Positions 1-64,000 of a stretch of DNA of 64,000 nucleotides are shown piece after piece. The stretch's first letter is position 1. Each line of letters opens with the position of its first letter. The notes beneath the pieces are model-generated. The model worked only from the letters and a program-made list of their open reading frames with translations. It was not told where the DNA came from and ran no database searches. A program made the position numbers and the translations under genes. Source of the stretch: Acidovorax sp. T1 (GTDB taxonomy: Bacteria > Pseudomonadota > Gammaproteobacteria > Burkholderiales > Burkholderiaceae_C); the NCBI RefSeq assembly GCF_002176815.1, contig NZ_CP021648.1, positions 2,178,001 through 2,242,000 of the forward strand, written 5' to 3'.

Positions 1-560
1 GACACCACCGAGGTCGAAAAAACCAGCGCCGCAAAAGCGCCCCCCACTGCCAGGTAAACGCCGACAAAACCCCAGTTCTGCGGGTTGAAGATGGCCGCCA
101 TCACCCCCGTGGTCGAGGGCATGCCAGTGTTGAAGAACACGGCAAACACCACCAGTGACGCCCGACCCCACAGCAACTCCAGCACCACCAGCACGAGCAC
201 CAGCATGCCCATGCTGCCCATGTGCGTGTCCCAGCAGGTGATGGATTGCCCCAAATCAGGCGGCTGGCCGGCCTCGCGGCGCCGGCTGGTGTCGTACAGG
301 CCCATGGCCAGAAACGGCCCCACCAGCAGGCAGCCGCTGGCCAGCGACATGGCGTATTCAGGCCGCGTGCGAAACACCCAGGCCAGCACCAGCGCCATGC
401 CCCAGAAACAGGCGCCATAAAACAGTGCAATGCCCGGAGCGGCCACCACATCCTGCATGCCCTTGCGCAGCCAGCGAAAGGGGTCGGCCAAGCGCAATGG
501 ATTCAGCGTGACGGCGGGGGGAGCGGCGGACGGCAGTTGGGTGACAGGAGGTGCGGACAT
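1..560 (-). CDS. DUF2189 family integral membrane protein (3' end outside window)
   Basis: The minus-strand frame opens with ATG at 560 (MSAPPVTQLPSAAPP) and stays open to the window edge, so about 186 residues are visible and the C terminus is missing. After a proline-rich cytoplasmic N terminus it shows hydrophobic segments around residues 45-65, 72-92, 125-145 and 160-185. A conserved-looking 'FLAMGLYDTSRRRE' loop lies between the second and third segments; this is the pattern of the DUF2189 family of predicted inner-membrane proteins, whose function is unknown. The family assignment is from memory of the pattern, not from a search. The next gene upstream on this strand is outside the transcript; a C-rich, non-coding stretch separates it from metC. 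Confidence 0.7.
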   Translation of the reverse strand, partial: MSAPPVTQLPSAAPPAVTLNPLRLADPFRWLRKGMQDVVAAPGIALFYGACFWGMALVLAWVFRTRPEYAMSLASGCLLVGPFLAMGLYDTSRRREAGQPPDLGQSITCWDTHMGSMGMLVLVLVVLELLWGRASLVVFAVFFNTGMPSTTGVMAAIFNPQNWGFVGVYLAVGGAFAALVFSTSVV

Positions 561-714
561 GGAGGCAAGGGCGTGTATGGGCAAAAAGGCGGGCAAGGCC
601 GGCGGGTGCAAACCCTATCGCCAGCAAGCCACACCCTAAGCCACCTGCCCCTTGCACGCCACTGAGGAAACTACCACCCCCCCCCGCAATGGCTGACGCC
701 GCGACATCGCACCC

Positions 715-1962
715 TCAGGTTGCGCCAAAGGCCCTGTCCATGGCCTGCTGCAAATCCCGGCGCAGGTCTTCCACCGCTTCCAGCCCCACGGAAAAGCGCA
801 CCAGCGTGCCCTGCTGCAGGTGCGGCGCTGGCCGGCTGCGCATGGACGCGAGTTGATAAGGCACCACCAGGCTCATGGGGCCGCCCCAGCTGTAGCCGAG
901 CTTGAACAGGCGCAGGCCGTCGCAGAACGCATCGACCTGCTGCTGGCTGTAGCGTGCATCGATCATCACGCTGAACAGGCCGGCTGCGGCCCCATCGCCG
1001 CCGTTGGCAGCACCACACAGGGCCTGCCAGTGGGCGTGGCCCGGGGCGCCGGGCAGCGCCGGGTGCAGCACCTGCACCACGGCGGGCTGCTGCTGCATCC
1101 ACCGTGCCAGCTTGCGCGCCGCCACGTCGTGCGCGCGATACCGCAGGCCGATGCTGGGCAAGGCACGCAGCACGGTTTCGGCATCGTTGGCGGCGATGCC
1201 CAGGCCCAGCCGCATGTGCGTGAGCTTGACTTTCATGTGCAGGGCCAGGTCGCGCGTGATGACACTGCCCATCAGCACATCGCCGCCGCCACTGGGGTAT
1301 TTGGTGATTGCATGAACCGAAATATCCACCGCCAGGCTGCCGCTGCCATCCCCTGCCAGGTCAAAGGGCGCAAACGCCAGACCGGCGCCCCAGGTGTTGT
1401 CGAGCGCCGAGGTCACCCCCCGGGCACGGCAGATGCGCACCTGTTCGCACAGGTCGGGGAACTCCATGGTCACCGACCCGGGGGCCTCCAGCCACACCAA
1501 TCGCGTTGCCGGCGTGATGCGCGCGGCCAGATCGGCCGGGTCGAGCGGGTCGTACAGCACATGGCGTATGCCGAAGCGGGCCAGCTCGCCGTTGGCCAGG
1601 TCTTTGTTGGGGCCGTAGGCGTTGTCGGGAATCAGGACTTCATCGCCGGGCTGGAGCAAGGCCAGCGCCACGTTGGCGATCGCCGCAAGGCCGCTGGGCA
1701 CCAGCACGCACTGCAGCCCGCCCTCCAGCGCGCACAGGCGCTCTTCCAGAATGAAGGTAGTGGGTGTGCCGTGCAGGCCGTAGGTGTAGCCGCTCTTGTC
1801 TTTCCATTCGCGCGACCGCATCGCGGCGACATTGGGAAAAATGACGGTGGAGGCCTTGAACACGCCCGGCTGCGGCGCGACAAACCCGGCGGGCGGGGTG
1901 TAAGGGTGGTGGACGATGCGGGTGGCAGGCCCGAAAGCGGTGTCTTCAGTCATGCCTGGCAT
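715..1962 (-). CDS. metC: Cystathionine beta-lyase / trans-sulfuration PLP enzyme
   Basis: A 415-residue fold-type I PLP enzyme of the Cys/Met metabolism family. Visible hallmarks are the N-terminal 'Y.YGLHGTPT' active-site region (residues 59-68), the cofactor-binding Asp in LDNTWG (D188) and the Schiff-base lysine in HAITKYPSGGGD (K221). The proteobacterial MetC branch carries this 'S.HA.TKY..GH/G.D' pattern and cleaves cystathionine to homocysteine, pyruvate and ammonia in the cytoplasm. Substrate cannot be settled from sequence: cystathionine gamma-synthase and lyases share the same fold. An alternative start is the ATG at 1953 (MTEDTAFG). No clear Shine-Dalgarno sequence precedes either. 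It is monocistronic, with the BON lipoprotein gene about 100 nt upstream on the same strand. Confidence 0.88.
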   Translation of the reverse strand: MPGMTEDTAFGPATRIVHHPYTPPAGFVAPQPGVFKASTVIFPNVAAMRSREWKDKSGYTYGLHGTPTTFILEERLCALEGGLQCVLVPSGLAAIANVALALLQPGDEVLIPDNAYGPNKDLANGELARFGIRHVLYDPLDPADLAARITPATRLVWLEAPGSVTMEFPDLCEQVRICRARGVTSALDNTWGAGLAFAPFDLAGDGSGSLAVDISVHAITKYPSGGGDVLMGSVITRDLALHMKVKLTHMRLGLGIAANDAETVLRALPSIGLRYRAHDVAARKLARWMQQQPAVVQVLHPALPGAPGHAHWQALCGAANGGDGAAAGLFSVMIDARYSQQQVDAFCDGLRLFKLGYSWGGPMSLVVPYQLASMRSRPAPHLQQGTLVRFSVGLEAVEDLRRDLQQAMDRAFGAT

Positions 1963-2023
1963 GGTAGCGCGCCATGGCGGGCACCCATGCCGCCAGCGGC
2001 TCCACCGAGCCGTGCGTTCACGC

Positions 2024-2055
2024 GGCTCCTCACCCCCTCACCGGGGGAAGGAGCC
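2024..2055. other. Hairpin between BON lipoprotein gene and metC
   Basis: GGCTCCT at 2024-2030 pairs with AGGAGCC at 2049-2055, with an inner CCCC/GGGG pairing. It lies a few bases beyond the stop codon of the BON lipoprotein gene. There is no T-run on either side, so it is at best a weak or Rho-assisted terminator or an mRNA 3' end stabiliser. Confidence 0.4.
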
Positions 2056-2061
2056 CGAGGA

Positions 2062-2550
2062 TCAGCCTGCGACCTTGAGGTTGTTGGTCACCGACATCAC
2101 ACCCTTCACACCTTTGGCGATGGTTTCCGCGCGTTCGCGGGCGTTGGCATTCGGTGCGGGGCCACTGAGCGTGACGGCACCGGCACGGGTGTCCACATCG
2201 ATCTTGAATGCGCTCAGGTCGGGGTCCTTGGCCAGGCCGGCCGACACCTGCGCAGTGATGGTGGCGTCGTCCACCGCGCCCATGGCGGCAGTGCCCATTT
2301 CCTGGGCACCCGACTGCACCTTGGCAGCGCCTTCTTCCACCTTGGTTTCCGCGTTCTTGAGGGCGCTTTCTGCCTTCATCTTCGCATCCGCTGCGGCCTG
2401 TTCGGTTTGTTGCACAGCGGAATCGAGCTTTTGCCCCACGGTGGGCTGTTCCTGCTTGTTGCAGGCGGTCAGACCAAACGCCAGGGCACTGACACCAAGA
2501 ATAGACCAGATGCGTTGCGCGCCAGGATGCGAAAAATGACCGATATGCAT
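2062..2550 (-). CDS. BON-domain lipoprotein
   Basis: A 162-residue protein with a lipoprotein signal: hydrophobic stretch at about residues 15-27 ending in the lipobox LTAC, Cys30 being the predicted lipidated residue. Residues 40-90 are a charged, alanine-rich, probably helical or coiled stretch (AESALKNAETKVEEGAAKV). The C-terminal 70 residues are a single BON domain, with the typical 'D..ITAQV...L..DP.L....I.V....G.VTLSG' start and a final 'V..V.NNL'. BON proteins of the OsmY/DolP type are periplasmic or outer-membrane-attached and take part in envelope stress tolerance; the exact ligand is unknown. It is divergent from sulP. Confidence 0.85.
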   Translation of the reverse strand: MHIGHFSHPGAQRIWSILGVSALAFGLTACNKQEQPTVGQKLDSAVQQTEQAAADAKMKAESALKNAETKVEEGAAKVQSGAQEMGTAAMGAVDDATITAQVSAGLAKDPDLSAFKIDVDTRAGAVTLSGPAPNANARERAETIAKGVKGVMSVTNNLKVAG

Positions 2551-2626
2551 GTGTTGACCCCTTCAAGATAAAGAAGGCCAGACTGTAAGCAGCGCCCCCG
2601 CCCACCGGGGTCGGACAGCGCCGAAT

Positions 2627-2649
2627 GGGCTGTAGGACAACCGCGCCAA
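2627..2649 (+). repeat. 23-bp motif upstream of sulP (copy 1 of 2)
   Basis: The 23 bases starting GGGCTGTAGGACAAC and ending GCGCCAA recur with one mismatch at 34990-35012, upstream of the asmA gene. Here the motif is 87 nt ahead of the sulP start and about 77 nt from the divergent lipoprotein start. Position and conservation suggest a regulatory or repetitive element; what it does is unknown. Confidence 0.5.
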
Positions 2650-2735
2650 CAGACTCTGCCCCTTCAAGGAAAACGTTGTGCGCGCAGCGCAGCATCGCGG
2701 AACAACAGGCCGCTGCAGCAGCGACAATCGCAGCG

Positions 2736-4460
2736 ATGTCACTGCACACCTTGACCCGCTGGTTTCCGTTTCTGGCCTGGCCGCGCCCTGACCGTGCCTT
2801 GCTCAAGGGGGAGTTCTGGGCCGGCATGACGGTGGGCCTGATGCTGGTGCCGCAGGGCGTGGCCTACGCCGCCCTGGCGGGCATGCCGCTGGTGACCGGC
2901 ATCTATGCATCGCTGGTGCCGGCGCTGGTGGCGGTGCTGTTCAGCGCCTCCACGCGCCTGGGCGTGGGGCCCACAGCCCTCACCAGCCTGCTGATCGGCG
3001 CATCGCTGTCGGGGCTGGCCGAGCCCGGCAGCGCGCAGTGGGTGGCGATGGCGGCCTGGATGGCGATTCTGTCAGGACTGGTGCAACTGGTGATGGGCCT
3101 CGCACGCTTTGGCTGGCTGCTCAATCTGGTGACCTCGCCAGTGCTCAGCGGCTTCACCCAGGCGGCGGCGCTGTTGATTCTTTCGTCCCAACTGGGGGCG
3201 CTGACCGGGCTGCGCTCCGATCTGGGTGCCTTGTGGACGACACCCTCGCTGGGCCATTTCGACCTGACGGCGGCGGCCTTCGGGCTGGGCAGCCTGGTGT
3301 TGCTGATGCTCGCGCGCCGGCTGCGGCCGGGCTTTCCGGCCGCCATCGTGGTGCTGGGCGCGGCGGGGCTTATCAGCTGGGCCCTGGGCTATGCCGAGGC
3401 CGATGGCGCAGTGGTGGGCGCCTTGCCTGCAGGCCTGCCCAGCCTTTACTGGCCGGGCGCCCTGCCCTGGCCCAGCTTTGCGGCGCTGGTGATGCCAGTG
3501 CTGGTGGTCACGCTGGTGAGTTTTCTGGAGACGGCTTCCAGCGCCAAGGTGGACAGCCAGCGCTCGGGCGAGCGCTGGAACGAAAACCAGGACCTGATCG
3601 GCCAGGGCCTGGCCAAAATCAGCAGCGGGCTGTGCGGCAGCTTTGCCACCAGCGCGTCGTTTTCGCGCTCGGCTATCAACCTGTATGCCGGCGCCCGCAG
3701 CGGCTGGGCCACCGTGTTTGCCATCGGCCTGGTGCTGGTGGTGCTGCTGTGGCTGACGCCGGCGCTCTACCATGTGCCGCAGTCGGTGCTGGCCGCCGTG
3801 GTGGTGACGGCCGTCACCAGCCTGATCAAACCGGGCAGCTTCGTGCGGCTGTGGCGCATTTCCCGCGTCGAGGCGGTCATCTCCGGCATCACCTTTGGCC
3901 TGACGCTGGCCACCGCACCCCGCATGTACTGGGGCGTGCTGGTGGGCCTGCTGATGAACCTGAGCCATTTCCTGTACCAGCGTCTGCACCCGCGCATCAT
4001 CGAGGTGGGCATGCACCCCGACGGCAGCCTGCGCGACCGGCACCTGTGGCAATTGCCGGCGCTGGCGCCGCATGTGCTGGCCCTGCGCATGGATGCCGAA
4101 CTCGACTTTGCTTCCGCCAGCGCGCTTGAACGCCGGGTGATGGACCACTTGGGCGCGCACCCCGATGTAGTGCATGTCTGCCTGCTGGCCCAGCCCATCA
4201 ACCGCATCGACGTGACCGGCGTGGAAACCTTCGCCCATCTGGTGGCCACCCTGCGCGCCCGCACGGGCACGCTGCACCTGAGCGGGCTCAAGCTGCCCGT
4301 GGAACAGGTGCTGCGCCGCGCCGGGGTGCTGGAGCCCGGCACGGGGCTGGCCATGTACCGCACCGACGCCGAGGCCCTGCGGGCGCTGCAGCAACTGCCG
4401 GTCACGGCAGAAAGCGCCCCTGGCGCGGCCTCTGGCGGCCAAAACGCGCGGGGCGGCTGA
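2736..4460 (+). CDS. SulP family anion transporter with STAS domain
   Basis: 574 residues from the ATG at 2736 (MSLHTLTRWFPFLAW); the open frame extends to 2625, but the extra residues are polar and unlike the family. The start 'LKGEFWAGMTVGLMLVPQGVAYAALAGMP' is the SulP/SLC26 signature and is followed by about 12 hydrophobic segments. The C-terminal ~110 residues are a cytoplasmic STAS domain (MDAELDFASA ... VHVCLLAQPINRIDVTGVETF). SulP proteins are inner-membrane transporters of sulfate, bicarbonate, dicarboxylates or other anions. The substrate cannot be assigned here; no sulfate-assimilation or carbonic anhydrase gene is adjacent. The diguanylate cyclase gene follows after 34 nt. Confidence 0.9.
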   Translation: MSLHTLTRWFPFLAWPRPDRALLKGEFWAGMTVGLMLVPQGVAYAALAGMPLVTGIYASLVPALVAVLFSASTRLGVGPTALTSLLIGASLSGLAEPGSAQWVAMAAWMAILSGLVQLVMGLARFGWLLNLVTSPVLSGFTQAAALLILSSQLGALTGLRSDLGALWTTPSLGHFDLTAAAFGLGSLVLLMLARRLRPGFPAAIVVLGAAGLISWALGYAEADGAVVGALPAGLPSLYWPGALPWPSFAALVMPVLVVTLVSFLETASSAKVDSQRSGERWNENQDLIGQGLAKISSGLCGSFATSASFSRSAINLYAGARSGWATVFAIGLVLVVLLWLTPALYHVPQSVLAAVVVTAVTSLIKPGSFVRLWRISRVEAVISGITFGLTLATAPRMYWGVLVGLLMNLSHFLYQRLHPRIIEVGMHPDGSLRDRHLWQLPALAPHVLALRMDAELDFASASALERRVMDHLGAHPDVVHVCLLAQPINRIDVTGVETFAHLVATLRARTGTLHLSGLKLPVEQVLRRAGVLEPGTGLAMYRTDAEALRALQQLPVTAESAPGAASGGQNARGG

Positions 4461-4494
4461 TACACTTGCCGGTTCTTTCTGGCTCTCCCATTCC

Positions 4495-5259
4495 GTGTCT
4501 GATTCGGCCTCCCACATCGTAGACCTGCGCGACCTGCGTCTGGACACTGCGCACGCGCTGGTAGCCCAGGCCGGCGGGAGCGAGGCCGCACTGCACCCCG
4601 AGCAGCCGTCGCTCTACCTGCAAAACCTGATCGACGGACTGTGCGAACTGTCGCTGAAAGACCCCCTCACCGGGCTGGCCAATCGCCGCCATTTCCGGGC
4701 GGTGCTGGAACGCGAGATCGACCGGGTAACGCGCTCAGGCGAGGCCGCATTGCTGCTGATGCTGGACATCGACTATTTCAAGCAGATCAACGACACCCAC
4801 GGACATCTGGCCGGCGACGTGGTGCTGCAGTCGGTGGCGCGCACGCTGAGCGCCTGCGTGCGCCCCATGGACACGCTGGCACGCTATGGCGGCGAAGAAT
4901 TTGCCGTGGTGCTGCCCGCCTGCCAGGCAGGCTTTGGCAAGGTGGTGGCCGAGCGCATTCGCCGTGCGGTGGCCAATACGCCGGTGCGCATTTCGCCCTC
5001 GGTCGAGGTCAACGTCACGCTCAGCATTGGCGGTGCTTTCGCCATGCAATGGATACGCTCCACCACCCTGCTCTGGACAGACCGTGCGGACCAGCAGTTG
5101 TACAACGCAAAATCCATGGGCCGCAATCGTGTGAGCCTTGAGGAGCAACCCGACAGCACGGTCAGTGCCGAAGAAAAGAGCCTGTTGTTCGGCCCGCTCT
5201 ACACGCCGTCGGGCTGGGGCGATCTGCCCCCGCTGGACTCTGCAAGCAGCGTCAACTGA
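4495..5259 (+). CDS. Diguanylate cyclase (GGDEF domain)
   Basis: 254 residues from a GTG start (4495). The N-terminal 55 residues match no domain I recognise. The GGDEF domain starts at DPLTGLANRR (56-65). The metal-binding D..D is in MLDIDYFKQIND, the active-site loop is GGEEF (132-136), and a product-inhibition I-site RxxD (RPMD, 123-126) lies exactly five residues before it. The protein should make c-di-GMP from two GTP and be feedback-inhibited. There is no transmembrane segment, so it is cytosolic. The stop is 10 nt before the start of the MinD/FlhG-like ATPase gene, suggesting co-transcription. Confidence 0.92.
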   Translation: MSDSASHIVDLRDLRLDTAHALVAQAGGSEAALHPEQPSLYLQNLIDGLCELSLKDPLTGLANRRHFRAVLEREIDRVTRSGEAALLLMLDIDYFKQINDTHGHLAGDVVLQSVARTLSACVRPMDTLARYGGEEFAVVLPACQAGFGKVVAERIRRAVANTPVRISPSVEVNVTLSIGGAFAMQWIRSTTLLWTDRADQQLYNAKSMGRNRVSLEEQPDSTVSAEEKSLLFGPLYTPSGWGDLPPLDSASSVN

Positions 5260-5269
5260 AAGTAACGAG

Positions 5270-6127
5270 ATGAGCGACGCGCTGTCCCCCCCCTTCAACA
5301 ACCCCGCCGCCACACCCGTGCCGCCCGCGCCACCATTGGCAGCGGCAGGCGCCGGCGCGCGCATCATTGCCGTCACCAGTGGCAAGGGCGGCGTGGGCAA
5401 GACCTTTGTTTCTGCCAACCTGGCCGCCGCCCTGACCCGACGGGGCCAGCGTGTGCTGGTGCTCGATGCCGACCTGGGTCTGGCCAACCTTGACGTGGTG
5501 CTCAATCTGCACCCCAAGGTCACGCTGCACGATGTATTCACCGGCAAGGCGCCCTTGCAGGACGCCATCGTCCAGGCGCCCGGCGGCTTCTCGGTGCTGC
5601 TGGCGGGCTCGGGCATGGTCGAGTATTCGCGCCTGACCCCCGAGGTGCGCAACCAGTTCCTCAATGTCATCCAGGAGATCACGCCGATGTACGACGTGGT
5701 GCTGCTGGACACCGGCGCCGGCATCTCCGATGTGGTGCTGTTTTCCGTCTCGCTGGCGTCCGAAGTGCTGATCGTGGCCACGCCCGAGCCCACCTCGCTC
5801 ACCGATGCCTACGCAGCCATCAAGGTGCTGGCCATGCAGCAAAAGCGCCAGCATGTGCGCATGGTCATCAACCAGGCCGCCCGGCCGGGCGACGGCCGCG
5901 CCATCACCAGCCAGTTGCAGCAGGTGCTGGACCGCTTTGTCAGCACCGAATCGGGACGCACGATGCGCCTGATTCACATGGGCGACATACCGGCTGACCC
6001 TGCGGTGCGCGATGCCGTCATGCGCCGCCAGCTGCTGCTGCTGCAAATGCCGGGCTGCGCCGCGTCACTGGCCATTGCCCAGCTGGCCAACAAGATCGAG
6101 TCCACGCTGCTGGTGCCCAACGCCTGA
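5270..6127 (+). CDS. MinD/ParA-family ATPase (FlhG-like)
   Basis: 285 residues from the ATG at 5270. After a proline-rich tail of ~28 residues it has a deviant Walker [10 protein letters not shown] (37-45) with the MinD/ParA signature lysine. Then come the Walker A' region ([14 protein letters not shown]) and Walker B-like [11 protein letters not shown]. Overall similarity in pattern is closest to FlhG/YlxH-type ATPases, which set flagellar number and place by membrane-associated ATP cycling, and to MinD. Neither flagellar genes nor minC/minE lie nearby, so the target is open. The direct coupling to a diguanylate cyclase suggests a role in placing a c-di-GMP-linked surface structure; this is inference. 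Confidence 0.8.
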
Positions 6128-6185
6128 CGGGCAAACCGGCGCAGCGCCTGCCTGCGGGCCGGGGCGCCGTCCTGAGATATCTGCC

Positions 6186-6953
6186 GTGAAACCTGTCCTG
6201 AACATCTCCTGCTACCAATTCGTGCCCCTGCCCGATGCCGCGGCCTTGCGCGAACTGCTGCACGAGCGGGCCATGGCTGCCGCGCTCAAAGGCACCATCT
6301 TGCTGGCCCACGAAGGCATCAACATGTTCCTGGCGGGCCCGGCAGCGGCGGTGCGCGGCTTTGTGAACGCCCTGCGCGCCGACCCGCGCTTTGCCGATCT
6401 GGAGCCGAAGGAAAGCTGGTCGGACACCGTGCCGTTTCGCAAGATGCTGGTCAAGGTCAAGCGCGAGATCATCCGCATGGACCACCCCGCCATCCAGCCC
6501 TCGGCGGGCCGGGCGCCCGCCGTCACGCCGGCCACTCTGCGCCGCTGGCTAACCCAAGGCCATGACGACGCGGGCCGCCCCGTGGTGACGCTGGACACGC
6601 GCAACGCCTTCGAGGTGGATGAGGGCACGTTCGACCACGCCATCGACTGGCGCATCGACAAGTTCACCGAGTTCCCCCCGGCCCTGCGCGCCCACAAGGC
6701 CGAGCTGGCAGACAAGACGGTGGTGAGCTTTTGCACGGGCGGCATCCGCTGCGAAAAAGCCGCCATCCTGATGCGCGAGGAAGGCCTCACGCATGTCTAC
6801 CAGCTCGAAGGCGGCATCCTGAAATATTTCGAGGAAACGGATGGCGCGCATTACCACGGCGGCTGTTTCGTGTTCGACGAGCGCCGCACGCTGGCCGCAG
6901 ACCTCTCAGCCGGCACGCTGCGCAATGTCGTGGAAGATGCTATTGATAAGTGA
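6186..6953 (+). CDS. trhO: tRNA uridine(34) hydroxylase TrhO (rhodanese family)
   Basis: 255 residues from a GTG at 6186 ([15 protein letters not shown]). The N-terminal ~95 residues form the acylphosphatase-like UPF0176 domain ([16 protein letters not shown], then KVKREIIRM). The rhodanese domain follows, with the active-site loop [10 protein letters not shown] (Cys183). This order matches TrhO (YceA), which hydroxylates U34 of some tRNAs to 5-hydroxyuridine independently of prephenate. It is shorter than enzymes with a long C-terminal Cys-rich tail. The last codons (AIDK) and the stop lie within the left half of a palindromic repeat, so the natural C terminus was probably changed by that insertion. 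Confidence 0.88.
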
Positions 6954-6998
6954 GCTACTAGTGCTTACTACATAAGCGCTAGAGGCATATTTACCTAT
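6938..6998 (+). repeat. Palindromic repeat (family GATAGCT), overlapping 3' end of trhO
   Basis: The element reads through CTATTGATAAG, GAGCTACTAGTGCTTAC and ATAAGCGCTAGAGGC. The inverted core is AGTGCTTAC / ATAAGCGCT. It supplies the stop codon (TGA, 6951-6953) of trhO and fills the convergent gap to the pirin gene. It could act as a bidirectional RNA hairpin. It is one of at least nine copies in the window. Confidence 0.75.
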
Positions 6999-7019
6999 AA
7001 AACCGCGTACAGCCTCGCC

Positions 7020-7907
7020 TCACGGCTTGAAACGGTGCGCTGGCAGGGGAATCCGCTCGGTGTCTCCGGGCACCTGGCCCATCTGGTCGGCTTCCCAGTC
7101 TTGGGCGGCCTGCACGATGCGCTCTTTGTTGCTGGAGACAAAGTTCCACCAAATATGGCGGGGTGCATCCAGCGGCGCACCGCCGATCACCATCAGCCGC
7201 GCCTCCGTGGCGCCCGCCTGCAGCCGTGCCGATGCGGCGGGCGGCAGCACGGCCATGGTGTGTTCGGCCAGTGGCTGGCCATCGAGCTGCACGGCGGCAT
7301 CCACTGCATACACCGCCATTTCCTGCGCCAGGGCGGGCAGCTCCAGCACGCCGCCCGCTGGCAACTGCACATCCAGGTACAGCGTGGGCGACAGGGTGGC
7401 CACCGGCGAGGTCACGCCAAACGCCGACCCGACGAGCACCCGCACCGTGCCGTCGCCCACGGCCAACTCGGCAATGGCGCTGGCGGGCGTGTGCGTGAAC
7501 GAGGGCGGGCAATCTTCCTGCCCCAGCGGCAGTGCGGCCCACAGCTGGATCCCGTGGTTGACATAGTTTTGGGTGGCCAGCGCGGGCGGGCGGCGCTCGG
7601 AATGCACGATGCCACGCCCGGCGGTCATCCAGTTGATGGCGCCGGGCTCGATCTGCTGCACGCTCCCGAGGCTGTCGCGGTGCAGGATGGCGCCCGAGAA
7701 CAGGTAGGTGACCGTGGCCAGGCCGATGTGCGGGTGCGGCCGCACGTCGTATTCGTTCGCGGGCTGCACGGTGACGGGGCCGAAGTGGTCAAAGAACAGG
7801 AATGGCCCCACCGATCGCTGCTGCAGGGCAGGCAGCAGCCGGCGCACCGTGAAACCGCCACCCAGGTCCTTGAAATGGCCGGTGAGCAGGAGCGGGGCGC
7901 TGCTCAT
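7020..7907 (-). CDS. Pirin family protein (bicupin)
   Basis: 295 residues from the ATG at 7907, chosen because it overlaps the stop of the OsmC gene (ATGA), a sign of translational coupling. The frame is open further upstream, but the extra residues are His-rich read-through. The N-terminal cupin holds the metal ligands of pirins: VRPHPHIGLATVTYLF, then GRGIVHSE. A second cupin-like half (Pirin_C) follows. Pirins are iron-binding proteins; some are quercetin dioxygenases or redox-responsive regulators. Together with the neighbouring OsmC, WrbA-like, DoxX and second pirin genes it belongs to a redox-stress cluster. Confidence 0.88.
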   Translation of the reverse strand: MSSAPLLLTGHFKDLGGGFTVRRLLPALQQRSVGPFLFFDHFGPVTVQPANEYDVRPHPHIGLATVTYLFSGAILHRDSLGSVQQIEPGAINWMTAGRGIVHSERRPPALATQNYVNHGIQLWAALPLGQEDCPPSFTHTPASAIAELAVGDGTVRVLVGSAFGVTSPVATLSPTLYLDVQLPAGGVLELPALAQEMAVYAVDAAVQLDGQPLAEHTMAVLPPAASARLQAGATEARLMVIGGAPLDAPRHIWWNFVSSNKERIVQAAQDWEADQMGQVPGDTERIPLPAHRFKP

Positions 7908-8311
7908 GCCATGCGCTCCACGGTGGTGGTGATTTCGGTGGTGACGGCCGTCATGAGCTTGTGCACCGGGCATTTGTGCGCCACGGCCTGCAGTTCCTGC
8001 AGCTGCTCATCGCTGAGCTCACCGCTGATCTGCATGCGGGCCGCGAGGCGGTAGGTGCCCGCGCGCTCGGCCGATGCATCGCGCTCGATCACCGTGCGCA
8101 CGTCGCTCACCGGGATGCCCTTGCGGCGCGCATACCAGAGCACCGTGAGCGCCTTGCAAGAGCCCAGCGCCGCGTCATAAAGGTCGTGCGGATTGGGGCC
8201 CGTGTCGTCCCCGCCCTCTGCGGCTGTGCCATCCACCACCAACGTATGGCTGCGGATGGTCAGCGTCTGCGCCATGGGGGCGGATGTGATGCGATTGAGT
8301 TCAATAGCCAT
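7904..8311 (-). CDS. OsmC family peroxidase-like protein
   Basis: 135 residues from the ATG at 8311. A Shine-Dalgarno TTTGGAG lies at the right distance from this codon; a TTG four codons upstream is the alternative. The two conserved cysteines of the OsmC/Ohr fold are present: Cys in AALGSCKALTV and Cys in VAHKCPVHKLM. These form the thiol active site that reduces organic hydroperoxides. The protein is of the YhfA/OsmC-like branch with the 'GPNPHDLYDAALGSC' motif. The stop overlaps the pirin start by the ATGA arrangement. The WrbA-like gene ends 27 nt upstream. Confidence 0.88.
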   Translation of the reverse strand: MAIELNRITSAPMAQTLTIRSHTLVVDGTAAEGGDDTGPNPHDLYDAALGSCKALTVLWYARRKGIPVSDVRTVIERDASAERAGTYRLAARMQISGELSDEQLQELQAVAHKCPVHKLMTAVTTEITTTVERMA

Positions 8312-8338
8312 CGGAAACTCCAAAGTGGGTTCGATCCA

Positions 8339-8893
8339 TCATGCGCCCAGGCGCGCGGCAACCGCTGCCACGCGCTGGCCCAGCAGCCGGCCGGTTTCCA
8401 GGTCGCCCGCAAACATCTCGGCGGCAGAGGCATCGGAGGGCGACTGCGCCATGGCACCGCTGAACGCGCCCAGCCAGTTCACATCGTTGCGCGTGGCTGC
8501 CTTCGCATTGGAAGGCAGCATGCCCGCGCCCACCCACAGCCCGCCGTGCTGCATGGCCAGGTGGAACAGATAGTCCAGCGTGATCTGCTTGTCGCCATTG
8601 GGGCTGGCGCTATTGGTGAAGCCCGCAAAAAGCTTGTCTTTCCAGGCCTGGTTGAACCAGGGCTTGGACGAGGCATCCGCAAATTTTTTGAACTGCCAGC
8701 TCGGCCCCCCCATGTAGGTCGGAGAGCCCAGGATGATGGCCTTGGCGGCCAGCAGGGTCTCCCAGCCGCCTTCGGGCAGGTTGCCGTCGGCATCGATCGC
8801 GACCAGCTGGGCGTCGGCGCCATCGGCCACGGCCTGGGCCAGGCGCTGGGTGTGGCCGTAGCCGGAGTGATAAACCACTGCAATCAATGACAT
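8339..8893 (-). CDS. Flavodoxin-fold NAD(P)H:quinone oxidoreductase (WrbA-like)
   Basis: 184 residues from the ATG at 8893 (MSLIAVVYHSGYGHT). The N-terminal YHSGYGHTQRLA loop is the FMN phosphate-binding motif of flavodoxin-like proteins. LGSPTYMGGPSWQFKKF is the second FMN loop typical of WrbA and NADPH-dependent FMN reductases. The expected activity is two-electron reduction of quinones using FMN, which avoids semiquinone and superoxide. It is a little shorter than WrbA (about 198 residues). The gene lies in the redox cluster between the DoxX and OsmC genes. Confidence 0.85.
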   Translation of the reverse strand: MSLIAVVYHSGYGHTQRLAQAVADGADAQLVAIDADGNLPEGGWETLLAAKAIILGSPTYMGGPSWQFKKFADASSKPWFNQAWKDKLFAGFTNSASPNGDKQITLDYLFHLAMQHGGLWVGAGMLPSNAKAATRNDVNWLGAFSGAMAQSPSDASAAEMFAGDLETGRLLGQRVAAVAARLGA

Positions 8894-8978
8894 GGAAGAA
8901 TCCTTCTGTGCAAGCGAAACAAGGCCCACGCGTCACCCTCGGCAACGTGGGCGGGAACGAGCAGAACGTTCGGGGAGC

Positions 8979-9392
8979 TTAGCGGGCTGCGCGCTGGCCG
9001 TCCACGCTGAAGGCGCCGGCACCAAAGGCCGTCAGCGCCAGCAGGCCACCGACCACGGCAATGTTCTTGAAGAACAGCAATTGCTGAATCATCTGCCCAT
9101 CGGCGGGCGCCGCCCAATAGGCATGAAAGAAAAAGCTCGCGACCAGCGTGAAGAAGGCCAGCACCAGCGCGGCAAAGCGCGTGCCGAAACCCACGATCAG
9201 CGCCACACTGCCCACCACCTCGACCACCGCAGCAACCGCCGCCGCAACGGTGGGCATGGGCATCCCCACCGACGATATGTAGCCCACCGTGCCGGCAAAG
9301 CCGGTAATTTTGCCAATGCCTGCAGGAAGAAACAGCGCTGCAAACAGCAGGCGCGACACGAGGGCCAGGGGATTTTGCAAAGAAGAAAGCAT
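8979..9392 (-). CDS. DoxX family membrane protein
   Basis: 137 residues from the ATG at 9392, preceded by a good Shine-Dalgarno (AGGAGTT, 5-6 nt away). It has four predicted transmembrane segments (about 12-32, 48-68, 74-95, 106-126), with 'LFLPAGIGKITGFAGTVGY' as the DoxX/SURF4 entry motif. DoxX-like proteins of this size are often linked with pirins and thiol or redox enzymes, as here; in mycobacteria a DoxX protein works with superoxide dismutase and a thiosulfate sulfurtransferase. The molecular activity of this copy is unknown. Confidence 0.85.
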   Translation of the reverse strand: MLSSLQNPLALVSRLLFAALFLPAGIGKITGFAGTVGYISSVGMPMPTVAAAVAAVVEVVGSVALIVGFGTRFAALVLAFFTLVASFFFHAYWAAPADGQMIQQLLFFKNIAVVGGLLALTAFGAGAFSVDGQRAAR

Positions 9393-9451
9393 GGTGAACT
9401 CCTGAAAAACGAATAAAGAATAAAGAACGGACGGGAAACGACTCAAAAAAC

Positions 9452-10153
9452 TCAAGCAACCAGATCAAACACCAACACCTCGGCGTCCTGGCCATCGGTC
9501 AATGCCAGGGACGACTCGTTTTCGATCAGCGCGGCGTCGCCAGCAACCAGTGGCTGGCCATTCACACACAGCGCGCCGCGCACCAGGTGCACATAGGTCT
9601 TGCGTGCCGGGTTCAGGCGCTGGGTGACGGCCTCCGGGCCATCCAGCAGCCCGGCATACAGCGCGGCATCGGCATGCACGGTGACCGAACCCTGCGCCCC
9701 ATCGGGCGAGGCCACGAGCCGCAGCACACCGCGCTTTTCAGCGGTGCTAAACGACTTTTGCTCGTAGCTGGGCGCAATGCCTTGCTGGTTGGGCAGGATC
9801 CAGATCTGCAAAAAATGCGTGGTCTGGCCGGCGGCGTGGTTGAACTCGCTGTGCGTCACGCCGGTCCCGGCGCTCATGCGCTGCACGTCACCGGGCGGGA
9901 TGCCCTTCACGTTGCCCATGCTGTCCTTGTGGGCCAGCTCGCCCGACAGCACATAGCTGATGATCTCCATGTCGCGGTGGCTGTGGGTGCCAAAGCCGGT
10001 GCCTGGTGCAATGCGGTCCTCATTGATGACGCGCAGGTTGCCAAAGCCCATGTGGCGCGGATCGTGGTAACCCGCAAAAGAAAAGCTGTGAAATGAATTG
10101 AGCCAGCCATGGTCGGCGTGGCCCCGGTCTTGCGATTTACGAACAGTCAGCAT
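9452..10153 (-). CDS. Pirin family protein (YhaK/YhhW type)
   Basis: 233 residues from the ATG at 10153, with Shine-Dalgarno AAGGAG 9 nt upstream. The N terminus MLTVRKSQDRGHADHGWLNS is the classic YhhW/YhaK start. Metal ligands of the first cupin are in GFGTHSHRDMEIISYVLSG, then GVTHSEFNH. It is first in the minus-strand redox cluster, so its promoter lies in the gap to the divergent LysR gene. E. coli relatives are quercetinase-like (YhhW) or cytosolic redox-sensitive (YhaK). It differs from the other pirin of the cluster in length and C terminus, so the two are not a recent duplication. Confidence 0.88.
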   Translation of the reverse strand: MLTVRKSQDRGHADHGWLNSFHSFSFAGYHDPRHMGFGNLRVINEDRIAPGTGFGTHSHRDMEIISYVLSGELAHKDSMGNVKGIPPGDVQRMSAGTGVTHSEFNHAAGQTTHFLQIWILPNQQGIAPSYEQKSFSTAEKRGVLRLVASPDGAQGSVTVHADAALYAGLLDGPEAVTQRLNPARKTYVHLVRGALCVNGQPLVAGDAALIENESSLALTDGQDAEVLVFDLVA

Positions 10154-10226
10154 GGTGATTGCTCCTTTCAAGACTCTACTGTATTGGTCGCTGCACCATC
10201 GCAGAACCTGCAGGATTGTCGGAATC

Positions 10227-10243
10227 GTTCAAAATATCTGAAC
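10227..10243. promoter_or_regulatory. Perfect palindrome, likely LysR-type operator
   Basis: GTTCA-N7-TGAAC forms a perfect 17-bp palindrome and contains the LysR-type T-N11-A pattern (TCAAAATATCTGA). It lies between the divergent pirin cluster and the lysR gene, 16 nt before the lysR start codon. This position suits autorepression plus activation of the pirin-DoxX-WrbA-OsmC cluster. Confidence 0.6.
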
Positions 10244-10258
10244 AACCCACCACACACC

Positions 10259-11197
10259 ATGCACCACCCCTACGACGTTCTCACCCCGGACAGCCTCGCC
10301 ATGCTGCAGGTGATCTCGGAAACCGGCAGCTTTGCTGCGGCGGCCCGGCACCTGGGCCTGGTGCCCAGTGCGCTGACCTACCGGGTGCGCCAGATCGAGG
10401 ACGCGCTGGACGTGCTGCTGTTTGACCGCACGGCCCGCCAGGCGCGCCCGACCGAGGCCGGTGCCGAGCTGCTGCGCGAGGGCGCCCGGCTGCTGCGCGA
10501 GATCGATGCCGTGGCCAACCGCGTGCGCCGGGTGGCCACGGGCTGGGAGCCCCAGCTCACGATTGCCGTCGATGGCGTGGTCTCGCCCCACACCATGCTG
10601 GAGCTGGTCGAAGCGTTTTACGCCATGGCCCCGCCCACCCACCTGAAGCTGCGCGATGGCATCCTCAACGGCACCCTGGAAGCGCTGACCTCGGGCCACG
10701 CCGACCTGGCCATCGGCGTCTCGGTCGAAGGTTCGAACGTGGCCGGCCTGCAGCAGGGCCTGCTCGGTGAATTGCTGTTCATTTACGTGGTGGCCCCCCA
10801 CCACCCGCTGGCCTTGGTACCCGAACCCCTCACCGACGCCACCTTGCTGCAGCACCGCGCGGTGGCCGTGGCCGACTCCGCGCAGCGCGGCGGCGCCACC
10901 ATGGGACTGCTGGGCGGGCAGGACGTGCTGACGGTGGACACCATGCAGGCCAAGGTGCAGGCGCAGTTGCGCGGCCTGGGCGGAGGCTTTCTGCCTGAGC
11001 CCATGGTGCGCCCCTACCTGGAAGCAGGCCACTTGGTGGCGCGCCGCGTGGCTCGCCCCGAGCGCAACATGCGCATGCACTATGCATGGGGAGGCCCCGG
11101 CTTCACGGCGGCGGGGCGCGCACTGCAATGGTGGTTGAACCAGTTGCAAAGCCCGGCCACGCGCCGCGCCCTGCTGGAAAACCACCATCATTTCTGA
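10259..11197 (+). CDS. LysR-type transcriptional regulator
   Basis: 312 residues from the ATG at 10259 (MHHPYDVLTPDSL). The open frame runs further upstream into the pirin promoter, but this start fits the family. The winged helix-turn-helix covers residues 8-65 (SFAAAARHLGLVPSALTYRVRQIE ... LLFDRTARQARPTEAG), followed by a periplasmic-binding-protein-like effector domain. It is divergent from the pirin-headed redox cluster, with a T-N11-A palindrome between them, so it most likely controls that cluster in response to an oxidant or electrophile. The effector is unknown. Confidence 0.9.
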   Translation: MHHPYDVLTPDSLAMLQVISETGSFAAAARHLGLVPSALTYRVRQIEDALDVLLFDRTARQARPTEAGAELLREGARLLREIDAVANRVRRVATGWEPQLTIAVDGVVSPHTMLELVEAFYAMAPPTHLKLRDGILNGTLEALTSGHADLAIGVSVEGSNVAGLQQGLLGELLFIYVVAPHHPLALVPEPLTDATLLQHRAVAVADSAQRGGATMGLLGGQDVLTVDTMQAKVQAQLRGLGGGFLPEPMVRPYLEAGHLVARRVARPERNMRMHYAWGGPGFTAAGRALQWWLNQLQSPATRRALLENHHHF

Positions 11198-11272
11198 TGC
11201 CCGCCCCCGCGCCACGCGTGTAGAGTGGCCCTTGTCAGATTTCTCCCGCCGACCGTCTCCGAAAGGCCTTCC

Positions 11273-12427
11273 ATGACAAAACCCGTTTCACGCCCCGCCA
11301 AACGGCCCCGACGCCCCGGCGCCACTGCAGCAGCAACCACCCAACGCCAGCCGGGCAAGGCGGCAAAGGCAGCAAAGACCGCCAGGACGACGCCACGCCA
11401 TTTCGCCATCATTGGCGCGGGCATGGCCGGCGTGGTCTGCGCGCGCACGCTGGTGCAGGCGGGCCACCAGGTCACCGTCTTTGAAAAATCGTCCCAGGCC
11501 GGCGGCCGCACCACCACCATCGACTCGCCGTTCGGCAGCTTTGACGCGGGTGCGCAATATTTCACCGTGCGCGACCCGCGCTTTGCAAAGGCGATCGACA
11601 CCGTGCCCGGCGTGTGCCGGCCCTGGAGCGCCAACGCCGTGCGCGTGCTCGACGCGGCCGGCCGTGTGGCGGCCGCGGGTCTGCCCACCCGTGAACCCCA
11701 CTGGGTGGCCAGCCCCGGCATGAACGCCCTCGTCACCACCTGGGCCGCCCCGTTGCAGCAGGCCGGCCAGCTCATCACCGACACCCGCGTGAGCAGCATC
11801 GAACGCGATCCCCTCAATGGCACCCACTGGCAGGTGCGCACCGAAGGGTTGGGCGGCACGCAGCATGTCTATGCCGGCTTTGATGCGGTGCTGTTGGCCC
11901 AGCCGGCCACGCCGGCCCAGGCGCTGCTGGCGGTTTCGGGCCTGGAAACCCCGCTGAGCGCCGCCATGGCGCGCGTGACCACAGCCCCCTGCTGGACGCT
12001 GATGCTCGCCTACCCGCAAGCCGTGCGCCCGGACCTGACCACCCTCGGCCCCCAGTGGAACGCGGCCCGCAGCACCCACCACCGCATTTCGTGGCTGGCG
12101 CGCGAGTCGTCCAAACCCGGCCGCACCACCGTTGAACGCTGGACGGTGCAAGCCAGTCCGGCCTGGTCGGCAGAGCACCTGGAAGACGACGCGGATCGCG
12201 TGCAGTCCAAGCTGCTCAAGGCGTTTTCTGAAGTCACCGGCATTCGGGCCGAACCCACCCATGCCGACACGCGCCGCTGGCGCTATGCGCAAACCACGCA
12301 ACCCCTGGGCCAGAGCCACCTGTGGGACGCCAGCCTGGCTCTGGGCGCCTGCGGCGACTGGTGCCTGGGCCACCGCCTGGAAGACGCCTTTGTGTCCGGT
12401 CTGGAGCTGGCACTCGACGTGGCATGA
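11273..12427 (+). CDS. NAD(P)/FAD-dependent oxidoreductase (renalase / amine-oxidase-like)
   Basis: 384 residues from the ATG at 11273. The first ~40 residues are Lys/Arg/Ala-rich and disordered ([12 protein letters not shown]), unusual for this family and of unclear purpose. The Rossmann fold starts at [17 protein letters not shown] with the E at the end of beta-2 in VTVFEKS, then the GG motif AGGRTTT. The C-terminal FAD contact is [21 protein letters not shown]. Such proteins are annotated as renalase-like or monoamine-oxidase-like; the substrate is unknown. Its TGA overlaps the gluQ start (ATGA at 12424-12427), so the two are translationally coupled. Confidence 0.85.
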
Positions 12428-13422
12428 CGGGCAGTGAAGGGGCCCAGCGGGCGGCCACTCGTTATCAGGGCCGCTTTGCCCCCTCGCCCACCGGCCCGCT
12501 GCATGCGGGCTCGCTGGTGGCAGCGCTTGCTAGCTGGCTGGATGCGCGGGCCTGGAACGAGGGACGCGGCGGGCGCTGGCTGGTGCGCATCGAAGACGTG
12601 GACACACCGCGCTGCGTGCCCGGCGCTGCCGAGCTCATCTTGCAGCAGCTGGCCACCTGCGGGCTGCTGCCCGACGCACCACCGGTGTGGCAATCAGACC
12701 GCGGCGCGCTGTACCAGCAGGCGCTGGATCAGCTCATCGCGCAGGGCCACGCCTACCCCTGTGCCTGCTCGCGCAAGGACATCGAAGACGCCCACACGGC
12801 GCAAGGCCATGCCCGCGCGCGCCACGCCGCCTTGCCCTACCCCGGCACCTGCCGCCATGGCCTGCACGGGAGGCCCGCGCGATCGTGGCGGTTCAACACC
12901 ACAGACTTCAAGCCAAAACACCCTCTAGCGCTTATGGATCAAGCGCAAGAAGCTACATTTTCAATAGCAGACGGCACCGTGCGCTGGGCGGACCGCCGCC
13001 TCGGCCCTCAGGCACAGCATGTGGCCAGCGCCGTCGGCGACTTCGTGCTGCGCCGCGCGGACGGCCTGTGGGCCTATCAGCTGGCCGTGGTGGTGGACGA
13101 CGCGGCCCAGCAGATCACCCATGTGGTGCGCGGCGAAGATCTGGCCGACAACACGCCGCGCCAGATCCTGCTGCAGCAGGCACTGGGGGTGGCGACACCC
13201 AGCTACCTGCACACCCCGCTGGTCTGCGGCGCCAACGGGGAAAAGCTCTCCAAGCAAAACGGCGCCGCGGCGCTCGACCTATCCGATCCCTTGCAGGCGC
13301 TGGGCAACGCGGCCCAGGTGCTCGGTCTGCCGCCCCTGGACCCTTCCCACAAAAATTCACTGCCGCAGGCACTGGGGATGTGGGTCAATGCCTGGGCGCG
13401 AACCTACAATGGGCCACCGTGA
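12424..13422 (+). CDS. gluQ: Glutamyl-Q tRNA(Asp) synthetase (with in-frame repeat insertion)
   Basis: 332 residues, about 24 more than the E. coli enzyme (308). It has the HIGH-type motif in [15 protein letters not shown], the KMSKS-type motif EKLSKQNG, and the zinc-binding cysteines in YPCACSRKD and YPGTC. There is no anticodon-binding domain, as expected for GluQ-RS, which attaches glutamate to queuosine 34 of tRNA(Asp). Residues ~160-182 ([20 protein letters not shown], roughly) are encoded by a palindromic repeat in antisense orientation, bounded by CAGAC direct repeats 66 nt apart. Without it the chain reads ...[15 protein letters not shown]..., normal for the family. The start overlaps the upstream stop (ATGA); the stop overlaps the trmB start (GTGA). 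Confidence 0.9.
12904..12970 (-). repeat. Palindromic repeat inserted in frame within gluQ
   Basis: On the minus strand this reads GAAAATGTAGCTTCTTGCGC, then TTGATCCATAAGCGC, then TAGAGGGTG, matching the intergenic family. CAGAC occurs at 12902-12906 and again at 12968-12972, exactly 66 nt (22 codons) apart, like a target-site duplication. The antisense frame would hit a stop in the family consensus, but here that codon is sense (CAA). Confidence 0.75.
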
Positions 13423-14195
13423 CCGAACTGACCATTTCTCCAGACTCCGCGCCGCCTGCAGCCGTTTCAAACGCTTCGGCCGCTGCCGTCCGTGCCCCCG
13501 ATGGCACACCGCCCCCCGGCGTGGCCTACCCCAAGACCATCAAGAGCTTTGTGCGCCGCGCAGGCCGCACCACCACCGGCCAGGCCAAGGCCTTTGAAGA
13601 CCTGGGGCCCCGCTTTGTGCTGCCCTACACGCCGGCCCCGCTCGATGCCGATGCCGCCTTTGGCCGCAATGCACCGCTGGTGCTCGAAATCGGGTTTGGC
13701 ATGGGCGAGGCCACAGCCCACATCGCCAAGGTGCGGCCCGATGACAATTTTCTGTGCTGCGAAGTGCACGAACCCGGTGTCGGCGCACTGCTCAAGCGCA
13801 TTGGCGAGCAAGGCCTGACCAACATCCGCATCCTGCAGCATGATGCTGTCGAGGTCATCGACAACATGCTGCCGCCCGCTTGCCTGGACGGCATCCACAT
13901 CTTCTTTCCAGACCCCTGGCACAAGAAGAAGCACAACAAGCGCCGCCTGATCCAGACCCCCCTCGTAGCCAAGCTGGCCGCGCGCCTCAAGCCCGGCGGC
14001 TACCTGCACTGCGCCACCGACTGGCAACCCTATGCCGAGCAGATGCTGCAGGTGCTGGGGGCCGAGCCCCTGCTCGCCAACACCGCCGAGGGCTTTGCAC
14101 CGCAACCCGATTACCGTCCCCTGACCAAGTTCGAGAACCGTGGCCTGCGACTGGGGCACGGTGTCTGGGACGTGGTCTTCGTGCGCCGCAGCTGA
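13419..14195 (+). CDS. trmB: tRNA (guanine-N7-)-methyltransferase
   Basis: 258 residues from a GTG at 13419 that overlaps the gluQ stop. The first ~40 residues are Ala/Pro-rich and poorly conserved. The SAM-binding motif I is [16 protein letters not shown], and the TrmB signature [18 protein letters not shown] follows, then FENRG(L)RLGHGVWD near the C terminus. It makes m7G46 in the variable loop of tRNAs. Its linkage with gluQ puts two tRNA-modifying enzymes in one transcript, behind the FAD enzyme. Confidence 0.95.
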
Positions 14196-14227
14196 GCGAC
14201 TGACTTCGCCAGCACTGCCAACTTTTC

Positions 14228-15280
14228 ATGAAGCCCATCCTCCAAAACCTGGTCGAAATGACCGGCCACCGAGACCACCTGCGCCTCGAAGTGTCGGTGC
14301 TGTCAACGCTGCAAAAGCTCAACAGCACCACCGAGGTAAGGGCGCTCGAAGTGTTCGCCCATGGCGTCACCACCTATGTGCGCCCTCGCACCTGGCTGCA
14401 GGATGGCGAGCTGGTCTCCACCGACTCGGAAGCCGCCAGCGACCCGCACCGCGAGCCCCTGGAAAACTACCCGGCCCTGTGCCAGTGCATCGAAAAACGC
14501 GAGATCCGGGCCACAGCCAGCGTGCAAAAGAGCCGCTACACGCTGTGGTTGCCCGTGTGGATGCATGACAACGTCAGCACCTGCCTGGAGATCACGCAGT
14601 CGCGCCCCTTTTCACCGCACAAGCTCGATGTGATCCAGGGCATCTTTCACGTCTACCAGAACTACCAGAGCCTGCTCGACTACAGCGAGCGCGACGCGCT
14701 CACGGGGCTGCTCAATCGCAAGACCTTTGACGAGCAGTTTTCCCGCAATCCCACCGCGAGTCTGACCCGCCGCGTGAGCCCGGCCGCAACGGGCACGCCG
14801 GACGGCGAACAAGCATCCTGCTGCGAACCCGCTGTCGAGCAATGGCTGGCCGTGGTGGACATCGACCATTTCAAGCAGGTCAATGACCGCTTCGGCCACC
14901 TGTACGGCGACGAGGTGCTGATCCTGGTCGCCAACATCCTGCGCAGCTCGTTTCGCAGCCACGACCGCATCTTCCGCTTCGGGGGTGAGGAGTTTGTGGT
15001 GCTGCTGCGCTCCACCAGTCTGGCCACGGCGCACAAGGTGTTCAACCGCTTTCGCGTCGCCGTGCAGGAATACCCTTTCCCCCAGGTAGGTCAGGTGACG
15101 GTGAGCATGGGCTTTGTCAGCACGGCCAGAGGCTCGCCGGTGGAAATCCTGGGGCAGGCCGACCAGGCGCTTTACCACGCCAAGGAAAACGGGCGCAACC
15201 AGGTCTGCTTCTACGACGATCTGGTGGCCAACGGCCATCTGGCAATAAAGGTGGCCAACGACAGTGTCGAGCTGTTCTGA
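14228..15280 (+). CDS. Diguanylate cyclase (GAF-like N terminus + GGDEF)
   Basis: 350 residues. Residues ~20-145 resemble a small GAF/PAS-type sensor without transmembrane segments. The GGDEF domain starts at RDALTGLLNRKTF (155-167), carries metal ligands in VVDIDHFKQVND (209-220), the active-site GGEEF (252-256) and an I-site RSHD (243-246) at the right spacing. Between the first helix and the VDIDHF strand there is an extra ~30-residue loop (SLTRRVSPAATGTPDG), larger than usual. It should be an active, feedback-inhibited c-di-GMP synthase. It runs convergently into an HD-GYP phosphodiesterase gene, with only 32 nt between the two stop codons. Confidence 0.92.
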   Translation: MKPILQNLVEMTGHRDHLRLEVSVLSTLQKLNSTTEVRALEVFAHGVTTYVRPRTWLQDGELVSTDSEAASDPHREPLENYPALCQCIEKREIRATASVQKSRYTLWLPVWMHDNVSTCLEITQSRPFSPHKLDVIQGIFHVYQNYQSLLDYSERDALTGLLNRKTFDEQFSRNPTASLTRRVSPAATGTPDGEQASCCEPAVEQWLAVVDIDHFKQVNDRFGHLYGDEVLILVANILRSSFRSHDRIFRFGGEEFVVLLRSTSLATAHKVFNRFRVAVQEYPFPQVGQVTVSMGFVSTARGSPVEILGQADQALYHAKENGRNQVCFYDDLVANGHLAIKVANDSVELF

Positions 15281-15312
15281 GGGCGGCCTCGCCCGCGCTC
15301 CCCGTTTCTCCT

Positions 15313-18285
15313 CTACGCCGCAGCAGGGCTGGCACCCATCAGGCGCTCGATGGCATCCAGGTCCACGGTGTCCCGCTGGGATGCGGCCAAAAAGCGCTGT
15401 GCGTAGTCCTGCCAGACTCCGCTGTGCAAGAAGAACCGGAACACATCGGCGTCGATATGCTGGTTGCGCACCATGTTGGCCATGATGCCAAGCGACTCCG
15501 ACAGCGTCTTGGCCGGCTTGTAGGGCCGGTCTGAGGCGGTCAGGGCCTCAAAGATGTCGGCCAGGGTCATGACCCGGTCGGCCAGCGTGAGTTCATCGCC
15601 TTGGAGGCGACGCGGGTAACCGGTGCCATCGAGCTTTTCGTGGTGCGATCCCGCAATGGACGGCACGCGCGCCAGGTGCGGCGGAAACGGCAAGTCGCTG
15701 AGCATGGTGATGGTCTGCACGATGTGGTCGTTGATCTTGAAGCGGTCTTCGGCCGTCAGCGTGCCACGGCGCACCGAGAGGTTGTGCAATTCACCCAGGT
15801 GCATTTCCTGGGGCGGCAGCACCATGTCAAAGCCCCACCGGTTGGCCGGGTTGCCTGCTTCTACGGGTGGGCGGCGCGCGCCCCAGGGCACGAGGTGCTC
15901 GGGCCGGTCGGACAGCAGCAGCTCGGTGGCGGGCAGGTTGCGCGGCGGCACACCGGCAAACCGTTCGCGCTCGGCCTGGGACAGGCCGATGCGGTCGTCA
16001 AAATGCCGTTGCCACTGGGCCTGGCCAATGGCCTGCAGGCGCTGCACATCGGCATCGGCCATGAACTCGCCACCCACGTTGCTCTGGGCCACAAAGGCAA
16101 AATCGGCCTGCAATTGCTCTTGTTTTTCTAGCAACTCACGCTTTAGCTGTGCGGGCTCAAGGCCAGAAACATACTGTTTCCAGTAATGCAGCTCGGCATC
16201 GCGCCACAGCACCTCAAAGCGCATGCGCACTTCGTGGATGCGGTTGTAGATGGTCTCCAGCTTGGTGGCCTTGTCGATGATGTGCTCGGGGCTGGTGACC
16301 TTGCCGCAGTCGTGCAGCCAGGCCCCCAGGCGAAACTCATAAAGCTCGGCCTCGGTCATGGAGACAGCGGCAAAAGGCCCTTCGCGGGCATCGCACAGGC
16401 CTTGCATCAAGGCCTCGGCCAGCTGGGGCACACGCTCGCAATGCTCGCCGGTATAGGGGCTCTTGGCGTCAATGGTGTCTGCCAGCACCCGGATGACGGC
16501 ATCGAAAAGTTTGCGCTGCCCCTCGATCAGGCCGCGCGTTTCAATGGCCACCGACAAGGCGCCCGAGAGCCTTTCGGCAAAAGCGCGGAAGTGGCCACCA
16601 TCCTTGCGCTGGTCCTGCGCATGGCGCAACACCAAAAGCCCCAGGGGCTGGCCGCCGCGCGTGTGCAACTGCACGCGCAGCACCTGTTGCGCGGCGGCAT
16701 TCGGCGCAGCGTCTTCATCCCCCGCCTGGCGCTCTGCATAGTGGATGAAATGCGCCATGCCCAGCTGCTCCGGATAGCGCGGCTGGTCCTGCGGGTCCTT
16801 GCAGTAGCGGGCGGTGCGCACCAGGCTGGCGCGCCCGGGCTCCACCAGGTACACCGCGCCGCCGCTGCAACCGGTCGCCTGCACCATTTCATACAGCACG
16901 CTCGACAGCATCACGTCCAGGCGCTGCTCGGCACTGATGTGGTGGGTGATGTGCAAAAAATCCTGGATGGTGTCGGACATGCTTTCCATCACCTGCCCGA
17001 GTTCGCGCACCTCGCGGACGGGCGAAGACGCACGCTCGGGGCGCCGAAAATCAAACCGCGCCAGCGCATGCGCCTGGGCCGCCAGGCCCGCCAGCGTGTG
17101 CCCCACGCGCCGCCCGGCGATCCACCCCAGGGGCAGTAGCAGGGCCAGCAGCCCGAGTGAAAGCAACACCTGTCGGCGCAAGTCCCGGTTCATGTCCACC
17201 AACAGCTCTGCCGTGGGAATCGCCATCAGCAGGTTCAGGTTGCGCCAGCGCGGGGACTGCAGCGGTTGCACCTGGCCCAGCCACTCCTCGCCCTGCGCCT
17301 CGAAACGGCGCGATGCGCCCGGCTGCATGCCCAACGCGTTGAGCGCCGTCAGGCTGGGCACGCCCAGCTCGCTCAGGGGGCTCATGTGGGCCTGGTCGCC
17401 GTCGCGCAGCAGCACGCGGGACATGTCGGGATAGGCCAGCACCCGCTGGTCTTTGCCCAGCACCGCGATCTCCGTGCGGGGCATGAGGCGCAGGCTGCCA
17501 ATCTCGCGGCCCAGATCGGTCAGCGCAACATCCAGACCCAGTACGGCGCTACCTTCTTCACTGGGCTGGCTCAGCGTGACGCCCACCTCCTGGGTGGTGA
17601 AAAACACATAGGGCGTGGTGAGGATCTGCGTTTGGGTTTGCAGCGCCTCGTCGTACCACGGGCGGGTGCGCGGGTCAAAACGGTAGTCTGGACGGATCGA
17701 TGTCGCCAGCAGCCGCAGTTGCGCGTCATAAAAGCTCCAGCGGCCCACCAGCGCCGCCCCGCCCTGCTCGCGGGCGATGGACTGCAACAGAAACGCGGAA
17801 TTGTCAGGCGCCCCCATGCGCGTGCGCAGCTCGGCGGTGCGCAGTGGCCGCACCAGCAAAAATTGCCCATCGGGGTAGCCCACGTACACGGCGGACAACA
17901 GCGGGTTCTGCTCCAGCAGCCGGGCCAGCACCGGCAGGCGGCGCAGACGCGGTGCCAAGCTGGAGGCCGAGGCCACGGGGTCGAACGCCAGCAGGCGCAA
18001 GGTGGCGTCGGCCGGGTCCACGATGCGGTGCACGCGCTCGCTGATCAGCTGGCTGATGCGCAGCGCACTCTCGCCGGAGGCGGTCTCGATGGCCTGGCGG
18101 GCGCTGGAACTGAACTGGTAGGCCATCAGCGCCGTCAGCAGCAGCATGGCCAACACCACCACCGAGGCAATCAGCACCTCAAAGCGGACGGTGATGCGTC
18201 GCCACCAGGGCAGTCGCGTCGCCACACTTGCCCGGGTGGCCGGGCGACCGGGAAAATTGGAATCGGCGGCGCTGTGTGAATCCAT
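15313..18285 (-). CDS. Membrane HD-GYP c-di-GMP phosphodiesterase with Cache-like, HAMP and GAF domains
   Basis: 990 residues. TM1 is at ~36-56, a periplasmic dCache-like sensor at ~57-370 (RPWYDEALQTQTQILTTPYV is the Cache hallmark), TM2 at ~372-390, a HAMP-like linker to ~440 and a GAF-like domain at ~453-585. The HD-GYP domain starts at ~596. HD is in WLHDCGK (658-661) and the GYP signature HHEKLDGTGYP at 881-891. More than 200 residues separate the two, whereas the usual distance is about 60; the extra part is charged and partly coiled (LKRELLEKQEQLQADF). Residues for metal binding are kept, so it probably degrades c-di-GMP in response to a periplasmic ligand. Confidence 0.9.
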   Translation of the reverse strand: MDSHSAADSNFPGRPATRASVATRLPWWRRITVRFEVLIASVVVLAMLLLTALMAYQFSSSARQAIETASGESALRISQLISERVHRIVDPADATLRLLAFDPVASASSLAPRLRRLPVLARLLEQNPLLSAVYVGYPDGQFLLVRPLRTAELRTRMGAPDNSAFLLQSIAREQGGAALVGRWSFYDAQLRLLATSIRPDYRFDPRTRPWYDEALQTQTQILTTPYVFFTTQEVGVTLSQPSEEGSAVLGLDVALTDLGREIGSLRLMPRTEIAVLGKDQRVLAYPDMSRVLLRDGDQAHMSPLSELGVPSLTALNALGMQPGASRRFEAQGEEWLGQVQPLQSPRWRNLNLLMAIPTAELLVDMNRDLRRQVLLSLGLLALLLPLGWIAGRRVGHTLAGLAAQAHALARFDFRRPERASSPVREVRELGQVMESMSDTIQDFLHITHHISAEQRLDVMLSSVLYEMVQATGCSGGAVYLVEPGRASLVRTARYCKDPQDQPRYPEQLGMAHFIHYAERQAGDEDAAPNAAAQQVLRVQLHTRGGQPLGLLVLRHAQDQRKDGGHFRAFAERLSGALSVAIETRGLIEGQRKLFDAVIRVLADTIDAKSPYTGEHCERVPQLAEALMQGLCDAREGPFAAVSMTEAELYEFRLGAWLHDCGKVTSPEHIIDKATKLETIYNRIHEVRMRFEVLWRDAELHYWKQYVSGLEPAQLKRELLEKQEQLQADFAFVAQSNVGGEFMADADVQRLQAIGQAQWQRHFDDRIGLSQAERERFAGVPPRNLPATELLLSDRPEHLVPWGARRPPVEAGNPANRWGFDMVLPPQEMHLGELHNLSVRRGTLTAEDRFKINDHIVQTITMLSDLPFPPHLARVPSIAGSHHEKLDGTGYPRRLQGDELTLADRVMTLADIFEALTASDRPYKPAKTLSESLGIMANMVRNQHIDADVFRFFLHSGVWQDYAQRFLAASQRDTVDLDAIERLMGASPAAA

Positions 18286-18357
18286 GCCCCGATAGTAGGC
18301 GCAAATGGTTACACGTCGCTCCGTTGGCGCCGGATCAGCGGCCGCAGCCGCCCACCA

Positions 18358-20979
18358 TCACAGCTGCTGGGTCACCCAGCCGGTCACCGAGGCCAGCGCT
18401 GCAGGCAGTTTGGACGCATCGGTGCCACCGGCCATGGCCATGTCGGGCTTGCCACCGCCTTTGCCACCGACCTGCTGGGCCACAAAATTCACCAGTTCGC
18501 CGGCCTTGATGCGGCCCACGCTGTCGGCCGTGACGCCCGCGGCGATCTGCACCTTGTCGCCATCGACAGCGGCCAGCACGATGGCAGCGGTCTTGAGCTT
18601 GTCCTTGAGCTTGTCCATGGTGTCGCGCAGGGTTTTGGCGTCCGCACCGGGCAGCACCACGGCCAGCACCTTCATGCCCTTCACCTCGACGGCCTGCGTC
18701 AGCAACTCGTCGCCCTGGGCGGAAGCCAGCTTGCCCTTGAGCGCGGCGACTTCCTTCTCCAGCGTGCGGGCGTTTTCCAGCGCCTGGGCAATGCGGGCGT
18801 TCAGCTCGGCTACCGGTGCCTTCAAGGTGCTGGCAGCCTGGTTCACGGTGTCTTCCAGGCTTTGCAGATAGGCCAGTGCGTTGGCACCCGTCACGGCCTC
18901 GATGCGGCGCACGCCAGCGGCCACGCCGCCCTCGCCCACCACCTTGAACAGGCCAATGTCGCCCGTGCGCTGCACATGGGTGCCGCCACACAGCTCGCGG
19001 CTGGTGCCGATGTCGAGCACGCGCACGGTTTCACCATATTTCTCGCCAAACAGCATCATGGCGCCGGTCTTCTGGGCCGATTCAATGTCCATCACGCGGG
19101 CCTGCGTGGGCTGGTTGGCCAGGATTTCTTCGTTGACGCGGCGCTCGATCTCGCGGATCTCGGCATCGGTCACGGCGGCGTTGTGGGCAAAGTCAAAACG
19201 CGTGCGGTCGGCATTGACCAGGCTGCCCTTTTGCTGCACGTGCGTGCCCAGCACTTCGCGCAGGGCCTTGTGCATGATGTGCGTGACCGAGTGGTTGCGC
19301 ATGGTGGCGGCGCGCACGGCCGTGTTGACCTGGGCCTGCACCGTGTCGCCCACATTGAGCGTGCCCTCTTCGAGCGTGCCGTGGTGGCCAAACACATCGG
19401 CCTTGATCTTGAGGGTGTCGCCCACCGCAAAACGGGCCGAACCGCTGGTGATGACGCCTTCGTCCCCCACCTGCCCGCCGCTTTCGGCGTAGAACGGGGT
19501 CGTGTCCAGCACCACCACGCCATTTTGACCGGCTTTCAGGGCTGCAGCGCTTGTCCCATCTACGTAGATAGCTATGATTTTTGTAGTCTCTGCCAGATGT
19601 TCATAGCCGGTGAACTGGTTGGCCGCACCGGTGTACTCCAGCACCTTGTCCATCTTGAACTTGCCCGCGGCGCGGGCCTGGGCCTTCTGCTTTTCCATGG
19701 CAGTCTTGAAGCCCGCCTCGTCCACTTCCACGTCGCGCTCGCGGCACACGTCGTTGGTCAGGTCCAGCGGGAAGCCGTAGGTGTCGTGCAGCTTGAAGGC
19801 CACGTCGCCGGGCAGCACCTTGGCGCCGCCATCCAGGGCGGCGTCCAGAATTTCCATGCCGTTGGCCAGCGTCTCGAAGAAGCGCTCTTCTTCGGTCTTG
19901 AGCACCTCGGTGATGCGCTGCTCTTGCGCGCGCAGTGAGGGGTAGGCATCGCCCATCAGGCGCACCAGGTCGGCCACCAACTTGTGAAAGAACGGCGTCT
20001 TCTTGCCCAGCTTGTAGCCGTGGCGGATGGCGCGGCGCACGATGCGGCGCTGCACGTAGCCCCGGCCTTCGTTGCTGGGGATCACACCGTCACTCACCAA
20101 AAACGCGGTGGCGCGGATGTGGTCGGCGATCACGCGCAAAGATTTGTGGTTCAGGTCCGTCTCGCCGGTTTCGCGCGCAGCGGCCTTGATGAGCGCATCG
20201 AACAGGTCGATCTCGTAGTTGCTGTGCACATGCTGCAAGATGGCGGCCAGGCGCTCCAGGCCCATGCCGGTGTCCACGCAGGGCGCGGGCAGCGGCGTCA
20301 CCGCGCCGGTTTCGTCCATGTTGAACTGCATGAACACGTTGTTCCAGATCTCGATGAAGCGGTCGCCGTCTTCATCGGGGCTGCCCGGCGGGCCGCCGGC
20401 AATGTGGTCGCCGTGGTCGTAGAAAATTTCGCTGCAGGGGCCGCAGGGGCCGGTGTCGGCCATCATCCAGAAGTTGTCGCTCTTGTAGCGCCCGCCCTTG
20501 TTGTCACCAATGCGGATCACACGCTCGGGCGGCAGGCCGATTTCCTTGGTCCAGATGTCGTAGGCCTCATCGTCCTCCTGGTACACGGTGGCCAGCAGGC
20601 GATCAGCAGGCAGCTTGTAAACCTCGGTCAGCAGCTCCCACGCCCATTTCAGCGACTCGCGCTTGAAGTAGTCGCCAAAGCTCCAGTTGCCCAGCATTTC
20701 AAAGAAGGTGTGGTGGCGCGCGGTGTAACCCACGTTCTCCAGGTCGTTGTGCTTGCCGCCGGCGCGCAGGCAGGCCTGCACCGACACGGCCCGGTTGTAG
20801 GGGCGCTTGTCGGTGCCCAGAAACACGTCCTTGAACTGCACCATGCCCGAGTTGGTGAACATCAGCGTCGGGTCGTTGCCGGGCACCAGCGGGCTGGACG
20901 CCACGATGGTGTGGCCCTTGGAGGCAAAAAAGTCCAGAAATGACTTGCGGATGTCGGCAACGGTGAATGTAGGGGTCAT
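18358..20979 (-). CDS. alaS: Alanyl-tRNA synthetase
   Basis: 873 residues from the ATG at 20979 ([18 protein letters not shown]); a GTG five codons upstream is possible. It covers the full AlaRS architecture. The class II catalytic core runs from residue 1 to ~440 ([21 protein letters not shown]). The editing domain has the zinc motif [12 protein letters not shown] ... [10 protein letters not shown], with the second editing ligand pair from Cys/His. The C-Ala domain ends [15 protein letters not shown]. It charges tRNA(Ala) and clears mischarged Ser and Gly. The stretch around 19530-19590 resembles the window's palindromic repeat but does not lengthen the protein against E. coli. Confidence 0.97.
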
Positions 20980-21112
20980 GGGCTTTTTCTTCACGAACGG
21001 AGATGCTGCGGCAGGCCTGCGCTGTTACCAGCAGGCGAACGGGGGATTTTAGGGGGTTTCACGCGCCCCCACCCCCCGCCCTGATGCCCAGCCTCCAACC
21101 CGAATCCCGCCG

Positions 21113-21400
21113 TCAACCCTGCTGGGTCGTCATTTCCAGTTTCACGATGCGGCCGTCCACCGGATGGTGGACGATCTCGACGCGGTTGCCGTCCTTGTCC
21201 CAGCCGTGCATCTTGTAGCAGCTGGCTTTGGTGACGGCGAAGCGCTCGATCGAGTAGCCCGCATCCACCAGCTTTTGCAGCATTTGCGCCTGCGTCAACC
21301 GGGTGTCATTGCGGCCCGCGGTGCACGATGGGGAATCGGCAAAAGCGGATGTGCCCAGCAGCAGTGCAGCGGCTGCGGTGCAAAGGGTAAGGGTCTTCAT
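21113..21400 (-). CDS. Small periplasmic PepSY-domain protein
   Basis: 95 residues from the ATG at 21400. An in-frame ATG two codons upstream lies too close to the AGGAG. The signal peptide is residues 1-21 (MKTLTLCTAAAALLLGTSAFA). The mature part carries two cysteines (SPSCTAGR and KASCYKMHG), possibly disulfide-bonded, and a PepSY-like fold (MLQKLVDAGYSIERFAV ... RVEIVHHPVDGRIVKLE). Small secreted PepSY proteins are thought to bind or inhibit periplasmic peptidases or metals; the role here is unknown. It is divergent from gabD. Confidence 0.8.
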   Translation of the reverse strand: MKTLTLCTAAAALLLGTSAFADSPSCTAGRNDTRLTQAQMLQKLVDAGYSIERFAVTKASCYKMHGWDKDGNRVEIVHHPVDGRIVKLEMTTQQG

Positions 21401-21551
21401 GGTCATCTCCTGTTGGCATGCCGGATTGACATGGGGATCATTGTGAAAACGCCCCCTGAAGATCGGCTGAACACGCCGCACCATGAACCTGCGCTGCGCC
21501 CAAACTCGCCGGGTGCTACGCTTAGACACCAACCGCCCAAACGAGACAAGC

Positions 21552-23042
21552 ATGGACACCAAAACCTCTCCCCTCGCCCAGCTCAATGACCCCACCCTGC
21601 TCAAGACCGATGGCCTGATCAACGGCCAATGGGTGGCAGGCACCAGCCGTTTTGACGTGCACGACCCCGCCACGGGCCTCAAACTGGCCGACGTGGCCAA
21701 CCTGGGCCCGCAGGACGCCGAGGCGGCGATTGCTGCCGCCAACGCCGCCTGGCCCGCCTGGAAGACCAAGACCGCCAAGGAGCGCAGCATCATCCTGCGC
21801 AAGTGGTACGACCTGCTCATGGCAAATCAGGACGACCTGGGCCGCATCATGACCGCCGAACAAGGCAAGCCGCTTGCTGAAGCCAAGGGCGAAGTCGCCT
21901 ATGGCGCGAGCTTTGTGGAATGGTTTGCCGAAGAAGCCAAGCGCATCAACGGCGAAACCCTGCCCCAGTTCGACAACAGCCGTCGCCTGCTGGTCCTGAA
22001 GCAACCCATCGGCGTGTGCGCCGCCATCACGCCCTGGAACTTTCCGCTGGCCATGATCACGCGCAAAGTTGCGCCTGCGCTGGCAGCCGGCTGCCCCGTG
22101 GTCATCAAGCCGGCCGAGCTGACCCCGCTCACGGCCCTGGCCGTGGCCGAGTTGGCCCAGCGTGCTGGCATCCCGGCAGGCGTGCTCAACATCCTGAGTG
22201 CCGACGCCGCCAATTCGATCGCCATCGGCAAGGTACTGTGCGCCAGCGATGTGGTGCGCCACATCAGCTTCACCGGCAGCACCGAAGTGGGCCGCATCCT
22301 GATGGCGCAATCGGCACCCACCGTGAAGAAGATGTCGCTGGAACTGGGCGGCAATGCGCCCTTCATCGTGTTCGACGACGCCGACATCGACAGCGCCGTG
22401 GAAGGCGCCTTTGCCAGCAAATACCGCAACGCCGGCCAGACCTGCGTGTGCACCAACCGCTTTTACGTGCAGGAAGGCGTGTACGACGAGTTCGTGACCA
22501 AGTTTGCCGCCAAAGTGAAAACCGCCAAGGTCGGCAACGGCTTCGAGGACGGCGTGAACCAGGGCCCGCTGATCGAGGAAGCCGCGCTGGTGAAGGTGCA
22601 GCGCCATGTCGATGACGCCGTTGCCAAGGGCGGCCAGGTGGTTGCAGGCGGCAAGCGTCTACCAAACCTGGGCTCGGGCCAGTTCTTCGAGCCCACGGTG
22701 GTGGCAGGTGCCACGGCCGACATGCTGTGCGCGCGCGAAGAAACCTTTGGCCCTTTTGCGCCGGTCTTTTCCTTCAAGACCGAGCAGGAAGCCATCAATG
22801 CAGCCAACGCCACCGAGTTCGGCCTGGCCAGCTATTTCTACAGCCGCGACGTGGGCCGCATCTTCCGCGTGAGCGAGGCGCTCGAATACGGCATGGTCGG
22901 CATCAACGTGGGCATTCTGGCCACCGAGCATGTGCCGTTTGGCGGCGTTAAGCAGTCAGGCCTGGGCCGCGAGGGATCGCACTACGGCATCGACGACTAC
23001 GTGGAAATCAAGTACCTGTGCCTGGGCGACATTCAGAAGTGA
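21552..23042 (+). CDS. gabD: NAD(P)-dependent succinate-semialdehyde dehydrogenase
   Basis: 496 residues from the ATG at 21552 (MDTKTSPLAQLNDPTLL). Aldehyde dehydrogenase motifs are complete. TPWNFPLAMITRK holds the oxyanion Asn, FTGSTEVGR the cofactor-binding loop, the general base Glu is in SLELGGNAPFIVF, and the nucleophile Cys is the first of GQTCVCTNRF. The second Cys two residues on is typical of GabD, which has a redox switch there. The pattern SASDVVRH / 'EEAKRINGETLP' and the ending KYLCLGDIQK fit succinate-semialdehyde or glutarate-semialdehyde dehydrogenases. No gabT is adjacent. A palindromic repeat follows the stop. Confidence 0.9.
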   Translation: MDTKTSPLAQLNDPTLLKTDGLINGQWVAGTSRFDVHDPATGLKLADVANLGPQDAEAAIAAANAAWPAWKTKTAKERSIILRKWYDLLMANQDDLGRIMTAEQGKPLAEAKGEVAYGASFVEWFAEEAKRINGETLPQFDNSRRLLVLKQPIGVCAAITPWNFPLAMITRKVAPALAAGCPVVIKPAELTPLTALAVAELAQRAGIPAGVLNILSADAANSIAIGKVLCASDVVRHISFTGSTEVGRILMAQSAPTVKKMSLELGGNAPFIVFDDADIDSAVEGAFASKYRNAGQTCVCTNRFYVQEGVYDEFVTKFAAKVKTAKVGNGFEDGVNQGPLIEEAALVKVQRHVDDAVAKGGQVVAGGKRLPNLGSGQFFEPTVVAGATADMLCAREETFGPFAPVFSFKTEQEAINAANATEFGLASYFYSRDVGRIFRVSEALEYGMVGINVGILATEHVPFGGVKQSGLGREGSHYGIDDYVEIKYLCLGDIQK

Positions 23043-23066
23043 CCGGCACAGGGCCGGTGAGACGTT

Positions 23067-23130
23067 GATATATTTTTGATAGCTGCCAGCGCTTACTGGA
23101 TAAGCGCTAGCGGCCAAAAACACTTCAAAT
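23067..23130 (+). repeat. Palindromic repeat (family GATAGCT), between gabD and yeeE remnant
   Basis: The most complete copy: TTTTTGATAGCTGCCAGCGC, then TTACTGGATAAGCGC, then TAGCGGCCAAAAACAC. The inverted core is AGCGCTTACTGGATAAGCGCT. It fills the convergent gap between gabD and the YeeE remnant, where it could also end transcription. Confidence 0.85.
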
Positions 23131-23139
23131 CATTCCACG

Positions 23140-24330
23140 TCATTTGCGGACCAGGGCGGACTTCACACCAAGGCCCGCCCACACCGCAAAGAACACCGCC
23201 GCCCCAAACACCCAGCCCGACAGCGCCCCAGCCATGCCACCCGACAGCAACGTGCCAATGGTGCAGCCCAGGCCCGTCATGGCGCCCCAGCCCAACAGCA
23301 CGCCACCCAAAAGACCCCGCGCCGCATCGCGCCCAGTAGGCCAGCGCGGCGCAAACTGGCGGCTTGCCAAGGCGGCAATGAATGCCCCCGCCACCAGCCC
23401 TGCCAGCAGCATTGCATTGGGAGTGAACCAGGTGGACTGTGGCGCAGTCGCGCAGCCCGCAAAGCCGTCAAGCCCGTCCAGCCGATCGGGAATCCACCCC
23501 TGCCCCTGCGCCCACTGGCGCGCCGCACTGCCCAGCGTGGCGGTCACACCCAGGGGACGCATGCGCACTATGGCAAACGCGCCAATCAGTCCCACGGCCA
23601 GCCCGCCCACTCAGTAGCACCAGCGCCCGTCCCACAGGTTGTGCCACACGGCCCGCAAGGGCCGCACCACACGCGCCTGTGGGGGCCCCGCAGTTTCGCG
23701 CGCAAAGCCGCGCCACAGCCACGCCGCCAGCAAGCCCAACCCACCCAGTTGCACCGCCAATGCCCCGCCATACCCCAGGTGGGCCGGCAGCCACACCACC
23801 GGCGCATCGGCCACGCTCAGGCTGTACAGCGCGTTCCAGGTCTTGAAGCCCACAATGAAGCCCAGCGCCGAGCCGACAAGCGCAAACGGCGACACCGCCG
23901 AGCCCTCGGCCAGCCGGTACCAGTGCGCGCTGATGCACGAGCCCGACACCACCATGCCCGCGCCAAACGACAAGCCCGCCGCCACCAGCACCCAGCTCAC
24001 CGGGCCGATGTGCATGTCAGGCGGCAGCTTGCCAGGCTGGGGCACCGGCAGCCAGCCGCCCAGCACCACGGTGTAGCACACCACGCCCACCGCCAGCGCC
24101 AGCACGATGGCCAGCAGACCGCGCGGATTGCGGTCTTCAAACCAGTCGCGCGCATGGCAATAAAAGCAGAACCGCGAGCGCTGCAGCCCCAGCCCCAGCA
24201 CCGCACCCGTGACCAGCGCAAACACCAGCGTGCGCCCGCCTGGCAGGCCCTGCAAAGCCTGGGCCGCCACGCCCAGCGCCACCAGCAGCGCCACAGCCGC
24301 CAAAGAAGTGAAGTTGATCCTGAATGTCAT
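23140..24330 (-). pseudogene. YeeE/YedE-type sulfur transporter, interrupted by in-frame TGA
   Basis: The frame from ATG 24330 encodes 239 residues, hits TGA at 23611-23613 (after DGRWCY), then continues in the same frame for 156 more codons (VGGLAVGLIGAFAIV) to the true end. Together this is one YeeE/YedE-family membrane protein of ~396 residues with Cys motifs on both sides of the stop (RSRFCFYCHARDW, VSGSCISAHWY, and GLGCTIGTLLSGG after the stop). Family members import thiosulfate or other sulfur compounds. One base (TGG to TGA) explains the break. Read-through, selenocysteine insertion or a sequencing error are less likely explanations. The rhodanese gene just upstream is also broken. Confidence 0.8.
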
Positions 24331-24340
24331 AAGCCTGCGC

Positions 24341-24366
24341 AAAAAAAGCCCGCACAAAGGCGGGCT
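24341..24366 (-). terminator. Rho-independent terminator after rhodanese remnant
   Basis: On the minus strand AGCCCGC pairs with GCGGGCT around a six-base loop, followed by a run of seven T. It separates the rhodanese remnant from the YeeE gene, so these two were separate transcripts or relied on partial read-through. Confidence 0.8.
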
Positions 24367-24438
24367 GTAAAAGAGACCCCCTACCGAAAGTCACAACGTG
24401 TTTTTCCCTGTTGCGCCCTCTTCCCCATTGCGTGTTGC

Positions 24439-24654
24439 TTACTTGGCAGCCCAGATGGTGCCTGCCGGGTTCGAGATAGGCACACCCACCGCATTGCCGT
24501 ATTCGGTCCACGAACCGTCATAGTTCTTCACGCTGTAGCCCAGGATCTTGGACAGCGCGAACCAGGTGTGGCTGGAACGCTCGCCGATGCGGCAGTAGGT
24601 GATGATGGGCCGGCTGCCATCCACGCCCACGCTGGCGTAGACAGGGCCAAACGG
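24439..24654 (-). pseudogene. 3' remnant of thiosulfate sulfurtransferase (rhodanese, SseA type)
   Basis: About 66 codons remain, from [17 protein letters not shown] to the stop. They hold the second-domain active-site loop of tandem rhodaneses ([16 protein letters not shown], with the catalytic Cys) and the conserved end [17 protein letters not shown]. The first domain and most of the second are gone. Upstream, in the same frame, the sequence changes at ~24645 to a quite different gene ([10 protein letters not shown]), so a deletion or island insertion removed the 5' part. No rhodanese 5' end is found elsewhere in the window. Confidence 0.8.
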
Positions 24655-24917
24655 CCACAGGATCAATAGTGGCCGTGCTCCATCCTTCACGGTGCGGTTG
24701 AACCGCTCCAGCCAATCTAGCCGTGATGCTGCGTACATCAGCCCAGGCTTTTGAACTTGAAGAAGCATCGCGTTGAACGGTGCGAAGTTGCGCAGCCGGA
24801 TCACAAAATCGAGTAGCGCACGGTAGTCTTTGCCTGTTCGATACAGCCGTGAATCCGCGAGAAGCTGATCCAGCAAGGCCTGGCTGCTTCGGTTTCCAAA
24901 AGGTCCATTTGCTGCAT
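24643..24917 (-). pseudogene. 5' remnant of an ArdC/ImmA-IrrE-type mobile-element gene
   Basis: A well-spaced Shine-Dalgarno (GGAGGAGTC) precedes ATG 24917 ([14 protein letters not shown]). A one-base shift at about 24880 leads into [20 protein letters not shown] and [16 protein letters not shown], then ends abruptly at [14 protein letters not shown]. This is, from memory, the N-terminal domain of long ImmA/IrrE- or ArdC-like proteins frequent on integrative elements. Its C-terminal metallopeptidase part is missing; the frame runs on into the rhodanese tail. It marks the left edge of the island and is not expected to make a functional protein. Confidence 0.6.
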
Positions 24918-25010
24918 GACTCCTCCATCGTGACTGCGAATTTAGTGACACTGCGCATGTGTCGCGCTCTTGAAAAGCCCGCCAACTCGCATCCTGCAGA
25001 TGTCTGCCGC

Positions 25011-25559
25011 TTACGCTCCCCAATGAATGCGCTGGCCTGCCTCATCCAGGTGAATGGTCTCGCGCCCGTAGTTGAATCGCGGCGCATCCATGTCTACCGG
25101 TTCCAGCCGCAAGTGCCCACCGCACTCATGCTGAAACCCGCTGCACACCCCGTTGTCATCAAACTTGAGGGGTTGGGTGCTTGCACTTCCGCAAGTCAGG
25201 CAGCGGCATTCATTCCCACGAGTCTCGGCCAGCTTGATCTGCCCGCGCAGTTCATCTGCTCGCATTTGAAGTGTGTCGGCGCCTTGACCAAATAGACGAT
25301 AGACCCAGCGCTTGATCCGATGGACAGGGGTGGCAAAGGTGGCGTTCAGTGCGTCCAGTTCGGTCTGCAGGGGGGCAATCGCTGGTTGGGCACCCTCCAC
25401 ATCGCGGGGATTGCGACAGTCGCTGCACCAACGCATTTCACGGTGGCCATTGACAGCGGTCCCGTCCGCAAAGTGATACGCCAGTGTGATGCGCCGGAAT
25501 ACCAGAAAACCACGGTAGTCGCACGCGGTGCAGCTGAGGCGGCCGTCGGGCAAAGACAT
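25011..25559 (-). CDS. Hypothetical protein with zinc-ribbon cysteines (island)
   Basis: 182 residues, not recognised. Cysteine pairs are arranged like two zinc ribbons: C10-x2-C13 with C45-x2-C48 in the N-terminal half, and C120-x2-C123 with C139 and C146 in the C-terminal half. A basic, probably helical segment lies between them ([13 protein letters not shown]). It starts 2 nt after the stop of the restriction subunit gene, so it is the last gene of the five-gene defence operon. Zinc-ribbon accessory proteins can be nucleic-acid binding; no function can be given. It ends where the island remnant begins. Confidence 0.65.
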
Positions 25560-25561
25560 GG

Positions 25562-28429
25562 TTACGCCGTTTCGGAGGTTAAATTTTCTGGGTGACGAAC
25601 ATCATCCATTTCTGCTTGTGAGGCATGCTTGCCCATCACGTCTTGCATGGCAGACATGCTGCCCACGATGACATCCCACGCCCAGGTGCCAAGACCGCCT
25701 TGCGCATTCACGGCCTGCACCCACTGGTCCATTGCGCGCCGCTTGGCCTGGTCCTGGGGTGAATCCTCGCCCTTGATTTCCAGCACCAAGGTCTTGCCCG
25801 ATTTGAATCGCACCAGAAAATCGGGGATGTACTTGCGCTTGGTGCCGTTCCACAAATACAGGATGTGGAAGCCCAGGTGGTCGTTTTTCACCCATGCTGC
25901 GACGTCTGAGTGCGTCTCGGCCACATTCGCAGCGTATTTCTCCCACCCGCTGTCCACCACGATGTGGCTGATCTGGCTGCGCTGCGTGGGCTCGGCCACG
26001 CGGGTGGTGTACCAGGTGCGCATGTCACGGGTGCTGCCCACCGGCCGCTCGCCGTCAAACACCGCCTCCAGCCGCAAGGTGTTCTGCTCGATCACATAGG
26101 CCATCAGGTGCTGAACGATGGCATCCATGTGCATCGAGAACAGAATCCGCTTGCGCAGCGAGTCCTGGTGGAACAGAGACGGAATATCGATCTTGCTGGA
26201 AGCCAGAAACGCCTCCACCAGCCGCACCAACTGAAACAGCAGATATTCCCGCTGCCCTTTGAACTGGTGCTGCAACTGCTCAAACGCCTTCTGCGCTGCC
26301 TTGAACACCAGCCGCTGCAGCCGGAATTCCTCGGGCAAGTTCTCAAGGTCGATGGTGACGATCTGGCTCCAGTCGGCTGCGCCGCCCAGCGCAGGGGCAA
26401 TGTCCGCGTGCAGCGCCACCTTCGCGGGGTCAATTGTCAGCGGCGGCACCTTGCTCCACTCCACCACCAGCTGCGGGCGCACCACCTGGTCCACCCGCAG
26501 GATGTTGGGCCATTTGATCTCATGCACTTGCCGCTCGGGCAGGGCCTTGATCTGCACACTGGGCTTGGGCGGCGGCGGCGGCGGGCCTTCGCCGCCGGGT
26601 GGCATGGCCACAGACAGCGGCACGCCAAACACATTCACAAATTCGGGCGCGTACAGGCCCGTGGCCGGGTCGATGTCGTAGGCCACGCGGCGCAGGCCCC
26701 GGCCAATCACCTGCTCGCACAGCAACTGACTGGTAAAGGCGCGCAGCCCCATGATGTGCGTCACCGTCTTGGCGTCCCAGCCCTCCGACAGCATGGCCAC
26801 CGACACCACGTTCTGCAGGTCTTGCCCGATCTGGCCGGACTTGCCCACGGTATCCACCAGCTCGCGCAGCACTTCTTCTTTCTTGGTGCTGCTGGCCTGC
26901 CAACGCTCTTTGTGCGTGGGCGTTATGCGTGCGGCCTGCACGATGCTGCGCAGACGGGCGTCGTAATCCTTGTCCGCTGACGCCGCCTCGCCCACCTCGG
27001 CTTTTTCTAGCACTTTCGAGTCCACCCGCAGCGTGCGGTGGGCATCGTGCAGCTCCGTCCACTGCGCGTGGCCCTTGGTGAAATAGTGCTCCACGCGCGC
27101 TGCCGTCTCGGTACGGTTGCACACCGTCAGCATCACCGGGGGCGACAGGTGCCCCTGCGCCGCCCAGTCGGCAGCTGTGGCGCGCCAGTCGGCGCCCAGC
27201 AGCGTGTAGGCTTGCTGCACCAGCGCAGGCAGGGGCTCGTGGGCCTCGGCCTTGCGGTTCAGGTCTTCCGCCACGTCGGGCTCGCGGTACAGGTGGTAGA
27301 GCTTGGGGCGCAGCGTTTGCGCGTTGGGCAGGGCATCGTCGCGGACCACCACGCGCGGCGTTTTCACCAGCCCGGCCTCGATGGCATCGTTCAGACCAAA
27401 GTCCGACACCACCCAGGTGAACAGGCCCGCTTCGGTGTTGGTACGCCCCGTGGGCGCAAACGGCGTGGCCGACAGGTCAAAGCAGCGCGCAATGCGCCGT
27501 GTTTTGTGAATGCGGTCCAGCCCTTCCACCCAGCGGGTTGCCTCGTCCAGGTCAATGCCAAAGGCCTCGGCATCGGCCTTGCTCACCTTGATGTCGGCGG
27601 GCTTGCGGTAGGCATGGTGCGCCTCGTCGTTGATGACCACCAGGTTTTTGGCGTTGGCCAGCGTGCCCAACACGCGCCGGGTATAAGCCTCGTCGCTCTC
27701 CTTGCCCTTTTTCACCACCGAGCGCTCTTGCTCTTTCAGCGGCATCAGGGTGTGCCAGTTTTCAATCAGGATGTCGGCCCGGTTGAGCTTTTGCCGCAGT
27801 GCCTCGGAGGGGCACAGCTCGAATTGGTCGTAATAATTGTTCTCATGCCCGGGCATCAGCACCTGCAGGCGCGACTTCACCGTCAGGCCCGGCGCAACCA
27901 GAAAGATGGCGCTCGAATACTTGCGCGGCGACTTGGGGTAGGTCAGCGCATTGAGCACCTGCCAGGTGATGATCATGGCCATCACGGTGGTTTTTCCGCT
28001 GCCCGTGGCCATTTTGTTGCACAGCCGCTCAAACTCGCCGCCGTCGCCCTGGATGTAGATGCCCTGGCGGTATTCGGGCAGCGCCTCCAGGTGCCAGATC
28101 AGCGTCTCGATGGCTTCGAGCTGGCAGAAGTAGAAAGGGTACTGGCGGCGCGACACCTTGTCTGCATCCCACCAGTGCTGCAGCAGACCCAGCGTCACAG
28201 CCGTGGTGCCCGGCCAGCCATCAGCCCGCCACTGGCGCACCCGGTCGCGGATGGTATCCACCAGCGGGATGGAAACCTGCCGCCGCGTGTTCTCGCGCGT
28301 GTCGATGATTTCGTAGCCCGCCGGGCGGCGTGCAGGCTCCAGCCGCAGGGTGCGGTCAGCGTTCTCGGCCCAGTGCTGCTGCGGCTCGGTGAAGGCCGAG
28401 TTGATGATGAGGGAGGTGGGTGAGGTCAA
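25562..28429 (-). CDS. res: Type III-like restriction enzyme subunit (DEAH helicase + PD-(D/E)XK nuclease)
   Basis: 955 residues from a TTG at 28429; no better start was seen. Superfamily 2 helicase motifs are present: Q-like YPFYFCQLEAIETL, Walker A ATGSGKTT (141-148), DEAH at 268-271, SAT in FDLSATPF, and motif VI EQVIGRGLRR. The C-terminal nuclease has PDFLVRFKSGKTLVLEIKGE, i.e. PD...ExK. This is the 'Res' part of a type III-like restriction system, an ATP-dependent translocase/nuclease that needs the partner methyltransferase. It lies downstream of the TOPRIM-like gene with 6 nt between them. A proline run (GEGPPPPPPKP) joins helicase and C-terminal parts. Confidence 0.9.
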   Translation of the reverse strand: MTSPTSLIINSAFTEPQQHWAENADRTLRLEPARRPAGYEIIDTRENTRRQVSIPLVDTIRDRVRQWRADGWPGTTAVTLGLLQHWWDADKVSRRQYPFYFCQLEAIETLIWHLEALPEYRQGIYIQGDGGEFERLCNKMATGSGKTTVMAMIITWQVLNALTYPKSPRKYSSAIFLVAPGLTVKSRLQVLMPGHENNYYDQFELCPSEALRQKLNRADILIENWHTLMPLKEQERSVVKKGKESDEAYTRRVLGTLANAKNLVVINDEAHHAYRKPADIKVSKADAEAFGIDLDEATRWVEGLDRIHKTRRIARCFDLSATPFAPTGRTNTEAGLFTWVVSDFGLNDAIEAGLVKTPRVVVRDDALPNAQTLRPKLYHLYREPDVAEDLNRKAEAHEPLPALVQQAYTLLGADWRATAADWAAQGHLSPPVMLTVCNRTETAARVEHYFTKGHAQWTELHDAHRTLRVDSKVLEKAEVGEAASADKDYDARLRSIVQAARITPTHKERWQASSTKKEEVLRELVDTVGKSGQIGQDLQNVVSVAMLSEGWDAKTVTHIMGLRAFTSQLLCEQVIGRGLRRVAYDIDPATGLYAPEFVNVFGVPLSVAMPPGGEGPPPPPPKPSVQIKALPERQVHEIKWPNILRVDQVVRPQLVVEWSKVPPLTIDPAKVALHADIAPALGGAADWSQIVTIDLENLPEEFRLQRLVFKAAQKAFEQLQHQFKGQREYLLFQLVRLVEAFLASSKIDIPSLFHQDSLRKRILFSMHMDAIVQHLMAYVIEQNTLRLEAVFDGERPVGSTRDMRTWYTTRVAEPTQRSQISHIVVDSGWEKYAANVAETHSDVAAWVKNDHLGFHILYLWNGTKRKYIPDFLVRFKSGKTLVLEIKGEDSPQDQAKRRAMDQWVQAVNAQGGLGTWAWDVIVGSMSAMQDVMGKHASQAEMDDVRHPENLTSETA

Positions 28430-28435
28430 AACGCT

Positions 28436-29038
28436 TCACTTCATAAAGGTTTGCAGGCGATTCAAAGTGCGCGCCAGGCTGGGGGAGTGCGCCATGGCAG
28501 CGTCCACACTCCAGCCCTCACGGACAAACTGGCCCAGGCGTTCGTTGTACAGCGGCCCAATGGACACCGCACTGCCTTGCGCCGGCACCAGTTCTGCCGC
28601 CAGCCGCTTGTTGCGGCTGCGCCGCACCAGATTGATCAGCTCTTGCTTTGGGTCGGCCAAAGACTCGGGCGCCGCTGAAATTTTGTTGACGGGTATGCCC
28701 GCAAAGCCAGCAAAACCCTCCCGGTCGGCCAGAACCCAGGCCTCCGCCTCGCGCACCGCCACCCGAAACAGCATGGACTTGGGCACGCTGGCAACCCCCC
28801 ACTGCGCGCGCAGCTGCGGGGCGCACGCGCTCTGGTCCAAGTCCACCAGCACCACATGTGGCAAAGCCCGGCTGGCGCTGCGGTATTTGGCGATGGATTT
28901 GTAAATATTGCCCACCCCGCGCTCCACCAGCGGCCGCAGCACCGTATAGCCGCGCCCGCAATGGGCCAGCAGCTTTTCCATCAAGACCAGGCTCAACACG
29001 TCTTCCACCACCAAGGCGATTTCCAGCGGCTCGGTCAT
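28436..29038 (-). CDS. TOPRIM-like nuclease candidate (partner of AAA ATPase)
   Basis: 200 residues from the ATG at 29038. Acidic residues are placed as in TOPRIM/DUF4276-type proteins: Glu12 in ALVVEDVLS, the DxD Asp66/Asp68 in VVLVDLDQS, and REAEAWVLADREGF (Glu97, Glu99, Asp105). In such proteins these residues bind metal for phosphoryl transfer. It starts 2 nt after the stop of the AAA ATPase gene. ATPase + TOPRIM pairs form known phage-defence systems (the OLD/Gabija and PARIS types), so a toxic nuclease held or triggered by the ATPase is a reasonable inference. No closer family was recognised and no function is proven. Confidence 0.6.
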   Translation of the reverse strand: MTEPLEIALVVEDVLSLVLMEKLLAHCGRGYTVLRPLVERGVGNIYKSIAKYRSASRALPHVVLVDLDQSACAPQLRAQWGVASVPKSMLFRVAVREAEAWVLADREGFAGFAGIPVNKISAAPESLADPKQELINLVRRSRNKRLAAELVPAQGSAVSIGPLYNERLGQFVREGWSVDAAMAHSPSLARTLNRLQTFMK

Positions 29039-29040
29039 GG

Positions 29041-30201
29041 TTAAAAAATGGAAAGCTGGGTCAACTCGCCCGGCGGCGCCTTGCGCACCATGGCATCGGC
29101 CACGTTGTAGCCTGCCGCTACCAGTTTCAACTCTTGGGCGGTGGCAGGCACAACACGCGTGCCTTCCGCCGATGGCACCAGCCGCAGCACATCGCGCGGG
29201 TCCACGCTGCTGTGCTCCAGCAAGGCCTCGCTGTGGGTGGTCACAAACACCTGGCGGCGGTGCTTGGCCTGGCGCTGCATTTGCCACAGCAGGGGCGGAA
29301 TTTGCCGAACAATCGACTCGTTCAACGACAACTCGGGCTCCTCCAGCAGCAGCAAAGAGCCGCCATCGAGCAGGCTCCACATGATGCCGAGCAGGCGCAG
29401 CGTGCCATCCGAAAACTGGTCTTCACGCTGCCAGCCCGCATCGGGCCGCCAATGCTCGTACAGCGCCTCCAGATGGGGCGTGCCCGTGGCACTGTCCCGG
29501 CTGAATTTGAGGTCGCGCATATTGGGCACACAGGCCCGAAGGGCTGACTCGATTTTTTTCAACCGGGCATCTCGGGTGCGGTCCTGGGTTTTGGCAATGC
29601 GCTCCAGAAACGACTGACCGAATGGGTCGCCTTCCAGCAAAGCGGTGGCGCCCAGCTCAGCATGTTTGAGCAATTGCGGCACCAGATGCAGATAGGTCAG
29701 CGCGCCAAAAAACTGCGCAATGTCCCGAAAATCCTTGTTGGCGTTAACTTGCTCCAAGCTGGTTTCCGTCAAGCGCTCACGGTCTGCCTGGTCTTCTGGG
29801 TTGTGGGGGCGGTCCAGCAGCACGGCGCCTGTGCGCAAATCTTCCACCTGCTCCTTGCTGACCACCACCCGCTGCTTGCCTTTGCCCTCGCTGCGAAAAG
29901 CCAGGCAGTAACGCCAGATGGCAGGCGTATCTATTTTTTCTGCCAGATCGACCTCGATCAGCACCTCCGGATCGCGCCGCGCCAACAGGCAGCGCACCTT
30001 GGTCATTCCGCCGCGCGCCTCCACGGCGCGCTGCAGTCCACCGCCCTTGGGTTTGGCCACATCACGCAAAAACCGGAAAACATCAAGCAGGTTCGATTTG
30101 CCAGAAGCGTTCGCCCCAATCACGAACACCCGATCGCGCAAATCCACCTCGATTTTTTTGAAGTTGCGCCAGTTTTGTAGTTTGAGTCTTGAAATCAGCA
30201 C
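29041..30201 (-). CDS. AAA ATPase of the SMC/OLD-like (AAA_21) type
   Basis: 386 residues from a GTG at 30201, chosen because AAGGAG lies 7 nt upstream. An in-frame ATG at 30234 would overlap the methyltransferase gene. The N terminus LKLQNWRNFKKIEVDL leads to Walker A IGANASGKSN (28-37). The insert region is helical. The C-terminal lobe has the signature-like FSDGTLRLLGI, Walker B SLLLLEEPELSLNE and the H-loop FVTTHSEALLEH. This is the ABC-type head fold of RecF/OLD/AAA_21 ATPases, not a helicase. It stands between the methyltransferase and restriction genes together with a TOPRIM-like partner. Confidence 0.85.
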   Translation of the reverse strand: MLISRLKLQNWRNFKKIEVDLRDRVFVIGANASGKSNLLDVFRFLRDVAKPKGGGLQRAVEARGGMTKVRCLLARRDPEVLIEVDLAEKIDTPAIWRYCLAFRSEGKGKQRVVVSKEQVEDLRTGAVLLDRPHNPEDQADRERLTETSLEQVNANKDFRDIAQFFGALTYLHLVPQLLKHAELGATALLEGDPFGQSFLERIAKTQDRTRDARLKKIESALRACVPNMRDLKFSRDSATGTPHLEALYEHWRPDAGWQREDQFSDGTLRLLGIMWSLLDGGSLLLLEEPELSLNESIVRQIPPLLWQMQRQAKHRRQVFVTTHSEALLEHSSVDPRDVLRLVPSAEGTRVVPATAQELKLVAAGYNVADAMVRKAPPGELTQLSIF

Positions 30202-30211
30202 TGCGCTCTCC

Positions 30212-33200
30212 TTATGCCGAGGTTGCCGAAGCATCCAGCCGCATCACCTTCAGCGACTCAATGCCCCGGTCATCCACGATTTTGATCGCCACCATGCGGT
30301 GGTCACCGGCCGAAAACGGCAGCGACACGGTGCCGGTGAAGGCTTGCAGCAACTCTGTATCCAGCTCGGCGCGGATGTCCTTTTTCAGCTTCATCCAGCC
30401 CTCGTCCTTGCCCGCCATCGGGAAGAACACCTGGTGCGGGAACAGGCTGCGCCCGTCGTAGTCGGTATCGAGCTGCCACGCGGCAATCTTGCCCTTGCCG
30501 CCCGACACCAGTTCGCCCTTGGCCGTGTCGAAATAGTCAAAGCCGTTCACCTCCACCTGCCACAGGCCATCGGGCAGTTGCGTCAGCAGCACATCGGGCT
30601 GGCCCATGAGCCAGAAGCTCTGGTTGCTGCTGCGCGCCTTCTTCAGGTCTTCGGTCAGCAAGTCGGTGTTCATCTGCGCCTTCAGCGCGGTGATGCCCTT
30701 GAGCGCATCGATGTCCTTGGCCGCCTCGGGGTCGAAGGCAAAGGCGCAGAACACGATCATCTTGGGGCGGGGGAACAGTTCGCTGGCCTCGTTCAGCGCG
30801 CGCTCCACCTGGCGCTGCTCCAGCGCGCCGTGCTCGGGGCCAAAGCTCACCACCACGCGCGCGCCGCCCAGACCGCCGGCCTCGTCCGATTCCACCAGGC
30901 TGCCGCTGGCGTGCACGCTGGTGGTGCCGGGCAACACCTCCAGCTCGGCAAAGCGCAGCATTTGCCCGCCTTTGCCGCGGATGCCGGTTTTCAGCAACTC
31001 ATCGCGCCAGGTGTGCTGGCGGCTGGTGTGGCCGCTGCGGGCCAGGCTCATATCGGCCAAATCGGCCGCTTGCGCCTGCCCCGCTTGCGCTGGTAGCTCC
31101 TCAAGTGATAGCACAGTGGGGAAGGGCACGGCCTCCACCGTGAACGGGCCGCACACGCGCAGCTTGGCCTTGTCGCGCTCGGGCTGGTCGTACAGGGTTT
31201 CGCTGTCGGCGTTGCTGGCAATGCTGCGGTCCATCTCGGCCTGCATTTTTTGGCGGGCGGTGTGGAAGGCCGCAAGCGGCGCTTGCAGCGCGGCGGGCCA
31301 GTCGGCGGGCAGGTCAAACGGAACTTCCCATTCCTGCAAGTCCTGGCCCTTGCTGCCCAGCGCCAGCTTCTGGCCCTTGCGTGCGCCTTCGGTCACGGGG
31401 AAGGGCAGGGCTGGGGCGTGGGCTTGCAGCGCGGCGTTCAGCGCGGTCAACGCAGATTCGATGCCGGGGTGCAGGCGCTCGTAAATGGCGTCAATCTCGG
31501 CATTGTTGGCAATGCTCTTGAGCGTGACGTGGGGCACGGTCTTGTAGATGAACCCGCCCCGCAGCCCCTCGTTGGGGTAACGCAGGGCGAAGTAATCAAA
31601 GCTGGCGGTCATCAGCCGCTGCTTGGCCAGCGTGATGGCCACGCGCGAGGTGTCGCAGGTAATCCAGCGGCGGCCCCATTTCTCGGCGACATAGGCCGTG
31701 GTACCGGAGCCGCAGGTGGGGTCTAGCACCAAGTCGCCGGGGTCGGTGGTCATCAATATGCAGCGCTCGATAGGCGTCGCAGGTGTTTGAACTGCATAAA
31801 CCTTGGAGTCGCTTCGACTTTGAACCCCGGAAAGATCATTCCATACGTTGGTAATTCGATAGCCCGTGAAATCGTTGAAGTAGCGCACATATGCCGGGCG
31901 CTTCCCTTCAATGCGGACACGATTTGCGAGTAATAAGCGGCCAAAACCTGTTTCGCTGGGTTTCCAATATCCGGGTTCCGGATTAAATTTTTGACCGTTT
32001 AGTTCAATTTGGTATCGCCCGCCAGGCCGTTGAGATGTGATCGTGTCCAGACGAAATGCCCTGCCATCTGAAAAATCTGAATCTCCTTCTGCTTCCTTGG
32101 CTGTGAGCACGCGACCATTTGGCATTTGAATGGATCGGTACTTTGAACCACCTTCTCCGCCCAATTCTTTCTCGGTAAAAATTGGTCGAAATTTAACGGA
32201 ACTTTCATCCTTCGCGTACCACACCAAGTAATCACAAATGCCAGCGACACGATTGGTTTTTTCACTTGTTGTCGTTGTGAATGCAATTTGAGAAACGAAA
32301 TTTTGTACGCCGAATAATTCGTCCATCAGATTTCGCACAAGGTGCACGTTTTCATCCGAAATCTGCACAAACACGCTGCCCGATTCGCTCAATAAATCCC
32401 GCGCCAGCAGCAGCCGGTCGCGCAAATACGTCAAATACGAGTGAATGCCCAGCTCCCAGGTATCGCGGAAGGCTTTGATCATTTCGGGCTCTTGCGTCAA
32501 ATCCGCATCGGCCCGGTCTTTCACGTCGCGCTTGCCCACAAAGGGCTGGAAGTTGCTGCCGTACTTGATGCCGTAGGGCGGGTCGATGTAAATCATCTGC
32601 ACCTGCCCGGCCATGCCTTCTTTTTGCAGCAGGCTGTTCATCACCAGCAGGCTGTCGCCCGCCACCAGCCGGTTGGCCCAGCCGCGGTCGTGTTTGTAAA
32701 AGTCCAGCGCCGAGCGCAGGGGCACGTTCTCGAACGGCGCCTCAAACAGGCCGGGCTGGAAAAAGTTTTGGTGTTTTTGGCCTCTAGCGCCCGTTCCACT
32801 TGCGCCAGCAGCTACTAATTTGCTAGCGTTTTGGCGCTTGCCCACGCTGCTCAAAATGCTCATGGCGTCAATGCGCTCGTGCACATGCAGGCTCACGGTG
32901 TCCACCTCAAACGCAGTGCGCTCGGCCTTGCCCGTCCATTGCAAATAGGGCGCACCCATGCGTTGCAGCGTTTGCAGGGCGTGGCGCATGGCGGCGGGGT
33001 CGTTGCCGGCCAGGGCGTCGGCAATCAGGCTATCTGCCTGGGCGCGGGCGCTGTCGAACTGCAGGGCCGGGTCGAGGTGGGGGTCGTAGGCCCAGGCGGT
33101 TTTGGGCTGCTCGGGGTCGCTTTCGGTGTTGACCAGGCCCACTTCGGGGTTGTTTTTGCGCCGGTCGGGGTGGCGGTAGGCCAGCACCTGGGCGTCGCCG

Positions 33201-33553
33201 GTGTCAATCTGGCTGGGCGTGGGTTTGGCTTTAGCGGGCTTGGCCTGCTTGACGGCTGCGGCGGAGGCATTGGGCGCTGGTACTGCTGGGGCATCGAGCG
33301 CAAACGCGGGGCGTGCCGCGCCGGTGGCCCGGGCAGTGGCGCCGCCGCGCCCTTTGCCTTTGACGGCCAGGCCCGCGGCCACCAGTGCCTCGCGTGCAGT
33401 TTTGAAGTCGTCTTCGATGGCTGGCGGCTTGTGTCCTGCGGCGGTGGCAGCAGCCAAAAACTGCTCTAGCAGCGTGATGTTGCCCACGGTGGTGTGGTCT
33501 GCCGGCAGCAGGTTGAGCAACAGCGTTTGCAGCTGTTGTTGTTCGTTGGTCAT
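30212..33553 (-). CDS. mod: Site-specific DNA methyltransferase (beta class, type III Mod-like), with repeat insertion
   Basis: About 1113 residues from the ATG at 33553 (MTNEQQQLQTLL); an ATG three codons upstream sits too close to the GAGGGG. Catalytic motif IV DPPYGIKYGSNF (near 325) comes before SAM motif I LDPTCGSGTT (near 612), the order of beta-class N6-adenine or N4-cytosine methyltransferases. A long N-terminal and a C-terminal region, perhaps for target recognition and Res contact, flank it. Residues ~241-263 (NASKLVAAGASGTGARGQKH) come from an in-frame palindromic repeat between CCAAAAC direct repeats 63 nt apart. Without it the chain reads SSVGKRQNFFQPGLF. It is the first gene of the island operon. 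Confidence 0.9.
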   Translation of the reverse strand: MTNEQQQLQTLLLNLLPADHTTVGNITLLEQFLAAATAAGHKPPAIEDDFKTAREALVAAGLAVKGKGRGGATARATGAARPAFALDAPAVPAPNASAAAVKQAKPAKAKPTPSQIDTGDAQVLAYRHPDRRKNNPEVGLVNTESDPEQPKTAWAYDPHLDPALQFDSARAQADSLIADALAGNDPAAMRHALQTLQRMGAPYLQWTGKAERTAFEVDTVSLHVHERIDAMSILSSVGKRQNASKLVAAGASGTGARGQKHQNFFQPGLFEAPFENVPLRSALDFYKHDRGWANRLVAGDSLLVMNSLLQKEGMAGQVQMIYIDPPYGIKYGSNFQPFVGKRDVKDRADADLTQEPEMIKAFRDTWELGIHSYLTYLRDRLLLARDLLSESGSVFVQISDENVHLVRNLMDELFGVQNFVSQIAFTTTTSEKTNRVAGICDYLVWYAKDESSVKFRPIFTEKELGGEGGSKYRSIQMPNGRVLTAKEAEGDSDFSDGRAFRLDTITSQRPGGRYQIELNGQKFNPEPGYWKPSETGFGRLLLANRVRIEGKRPAYVRYFNDFTGYRITNVWNDLSGVQSRSDSKVYAVQTPATPIERCILMTTDPGDLVLDPTCGSGTTAYVAEKWGRRWITCDTSRVAITLAKQRLMTASFDYFALRYPNEGLRGGFIYKTVPHVTLKSIANNAEIDAIYERLHPGIESALTALNAALQAHAPALPFPVTEGARKGQKLALGSKGQDLQEWEVPFDLPADWPAALQAPLAAFHTARQKMQAEMDRSIASNADSETLYDQPERDKAKLRVCGPFTVEAVPFPTVLSLEELPAQAGQAQAADLADMSLARSGHTSRQHTWRDELLKTGIRGKGGQMLRFAELEVLPGTTSVHASGSLVESDEAGGLGGARVVVSFGPEHGALEQRQVERALNEASELFPRPKMIVFCAFAFDPEAAKDIDALKGITALKAQMNTDLLTEDLKKARSSNQSFWLMGQPDVLLTQLPDGLWQVEVNGFDYFDTAKGELVSGGKGKIAAWQLDTDYDGRSLFPHQVFFPMAGKDEGWMKLKKDIRAELDTELLQAFTGTVSLPFSAGDHRMVAIKIVDDRGIESLKVMRLDASATSA
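32772..32827 (-). repeat. Palindromic repeat inserted in frame within mod
   Basis: On the minus strand it reads AGTAGCTGCTGGCGC, then GGGCGCTAGAGGCC and AAAAACACC, as in the intergenic copies. GTTTTGG occurs at 32765-32771 and 32828-32834 on the plus strand, 63 nt (21 codons) apart. It is read in the stop-free frame of the consensus (LVAAGASGTGARGQK). Confidence 0.75.
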
Positions 33554-33562
33554 TCGCCCCAT

Positions 33563-33855
33563 CCCCTCTGATCTCGATAAGGGGGAAGTTATAGCAGGAC
33601 ATTACGACCCAAAGCCCGTTTCAGAAATTCACTCAATGGCCCATACACCGGCGAAGACTCAGGATGGTTGAGGATAGGTGTGCTGGTATTTGGCTTGTTG
33701 GCAAAAGCTGTTACCAGTCGCCTACCAACATAACTGCCAACAACGAGTTGGTATGTCATGCTAGTCAATGAAGTCGCGTGAGACAACAAAAAACCCGTTG
33801 CTCCAATAGAGTCAACGGGTTGTGGGGTGGCTTGATGCCTTGCGAGATGGCAATT
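33563..33855. other. Gap between island operon and tRNA-Gly, lower GC
   Basis: No convincing gene. It should hold the promoter of the methyltransferase operon. A minus-strand frame from ATG 33759 to 33589 (56 codons, MTYQLVVGSYVGRRLV) matches nothing I recognise. TTGTTGGCA at 33695-33703 and TGCCAACAA at 33735-33743 form a 9-bp inverted repeat. The stretch is clearly less GC-rich than the host genes and may be the island end that joined the tRNA. No integrase is present. Confidence 0.5.
33787..33822 (-). terminator. Rho-independent terminator of tRNA-Gly
   Basis: On the minus strand AACCCGTTG pairs with CAACGGGTT around a 12-base loop, followed directly by TTTTTTGTTGT. It lies about 35 nt past the CCA end of tRNA-Gly, in the right orientation. 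Confidence 0.85.
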
Positions 33856-33929
33856 TGGAGCGGGTGAAGGGAATCGAACCCTCGTATGAAGCTTGGGAAG
33901 CTGCCGTTCTACCATTGAACTACACCCGC
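33856..33929 (-). tRNA. tRNA-Gly (anticodon CCC)
   Basis: 74 nt including an encoded CCA end. The acceptor stem GCGGGTG pairs with CACCCGC, with discriminator T. The D arm is GTTC/GAAC, the anticodon loop TTCCCAA and the T arm GAGGGTTCGATTCCCTT (one G-T pair). This closely matches the known bacterial tRNA-Gly(CCC). The anticodon stem GCAGC/GCTTC has one C-T mismatch (28:42), where G would be expected at position 42. Its 3' end faces the defence island, the usual orientation of tRNA-linked integration, although no second copy of the tRNA 3' end was seen at the other island edge. Confidence 0.93.
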
Positions 33930-33939
33930 ATAGCCGCGC

Positions 33940-33945
33940 ATTATA
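33940..33945 (-). promoter_or_regulatory. -10 box of the tRNA-Gly promoter
   Basis: TATAAT on the minus strand, 11 nt before the mature 5' end of the tRNA. No strong -35 hexamer is visible at 16-18 nt spacing. Confidence 0.5.
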
Positions 33946-34035
33946 GGCATCGCCAACGGCGCATTGCGACGATCACTGCCGAGTTTGACCTATGCGGAGG
34001 CAGCCGGGGCTATGCGCCGACCGCGCCCACACCGC

Positions 34036-34944
34036 TCAGGGCAATGCCAGACGCCGCTCGCTCTCGAAGTGGCGCACCGCTCCCGTCAGCGGATCGGTAA
34101 ATTCCAGCGCGCGCGCCAGCAATTGCAGCGGCCGCGAATAGTCGCCCTCGGGCGGATCGTTGACGACTGGGTAGAACGGGTCATTGCGCAGCGGCAAGCC
34201 CAGCGCGGCCATGTGGACCCGCAACTGGTGGCGCTTGCCGGTGATGGGTGACAGCCGGTAACGCGCCCAGCCACCCGCCACCTCCAGCACCTGCATGTGG
34301 GTGTGGCTGTTGGGCTCGCCGGGCACTTCGTGCATGCGAAAGAACTGCGGGCTTTCTTCCAGGCGGCTGACATGGTCGCGGGGGAAGGACACATCCGCGC
34401 GCCAGGGCGCAATCGCGTCGTAGTGCTTGGTGATCTGGCGATCGCGGAACAAGGCCTGGTAGGCACCGCGTGTGCGCTGCTGCACCGAAAGCAGCACCAG
34501 CCCGGCCGTGTCGCGGTCGATGCGGTGCAGTGGCGACAACTCGGGCAGCCCGAGCCGGCGCTTGAGCCGCACCAGCAGCGTGTGGTGCAGGTAGCGGCCT
34601 GAGGGCGTTACGGGCATGAAATGCGGTTTGTCGGCCACCACGAGGTGCTCGTCCTGGTACAGCACCGTCTCAAGGAACGGCAGCACCGGCTCCGCCGGCA
34701 GGCTGCGGTAGTAGTACAGGCGCAGGCCGCCCTCGAATGGCCGCTCGGGCAGCACAGGCCGACCGCGCTCGTCCACCACATCGCCCGCCCGCATGCGCTG
34801 GCACCATTGATCGCGCGTCACCGCTGGCAAGCGCTGCGCCAGAAAGTCCAGCATGCTGCCCTGGCCGCGCGTGGGCAGCACCACGCAACTGGGGCTCACG
34901 CCGTCGCGCACGGGCAGAACGTGGGGATGGTGGGGGTTGTGCAT
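34036..34944 (-). CDS. RluA family pseudouridine synthase
   Basis: 302 residues. The catalytic motif HRIDRDTAGLVLL holds the essential Asp. The sheet motifs ERPFEGGLRLYYYRS at the N terminus and PITGKRHQLRVHMA towards the C terminus are typical of the RluA superfamily. DEHLVVADKPHFMPVTPSGRY is the conserved 'vvdKP.gl.v....g' region. The N-terminal part (DQWCQRMRAGDVV) resembles an S4-like piece but lacks a full S4 domain. Closest in pattern are TruC/RluA-like enzymes modifying tRNA or rRNA; the target base cannot be told. The start MHNPHHPHVLPVRDG is followed by a second possible ATG 30 codons on. Confidence 0.88.
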   Translation of the reverse strand: MHNPHHPHVLPVRDGVSPSCVVLPTRGQGSMLDFLAQRLPAVTRDQWCQRMRAGDVVDERGRPVLPERPFEGGLRLYYYRSLPAEPVLPFLETVLYQDEHLVVADKPHFMPVTPSGRYLHHTLLVRLKRRLGLPELSPLHRIDRDTAGLVLLSVQQRTRGAYQALFRDRQITKHYDAIAPWRADVSFPRDHVSRLEESPQFFRMHEVPGEPNSHTHMQVLEVAGGWARYRLSPITGKRHQLRVHMAALGLPLRNDPFYPVVNDPPEGDYSRPLQLLARALEFTDPLTGAVRHFESERRLALP

Positions 34945-34989
34945 GGCGTGCGGATTTTAGAAGGCTGCGACGCCTGCAGGTCCGTGCGC

Positions 34990-35012
34990 GGGCTGTAGGA
35001 CAACTGCGCCAA
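34990..35012 (+). repeat. 23-bp motif upstream of asmA (copy 2 of 2)
   Basis: Same motif as at 2627-2649 (22 of 23 identical): GGGCTGTAGGACAAC followed by TGCGCCAA. It ends 61 nt before the asmA start and lies in the divergent gap between that gene and the pseudouridine synthase gene. In both copies a GCGCAG.ATCG string follows about 25-35 nt downstream. Confidence 0.5.
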
Positions 35013-35073
35013 TACGCCCTTGCGGCGCAGAATCGGGCCAAAGGCGCGCGCTGCGGGCTAGCATGACGCCTCC

Positions 35074-37266
35074 ATGACAGAACCACAGACTGCTCCCCAA
35101 ACCGTGCCCGCATCGGCGCCCTTGCCGCCCGCGCCACCCCCATCACCGCGTCGCCGCCGTTGGCCGCGTTGGGCCTTGGGTGTGGCAGGCGGCTTGGTCG
35201 GGCTGGTGGTGATCGGCGCCATCGTGCTCACCCAGTTCGACTGGAACCGCGCCAAACCCTGGCTGAACCAGACCCTGAGCGATGCCACCGGCCGCCACGT
35301 TGCGGTGGAAGGCGATCTTTCGGCCACCTGGCAATGGCCGCAGACGCTGGACAATGGCTGGCGCCGATTTTTGCCGGGCATCACGCTGCAAGGCACGCAG
35401 CTGGTCATGCAAGACCCACCCGGTTTTGCCCGGCCCGGCAAGGCCGCTGAACCCCGGCCCATGGCCCGCGCCGAGATGGCACGCGCATCGCTCAAGCTCT
35501 GGCCCCTGCTGGCGCGCGAAGTGGCCATCGACACCCTGGAACTCACGGGCCCCGACGTGGCCCTGGCCCGCCTCGGCGATGGCCGCAACAACTGGACCTT
35601 CGAGCCCCAGCGCGCGCCCGACGACCTCACGCCGCGCTGGACGGTGGACATCAATCAGCTGGTAGTGCGCCAAGGGCAACTGACCTACGCGGATGTGGGC
35701 AGAGACCTGGACCTGAGCGCACACATCGACACCATCAACAAAACGGCGCAAGCCCCCGCGGCAGAAAGCACGGCAACGCCCGCTTCGGCCTCCGCATCCC
35801 CAACTGCCAGCCCAGCCACCGCCCCGGTCTACGGCGTGCGCTTTGACCTGAAAGGCACCCTGGGCAAGGCCCGCATCGAGGGCCAGGGCCAGGCAGGCCC
35901 GGTGCTCACGCTGCGCGACAAGGAGGTGAACTACCCGGTGCAATTCACCGCCAAAGCCGGCCGCCTGGAGACCGCCGTGCAAGGCATTCTGGCCAACCCC
36001 GGCGCGCTGTCGGGCATGGACCTGCAGGTGATGCTCAAGGGCGCCAGCATGGCCGACCTGTATGCGCTGACCGGCCTGGTGCTGCCCAACACCCCCGCGT
36101 TCCAGACCCGGGGCCGGTTGCAAGGCAGCCTGCACCCAGGCAGGGTGGTGTGGGACTACCGCGACTTCACCGGCACCGTGGGCCAGAGCGACCTGCATGG
36201 CAACCTGCGCTTTGTGTCGGGCGCGCCGCGCGGCAAGCTCTCGGGCAGCATCACATCCCGGCAGTTGCGCCTGGCGGACCTGGGGCCCGTGCTTGGCACG
36301 GCCTCCACGCCCTCCTCCAAGGCGGGGCGCAGCGGCAAGGTGCTGCCCGATGCCCCGTTTGCCACCGACCGCTGGAATGCCATGGACATGGACCTGAAAT
36401 TCTCGGGGCAGCGCGTGATCCGGCCCGGCAGCCTGCCGCTGGAAAACCTCAGCGTGCACGCCCTGCTCAGCGATGCCGTGCTGCGCCTGGACCCGCTGCA
36501 CTTCGGCGTGGCCAAGGGCCAGATCGAGTCGAAGGTGGTGCTGGACAGTCGCAGCAAACCGCTGACCGCGCGCCTGGACACGCGGGTGCAAAACCTGCGG
36601 CTGGCCGCGCTCTTCCCCGAGGTGGAACTCACCAAAAAGAGCCTGGGCCGGCTCGACGGCGCGATGGCACTCAACGGCAAAGGCAACTCGGTGGCGCAAT
36701 GGCTGGGCACCAGCAGCGGCGAGGCCCGCCTGTATGTGCGCGACGGCACCCTGAGCCGCGAACTGCTCAACCGCGCAGCGCTCAACGTGGGCAGCATCGT
36801 GGTGGCCAAGCTGTTTGGCGACGACAAGGAAGTGCAGCTACGCTGCGCGGTGGCCGACCTGGCCGTGCGCGAAGGCGTGGCCACGGTGCGCACCGGCAAG
36901 CTCAGCACCAACGAGGCCATTGTGGACGCCAGCGGCACCATCAACATGGCGCAGGAGCGCCTGGACCTGCACATCAAGCCCGAATCGCTGCAGTGGAAGT
37001 TCTTCTCGCTGCGCACCCCGCTGTATGTGCGCGGCAGCTTTGCCAAGCCCGATGTGGGCGTGGAACCCGGCCCCCTGCTGCTGCGCGCTGGCGCAGCCAT
37101 CGCCGCGGTGGTGGCGGCCCCAGCGGCGCTGGCGCTGTTGCCCGTGACGGTGCCAGGCGCCGACGACGATGCGCAGTGTGCGCCCCTGCTGGCGCAGGCC
37201 ACGCAGCCGGTGAAGGCGGGCCGTGCGGGGCAACCCGCAGCGCCTGCCCCGCCTGCAGCGCGCTGA
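35074..37266 (+). CDS. AsmA family protein
   Basis: 730 residues. After a proline-rich tail and RRRRW there is one transmembrane segment (~33-53, WALGVAGGLVGLVVIGAIVLT), then the AsmA N-terminal motif (FDWNRAKPWLNQTLSDATGRHVAVEGDL). A long beta-rich periplasmic domain follows, and the AsmA C-terminal domain (KSLGRLDGAMALNGKGNSVAQWLGTSSGEARLYV) precedes the end. An Ala/Thr/Ser-rich linker lies at ~225-250. AsmA-like proteins are thought to bridge the periplasm and carry phospholipids to the outer membrane. It is monocistronic and followed by a strong terminator merged with a palindromic repeat. Confidence 0.9.
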   Translation: MTEPQTAPQTVPASAPLPPAPPPSPRRRRWPRWALGVAGGLVGLVVIGAIVLTQFDWNRAKPWLNQTLSDATGRHVAVEGDLSATWQWPQTLDNGWRRFLPGITLQGTQLVMQDPPGFARPGKAAEPRPMARAEMARASLKLWPLLAREVAIDTLELTGPDVALARLGDGRNNWTFEPQRAPDDLTPRWTVDINQLVVRQGQLTYADVGRDLDLSAHIDTINKTAQAPAAESTATPASASASPTASPATAPVYGVRFDLKGTLGKARIEGQGQAGPVLTLRDKEVNYPVQFTAKAGRLETAVQGILANPGALSGMDLQVMLKGASMADLYALTGLVLPNTPAFQTRGRLQGSLHPGRVVWDYRDFTGTVGQSDLHGNLRFVSGAPRGKLSGSITSRQLRLADLGPVLGTASTPSSKAGRSGKVLPDAPFATDRWNAMDMDLKFSGQRVIRPGSLPLENLSVHALLSDAVLRLDPLHFGVAKGQIESKVVLDSRSKPLTARLDTRVQNLRLAALFPEVELTKKSLGRLDGAMALNGKGNSVAQWLGTSSGEARLYVRDGTLSRELLNRAALNVGSIVVAKLFGDDKEVQLRCAVADLAVREGVATVRTGKLSTNEAIVDASGTINMAQERLDLHIKPESLQWKFFSLRTPLYVRGSFAKPDVGVEPGPLLLRAGAAIAAVVAAPAALALLPVTVPGADDDAQCAPLLAQATQPVKAGRAGQPAAPAPPAAR

Positions 37267-37283
37267 AAAGCGCCCGTAGCGGG

Positions 37284-37313
37284 GCGATATCCGCGCCATA
37301 TCGCTCTTTTTTT
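37284..37313 (+). terminator. Rho-independent terminator of asmA
   Basis: GCGATAT (37284-37290) pairs with ATATCGC (37298-37304) around a seven-base loop, followed by TCTTTTTTTG. The T-run is at the same time the left end of a palindromic repeat. Confidence 0.85.
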
Positions 37314-37362
37314 GATAGCTGCTAGCGCTTTACCCATAAGCGCCATAGACCATTTTCAGTAA
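37307..37362 (+). repeat. Palindromic repeat (family GATAGCT), downstream of asmA
   Basis: TTTTTTTGATAGCTGCTAGC, then GCTTTACCCATAAGCGC, then CATAGACCATTTTCAG. It shares its T-run with the asmA terminator. The gap to the end of dnaE2 (37363-37458) shows nothing else. Confidence 0.8.
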
Positions 37363-37458
37363 AATTTCGGCAAAAGAGCTGCATGCCACCAGCGGCCGTC
37401 ACGAGGGCGAACGCTTCCCGCGAGATCGTCAAAGCGACCTGCGACCCTTGACCTCCTC

Positions 37459-40400
37459 TCAATGAAAATCCCGGCTGCCCTGCAGCGCCTGCGCCATGCG
37501 CCCGAGCAGCGGTGTGAGGTCTCTGAAGCGCTGGGCCACCAGGTGGCGCACCACGGCCTGGCCGTCGGGGCCATGGGGGCTGCACTGCCACACGCCCTCC
37601 ACCGCCAGCAGTTGCGAGCGCAGCAGCGCGTTGCGCCAGGTCTCGACCAGTGCGGGCCACACGATCACGTTGACGGGGCCGGTCTCGTCCTCCAGCGTGA
37701 CAAACATCGTGCCCTTGGCCGTGCCAGGGCGCTGGCGCACGGTGACGATGCCGCAGGCGCGCACCTTGCGGCCGTTGGGTGCGCTGTGCAGCTGCAGCGC
37801 GGTCTGCAACCGCCAGCGCACCAGGCGCGGGCGCAGCAGGGCCAGCGGGTGGCGGCGCAGGGTGAGGCCGGTGGCGGCGTAGTCGAACAATATTTCTTCC
37901 CCCTCGGGTGCGGCGGGCAGCGCCAGTGGTGCTTCGTGCACCGGCACATCGCGCCACAAGGGCGGCGCGCTGTGTTGCGCGGCGGCCTCCCACATCTGCT
38001 GGCGCCGGTGGCCCGAAAGGCTGGCCAGCGCATCGGCCGCAGCCAGGGCCTGCAGGTCTTGCTGGCTCAGTTGCGCCCGCAAGGCCAGGTCTTCGGTGCT
38101 GGTGAAAGGCGCAGCGGCCCGGGCCTGCACCAGGCGCTGCGTGGCGCTGGCGTGCAGGCCGCTGACCAGGCACAGGCCCAAGCGCACGGCCGGTTGCGGC
38201 AGCAGCGGCGTGGGCAGCCCCTTGGCGGGCCGCAGGCGCTCTTCCGGGCCTTCGAGCGTGCAATCCATATCGCTGCAGGTCACGTCGATGGGCAGCACGC
38301 GCACACCGTGGCGGCGGGCGTCCTGCACCAGTTGAGAGGCGCTGTAAAAGCCCATGGGCAGCGAGTTGAGCAGCGCGGCCAGAAAACACGCGGGTTCGTG
38401 GCACTTGAGCCAGCTGCTGGCATAGGCCAGCAAGGCAAAGCTGTGCGCGTGGCTTTCGGGAAAGCCATATTCGCCAAAGCCCAGCATCTGCTGAAAGATG
38501 GCCTGGGCGAATTCGGTGCGATAGCCGCGTGCCTCCATGCCGTCGATCAGCGGGCGCTCGAACCGGTGCACACCGCCCTTGCGCTTCCAGGCGGCCATGG
38601 ACCGGCGCAGGTCATCGGCCATGCCGGGACTGAAGCCCGCTGCAATCATGGCGATCTGCATCACCTGTTCCTGAAAGATCGGCACGCCCAGGGTGCGGGC
38701 CAGGGCGGCTTCGAGCTCGGGCTTTTCCAGCTGCAGCGGCTCGCCCTTGCGCCTGCGCTCGCGCGCCTGCAGGTAGGGGTGCACCATGCCGCCCTGGATG
38801 GGGCCGGGCCGCACGATGGCCACCTGCACCACCAGGTCGTAGAACACGCGTGGCTGCAGGCGCGGCAGCATGCTCATCTGCGCACGGCTTTCGATCTGGA
38901 ACACGCCCACGGTGTCGGCGGCGCAGACCATGTCGTAGGTGGCTGCATCCTCGCGCGGAATGTCGTGCAGCAGCCAGCGTTCGCCGCGCAGCACAGCGCG
39001 CAGGTCCAAACAGCGGCGCAGCGCGCTGAGCATGCCCAGCGCCAGCACATCGACCTTGAGCAGGCCCATGGTGTCCAGGTCGTCCTTGTCCCACTGGATG
39101 ACGCTGCGGCCCTCCATGCTCGCGGGCTCCACCGGCACCAGGCGCGTGAGCTTGCCCTGCGTGAGCACAAAGCCCCCCACATGCTGGCTCAGGTGGCGCG
39201 GAAAGCCCTTGAGCTGCGCGGCCAGCTCCAGCCACAGCGCGGCGGTGTGCCAGTGCAGGGGCACCCCCACCGCCTGGGCCAGTTCCTGCAGGCGGTCGGT
39301 GGCAATGCCTTCGTCAAACCAGTGGTGGTCTTTGGCAAAGGCATCCACCAATGCGGGTGCCACGCCCAGCGCCTTGCCCACATCGCGCAGGGCGCTGCGC
39401 GTGCGATAGGTGGTGACCACGGCGGTGATGGCGGCGCGGTCACGGCCGTATTTGGCATAGATGTACTGGATGACCTCCTCGCGACGGTCGTGCTCGAAGT
39501 CCACATCGATGTCGGGTGGCTCGCTGCGCTCCTTGCTGATGAAACGCTCGAACAGCAGGTGCGAATCCTCCGGAGCAACCGCCGTGATGCCCAGCACATA
39601 GCAGACGACCGAGTTGGCGGCCGAGCCCCGCCCCTGGCACAGGATGCCCCGGCTGCGCGCAAAGCGCACGATGTCGTGCACCGTGAGGAAGTACATCTCG
39701 TACTGGCAGTGCGCAATCAGCGCAAGCTCCTTGCGGATCTGTGCGCCAATGGTGGCGGGCACGCCCTGCGGGTAAAAGCCTGTGGCACCGGCCTCGACCA
39801 GCCAGGCCAGGGCCTGAGCGGGTGTCATGCCCTCTGGCACCGTCTCCAGGGGGTACTGGTACTTGATCTCGTCGAGGCTGAAGTGGCAGCGCCCTGCCAC
39901 CGTGAGCGTGGCGGCCAGCAACTCGGGCGGGTAGATGCCCGCCAGGCGCACGCGCTGGCGCAGGTGGCGCTCGGCATTGGGCTGCAGGGCAAAGCCGCAT
40001 TCGGCCACGCTGCACCCACGCTGCACGGCGGTGATCACGTCCTGCAGCGGCTTGCGCGAGCGGGCGTGCATGTGCACATCGCCCGCCGCCACCAGCGGCA
40101 GGCCCAGCGCAGCACCCGCGCGCTGCAGCGTGGCCAGCCACAGGCTGTCGTCGGGGGCCAGGTGCAGCTCGACCGCCAGCCAGAGGCGACCATCAAAATT
40201 TGAGCAAAATTGACCTCTTGCGCTTGATACACAAGCGCTGACAGCTACAAAATCAGAAGCATCAAAGCGCTCGCGACAAGGGGCCAGCAACAGCTCGCAC
40301 CCATCCAGAAGGCTAAAGGGGCTGGCGGTGCCTACGTGGTATTGCCCCTTGGGCGCCCCCGCACGGGCTGCGGTGATGAACTCGCACAGATTGCCCCAAC

Positions 40401-40719
40401 CCTGCGCATCCCGCGCCAACGCCACCAGCCGCAGGTCGCCCCACACAAACTCGCTGCCCACGATGAGGTGCAGGCCACATTCCTTGGCGGCCTCCCAGGC
40501 GCGCACCACACCCGCCACCGAGCACTCATCGGTCAGCGCCAGGGCCTGGTAACCCAGTTGGGCAGCACGGGCCACCAGATCCTGCGGGTGGGAGGCGCCG
40601 CGCTGAAAACTGAAGTTGGACAGGCAATGCAGCTCGGCATAACCCGGCAAAGGCGCAGGCGATGGCATGGCGCCCCCCGATGGAGCGGACATTGCCGACG
40701 GCATGGAGACAGACGCCAT
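37459..40719 (-). CDS. dnaE2: Error-prone DNA polymerase DnaE2 (with repeat insertion)
   Basis: 1086 residues from the ATG at 40719; a TTG at 40731 overlapping imuB is possible. The PHP domain opens with YAELHCLSNFSFQRGASHPQ. The polymerase core holds catalytic aspartates in PDIDVDFEHDRREEVI. The C-terminal part has the DnaE2 OB fold without the tau- and beta-binding tail of DnaE1. It performs SOS mutagenic translesion synthesis with ImuA and ImuB. Residues ~152-174 (ASDFVAVSACVSSARGQFCS) come from a palindromic repeat between CATCAAA direct repeats 69 nt apart. Without it the chain reads APCRERFDGRLWLAVELH. It is last in the imuA-imuB-dnaE2 operon and overlaps or abuts imuB. Confidence 0.93.
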   Translation of the reverse strand: MASVSMPSAMSAPSGGAMPSPAPLPGYAELHCLSNFSFQRGASHPQDLVARAAQLGYQALALTDECSVAGVVRAWEAAKECGLHLIVGSEFVWGDLRLVALARDAQGWGNLCEFITAARAGAPKGQYHVGTASPFSLLDGCELLLAPCRERFDASDFVAVSACVSSARGQFCSNFDGRLWLAVELHLAPDDSLWLATLQRAGAALGLPLVAAGDVHMHARSRKPLQDVITAVQRGCSVAECGFALQPNAERHLRQRVRLAGIYPPELLAATLTVAGRCHFSLDEIKYQYPLETVPEGMTPAQALAWLVEAGATGFYPQGVPATIGAQIRKELALIAHCQYEMYFLTVHDIVRFARSRGILCQGRGSAANSVVCYVLGITAVAPEDSHLLFERFISKERSEPPDIDVDFEHDRREEVIQYIYAKYGRDRAAITAVVTTYRTRSALRDVGKALGVAPALVDAFAKDHHWFDEGIATDRLQELAQAVGVPLHWHTAALWLELAAQLKGFPRHLSQHVGGFVLTQGKLTRLVPVEPASMEGRSVIQWDKDDLDTMGLLKVDVLALGMLSALRRCLDLRAVLRGERWLLHDIPREDAATYDMVCAADTVGVFQIESRAQMSMLPRLQPRVFYDLVVQVAIVRPGPIQGGMVHPYLQARERRRKGEPLQLEKPELEAALARTLGVPIFQEQVMQIAMIAAGFSPGMADDLRRSMAAWKRKGGVHRFERPLIDGMEARGYRTEFAQAIFQQMLGFGEYGFPESHAHSFALLAYASSWLKCHEPACFLAALLNSLPMGFYSASQLVQDARRHGVRVLPIDVTCSDMDCTLEGPEERLRPAKGLPTPLLPQPAVRLGLCLVSGLHASATQRLVQARAAAPFTSTEDLALRAQLSQQDLQALAAADALASLSGHRRQQMWEAAAQHSAPPLWRDVPVHEAPLALPAAPEGEEILFDYAATGLTLRRHPLALLRPRLVRWRLQTALQLHSAPNGRKVRACGIVTVRQRPGTAKGTMFVTLEDETGPVNVIVWPALVETWRNALLRSQLLAVEGVWQCSPHGPDGQAVVRHLVAQRFRDLTPLLGRMAQALQGSRDFH
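40198..40259 (-). repeat. Palindromic repeat inserted in frame within dnaE2
   Basis: On the minus strand GATTTTGTAGCTGTCAGCGC, then TTGTGTATCAAGCGC, then AAGAGGTCAATTTTG. CATCAAA at 40191-40197 and 40260-40266 (plus strand) flank it, 69 nt or 23 codons apart. It is read in the stop-free frame of the family (FVAVSACVSSARGQF). Confidence 0.8.
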
Positions 40720-40723
40720 GGCC

Positions 40724-42250
40724 TCACCCAAAGATGCCGTGCAGGAACCAGCGGTGCGGCTGCGCGGCCGACGTCACGCCCCTTTGCACCGCGCCCTTTT
40801 GCATTCCGCCCTCTTGCACCGAGCCGCCTGCTTGCGGCGCCAACCGCTCGCGGAACACCCACACCAGCCCCGCCACATCGTTGTGCGCCACAAAATAGTC
40901 GCGCAGCGCCAGGCCCGCACAGGGGTGGGCCGGGTCGCCAGCGCCCTCGTCTGCGGCCGACCACCAGCCCGCCTCGAACCGGTGCGGCCCCGCCAGCAAG
41001 CGCAGCAAGCCGTGGTGGCAGGGGCGGTTGCCCTGCACCGCCAGCCGCCGGGGTGGGCGCAACAGCCAGGTGGGCCACAGGGTGGCATCGGGTGCATTTG
41101 GGCCTGTGGCATGGGTGCCGGGGTGCGCGCGGTCCTGGCCCAGCACCTCGGCCGCAGGGCACCACTGCTGCATGCGCTCGGGCCGGTGGTCGGCCTGCAG
41201 CACGGGGGCCAGCACATGGTCGGCTCCCAGGCGGGCCGAAAGGCGCTCAAGCAACTGGTGCAAGGCCTCGCCGGGTGTGCCACCCGGCTCGTCGCAGCCA
41301 CCGCCCCCGCGATCCCCAGGCGGCAGCAAGCTCGCACTGCGGTGTGGCAACGGGGCAGATTCGAGCAGGCGCAGCGTGATCTGGTTGACAGGCGCCGCCA
41401 GCGCCGTGCGCGCCAGGTTTTCAGACAACAGGCGCCGCAGGTGCGCCATGTCTTGCGTGGCCTGGGCGGTGCGCACCGGCAGGGCCTGCGTGGGGGCAAT
41501 GGCCACGCCATCGATGCGCCGCAGGTCATGGTGCCAGGCCAGCTCCAGCGCCAGTGCGCCCTGCTGGCGCGCCTGCAGCCAGCCCTGCAGGACCGTGAGG
41601 CAGCGGCTGGCACTCCACAGCAGTGCATCGGCCGATGCGGCCAGTGCCGGCAGCTCGGCGGTCAGCGCAAACTGCTCGGGCAGCTCCAGCCAGGCGTGGG
41701 CTTCAGGGGCATCGCCCAGCGCCTGGTCCAGCACCCGCAGCACCTTGGCCCCAAAACGCCTGGCCACCCCGGCACGCGGCAGCGCCCGAAACGCCCCCCA
41801 GGTGCGGCATCCCATGCGCTCCAGGCTGGCCCCATGCGGGCGCAGGGCGGTCAGCGTGTGCAAGGGCAAATCGTTCACGTTCTGCACCGGAGGCGCGCGC
41901 CCGGCCTGCGCCATGCGCAACCAGGCCTGCGCCACCAAAGCCGTCCGCCCGCAGCCCCACACCGCCTGCGTGCCGGGCGGTTGTGCCCCCGCTTCCCTGG
42001 TGGCGGGGTGATCCGGCAGCCCGCCGGATGCGTCGGCCCAGGCCTGCAGCACCTGCGCCAGCAAGGCATTGCGCCCGCCCCAGAGCCGCTCGGTGGTGGA
42101 CACCTCCAGCAGCACCGCCTCGCCATCCACCAGTGCCACGCGCGGCGTAAAGCGCAAGGCCCACCAGCCAGCCGCTGCGGCGTGCATCGCTGCGCCCGAA
42201 GGTGCTGCGGGCTCACCGCACCAGGGCAACGGCAGCGCGATCCAGTGCAT
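40724..42250 (-). CDS. imuB: ImuB, catalytically dead Y-family polymerase-like mutasome hub
   Basis: 508 residues from the ATG at 42250, inside the end of imuA (38-nt overlap). The start MHWIALPLPWC and the WWALRFTPRVALVDGEAVLLEV segment match ImuB/DinP-like proteins. The acidic residues needed by active Y-family polymerases are absent. The little-finger-like and C-terminal regions follow (LWPTWLLRPPRRL). ImuB links ImuA and DnaE2 to the beta clamp in SOS mutagenesis. The ORF is open far upstream in this frame, but that is a shadow of imuA. It ends just before the dnaE2 start. Confidence 0.88.
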   Translation of the reverse strand: MHWIALPLPWCGEPAAPSGAAMHAAAAGWWALRFTPRVALVDGEAVLLEVSTTERLWGGRNALLAQVLQAWADASGGLPDHPATREAGAQPPGTQAVWGCGRTALVAQAWLRMAQAGRAPPVQNVNDLPLHTLTALRPHGASLERMGCRTWGAFRALPRAGVARRFGAKVLRVLDQALGDAPEAHAWLELPEQFALTAELPALAASADALLWSASRCLTVLQGWLQARQQGALALELAWHHDLRRIDGVAIAPTQALPVRTAQATQDMAHLRRLLSENLARTALAAPVNQITLRLLESAPLPHRSASLLPPGDRGGGGCDEPGGTPGEALHQLLERLSARLGADHVLAPVLQADHRPERMQQWCPAAEVLGQDRAHPGTHATGPNAPDATLWPTWLLRPPRRLAVQGNRPCHHGLLRLLAGPHRFEAGWWSAADEGAGDPAHPCAGLALRDYFVAHNDVAGLVWVFRERLAPQAGGSVQEGGMQKGAVQRGVTSAAQPHRWFLHGIFG

Positions 42251-43088
42251 GGCCCCTCCTCTCTGGCCCTGCCATCCCAGGCGCCAGCGCCGGACGCACC
42301 GGCAGCGCCGCGGGTGCCCCCAGGTCCGGCGCTGCATTGCGGCGCACCACCAGGGCATTGGCGATCCACTGCGCTGCGCGCCGGCGCTCGGCCTGCGCCG
42401 CCAGCACCTGCGCCAGACTGGGGTGGCAGCCTGGCAGATCCAGCCCCTGCGCCAAAGGCGGCCCCCGGCGCTTGAGGATCTGCACCTGCATGCCGGGCGA
42501 TGCGGCGGCATCGCTCGGCAGGGCCAGCCCTTGCACCTGCAGCCGCAACAAGGCCGGCGACGCCTGCTGAGCGGCACTGACCGGGCGAAACACCCACAGC
42601 AACTGCTGTTGCTGCGCCGCTGCCAATTGCAGCCTGCGCAAGGCCGCAGGTTGTGCCTGCGGCAACCAGGCCATGACAGCCAGGACATCACGGCAGCGCA
42701 GCGCCTGTTCGGCCGCCCAGAGCGCGGCCTTGGCGCTATCGGCCCGCACCAGGCACAAGCGCTCGGCCGACAGCCCCTGCGCCTTGAGCGCCGGGCCAAA
42801 AGGCTCGCACGGTGGTGCCACCACCACCACGGCCCCCACCCGCCGGGCCGTAGCCTGCGCCAGTGCGGGCAGCACCAGCTGCCACTCGTGCAGGCCCGCC
42901 ATGGGCTGCAGCACCTCGCTCAACGCCCCCACGGGCCAGCCACCGCCCGGCAGTTGCGCATCAAGCTGCGCAAACCCCGTGGGCAGCACCTTCTGCGGGC
43001 CCGAACCCAGCGTGTCCGCATGCCAGACACCGGGCACGGCAGACGGCAGATCGAACGCAACCCGCAGGGAAAGGCGTGGTGCAGGCAT
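42213..43088 (-). CDS. imuA: ImuA, SulA/RecA-like mutasome protein
   Basis: 291 residues. A RecA-like pattern starts at KVLPTGFAQLDAQLPGGGWPVGALSEVL. The P-loop position is degenerate, as is usual for ImuA. Later strands are VGAVVVVAPP and LLWVFRPVSAAQQ. Its start is only 31 nt from a LexA-type box, and it overlaps imuB. ImuA is required with ImuB and DnaE2 for damage-induced mutagenesis and is known to bind RecA in other bacteria. Confidence 0.85.
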   Translation of the reverse strand: MPAPRLSLRVAFDLPSAVPGVWHADTLGSGPQKVLPTGFAQLDAQLPGGGWPVGALSEVLQPMAGLHEWQLVLPALAQATARRVGAVVVVAPPCEPFGPALKAQGLSAERLCLVRADSAKAALWAAEQALRCRDVLAVMAWLPQAQPAALRRLQLAAAQQQQLLWVFRPVSAAQQASPALLRLQVQGLALPSDAAASPGMQVQILKRRGPPLAQGLDLPGCHPSLAQVLAAQAERRRAAQWIANALVVRRNAAPDLGAPAALPVRPALAPGMAGPERRGHALDRAAVALVR

Positions 43089-43118
43089 GGCGGTACAGGG
43101 GCTTGAGAAAATAAAACA

Positions 43119-43134
43119 CTGTAAATATAACCAG
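43119..43134 (-). promoter_or_regulatory. LexA (SOS) box of imuA-imuB-dnaE2
   Basis: CTGTAAATATAACCAG fits the CTG-N10-CAG LexA consensus (CTGT-N8-aCAG with one mismatch). It lies 31 nt ahead of the imuA start in an AT-rich patch, the right place for LexA repression of the mutasome operon. Confidence 0.8.
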
Positions 43135-43245
43135 TATTTTTAGCCCTGGGCCAAATGCCGCCGCAACTGATGGGAAGGAAATTTTTTGGCGGCCCGCCCT
43201 TTATGCGGTGGAGCGCGGCAACTGTGATGCCCAAAAGGCAGACGG

Positions 43246-44568
43246 CTACAGCTTGCGCAGCGCCCAATCACACCAGTCGGCCACTGCGGTATCCGCAGGC
43301 GTCGCACGCTCCGACAGTTGGGGCCAGCGGCGATGGCAGGCGTTCAGGATGCTTTGCAGCTGCCACAAAGCCTCCCTCCCTACCAGGGCCATCTCGGCCA
43401 TTCCAATAGCGTCGCCTTGCAGTTGCGCCATCAGTTCGCCCAGATGCTGCGGGTGCGATCCGGCTTCTACAAGGGCTTTTTGCAAGGCCAGAAGGCGGGT
43501 GTCGGCAAATGCAAACGCACTGCCCGCCGGCGCTTGGGTGCCAGCACCTTCAGGCAAGGCCGCCTTGAGCTGCTCCCAGTAGATAAAGGCTTCGGCCAGC
43601 AGGTCGATCTGGCGCGTGGCATCGTTGCCCAGCGGCATCAGGGCGGAATCGCGCGCCACATCTTCCTGCAGCAGCGGCAGCACATGGGCCACCAGTGCGG
43701 CCGGGAACTTGCGGTGGTTCAGACGCAGCATCAGCGACAGCCGCTGGGCGGGCATGTCGGTGTATTTTTCGTAGAAGGCCGCCACCACCTCGGCCAGCAG
43801 CAGGATGCGCCCCATGGGCGAAATGTCTGCCCCGGACAGGCCTCGCGGGTAGCCGCTGCCATCCATGCGTTCGTGGTGCTCCAGCACAGCAATCTCCACG
43901 GGCCGGGCGTACACCCCGGCATCCCGGAGCATCAGCATGGAGGTGATGGGATGGGCCACCAGGTGCTTGCGCTGCACGCCAGTGACCTTATTGAGGGGGT
44001 CCATCCAGGCCGGATCCATGTGCAACACACCCACATCGTGCAGCAGCGCAGCGGCCGCCAGCGACACGCAGTCGCGTTCGCCCAGGCCGTTTTTCAGCCC
44101 CAGGAAAACAGCCACCATCATCATCTGCAGGCTGTGCTCGAACAGGTCAGGCCGCTGCTCGCGCATCACCGTCAGCTTGAAGGCAATGGGCTCGGGCAGG
44201 GGCAGTGAGCGCAAGGGCGCCAGCAGCCTGGCGGCAGAGCCGAGGGCCTGCACCAGCATCTGGGGCAAGGCGTTCTGCTCGGCCAGATCGCGCCCGGCAG
44301 CGATCAATGCCGGCACATCCACCGCATTCTCGACCGTCAGGTGCCGGTCGATGGGATCGCGCAACTTGTGCTGCACCAGATGGTCATACAGACGGCTGTC
44401 GATGCGTGCCCCTTTTTCCACCAGTTTGATGCCGTTGTCGGTATAGATGGCATCCTGGGTCACCACCGCTCGGCGGTCGGCCATGTTGGCGAGCGCGCGC
44501 AGGTAGTGCGGGCTGTCAGTGGCCGTGGCTGTAGCAGTAGCAGTGGCCGCCAGGAATGGATCTGTCAT
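43246..44568 (-). CDS. Cytosolic HD-GYP domain protein
   Basis: 440 residues without transmembrane segments. The N terminus has an Ala-Thr repeat (residues 8-17) coded by near-identical GCNACN hexamers. Residues 25-80 hold a DUF3391-like or PilZ-like small domain (GIKLVEKGARIDSRLYDHL). The HD-GYP domain has HD in LLHDVG (177-178) and HHERMDGSGYP (231-241) with normal spacing, so c-di-GMP hydrolysis is expected. The last ~130 residues are helical and unassigned. It lies downstream of the scoAB operon, with a terminator between, and converges with no c-di-GMP synthase here. Confidence 0.87.
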   Translation of the reverse strand: MTDPFLAATATATATATDSPHYLRALANMADRRAVVTQDAIYTDNGIKLVEKGARIDSRLYDHLVQHKLRDPIDRHLTVENAVDVPALIAAGRDLAEQNALPQMLVQALGSAARLLAPLRSLPLPEPIAFKLTVMREQRPDLFEHSLQMMMVAVFLGLKNGLGERDCVSLAAAALLHDVGVLHMDPAWMDPLNKVTGVQRKHLVAHPITSMLMLRDAGVYARPVEIAVLEHHERMDGSGYPRGLSGADISPMGRILLLAEVVAAFYEKYTDMPAQRLSLMLRLNHRKFPAALVAHVLPLLQEDVARDSALMPLGNDATRQIDLLAEAFIYWEQLKAALPEGAGTQAPAGSAFAFADTRLLALQKALVEAGSHPQHLGELMAQLQGDAIGMAEMALVGREALWQLQSILNACHRRWPQLSERATPADTAVADWCDWALRKL

Positions 44569-44628
44569 GCGGAAACTTCAAAAGGGACAGCCTTGAATAT
44601 AAGACCAGAGGGGGCGGCTCGCCCATGC

Positions 44629-44650
44629 AAAAGGCCCGCTTGCGCGGGCC
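44629..44650 (-). terminator. Rho-independent terminator after scoB
   Basis: On the minus strand GGCCCGC-GCAA-GCGGGCC is followed by TTTTGC, 27 nt after the scoB stop codon. It should insulate the HD-GYP gene from the scoAB transcript. Confidence 0.75.
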
Positions 44651-44677
44651 CATCTTGAGGCAAGTCAAGCAGCGCCT

Positions 44678-45316
44678 TCAGTGCAGCAGCGTAACGCCCG
44701 TCTTGGCCTGCAGGGTCTCGAACGTGACGCCAGGCGCCAGCTCCACCACCTTGAGGCCCAAGGGCGTCACGTCCATCACGGCCAGGTCAGTGATGATGCG
44801 GTCCACCACGCCCACACCCGTGAGCGGCAGCGTGCAGCGGGGCAGGATCTTCAGGTCTTCGGTGCCGTCTTTTTTGCGGGCCACATGCTCCATGAGCACG
44901 ATCACGCGCTTGACGCCGGCCACCAGGTCCATGGCGCCACCCATGCCCTTGACCATCTTGCCGGGAATCATCCAGTTGGCCAGGTCGCCCTGCTCGCTCA
45001 CCTGCATGGCGCCCAGGATGGACAGGTTGATCTTTCCGCCCCGGATCATGGCAAACGACTGGTCGCTGCTGAAGATCGACGAGCCCGGGATGGTGGTCAC
45101 GGTCTGCTTGCCGGCGTTGATCAGGTCGGCGTCCACCTTGTCTTCGGTGGGAAACGGGCCAATGCCCAGCATGCCGTTTTCGGACTGCAGCCACACTTCC
45201 TTGTCGCCTGTGAAGTTGGCCACCAGCGTGGGAATGCCGATGCCCAGGTTCACATAAAAACCGTCTTCGAGTTCTTGGGCCGCACGGGCGGCCATCTGGT
45301 CTTGGGTCCAAGGCAT
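44678..45316 (-). CDS. scoB: 3-oxoacid CoA-transferase, subunit B
   Basis: 212 residues from the ATG at 45316 ([21 protein letters not shown]); the frame is open further, but that part is the end of scoA in another frame. [12 protein letters not shown] and the catalytic glutamate motif [12 protein letters not shown] are clear, as is [19 protein letters not shown]. With ScoA it moves CoA between succinyl-CoA and acetoacetate or a related 3-oxoacid (AtoA, PcaJ and ScoB cannot be told apart here). It starts 2 nt after the scoA stop. Confidence 0.92.
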
Positions 45317-45318
45317 GG

Positions 45319-46029
45319 TCAGGCTCCTGCTTTCTCTGTGACGGTTCTTTTCTCGATGCGCTTTTCGGGATGGGCGTGGTGCACGATGCGGTGCACATAG
45401 ATACCGGGCAGATGAATCTGGTCGGGGTCGATCGTGCCCGTTTCCACCACCTCTTCCACCTCGACGATGCACAGTTTTCCGGCCATGGCCACGGCAGGGT
45501 TGAAGTTGCGTGCCGTCAGGCGAAACTGCAGGTTGCCCGATTGGTCGGCGCGCCAGGCCTTGACCAGCGAGACATCGGGCACCAGCGAGCGCTCCATCAC
45601 ATAGGTTTCGCCGTCGAACTCACGCAGCTCCTTGCCGTCAGCCACGATGGTGCCCACGCCGGTCTTGGTGAAAAAGGCCGGAATGCCCGCGCCGCCAGCG
45701 CGCAGCTTCTCGGCCAGCGTGCCCTGGGGCGTGAACTCCAGCTCCAGCTCCCCCGCCAGGTACTGGCGCTCGAACTCTTTGTTCTCGCCCACATAGGACG
45801 AGATCATTTTCTTGATCTGGCGCGTTTCGAGCAGCTTGCCCAAGCCAAAGCCATCCACGCCGGCGTTATTGGAGATCACGGAGAGGTTTTTCACGCCCGA
45901 ATCGCGCAGCGCATCGATCAGCGCCTCGGGAATGCCGCACAGGCCGAAGCCACCCACGGCCAGCAACTGGCCATCGGCAACCACGCCCTCAAGGGCCTTG
46001 GCTGCGGAAGGAAATAACTTTTTCACCAC
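45319..46029 (-). CDS. scoA: 3-oxoacid CoA-transferase, subunit A
   Basis: 236 residues ([16 protein letters not shown]). The CoA-binding glycine loop is [60 protein letters not shown] is the full family I signature, followed by [13 protein letters not shown]. It is first in the scoAB operon, divergent from a PAS-LuxR regulator, with overlapping inverted repeats in the gap. This layout suggests regulated use of acetoacetate or of ketone-like products of PHB breakdown. Confidence 0.93.
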
Positions 46030-46053
46030 GATCTCCTTGATAGTTTTGATGCG

Positions 46054-46083
46054 CTACGATACTACGTAGATAGATAAGTAGTA
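46054..46083. promoter_or_regulatory. Overlapping inverted repeats in the scoA / luxR gap
   Basis: CTACG-N6-CGTAG (46054-46069) overlaps TACTAC-N12-GTAGTA (46060-46083). Both lie in the AT-rich 73-nt gap between the divergent scoA and luxR-type genes, a suitable operator for the regulator. Confidence 0.55.
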
Positions 46084-46102
46084 CCCCGTAAAGATTTGCA
46101 CT

Positions 46103-46648
46103 ATGGACGTTGATTACAGACTGGCCTTTGAATTTGCTCCCGTGGGTTTGGTGCTCTCGCGCAACCGCACCATGGTGGATTGCAACCGGCTGGTCTGTGA
46201 AATATTTGGCGCCTCGCGGGAGGTGCTGATCGGGCAATCTTTTGAGGTGCTCTACCCCAGTGCCGATGAGTACGAGCGTCTGGGTGCGCACATGGAACCC
46301 ATCCTGAACGCCAAGGGCCACTATGCCGACAACCGCATCATGAAACGGGCCAACGGCGAAGTTTTCTGGTGCCATGTGTCAGGCCGGGCCCTCAACCGCA
46401 ACGCTCCGCACGAATCAGGGATCTGGAGCTTTGAAGATCTCAGCGCGCAGCGCACCGTCAAGGCCGAACTCACGGGGCGTGAACGCGAAGTGGCAGCCAA
46501 GCTGCTCGAAGGCCTGACCTCCAAGGAAATCGGCAAGGCCCTGGAGATCAGCCACCGCACCGTGGAAATCTACCGCGCCCGCCTGATGCGTAAATACAGC
46601 GCCTCCACGGCCGCCGATCTGGTGCACAAGCTGGTGGCAGGTAATTAA
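46103..46648 (+). CDS. PAS-LuxR transcriptional regulator
   Basis: 181 residues. The PAS domain covers ~5-110 (FEFAPVGLVLSRNRTMVDCNRLVCEIFG, NGEVFWCHVSGRAL). The LuxR-type helix-turn-helix is at ~118-178 (LTGREREVAAKLLEGLTSKEIGKALEISHRTVEIYRARL). There is no receiver domain, so it responds to a ligand or redox signal through the PAS domain, not to a histidine kinase. It is divergent from scoAB and probably controls it. Confidence 0.9.
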   Translation: MDVDYRLAFEFAPVGLVLSRNRTMVDCNRLVCEIFGASREVLIGQSFEVLYPSADEYERLGAHMEPILNAKGHYADNRIMKRANGEVFWCHVSGRALNRNAPHESGIWSFEDLSAQRTVKAELTGREREVAAKLLEGLTSKEIGKALEISHRTVEIYRARLMRKYSASTAADLVHKLVAGN

Positions 46649-46708
46649 TCCCCATTGCGGCATGGAGGGGCGGCCGTGTCAGCCGCCTCGCCCATGCAGA
46701 AAGCACAA

Positions 46709-46746
46709 CGCCACCTGCCCGACCCAAGCGGGCCAGGCAGGTGGCG
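46709..46746. terminator. Long hairpin between luxR-type gene and katG
   Basis: CGCCACCTGCC (46709-46719) pairs perfectly with GGCAGGTGGCG (46736-46746). It lies between convergent stop codons, so it can serve both strands; the T-run is poor on each side, making the termination type uncertain. Confidence 0.6.
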
Positions 46747-46758
46747 TGATCAAGGCGC

Positions 46759-48966
<2,208 letters not shown>

Positions 48967-49000
48967 TCAATAAAAAATAATCAATTCGCGCAATCTTATT

Positions 49001-49020
49001 GATAGTTTTTGACAACTATC
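49001..49020. promoter_or_regulatory. GATAGTT-N6-AACTATC palindrome upstream of katG
   Basis: A perfect inverted repeat in the AT-rich stretch 83-102 nt ahead of katG. The ATAG/CTAT halves recall OxyR sites, but the inner distance is 10, not 7, so OxyR binding is only possible. The rest of the gap 48919-49139 holds no gene. Confidence 0.45.
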
Positions 49021-49139
49021 TACCCCAGCAAACCCCAAAACCTGCACCCCACGCCGCAGGCAAGCCCCAGCGCAACGGCCCCCGCCAGGGCTCCGTGGTA
49101 CGGTCACTGGAATCGACATTGACACCCAAGGAGACCCGC

Positions 49140-49724
49140 ATGAGCCGCTACCCTTTTCCCGACCTGAGTGCCCTGCCCAAAGACATCCGCACCCGCATTC
49201 TCGAAGTGCAGGAGAAAGCGGGCTTCATCCCCAACGTGTTCCTGGCGTTTGCGCGCCGTCCGGCCGAATGGCGCGCGTTTTTTGCGTACCACGATGCGCT
49301 GATGCTCAAGGAAGAAGGCAGCCTGACCAAGGGCGAGCGCGAGATGATCGTCACTGCCACCAGTGCCGCCAACCAGTGCCTGTATTGCGTGGTGGCCCAT
49401 GGCGCGATCTTGCGCATCTACGAAAAGAAACCGTTCGTGGCCGACCAGGTGGCCGTGAACCACCGCAAGGCCGACATCACGCCACGCCAGCGCACCATGC
49501 TCGACTTTGCAATGAAAGTCTGCCAGCGCTCGCACGAGGTCGAGGATGCCGACTTCACCGCCCTGCACGCCCATGGCTTTGACGACGAGGACATCTGGGA
49601 CATTGCGGCCATCACGGCGTTCTTTGGCCTGAGCAACCGCATGGCCAGCTTTGCCGGCATGCAGCCCAACCCCGAGTTTTATCTGATGGGCCGCGTGCCC
49701 AAAGCCAGAAAACCCACCGAATAA
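49140..49724 (+). CDS. AhpD-like / peroxidase-related carboxymuconolactone decarboxylase family protein
   Basis: 194 residues from the ATG at 49140, after Shine-Dalgarno AAGGAG. The redox motif is NQCLYCVVAHGA: CxxC followed by His, the AhpD-type thiol centre. It belongs to the 'uncharacterised peroxidase-related enzyme' group of AhpD-like proteins. It may reduce peroxides or alkylperoxiredoxin through the CxxC pair. It is divergent from katG and shares that promoter region, supporting a peroxide-stress role. A palindromic repeat follows the stop at once. Confidence 0.88.
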   Translation: MSRYPFPDLSALPKDIRTRILEVQEKAGFIPNVFLAFARRPAEWRAFFAYHDALMLKEEGSLTKGEREMIVTATSAANQCLYCVVAHGAILRIYEKKPFVADQVAVNHRKADITPRQRTMLDFAMKVCQRSHEVEDADFTALHAHGFDDEDIWDIAAITAFFGLSNRMASFAGMQPNPEFYLMGRVPKARKPTE

Positions 49725-49725
49725 C

Positions 49726-49790
49726 TATGATTTTGATAGCTACCAGCGCTTGATATTAAAGCGCTACACGGCAATTTGATTCAAAATCAT
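49726..49790 (+). repeat. Palindromic repeat (family GATAGCT), end of AhpD-like gene
   Basis: ATGATTTTGATAGCTACCAG, then CGCTTGATATTAAAGCGCT, then GATTCAAAATCAT. Its outer ends ATGATTTTGA / TCAAAATCAT are inverted too, so the whole 60-bp element can fold. It overlaps the stop codon of the thioesterase gene (49787-49789) on the other strand and may terminate both transcripts. Confidence 0.8.
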
Positions 49791-50209
49791 CCACTGACCA
49801 GCGCCCGCATCCAATCGGGCAGCGACACGGCTTTTTGCTGCGGAAAATCCACCCAGATGGTGGTCGCGCCGCCCGCCGCACAGATGGCGCCCGGCTGGTC
49901 CACGCGCTCCATCGTGCCCCAGGTCTCGAACGTGGTGCGGCCCGGGTCGCTGACGTAGAGCTTGAGCAGCACGTCGGCCGGGTATTCCAGCTGCTTGTAG
50001 AAATTGCAGAACGCATTGGCGATCACCGGCCCCTGCCCGCGCGGGTCGGGGTTGCAGCCCACCGACACCAGCCATTCGATGCGCGCCGTTTCCAGGTAGC
50101 GGAAGTACACGGTGTTGTTGACGTGGCCCATCGCATCCATGTCGCCCCAGCGCACGGGAAAGCGCATTTCAAAGACGAGTTTCTTGACCTCTGGGACGTC
50201 AATCTTCAT
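49787..50209 (-). CDS. Acyl-CoA thioesterase (4HBT, hot-dog fold)
   Basis: 140 residues from the ATG at 50209. RWGDMDAMGHVNNTVYFRYLETARIEWL is the YbgC/FadM-type active-site signature, with the catalytic Asp in DMDAMGH. It hydrolyses acyl-CoA or 4-hydroxybenzoyl-CoA-like thioesters; the chain length is not predictable. The start overlaps the SDR stop (ATGA), so both are translationally coupled. The last codons overlap a palindromic repeat, which probably provides the stop. Confidence 0.87.
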   Translation of the reverse strand: MKIDVPEVKKLVFEMRFPVRWGDMDAMGHVNNTVYFRYLETARIEWLVSVGCNPDPRGQGPVIANAFCNFYKQLEYPADVLLKLYVSDPGRTTFETWGTMERVDQPGAICAAGGATTIWVDFPQQKAVSLPDWMRALVSG

Positions 50210-50988
50210 ATCGCAAAGCCGTCGTCCGCCGCGATCACTGCGCCATTTACAAAGTGGCTCTGGTCGCTGGCCAGCATCACGATGAGCGCATCCAGGTCCT
50301 GCGGCTGCCCCACGCGCTTGCGCGGCAGCATGGAGATGAGTTTTTGGCCCTGCTCGGTGTCCCAATGGTGGTGGTTGATCTCGGTGTCGATGTAGCCGGG
50401 GCAGATGGCATTCACGTTGATGCCGAAGCGCCCCCACTCCAGCGCCATGGCGCGGGTCATCTGCACCACGGCGGCCTTGCTCATGCAGTAGGCGCCGATC
50501 TGCGGCAGCACCTTGAGCCCGGCCATCGAGGCGATGTTGATGATGCGCCCGCCCGTGAAACTGCCCGGCGCCGCGCCACGCGAGCGCGCCAGCATGCGCT
50601 TGCCCACCTCTTGCGCCACAAAGAACGCACCCTTCACGTTGGTGTCGAAGATGAAGTCGTAATCCTCAAGCGTCACGTCCTGGATGCGCTGCGTGGTGCT
50701 CACACCCGAGTTGTTGACCAGGATGTCGATGGAGCCCATTTCCGTCTCGGCATGGGCCACTGCGGCCTTGATGGAATCGAGGTCGGTCACATCAAGTTCA
50801 ACCACATGGGCATCGCCCCCTTCGCCTTCGATGCGGGCCCGCAGTTCCTTGAGCTTTTCCAGCCGCCGGCTGGCCAGCACCACACCGGCACCCGCGCGGG
50901 CCAGGGTGCGCGCGAACTGGGCCCCCAGGCCGCTGGAGGCGCCCGTCACCAAGGCTACACGGCCGGACAAATCGATGCTGTAAGCCAT
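50206..50988 (-). CDS. Short-chain dehydrogenase/reductase
   Basis: 260 residues from the ATG at 50988, preceded by GGAGAG. Classical SDR motifs are TGASSGLG (cofactor), DILVNNSGVS, catalytic Ser in NIASMAG and YCMSK (Tyr and Lys). PGYIDTEIN follows. The order with a thioesterase and an ETF-ubiquinone oxidoreductase gene nearby suggests fatty-acid or acyl-CoA breakdown, for instance 3-hydroxyacyl-CoA or alcohol oxidation. It is divergent from the ETF-QO gene. Confidence 0.88.
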   Translation of the reverse strand: MAYSIDLSGRVALVTGASSGLGAQFARTLARAGAGVVLASRRLEKLKELRARIEGEGGDAHVVELDVTDLDSIKAAVAHAETEMGSIDILVNNSGVSTTQRIQDVTLEDYDFIFDTNVKGAFFVAQEVGKRMLARSRGAAPGSFTGGRIINIASMAGLKVLPQIGAYCMSKAAVVQMTRAMALEWGRFGINVNAICPGYIDTEINHHHWDTEQGQKLISMLPRKRVGQPQDLDALIVMLASDQSHFVNGAVIAADDGFAI

Positions 50989-51149
50989 TGAGAGTCTCTC
51001 CACAAATGAGAAATAGAACGAAAACAGTGAACGAAAACGCCCCTTCGATGGTGCGTATTCGCATGAATACAATCAGTCGCCAGACGGACAGTGCTTTATC
51101 GCCTTGTTGCAAAAAATCCATTCATTATCAAACGCCCGACGAGACGCCC

Positions 51150-52856
51150 ATGACAAACCAAGAAATCCTCGCCCAATACGGTCCCCGCGAAGCCATGGAA
51201 TATGACGTGGTCGTGGTGGGCGGCGGCCCCGCCGGCCTGTCCACCGCCATCCGGCTCAAGCAGCTGGCCGCCGAAAAAGGCCAGGACGTGTCGGTGGTGG
51301 TGCTGGAAAAAGGCTCCGAGCCCGGCGCGCACATTCTTTCGGGCGCGATCATGGACCCCAAGGCGCTGACCGAGCTGATTCCCAACTGGAAGGAACTCGG
51401 CGCCCCGCTGAACCAGCCCGTCACCGACGACGCCATGGTGTTCCTGGGCGAGAAATCGTCGTTTCGCACGCCCAACTTCCTGCTGCCAGGCTGTTTTCAG
51501 AACCACGGCAACTACATCGTCAGCCTGGGCAACGTCACGCGCTGGCTGGCGCAGCAGGCCGAGAACCTGGGCGTGGAAATCTTCCCCGGCTTTGCCGCCG
51601 CCGAAGTGCTCTACAACGACAACGGCAGCGTCAAGGGCGTGGCCACCGGCAACATGGGCGTGAGCAAGGAGGGCGAGCCCACGGGCGACTTCCAGCTCGG
51701 CATGGAACTGCACGCCAAGTACACCATCTTTGCCGAGGGCGCGCGCGGCCATCTGGGCAAGCAGGTCATCGCCCGCTTCAAGCTCGATGCCGAAAGCGAC
51801 CCGCAGACCTACGGCCTGGGCATCAAGGAACTGTGGGAAATCGACCCCGCCCGCCACCAGCCCGGCTTTGTGTTGCACACCGCCGGCTGGCCCATGGACA
51901 ACAACACCTACGGCGGCGCCTTCCTGTACCACATGGAAGACAACAAGGTCACGCTGGGCTTCATCACGGGCCTGGACTACGCCAACCCGTACCTCAGCCC
52001 GTTCGAGGAATTCCAGCGCTGGAAGACGCACGCCAACATCCGCTACTACCTGGAAGGCGACGAATCCAAGGGCATCAAGCCGGCCAAGCGCATCAGCTAC
52101 GGCGCCCGCGCCATCACGGCCGGTGGCCTGATGAGCCTGCCCAAGACCGTGTTCCCGGGCGGCGCGCTGGTGGGCTGCGATGCGGGTTACCTCAACGTCA
52201 GCCGCATCAAGGGCAGCCATGCCGCCATCAAGACCGGCATGCTGGCCGCCGAGGCCGCCTATGAGGCCATCACCGGTGGGCGCCAGCACGACGAACTCAC
52301 GGCCTACCCCAAGGCGTTCGAAGCCAGCTGGCTCTACACCGAGCTGAACAAGGCGCGCAACTTCAAGGCATGGTTCAAGAAGGGCCTGACGGTGGCCACG
52401 GTGATGAACGGTATCGAGCAGTTCGCGCTCAAGGGCCACATCCCATGGACGCTGCACCGCGACAAGCCCGACCACGCCTATCTGAAGCCCGCCGCCGAGT
52501 GCAAGCCCATCGCCTATCCCAAGCCCGATGGCAAGATCACCTTCGACCGCCTCTCCAGCGTGTTCGTGAGCAACACCAACCACGCCGAAAACCAGCCAGC
52601 GCACCTGACGCTGAAAGACACCAGCGTGCCGGTGAACATCAACCTGGCCAAATACGCTGGCCCCGAGGCCCGCTACTGCCCGGCCGGCGTGTACGAGTTT
52701 GTGCCCGACGAAGCCAAGGGCGGCAGCGCGCAGCGCCTGCAGATCAACGCGCAAAACTGCGTGCACTGCAAAACCTGCGACATCAAGGACCCGACGCAAA
52801 ACATTGTCTGGGTCACGCCCGAAGGTGGCGGCGGCCCGAACTACTCGGGCATGTAA
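51150..52856 (+). CDS. Electron transfer flavoprotein-ubiquinone oxidoreductase
   Basis: 568 residues from the ATG at 51150 (MTNQEILAQYGPREAMEYD). FAD binding is VVVGGGPAGLSTAIRL. The membrane and quinone-binding region lies in the middle. The C-terminal [4Fe-4S] cluster cysteines are in YCPAGVYEF and NCVHCKTCDIKDP. It feeds electrons from acyl-CoA dehydrogenases, through ETF, into the ubiquinone pool at the inner membrane. It is monocistronic, ended by a strong terminator. Confidence 0.95.
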   Translation: MTNQEILAQYGPREAMEYDVVVVGGGPAGLSTAIRLKQLAAEKGQDVSVVVLEKGSEPGAHILSGAIMDPKALTELIPNWKELGAPLNQPVTDDAMVFLGEKSSFRTPNFLLPGCFQNHGNYIVSLGNVTRWLAQQAENLGVEIFPGFAAAEVLYNDNGSVKGVATGNMGVSKEGEPTGDFQLGMELHAKYTIFAEGARGHLGKQVIARFKLDAESDPQTYGLGIKELWEIDPARHQPGFVLHTAGWPMDNNTYGGAFLYHMEDNKVTLGFITGLDYANPYLSPFEEFQRWKTHANIRYYLEGDESKGIKPAKRISYGARAITAGGLMSLPKTVFPGGALVGCDAGYLNVSRIKGSHAAIKTGMLAAEAAYEAITGGRQHDELTAYPKAFEASWLYTELNKARNFKAWFKKGLTVATVMNGIEQFALKGHIPWTLHRDKPDHAYLKPAAECKPIAYPKPDGKITFDRLSSVFVSNTNHAENQPAHLTLKDTSVPVNINLAKYAGPEARYCPAGVYEFVPDEAKGGSAQRLQINAQNCVHCKTCDIKDPTQNIVWVTPEGGGGPNYSGM

Positions 52857-52881
52857 AAACCATAGCACCTTGCGCATGAAG

Positions 52882-52903
52882 GGCCTGCGCTGCAGGCCTT
52901 TTT
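52882..52903 (+). terminator. Rho-independent terminator of ETF-QO gene
   Basis: GGCCTGC-GCT-GCAGGCC followed by TTTTT, 26 nt after the stop codon. Confidence 0.88.
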
Positions 52904-53066
52904 CGTTAATTTTTTAACCGCACCGCGCTGAAATCCCGACCCTGCCACGGGGCGGCTTGCCCCGCTTGCCAGCGCGGTGCCTGAGCGCAGTAAACTTGCT
53001 AGTTGGCCCCTTTGCAGCGTGTGCAGGCCAACCCGATCCATCCAAAAAACCAGAAAGACCGCGCAG

Positions 53067-54038
53067 ATGAACATGAAGCAATTGCCCTGGATGTCCCTGG
53101 GTGCCCTCGCCCTGGCCGTGGCCGGCGTGGCCCCCGCCAGTGCCCAGCAAAAATCCGTGGCAGTGACCGCAATCGTCGAACACCCCGCCCTCGACTCCGT
53201 GCGCGACGGCGTGCAGGCAGGGTTGAAGGAAGCCGGCTTTGAAGCGGGCAAGAACCTCAAGTGGCAGTACCAAAGCGCCCAGGGCAACACCGGCACGGCC
53301 GCGCAAATCGCCCGCAAGTTCGTCGGTGACAAGCCCGATGCCATCGTCGCCATCGCCACGCCCTCGGCCCAGGCCGTGATTGCCTCGACCAAGACCGTTC
53401 CCGTCGTGTTCTCGGCAGTGACCGACCCGGTGGCGGCCAAGCTGGTGAAGAACTGGGAGCCTTCGCACAACAACGTAACCGGCGTGTCCGACCTGCTGGC
53501 GCTCGACAAGCAGATGGACCTGGTCAAGCAGGTGGTGCCGGGTGCCAAGCGCGTGGGCGTGGTTTACAACCCCGGCGAGGCCAATTCGGTCGTCGTGGTC
53601 AAGCAGCTGCAGGCCCTGCTGCCCAAGCTGGGCATGACGCTGGTCGAGGCTGCAGCGCCGCGATCGGTGGACGTAAGCAGCGCCGCGCGCAGCCTGATCG
53701 GCAAGGTCGATGTGATCTACACCAGCACCGACAACAACGTGGTCTCGGCCTACGAAGCGCTGGTGAAGGTGGGCCAGGAGGCCAAGATTCCGCTGGTGGC
53801 TTCGGACACCGACAGCGTCAAGCGTGGCGCCATCGCCGCCTTTGGCATCAACTACCGCGATCTGGGCGAGCAGACCGGCCGCATGGTGGCGCGCATCCTC
53901 AAGGGCGAAAAGCCCGGCGACATCAAGCCCGAAGTCAGCACCAAGATGGAACTGTTCGTGAACCCCGGCGCAGCCGAAAAACAGGGCGTGAAGCTGTCTG
54001 ACGCGCTGATCAAGTCGGCCGCGCAGGTCGTGCAATAA
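53067..54038 (+). CDS. ABC transporter substrate-binding protein (TrpX-like)
   Basis: 323 residues from the ATG at 53067. The signal peptide ends at VAPASA (cleavage before QQK). The mature protein follows the ABC_sub_bind family: VTAIVEHPALDSVRDGVQAGL, then AIATPSAQAV and VFSAVTDPVAAKLV. This family includes TrpX for tryptophan in Firmicutes, but in Burkholderiales the ligand is not established. It is the first gene of a binding protein-permease-ATPase operon; a terminator directly after it probably keeps its level above that of the membrane parts. Confidence 0.9.
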   Translation: MNMKQLPWMSLGALALAVAGVAPASAQQKSVAVTAIVEHPALDSVRDGVQAGLKEAGFEAGKNLKWQYQSAQGNTGTAAQIARKFVGDKPDAIVAIATPSAQAVIASTKTVPVVFSAVTDPVAAKLVKNWEPSHNNVTGVSDLLALDKQMDLVKQVVPGAKRVGVVYNPGEANSVVVVKQLQALLPKLGMTLVEAAAPRSVDVSSAARSLIGKVDVIYTSTDNNVVSAYEALVKVGQEAKIPLVASDTDSVKRGAIAAFGINYRDLGEQTGRMVARILKGEKPGDIKPEVSTKMELFVNPGAAEKQGVKLSDALIKSAAQVVQ

Positions 54039-54087
54039 GCGCACAACACCCTGTGCAGGACCGGGTCGTCAGCCCCGGGCCCCTCCG

Positions 54088-54125
54088 GCAGGAGCCATGC
54101 CCCGCGTGGCTCCTGCTTTGTTTTT
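54088..54125 (+). terminator. Intercistronic terminator within ABC operon
   Basis: GCAGGAGCCA (54088-54097) pairs perfectly with TGGCTCCTGC (54107-54116), followed by TTTGTTTTT. It lies between the binding-protein and permease genes, so it is an attenuating terminator. An ATG inside it (54097) opens the permease frame but is unlikely as a start. Confidence 0.85.
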
Positions 54126-54147
54126 CCCCTTGCTGGCCCCGCTGCCC

Positions 54148-55038
54148 ATGTCCTTCTTTTCCCTGCTCGGCGCCGTTGAAATCGGCCTGATCTTCAGCCT
54201 GGTGGCCCTGGGCGTCTTCATTTCGTTCCGGTTGCTGCGCTTTCCTGACCTCACGGTGGATGGCAGCTTCCCGCTGGGCGGCGCCGTCTGCGCCATTCTG
54301 ATTTCCACCGGCACCAACGCCTGGGTGGCCACGCTGGCCGCCACGGCAGCAGGCGCCGTGGCCGGGCTGATCACGGGCTGGCTCAACGTCAAGCTCAAGA
54401 TCATGGACCTGCTGGCCAGCATCTTGATGATGATTGCGCTGTACTCGATCAACCTGCGCATCATGGGCGGGCCCAACGTGCCCCTCATCAACGACCCCAC
54501 GCTGTTCGTGCTGCTGCAGCCCGAAGGCATGCAGGACTACATTGCGCGCCCACTGATCCTGGCCGTCATCGTGGTGGCCGCCAAGCTGCTGCTGGACTGG
54601 TTTTTTGCCACCGAACGGGGCCTGGCCATTCGCGCCACCGGCTCGAATGCCCGCATGGCCCGCGCGCAGGGCGTGAACACCGGCGCCATGATGCTGCTGG
54701 GTCTGGCGATTTCCAATGGTCTGGTGGGCCTGGCCGGCGCGCTGTTTGCGCAGACGCAGGGCGGCTCGGACATCTCCATGGGCATCGGCACCATCGTCAT
54801 CGGCCTGGCCGCCGTGATCGTGGGCGAGAGCATCCTGCCCTCGCGCCGCCTGATTTATGCCACGCTGGCCGTGATCATTGGTGCCATCGCCTACCGCTTC
54901 TTCATTGCGCTGGCGCTCAACAGCGACTTCATCGGCCTAAAGGCGCAGGATTTGAATCTGATCACCGCCGTGCTGGTGGCCGTGGCGCTGGTGATTCCGC
55001 AGCTCAAGCGCAAGCTCGCCAAGCGCAAGCCGTCCTGA
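54148..55038 (+). CDS. ABC transporter permease (TrpY-like, BPD_transp_2)
   Basis: 296 residues from the ATG at 54148 (MSFFSLLGAVEIGLIFSLV); the in-frame ATG at 54097 lies in a terminator stem. About eight to nine transmembrane segments are seen. FPDLTVDGSFPLGGAV and ATGSNARMARAQGVN are hallmarks of this permease family, related to branched-chain amino-acid permeases. It forms the membrane channel with the following ATPase. The gene of the ATPase starts 22 nt downstream. Confidence 0.9.
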   Translation: MSFFSLLGAVEIGLIFSLVALGVFISFRLLRFPDLTVDGSFPLGGAVCAILISTGTNAWVATLAATAAGAVAGLITGWLNVKLKIMDLLASILMMIALYSINLRIMGGPNVPLINDPTLFVLLQPEGMQDYIARPLILAVIVVAAKLLLDWFFATERGLAIRATGSNARMARAQGVNTGAMMLLGLAISNGLVGLAGALFAQTQGGSDISMGIGTIVIGLAAVIVGESILPSRRLIYATLAVIIGAIAYRFFIALALNSDFIGLKAQDLNLITAVLVAVALVIPQLKRKLAKRKPS

Positions 55039-55060
55039 ACCCGCGCACCGAAAGAGCCCC

Positions 55061-55855
55061 ATGCTGAGCGCCCAACACCTCGAAATCACCTTCAACCCCG
55101 GCACGCCGATTGAAACGCGCGCCCTGCGCGGCATGTCGCTGGACATTCCGGCCGGGCAATTTGTCACCGTCATCGGCTCCAACGGTGCCGGCAAGTCCAC
55201 CTTTCTCAACGCCATCTCGGGTGACCAGTCGGTGGACAGTGGCCGCATCGCCATCGACGGCGTGGACGTCACGCGCATGCCCGTGTGGGCCCGCGCAGAG
55301 CGCGTGGCCCGCGTGTTCCAGGACCCGATGGCCGGCACCTGCGAAGACCTCACCATCGAAGAAAACATGGCACTGGCGCAGCGCCGCGGCACCTTCCGCA
55401 ACCTGGGCCGCGCCGTCAAGGCATCGATGCGCGAGGGTTTTCGCGAACGCCTGGCCACGCTGGGCCTGGGCCTCGAAAACCGCCTGACCGACCGCATCGG
55501 CCTGCTCTCGGGCGGCCAGCGCCAGGCCGTGAGCCTGCTGATGGCGGCGCTGCAGCCGTCGCGCATCCTGCTGCTCGACGAGCACACCGCCGCGCTCGAC
55601 CCGCGCACCGCCGACTTCGTGCTGCGGCTGACCGAGCGCATCGTGCAGGAGAGCAAGCTGACCACCATGATGGTCACGCACAGCATGCGCCAGGCGCTCG
55701 ACGTGGGCGAACGCACCGTGATGCTGCACCAGGGCCAGGTAGTGCTCGATGTTTCCGGCGAAGAGCGCAAGCGCCTGGATGTGCCCGACCTGCTGCACAT
55801 GTTTGAAAAAGTGCGCGGCGAAAAGCTGTCGGACGACGCCCTGCTGCTGGGTTGA
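55061..55855 (+). CDS. ABC transporter ATP-binding protein (TrpZ-like)
   Basis: 264 residues. Walker A is GSNGAGKST, the signature LLSGGQRQAVSL, Walker B ILLLDEHTAALD (with Glu to Asp-Glu pattern intact) and the H-loop MVTHSMRQAL. It powers import by the binding protein and permease upstream. A palindromic repeat lies after the stop, before the convergent Lrp gene. Confidence 0.93.
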   Translation: MLSAQHLEITFNPGTPIETRALRGMSLDIPAGQFVTVIGSNGAGKSTFLNAISGDQSVDSGRIAIDGVDVTRMPVWARAERVARVFQDPMAGTCEDLTIEENMALAQRRGTFRNLGRAVKASMREGFRERLATLGLGLENRLTDRIGLLSGGQRQAVSLLMAALQPSRILLLDEHTAALDPRTADFVLRLTERIVQESKLTTMMVTHSMRQALDVGERTVMLHQGQVVLDVSGEERKRLDVPDLLHMFEKVRGEKLSDDALLLG

Positions 55856-55879
55856 GGCGGGCGTGGGCTGCGCCTTTTC

Positions 55880-55946
55880 AATATCAAATTGATAGCTGCA
55901 TGCGCTTACTGGATAAGCACAGGCGGCCAATTTGGCTTGAATATCA
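55880..55946 (+). repeat. Palindromic repeat (family GATAGCT) with 7-bp flanking duplication
   Basis: AATTGATAGCTGCATGCGC, then TTACTGGATAAGCACAG, then GCGGCCAATTTGGCTTG. AATATCA stands at both edges (55880-55886 and 55940-55946), like a target-site duplication. It separates the convergent ABC ATPase and Lrp genes. Confidence 0.85.
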
Positions 55947-56411
55947 GTCCACAAACAGCGGCAGATCGGCTTTTTTGAGCGTGCGCAGCACAAAGCTGGA
56001 TCGGCTGTGGCGGATGCCCTTGATCTTGTAGAGCTTCTCGCGCAGCAGGCGCTCATAGTCGCGCGTGTCTTTCACGACCACGCGCAGCAGGTAGTCGTAG
56101 TCGCCCGACACCAGGTGCGCCTCAATCACCTCGGGAATGCTGGCCAGGGTTTCGCCAAATTTTTCCAGCGTGTTGTCGGAATGGCTGTCGAGCGTGACCA
56201 TCACCAGCACCGTGTCCGACAGATCAAGCGCGCGCGGATTCAGGCGCACGGTGTAGCCCTCGATCACGCCGGCCTCTTCCATCTTCTTGATGCGCCCCCA
56301 GCATGGCGAGGGGCTCAGGCCCACGGCCTGGCCGATCTCCTGCAGGCTGGCGCGGGCGTTGGCCTGCAAAACGGAGAGGATTTTTCTGTCGAGACGGTCT
56401 ATGTGCCACAT
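55944..56411 (-). CDS. Lrp/AsnC family transcriptional regulator
   Basis: 155 residues from the ATG at 56411 (MWHIDRLDRKILSVLQ); upstream read-through is not family-like. The N-terminal helix-turn-helix (ARASLQEIGQAVGLSPSPCWGRIKKMEEAGVI) and the RAM/AsnC ligand domain (HLVSGDYDYLLRVVVKD) are complete. The '...SPSPCWGRI...' helix matches Lrp-type regulators of amino-acid metabolism. It may control the neighbouring ABC or TRAP operon; a palindrome just upstream points to autoregulation. Confidence 0.92.
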   Translation of the reverse strand: MWHIDRLDRKILSVLQANARASLQEIGQAVGLSPSPCWGRIKKMEEAGVIEGYTVRLNPRALDLSDTVLVMVTLDSHSDNTLEKFGETLASIPEVIEAHLVSGDYDYLLRVVVKDTRDYERLLREKLYKIKGIRHSRSSFVLRTLKKADLPLFVD

Positions 56412-56433
56412 TATTCCAAAAAGACCGCATTGG

Positions 56434-56448
56434 CAGAAAATTTTTCTG
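56434..56448. promoter_or_regulatory. 15-bp palindrome upstream of the Lrp gene
   Basis: CAGAAAATTTTTCTG is a perfect palindrome around a single T, 23 nt before the Lrp start codon. AT-rich centre and size suit an Lrp-type operator. Confidence 0.6.
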
Positions 56449-56802
56449 AAAACAACCCGAAACAACGCCAATTCAGAAGATTAATCGGCCATCCGCGCGG
56501 CATACTTTGCTGCATCAAGGCGCTCTTACCCGGGTGCACAAACTGACAAGGCCCCGGCGGGTTACCGCCCGCCCGGGGCGCTTGGCAAGCATCCCCCCAA
56601 CGCTACCTGTTGCTGCCCTGTCCCGCATGTGACCCCGGTGCGCTGCGATGCGCCTGGCACGCCGCTGATAAGCATGCTTACCAGCACAAACCCCGATGCC
56701 CGGCGCCATGTTGCAGCGCCATAATTTTTGCAGTGCGCGGCGCAGGCCCGCGCCGCAACCTGCACCGCAGGCCACACGCAATCACACCCCTCAGGAGACA
56801 CC
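56449..56802. other. Non-coding gap between Lrp gene and TRAP operon
   Basis: 354 bases without a supported gene. It should hold the promoter of the TRAP operon. A GC-rich hairpin near 56550-56580 (GCCCCGG / CCGGGGC) has no T-run. A good Shine-Dalgarno (TCAGGAGAC) precedes dctP. Confidence 0.5.
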
Positions 56803-57774
56803 ATGCAATTGACCAGACTCGTCGTCGGCCTCGGCCTTGCCATCGGCTTCATGGCCAGCGCTGCCGCGCAGACCACCATGCGCATCAGCATCTCGACGGC
56901 GCAGAACTCGCACCAGGGCGTGGCCATTGACACCTTTGCCAAGGAAGTCGAAAAGCGCACGGGCGGCCGCTACAAGGTGCAAACCTTCTACAACGGCGCA
57001 CTGGGTGGCGAGCGCGAGTCGATTGAAGCCGTGCAGCTGGGCACGCAAGAGCTGGCCTTCAGCTCCACCGGCCCCATCCCCAATTTCGTGCCCGAAACAA
57101 AAATCCTCGATGTGCCCTTCCTGTTCCGCGACAAGGCCCATGCGCGCGCCGTGCTCGACGGCCCCATCGGCCAGGAGATGCTGACCAAGTTCGACAGCAA
57201 GGGCTTCAAGGCCCTGGCCTGGGCCGAAAACGGCTTTCGCCACATGACCAACAGCAAGCGCGACGTGAAGGAGCCCGGCGACCTCAAGGGCCTGAAGATG
57301 CGCACGATGGAGAACCCCGTGCACATCGCGGCCTACAAGGGCTTTGGCATCATCACCACGCCCATGGCCTTCCCCGAGGTGTTCACCGCCCTGCAGCAAG
57401 GCACCGTGGACGGCCAGGAGAACCCGCTGCCCGTGATCATCTCGGCCAAGTTCGACCAGGTGCAAAAGCACCTCACGCTCACCGGTCATGTGTACTCGCC
57501 CTGCATCTTCGTGATGAACAAGGCGGCTTTTGACAAGCTCAGCGCTGCCGACAAGCAGGCCTTCCTCGACGCCGCCAAGGAAGGCACCAAGGCCAACCGC
57601 GCGCGCGTGGACGAAGACGACGCCAAGGGCGTGGCCGACCTGCGAGCCAAGGGCATGACCGTGATCGACACCGTGGACAAGGCCAAGTTCGTGGCCGCGT
57701 TGGCCCCCGTCAATGCCGAGTTTGAAAAGCAGTTCGGCAAGGCAGCGCTCGACAAGATCCGCAACGTGAAGTAA
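56803..57774 (+). CDS. dctP: TRAP transporter solute-binding protein DctP
   Basis: 323 residues from the ATG at 56803. The signal peptide ends at ASAAA (before QTT). The family body has RISISTAQNSHQGVAIDTFAKEVEKRTGGRY, the conserved LKGLKMRTMENPV with the carboxylate-binding Arg, and DGQENPL. It captures a carboxylate, possibly a C4-dicarboxylate or another organic acid, in the periplasm for the DctQM permease. A terminator made from a palindromic repeat follows the gene. Confidence 0.92.
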   Translation: MQLTRLVVGLGLAIGFMASAAAQTTMRISISTAQNSHQGVAIDTFAKEVEKRTGGRYKVQTFYNGALGGERESIEAVQLGTQELAFSSTGPIPNFVPETKILDVPFLFRDKAHARAVLDGPIGQEMLTKFDSKGFKALAWAENGFRHMTNSKRDVKEPGDLKGLKMRTMENPVHIAAYKGFGIITTPMAFPEVFTALQQGTVDGQENPLPVIISAKFDQVQKHLTLTGHVYSPCIFVMNKAAFDKLSAADKQAFLDAAKEGTKANRARVDEDDAKGVADLRAKGMTVIDTVDKAKFVAALAPVNAEFEKQFGKAALDKIRNVK

Positions 57775-57786
57775 TCCGCACAGCGC

Positions 57787-57840
57787 TTTCTTTTTGATAG
57801 CTATCAGCGCCCGTCGGCAAAGCGCCAACGGGCGTTTTTA
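57787..57840 (+). terminator. Terminator formed inside a palindromic repeat, after dctP
   Basis: TTTTTGATAGCTATCAGC is the usual left half of the repeat family. The right half has diverged so that CGCCCGT and ACGGGCG pair and a TTTTTATT run follows, a complete Rho-independent terminator. It lies between dctP and dctQ and would lower dctQM relative to dctP. Confidence 0.75.
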
Positions 57841-57873
57841 TTCATACATTCTGTTGTCCGGCCCGTGCCGCCC

Positions 57874-58368
57874 ATGAAAAACATCTTTCTTTCTTTTGAG
57901 CGCTGGTGCACCAGGTTGGCCATGCTCGGCGCCTGCGCCATGCTGGCCCTGGCCTCGACGCTGGGCATGTTCCAGATCCTGATGCGCTTCGTGTTCGAGC
58001 AGCCCGCTGAGTGGACCGAGGTGCTGATCCGTTTCAGCCTGATCTGGATGGTGTTTCTGGCCATTCCGGCCGCGTTTCGCCAGGGGGCGATGGTGAGCGT
58101 CGACGTGCTGTACCGCTGGAGCCCGCCGCGCGTTCGCCGCGTGCTCGACTGGGTGGTGTGCCTGGCCGCGCTGGCATTGATCGGCGTGATCATCTGGTGG
58201 GGCTGGGACTACGCGCAGCGCGGCGGCGTGCAGAGCATGGCCGGGCTGGAGTCGGTGTCGATGTTCTGGGCGTATCTGGCCATGCCCGTGGGCGGATTGT
58301 TCTGCGTGGTGGGAATCATCGGCAACCTGATCGATCCCCAGCGCATGGAACTGGAGACCGCGCAATGA
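57874..58368 (+). CDS. dctQ: TRAP transporter small permease DctQ
   Basis: 164 residues from the ATG at 57874; an ATG three codons upstream is also possible. Four transmembrane segments, with EWTEVLIRFSLIWMVFLAIPAAFRQGA as the typical second-segment motif. It joins DctM in the inner-membrane complex. Its TGA overlaps the dctM ATG (ATGA), giving translational coupling. Confidence 0.9.
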   Translation: MKNIFLSFERWCTRLAMLGACAMLALASTLGMFQILMRFVFEQPAEWTEVLIRFSLIWMVFLAIPAAFRQGAMVSVDVLYRWSPPRVRRVLDWVVCLAALALIGVIIWWGWDYAQRGGVQSMAGLESVSMFWAYLAMPVGGLFCVVGIIGNLIDPQRMELETAQ

Positions 58369-59642
58369 CGCCAGTAATGATCTCCACCATGGTGCTGTGC
58401 TTTGCACTCACCGTCTCCGTGGCCGTGTCGATCGGGCTGGCCTCCATCCTGGGCATTCAGGTGGCCAACGCCAACATGCTGATCGCGGTCAAGGAGATGT
58501 TCGCCTCGATCAACAAGTTTCCGCTGGCCGCCATTCCGTTTTTCATCCTGGCGGGCAACCTGATGGAAACCGGCGGCATCTCGCGCCGGCTGGTCGAGTT
58601 TGCCAAGAGCATCGTGGGCGGCGTGCAGGGCGGCCTGCCCATGACCTGCGTGCTCACCTGCATGATCTTTGCGGCGGTGTCGGGCTCGTCGGTGGCCACC
58701 ACTTTTGCCATTGGCGCCATTTTGATCCCTGCGCTCATCAAGCATGGCTACCCCACCAGCTATGCTGCAGCGCTGCAGGCCACCAGCGCCGAGTTGGGCG
58801 TGATCATTCCGCCCTCCATTCCCATGATCCTGTACGGCGTGAGCGCCGAGGTGTCGATTGGCGAGCTGTTCATCGCCGGCTTTGGCCCGGGCCTCTTGAT
58901 CAGTGGCGCGCTGATGCTGTTTGTCTGGGCCTACTGCAAATACAAGGGCTGGGGCAAGAACGATGGCGATGGCCGCATGCCCTTTGGCAAAGCCACGCTG
59001 CAGGCCGGCTGGGCATTGTTCATGCCCGTGATCATTCTGGGCGGCATCTACGGCGGCGTCTTCACCCCCACCGAGGCCTCGGCCGTGGCGGTGTTCTATG
59101 CGCTGGTGGTGGGCGTGGTGATCTACCGCGAGATCAAGGTCAAGGACCTGTTCGCCATCCTGCGCAAGTCGGCCATCTCGTCGGCGGTGATCATGTTCAT
59201 CATCGCCAACGCCGGGTTGTTTGCCTTCCTCATCACGCGCGCCGGCGTGCCCGATGCCATTGGCCGCTGGCTGGAGGCGGTGTTGCAATCCCCCACCCTG
59301 TTCCTGCTGGGTGTGAACGCGGCGCTGTTCATCATCGGCATGTTCATCGAGACCAGCGCGGCCATCATCGTGCTGGCGCCCATCCTGGCGCCCGTGGCAA
59401 TGCACTTCGGCGTGGACCCGGTGCACTTCGGCCTGATCATGGTGGTGAACCTGGCACTGGGCATGATCACGCCGCCCTTTGGCGTGAACCTGTTTGCCGC
59501 CTGCACGGTGGCGCGCATATCGCTCGACCGCATCGTCAAGCACCTGCTGCCGTTCGTGGGGGTGATCCTGGTGTGCCTGATGGTCGTCACCTATGTGCCG
59601 TGGATTTCGCTGGCGCTGCGCGATCTGGTGTACGCGAAGTAA
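58365..59642 (+). CDS. dctM: TRAP transporter large permease DctM
   Basis: 425 residues from the ATG at 58365. About 12 transmembrane segments. Conserved motifs are FPLAAIPFFILAGNLMETGGISRRL, VSGSSVATTFAIG and LGVIIPPSIPMILYG, and later MFIETSAAIIVLAPILAPVA. This is the sodium- or proton-driven transport subunit of the TRAP system with DctP and DctQ. The gcvTHP operon follows, but a riboswitch with its own upstream region lies between. Confidence 0.95.
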   Translation: MTPVMISTMVLCFALTVSVAVSIGLASILGIQVANANMLIAVKEMFASINKFPLAAIPFFILAGNLMETGGISRRLVEFAKSIVGGVQGGLPMTCVLTCMIFAAVSGSSVATTFAIGAILIPALIKHGYPTSYAAALQATSAELGVIIPPSIPMILYGVSAEVSIGELFIAGFGPGLLISGALMLFVWAYCKYKGWGKNDGDGRMPFGKATLQAGWALFMPVIILGGIYGGVFTPTEASAVAVFYALVVGVVIYREIKVKDLFAILRKSAISSAVIMFIIANAGLFAFLITRAGVPDAIGRWLEAVLQSPTLFLLGVNAALFIIGMFIETSAAIIVLAPILAPVAMHFGVDPVHFGLIMVVNLALGMITPPFGVNLFAACTVARISLDRIVKHLLPFVGVILVCLMVVTYVPWISLALRDLVYAK

Positions 59643-59654
59643 GTACAATCGTGC

Positions 59655-59890
59655 CCGTCAGGAGAGAGTGCCCCGTCCCTTGCATTGCAAGATGAGAGGC
59701 ACCGCCGAAGGCGCAGGAACACCCGAACGCTCAGGCAAAAGGACTGGCAAACGCCCGCAGTGATGCGGGCGTTCCCTTGCTGGAGAGAGATGGCCCGCAC
59801 CATGCGAAGGCCATCCACCGAAGGAGCAAGCCGCACAGCCAGCCAGGGTGTTGCGGTGAATCTCTCAGGTAAAGCGGACAGCAGGGCAAA
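59655..59890 (+). promoter_or_regulatory. Tandem glycine riboswitch
   Basis: Two aptamers in series. The first spans ~59660-59750: GGAGAGAGTGCC, then GCCGAAGGCGCAGG, then CTCAGGCAAAAGGACTG. The second spans ~59780-59885: GGAGAGAGATGGC, then ACCGAAGGAGCAAG, then CTCTCAGGTAAAGCGGAC. Both show the conserved glycine-aptamer core, joined by a GC-rich hairpin (AACGCCCGC / GCGGGCGTT). It sits 45 nt ahead of gcvT and turns on the glycine cleavage genes when glycine is high. Confidence 0.92.
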
Positions 59891-59935
59891 TCCCGTGGCA
59901 CATGTGCCGCGGCCCCCATTTGCCCTGGAGCTTTC

Positions 59936-61072
59936 ATGTCCGCCCCTGCCGCCGCCCCCCTGCTCAACACGCCCCTGAACGCCCTGCACATCGAGCTGGG
60001 CGCCCGCATGGTGCCGTTTGCCGGCTATTCCATGCCCGTGCAATACCCCGCTGGCCTGATGGCCGAGCACCAGCACACGCGCAGCGCTGCTGGATTGTTC
60101 GACGTGTCCCACATGGGCCAGCTCAAACTGGTCGGCCCCGACGCCGCTGCCGCGTTCGAGAGCCTGATGCCCGTCGATGTGATCGACCTGCCCGTGGGCA
60201 AGCAGCGCTACGGGCTGCTGCTGAACGACGCGGGCGGCATCATCGACGACCTGATGTTCTTTCGCGTGGCGCAAAACGAGATCTTCGTGATCGTCAACGG
60301 CGCCTGCAAGGTGACCGATATCGCGCACATCCAGGCCCGCATCGGCCAGCGCTGCGAAGTCATCCCCATACCCGACCACGCGCTGCTGGCGCTGCAGGGC
60401 CCCCAGGCCGTCACCGCCTTGTCGCGCCTGGCGCCGGGCATTGAAAAGCGGGTGTTCATGACCGGCGGCAACTATTCCATCGCCGGCTGCGACTGCTTTG
60501 TCACGCGCAGCGGCTACACCGGCGAAGACGGCTTCGAAATCTCGGTGCCCGCCGCGCAGGCCGACACCCTGGCCCGCGCCCTGCTCGCGCAGCCTGAAGT
60601 CAAGCCCATCGGCCTGGGCGCGCGCAACTCGCTGCGCCTGGAAGCGGGCCTGTGCCTGTATGGCAACGACATCGACACCACCACCACCCCCGTGGAAGCG
60701 GCCATTGGCTGGGCGATGCAGAAGGTGCGCCGAACCGGCGGTGCCCGCGCAGGCGGCTTCCCCGGCGCCGACACGGTGCTGGCGCAACTCGACAACCCGG
60801 CCAGCCTGCAGCGCAAACGCGTGGGCCTGATCGCGCTGGAGCGCGTGCCCGTGCGCGAACACACCGAGCTGCAAAGCCTGGACGGCCAGAAGATCGGCGA
60901 AGTCACCAGCGGCCTCCTGGGCCCCACCATCGACAAACCCGTGGCCATGGGCTACGTGCTGCCCGCCCATGCGGCCCTGGGCACGCGCGTCAACGCCATC
61001 GTGCGCGGCAAGGCCGTGCCCATGGAAGTGAGCACCATGCCCTTTGTGCCTACCCGCTACTACCGCGGCTAA
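59936..61072 (+). CDS. gcvT: Glycine cleavage system T protein (aminomethyltransferase)
   Basis: 378 residues. LGARMVPFAGYSMPVQYPAG at the N terminus, SAAGLFDVSHMGQLKL and the DDLMFFRVAQNEIFVIVNGA folate-binding region fit GcvT. The C-terminal domain has MGYVLPAHAALGTRVN. It transfers the methylene group from the H-protein-bound aminomethyl to tetrahydrofolate and releases ammonia. First gene of gcvT-gcvH-gcvP; a Shine-Dalgarno GGAG stands 5-6 nt upstream. Confidence 0.96.
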   Translation: MSAPAAAPLLNTPLNALHIELGARMVPFAGYSMPVQYPAGLMAEHQHTRSAAGLFDVSHMGQLKLVGPDAAAAFESLMPVDVIDLPVGKQRYGLLLNDAGGIIDDLMFFRVAQNEIFVIVNGACKVTDIAHIQARIGQRCEVIPIPDHALLALQGPQAVTALSRLAPGIEKRVFMTGGNYSIAGCDCFVTRSGYTGEDGFEISVPAAQADTLARALLAQPEVKPIGLGARNSLRLEAGLCLYGNDIDTTTTPVEAAIGWAMQKVRRTGGARAGGFPGADTVLAQLDNPASLQRKRVGLIALERVPVREHTELQSLDGQKIGEVTSGLLGPTIDKPVAMGYVLPAHAALGTRVNAIVRGKAVPMEVSTMPFVPTRYYRG

Positions 61073-61142
61073 TTACTCCACGCCGCCGCCGCTGGGCCCG
61101 GCTACATTCCGGATTCCTTCCATTTTTTCCAGGAGCTTTTCC

Positions 61143-61517
61143 ATGACGATCAAATTTTCCAAAGACCACGAATGGATCAACGCCGCCGACGCCAATGCGG
61201 CCGTGGTCGGCATCACCGTGCACGCCCAGGACGCGCTGGGCGACGTGGTGTTTGTGGACCTGCCCGCCGTGGGCACCACGTTTGCCCAGGGCGACGTGGC
61301 CGGTGTGGTCGAGTCCGTCAAGGCCGCCGCCGACGTGTACATGCCGGTCTCCGGCGAAGTGGTCGAAGTGAACGAAGCCCTGCGCGCCGACCCCTCGCTG
61401 GCCAACTCCGACCCGCTCAACACCGGCTGGTTCTTCAAGGTCAAGCTCAGTGACGCCAGCCAGCTCGATGCGCTGCTGGACGAAGCCACCTACGCCGATT
61501 TCGCCAAGAACGCCTGA
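61143..61517 (+). CDS. gcvH: Glycine cleavage system H protein
   Basis: 124 residues from the ATG at 61143, with Shine-Dalgarno AGGAG. The lipoylated lysine is Lys60 in GVVESVKAAADVYMP. The shape D-H-E-W-I at the start and GWFFKVKLSD near the end are typical. It shuttles the aminomethyl group between GcvP and GcvT. Confidence 0.97.
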   Translation: MTIKFSKDHEWINAADANAAVVGITVHAQDALGDVVFVDLPAVGTTFAQGDVAGVVESVKAAADVYMPVSGEVVEVNEALRADPSLANSDPLNTGWFFKVKLSDASQLDALLDEATYADFAKNA

Positions 61518-61521
61518 GACG

Positions 61522-61616
61522 AATTTGCCTTCAACCCGCTAACGTCGTTGGTCGCCTTGCCGTGCTACAGCACTGTCTGCGGCTTCCCGCCTAGTTAGCC
61601 GGCTGAATGCAAATCC
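61522..61616. repeat. MITE-like element with 23-bp inverted ends, between gcvH and gcvP
   Basis: The left end GAATTTGCCTTCAACCCG followed by CTAAC is the reverse complement, with four mismatches in 23, of the right end GTTAGCCGGCTGAATG followed by CAAATCC. A second hairpin GTGCT-AC-AGCAC stands in the centre. The 91-95 bp body has no frame of its own and differs from the GATAGCT family. It looks like a non-autonomous mobile element or a regulatory foldback. Confidence 0.55.
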
Positions 61617-61653
61617 GCATGGCGCCCTACCCTCCCGTTTGAGAACCTGCACT

Positions 61654-64000
<2,347 letters not shown>

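Follow-up and report, generated by a model that had tools for sequence, protein, structure and literature searches.

The closest described relatives of the repeats analysed here are two motif pairs in Table 7 of PMC5217627 (2017), GCTTAT(N)5AAGCG in Acidovorax ebreus and ATAGCT(N)22CAAAAG in Polaromonas naphthalenivorans. They were reported in 114 and 125 copies, mostly intergenic and often between convergent genes, with 5 and 18 copies in genes. The letters and the spacing of both pairs fit the core and the arms of the sites described below. In the passages that present them, however, they stand as separate, unnamed "potential novel motifs"; a full unit of 66 bp, a connection of the two genomes, in-gene evolution, dialects and a mechanism are all absent there. 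A literature search brought up no account of dialects, or of evolution in place, for these sites. The USS, a known uptake signal, evolve by point mutation and combine a core with AT tracts (PMC7811141). Acidovorax temperans and Acidovorax facilis are naturally competent, and DNA from another Acidovorax species transformed none of the Acidovorax that were tested; the passages on these tests name no motif, and there is evidence of selective uptake in V. eiseniae (PMC4212676).

The window analysed here comprises 64,000 nucleotides of Acidovorax sp. T1 (contig NZ_CP021648.1, positions 2,178,001 to 2,242,000). An earlier note had named nine copies of a palindromic repeat in it, six intergenic and one each in gluQ, mod and dnaE2, and all nine were located by a profile search. 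The copy at 6935-7005 (+ strand, 44.2 bits) overlaps the end of the gene 6186-6953 and is found at the same place in the genomes G007 and G015, as is the antisense copy at 12904-12970 (-, 48.0 bits) inside gluQ (12424-13422, +). The intergenic copy at 23064-23131 (+, 59.6 bits) recurs at its place in G015 and weakly in G007, the one at 49720-49788 (+, 53.7 bits) in G007 and not in G015, and for the one at 57782-57849 (+, 33.6 bits) weak matches lie at the same place in both genomes. Two intergenic copies are flanked by convergent genes, one downstream of dnaE2 at 37300-37368 (+, 54.0 bits) and one at 55880-55944 (+, 52.3 bits). A sense copy at 40195-40263 (-, 44.7 bits) lies inside dnaE2 (37459-40650, -). 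The putative mod gene (30212-33553, -), which had no NCBIfam match at E<=1e-25, contains a sense copy at 32761-32830 (-, 28.3 bits), in a region absent from G007 and G015, and a weak copy at 31052-31114 (-, 18.7 bits) that was listed at E<=0.1. Another weak, intergenic copy, the tenth in the window by score, was observed at 52855-52909 (+, 22.5 bits), where the gene 51150-52856 has its 3' end, and a very weak one in a coding region at 62862-62926 (+, 15.1 bits; listed at E<=0.1).

With a profile trained on the same genome, 233 places were matched at E<=1e-3 in 1.664 Mb sampled from the Acidovorax genome, 10 of them in the window, whereas the reversed sequence gave no match at this threshold and also none at E<=0.1. 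The repeats in the window and in the genome are therefore confirmed as real and, as the earlier note had stated, they form one family with both intergenic and in-gene members. The density is about 140 per Mb, from which about 570 copies are estimated for the 4.1 Mb chromosome. For the analysis of gene context and frame, 232 of the 233 copies could be anchored, and the genes were called by a hexamer-based procedure within this analysis, not taken from a published annotation. The claim that in-gene copies use the open frame of the repeat was borne out: 13 of 18 sense copies lie in phase 1 and 21 of 28 antisense copies in phase 0, a preference that we ascribe to stop codons that close the remaining frames.

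The repeat unit is about 66 bp long and has an information content of about 56 bits (0.838 x 67). Palindromy is confined to its centre, and the AT-rich outer arms are not complementary. In the Acidovorax sites the central half sites read AGCGCTT-N7-AAGCGCT, and the spacer between the stems is exactly 7 nt in the copies with both stems anchored (210 of 232). The layout is two-fold symmetric, the spacer being flanked on each side by the half site, a GC contact and an AT-rich outer tract. At idx 58-59, 165 of 222 copies have TT, 52 have AA and 5 another dinucleotide; these swaps suggest A-tract shape. The copies resemble each other only to a median pairwise identity of 58% and a maximum of 84% (209 copies), and the 70 better-scoring intergenic ones align without gaps.

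The site in dnaE2 was compared among orthologues. Of 28 same-genus orthologues, 27 have the motif at the same site. In a wide sample the arms were found there in 15 of 79 orthologues, from four named genera and four MAGs, and in other genera they enclose other cores. The comparison with outgroups showed that the motif overlies existing coding sequence. For the codon analysis 25 of the 28 orthologues were used, leaving out L123, which has no motif, and L126 and L127, in which it is partial. In the element columns 71% of the codons end in A or T, against at most 32% in each of 1022 other (overlapping) windows of this GC-rich gene. The insertion that had been proposed for this site does not agree with its sharing within the genus and beyond.

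In the genome G002 and in several genera the outer arms are shared and the central core differs, at the same sites where these are comparable. At 13 of 15 orthologous in-gene sites in G002 the site was the best window of the locus, with the changes T30A in 7, A40T in 8 and T45C in 11 of the 13. This is partly what GC-biased decay predicts, since G/C positions hold and A/T positions are lost, and the density in G002 is only 20-40 per Mb. When loci were collected with a core-masked search, the excess of identity within groups over that between groups was 0.176 in the core, where the highest of 300 label shuffles reached 0.087, and 0.023 in the arms, where it reached 0.021; the groups were picked after the grouping had been seen, which makes this label test descriptive. 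The named loci were the best 80 of 591 confirmed candidates, and 76 of the 80 were grouped (L270, L272, L274 and L275 were left out), the group of our own genome consisting of five stretches outside the window. Counts in the genome searches were taken among at most 129, 25, 20 or 150 matches listed per genome. The differing cores appear to be lineage dialects of the kind found in DUS and USS, and a middle that changes with the lineage on shared arms resembles a recognition signal, not a mobile element.

Taken together, the kept places, the AT-ended codons of dnaE2, the non-homogenised copies and the lineage cores point to recognition sites. We assign a probability of roughly 0.45 to the reading that the sites are a lineage-specific DNA recognition family, likely a self signal in uptake or recombination, and mostly not inserted. 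A trans-acting reader would recognise the arms and the core of the site, and the core would change along with its reader. This reader might belong to the competence apparatus or cooperate with it. In that case the sites might mark DNA of the own lineage for uptake or recombination and, like DUS and USS, build up in place. Against uptake count the length of the site, far beyond the 9-12 bp of DUS and USS, and its frequency of 140 per Mb, which is several times sparser.

The preference for the core genome and the rarity on acquired DNA agree with a signal of the DUS/USS type. On the contigs C2-C4, a single copy was found in 156 of 318 kb where 22 were expected, and of 72,556 plasmid records 5 gave a consensus match at E<=1e-3; copies do, however, occur in the variable region to which the mod-like gene belongs. 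The genes that contain sites include ComEC, DnaE2, UvrA, MutL, UvrD, XseA, a RarA-like protein and RecG. Repair and uptake genes made up 8 of 44 hosts, and in the control set of 45 genes drawn with weights by length there were 1 or 2 (p 0.014 or 0.041), a modest bias that was noticed before testing and is set against a small control. Hosts were assigned by an NCBIfam scan at E<=1e-40 (20 of 44) or 1e-25 (24 of 44) and controls at 1e-25, the labels RarA-like and RadD-like denoting matches below the curated cut-off. One host is HrpA by NCBIfam, and the host provisionally labelled CoaX had no match at E<=1e-40. Of 250 family genomes, 240 have ComEC; it is present in G002 and was not found in G005 nor in the site-rich drafts G003 and G020. 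PilQ scored above the cut-off in 26 of the 30 genomes of the genus, G002 and G005 included. Both genes thus fail to separate genomes with sites from those without them, and no reader protein was found.

The main rival, possible but doubtful, takes the sites for targets of a chromosome-organising (nucleoid) protein or complex. This protein, dimeric or built of several subunits, would bend the AT tracts and read the core, and its evolving specificity would lead to the lineage differences, so that the dialects are accounted for equally well. The two-fold symmetric contacts and the A-tract swaps fit such a protein, and so do several features of placement. The sampled copies lie on both strands in each replichore (128 + and 105 -) without orientation bias; a near-exclusive + strand before 2.4 Mb, suggested among the first matches listed, was not borne out by them. 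Spacing is mildly over-dispersed: 38 gaps are below 2 kb against a simulated mean of 49 with one copy per intergenic slot, a value as low in 1.7% of the simulations, and gaps below 300 bp were not unusual in the same simulations (11%). Divergent regions of at least 70 bp are poorer in copies (15 in 168 regions) than convergent ones (32 in 117), and the chromosome is preferred over the smaller contigs. The bias of the in-gene hosts to repair and uptake is, however, not predicted by a nucleoid protein. Among the matches listed, the main motif is wanting in two of the 30 genus members and in several genera, which would be odd for chromosome architecture and also counts against the uptake reading.

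Less probable, and in our estimation improbable, is a mobile mini-element of the REP, MITE or RPE-like type that spread ancestrally by insertion and is now fixed, decaying or partly adopted by the host. The interpretation of the earlier note was supported in part, but its RPE-like insertion was not supported as the general mechanism and fails at most of the sites tested. The comparison with orthologues took in 17 of the 44 in-gene sites. At 13 of the 17, one or more motif-poor orthologues span at least 42 nt where this genome has 66 nt, contrary to the in-frame addition expected of a Rickettsia palindromic element. The motif was thus mostly written into existing code, since in most orthologues that lack it the corresponding segment is about as long. 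At most of the sites tested, evolution in place is supported, as in DUS and USS. The exceptions are gluQ, YfiH and WaaA, which look like gains of 39-63 nt, and HrpA, where the segment reaches 36 nt. The clearest case is gluQ, which is about 20-21 amino acids longer than in G005 and G072 and has the direct repeat CAGAC at the edges of its copy. An RPE-like insertion still fits gluQ, perhaps YfiH and WaaA, and is possible for HrpA.

A mobile origin is also favoured by the copy downstream of dnaE2, which is present or absent depending on the species. The flanking direct repeats that had been described were seen at gluQ and, as TTTGATG, at dnaE2, whereas over the genome the excess is weak and without a fixed register (repeats of at least 6 bp at 53 of 231 copies, 40 expected from swapped flanks, p 0.02). 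Near-identical copies and target duplications of fixed length, as in a MITE, were not observed, and with the best pair at 84% identity young transposition was rejected. The gap-free alignment, the overwriting at most coding sites tested, the DNA-level constraint in dnaE2 and the core dialects at shared sites speak against a mobile element as the sole explanation. REP/RAYT elements are short, dispersed, mostly extragenic and quasi-palindromic. They differ from the sites described here in that these are 58% identical, a RAYT gene is rarely near a copy and RAYT genes occur without the repeats. The link to a REP-associated transposase was not found: a copy lies within 1.5 kb of a RAYT locus in 3 of 21 cases in motif-rich genomes and 3 of 32 in all, and of 23 same-genus genomes 22 have a RAYT-type gene (PF01797), the motif-poor G002 and G005 among them. 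REP/RAYT was therefore rejected as a partner.

A structured RNA, such as a terminator, an mRNA stabiliser or an sRNA-like hairpin, is very improbable, since the short median distance of intergenic copies from gene 3' ends (19 bp, compared with 83 bp from 5' ends) and the foldable centre are set against arms that do not covary beyond shuffles (paired cells 82.5% against 82.6%, score 0.084 against 0.092), no clear preference in orientation to co-directional genes (43 same, 36 opposite), copies within purL, nadE, uvrA and argF, and no Rfam match at gathering thresholds at the window copies.

If the sites serve as an uptake signal, genomes throughout an environmental bacterial family would carry a hidden barrier to genetic exchange, and the dialects would predict the partners in DNA exchange. 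Such a system would explain the species-specific transformation of Acidovorax and the selective uptake in Verminephrobacter, and the switching of dialects could be traced in place at conserved sites. If they are sites of a nucleoid protein, they would form a genome-wide binding code in which the specificity has changed repeatedly while the places stayed fixed, and would offer an unusual opportunity to watch a protein co-evolve with hundreds of its sites. Under either leading reading, the choice of codons and amino acids in core genes such as dnaE2 would be constrained by the sites.

Among the described repeats, the RPE are likewise palindromic, multi-copy and in-frame inside unrelated genes, but they are about 150 bp long and inserting (PMC10969869, in the description given there), whereas most of the coding sites tested here are overwritten, and the sites are old and common to several species. 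The BRE are also short repeats, found in Bordetella and some Comamonadaceae and partly in coding sequence, and are set apart by their description in PMC3110155 as 75-91 bp long, 69% GC in Bordetella, often in tandem and with at most 29 copies per genome. The DUS of the Neisseriaceae share with the present sites the very high number in the core genome and the dialects with a common part; their bias to genome-maintenance genes may have a counterpart here (8 of 44 against 1 or 2 of 45 in a small control). As reported in PMC3630211 and PMC2397512, DUS have 10-12 bp, a CTG core and the receptor ComP, whereas the present sites are longer, symmetric, sparser and described from sequence. The USS of the Pasteurellaceae resemble them in the core with shape-relevant AT tracts, the evolution without insertion and the lineage variants, and differ in their 9 bp core, their family and an uptake demonstrated by experiment, according to the account in PMC7811141. 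We tentatively propose, at somewhat less than even odds, that the Comamonadaceae may use long dyad-symmetric self-recognition sites with genus-specific cores and common arms, an uptake-signal system that would stand beside DUS and USS as the longest one.

The palindromic repeat family was searched for with a profile built from own-genome sample data, the sample being 80 stretches of 20 kb plus the window (together 1.664 Mb out of 4.4 Mb). In the window, 10 copies were found at E<=1e-3 and 3 weaker ones at E<=0.1, and all nine places named in the earlier note were recovered. Across the sample the profile matched 233 places, and the reversed-sequence control gave no match, even at E<=1. The density of about 140 sites per Mb leads to an estimate of 570 sites on the 4.1 Mb chromosome. 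The repeat unit is about 66 bp long with sharp edges, and the loop measures exactly 7 nt in 210 of the 232 copies in which both stems could be anchored. The consensus of the 70 better-scoring intergenic copies is nTGCTATnnATTTnATAGCTGCTAGCGCTTnnTnnATAAGCGCTAGAGGCCnATTTnACTnAAAnTn; no row of their alignment contains a gap. The strongest letter correlations were observed between neighbours, chiefly AAA or TTT in the right AT tract, where the first two positions are TT 165 times, AA 52 times and another pair 5 times. Such correlations would be expected if rigid A tracts are favoured.

Intergenic copies lie near gene 3' ends (median distance 19 bp), and copies are rarer in divergent regions (15 over 168) than in convergent ones (32 over 117). 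Between co-directional genes 43 copies were oriented with the genes and 36 against them, which is no clear trend; inside genes antisense copies (28) were more frequent than sense ones (18). The spacing was slightly more even than chance, with 38 gaps below 2 kb against a mean of 49 in simulations respecting the gene map. In 156 kb sampled from the smaller contigs there was 1 copy, with 22 expected. Eight of 44 in-gene hosts, namely ComEC, DnaE2, UvrA, MutL, UvrD, XseA (two copies), a RarA-like protein and RecG, fall into the repair/uptake class, compared with GyrA alone (Fisher p 0.014) or GyrA and a RadD-like helicase (p 0.041) among 45 length-weighted control genes, the RarA-like and RadD-like labels being matches below the curated cut-off. 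The two copies in xseA (L059:17374-18699) are separate sites. In the site-rich genomes G004 (C1:952814-954105) and G020 (C147:194212-195542), the pilQ sequence falls in two separate frames, perhaps through misassembly or because the gene is broken.

The nearest named dnaE2 matches among the best 80 of 591 candidates were A. facilis (89%) and A. radicis (85%), and judged from these named relatives the genus is Acidovorax. Of 30 genomes sampled in the genus, 28, the own genome counted, had at least 141 motif matches each; the motif-poor exceptions were G002 with 5 and G005 with 4. In the family, 92 of 250 genomes had at least one match, spread over 62 of 141 genera, and many of the 92 gave at least 20. 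In the order, a match was found in 7 of 200 genomes, the own one counted. A single stretch of 52 bases with 79-81% identity to the consensus was seen in the Salmonella record AB571791.1 (E 3e-3) and in the E. coli plasmid NZ_MZ513635.1 (E 2e-4); these may be chance matches or DNA that came from Comamonadaceae.

In G002, the whole-site model found almost no matches. At 13 of its 15 orthologous in-gene sites, however, no other window of the locus scored higher than the site itself; this held at 3 of 16 in G005, 0 of 14 in G072 (another genus) and 1 of 12 in G030 (another family). These 13 windows had been picked by means of the main-dialect matrix, and even so 7 have A rather than T at position 30, 8 have T rather than A at its mirror partner, position 40, and 11 have C rather than T at position 45. 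With an arms-only matrix, 8 windows (9 in another run) were found in 400 kb of G002, and 6 of the 8 kept the register, one of them also belonging to the 13 orthologous sites. Read manually, these six had A at position 30 in 5, T at position 40 in 5 and C at position 45 in 6. Counting against a dialect, the G and C positions are the best kept in G002 and only 20-40 sites per Mb occur, so decay accounts for part of the pattern.

Other genera were searched with a core-masked arms matrix, and sites were counted above the highest reversed-sequence score. Arms sites were observed in Polaromonas (17 in 107 kb), Rhodoferax (16 in 113 kb), Comamonas with Delftia (6 in 62 kb, 0 in Delftia), Paracidovorax (2 in 23 kb), and uncultured relatives (12 in 348 kb). 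Variovorax gave 3 weak sites in 246 kb, and a single one was seen in 113 kb of Aquabacterium with Ideonella. No site was found by this matrix in Ramlibacter with Caenimonas, the Pseudorhodoferax group and the Burkholderia group, or in 23 kb of Polaromonas JS666. In the other genera the arms are shared and the core is different. Polaromonas cores read CGCnCGTCC and AAGGGCTAG-like, CCTAT and ATAGA-like cores occur in some of the 5 sites of Comamonas testosteroni, and the right half site is TGGGTA in 6 of 6 sites of the Burkholderiaceae MAG L254. For 113 windows in six groups, picked after the arms-only search, core identity was 0.649 within and 0.473 between groups, a difference of 0.176 against at most 0.087 in 300 label shuffles. 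Arms identity was 0.529 and 0.507 (difference 0.023 against at most 0.021 in shuffles). Common descent of orthologous sites raises the values within groups, an effect that would apply to the arms too. In dnaE2, arms were present in the matching gene part in 15 of 79 orthologues (Acidovorax 2, Comamonas 2, Rhodoferax 3, Polaromonas 4, MAGs 4), with scores of at least 13 versus at most -0.6 in the others. The first 22 bases of the site are common to C. testosteroni and A. facilis, and the cores then diverge. The same place has therefore been rewritten in different dialects.

The 209 own-genome copies compared had a median identity of 58% and a maximum of 84%, so recent duplicates and homogenising are absent. 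The dnaE2 copy was at the identical place in 27 of 28 same-genus orthologues (13 to 62 bits), G005 being the only one without it. Its columns in 25 of these orthologues contain 71% A- or T-ended codons; for 1022 other overlapping dnaE2 windows the median is 13% and the highest value 32%. Codon identity among equal amino acids was 0.30 above expectation (other windows: median 0.16); since other windows reach 0.316, base composition is the stronger sign. By synteny, the window copies near 6970, 12940, 23100 (weak in G007) and in dnaE2 are shared with the relatives G007 and G015. The copy near 49750 is also in G007, that near 57815 has weak matches in both, and that near 37330 has none in either. 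The region of the gene labelled mod is missing from both; this variable region (about 23.1-33.7 kb of the window) is absent between conserved neighbours there and nonetheless carries one or two site copies. In the Polaromonas loci L244, L255, L259 and L222, two more sites upstream of dnaE2, at about 9.6 kb and 8.8 kb of each locus, lie at matching places, so site positions seem conserved there too. The window also holds two tandem glycine riboswitch aptamers (59649-59891) before the glycine cleavage gene gcvT (59936-61072).

Taken together, the element is a DNA-level site that is kept in place, with arms that the lineages share and a core that differs between them. It would be read by a symmetric protein or complex, and from our analysis this reading most likely serves self-recognition in DNA uptake or recombination. 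Site length and low density count against uptake, and none of the competence genes checked (ComEC, PilQ) follows site presence. The main rival is binding by a chromosome-organising protein, with which most of the evidence is shared.

Insertion like that of the Rickettsia palindromes (RPE), to which the earlier note had likened the copies, was tested at 17 in-gene sites by comparing the host proteins with orthologues in G002, G005, G072 and G030, the last three having few or no motif traces. In the own genome 66 nt separate the conserved flanks. The corresponding stretch in G005, G072 and G030 is 3-15 nt in gluQ, 6-21 nt in YfiH and 21-27 nt in WaaA, and these three look like gains in the own genome; in HrpA it is 15-36 nt. 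Each of the remaining 13 sites has a stretch of 42 nt or more in one or more of these three genomes. Counted manually on the dnaE2 alignment, the two anchors are 24 residues apart in Burkholderia, Cupriavidus and Collimonas, compared with 28 in the motif-bearing G022 and 32 in the own genome. These lengths indicate that the motif mostly overwrote coding sequence already there, changing its length little. Target-site repeats of at least 6 bp were in weak excess (53 of 231 copies, 40 expected). A REP-associated RAYT-type transposase, the suggested partner, was not borne out, because its gene occurs in motif-poor genomes as well and a copy lies within 1.5 kb at 3 of 21 RAYT loci of motif-rich genomes. 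At L011, L147 and L158, from three species (own genome, G011, G021), a copy is near the 3' end of such a gene; this may be chance, because an intergenic copy adjoins the 3' end of roughly a tenth of genes, as estimated from gene calls and copy positions. An RNA element was rejected, as pairing in the named hairpin (82.5% of cells) is no higher than in shuffles (82.6%), and neither is its covariation score (0.084 against 0.092). The orientation counts given above speak against it as well.

A 2017 motif survey (PMC5217627, in the part available) lists two motif pairs, one with 114 copies in A. ebreus and one with 125 copies in P. naphthalenivorans, classed as potential novel motifs; by their letters and spacing both fit the present element. 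No further description was found in the accessible parts of the openly licensed literature on Comamonadaceae, Acidovorax or P. naphthalenivorans repeats, on the element's letter strings and on Acidovorax or Verminephrobacter uptake. Self-recognition in uptake or recombination would also fit the competence of A. temperans and A. facilis, the lack of detectable transformation of tested Acidovorax by DNA from another Acidovorax species and the evidence of selective uptake in V. eiseniae, as given in the text available of PMC4212676. For many new DUS, recombination rather than point mutation has been argued as the source (PMC2397512, available part). The self-recognition reading fits the element's evolution in place, its bias to the core genome, its apparent bias to repair genes and its dialects, as such features are described for the DNA uptake signals DUS and USS in the available parts of PMC2397512, PMC3630211 and PMC7811141.
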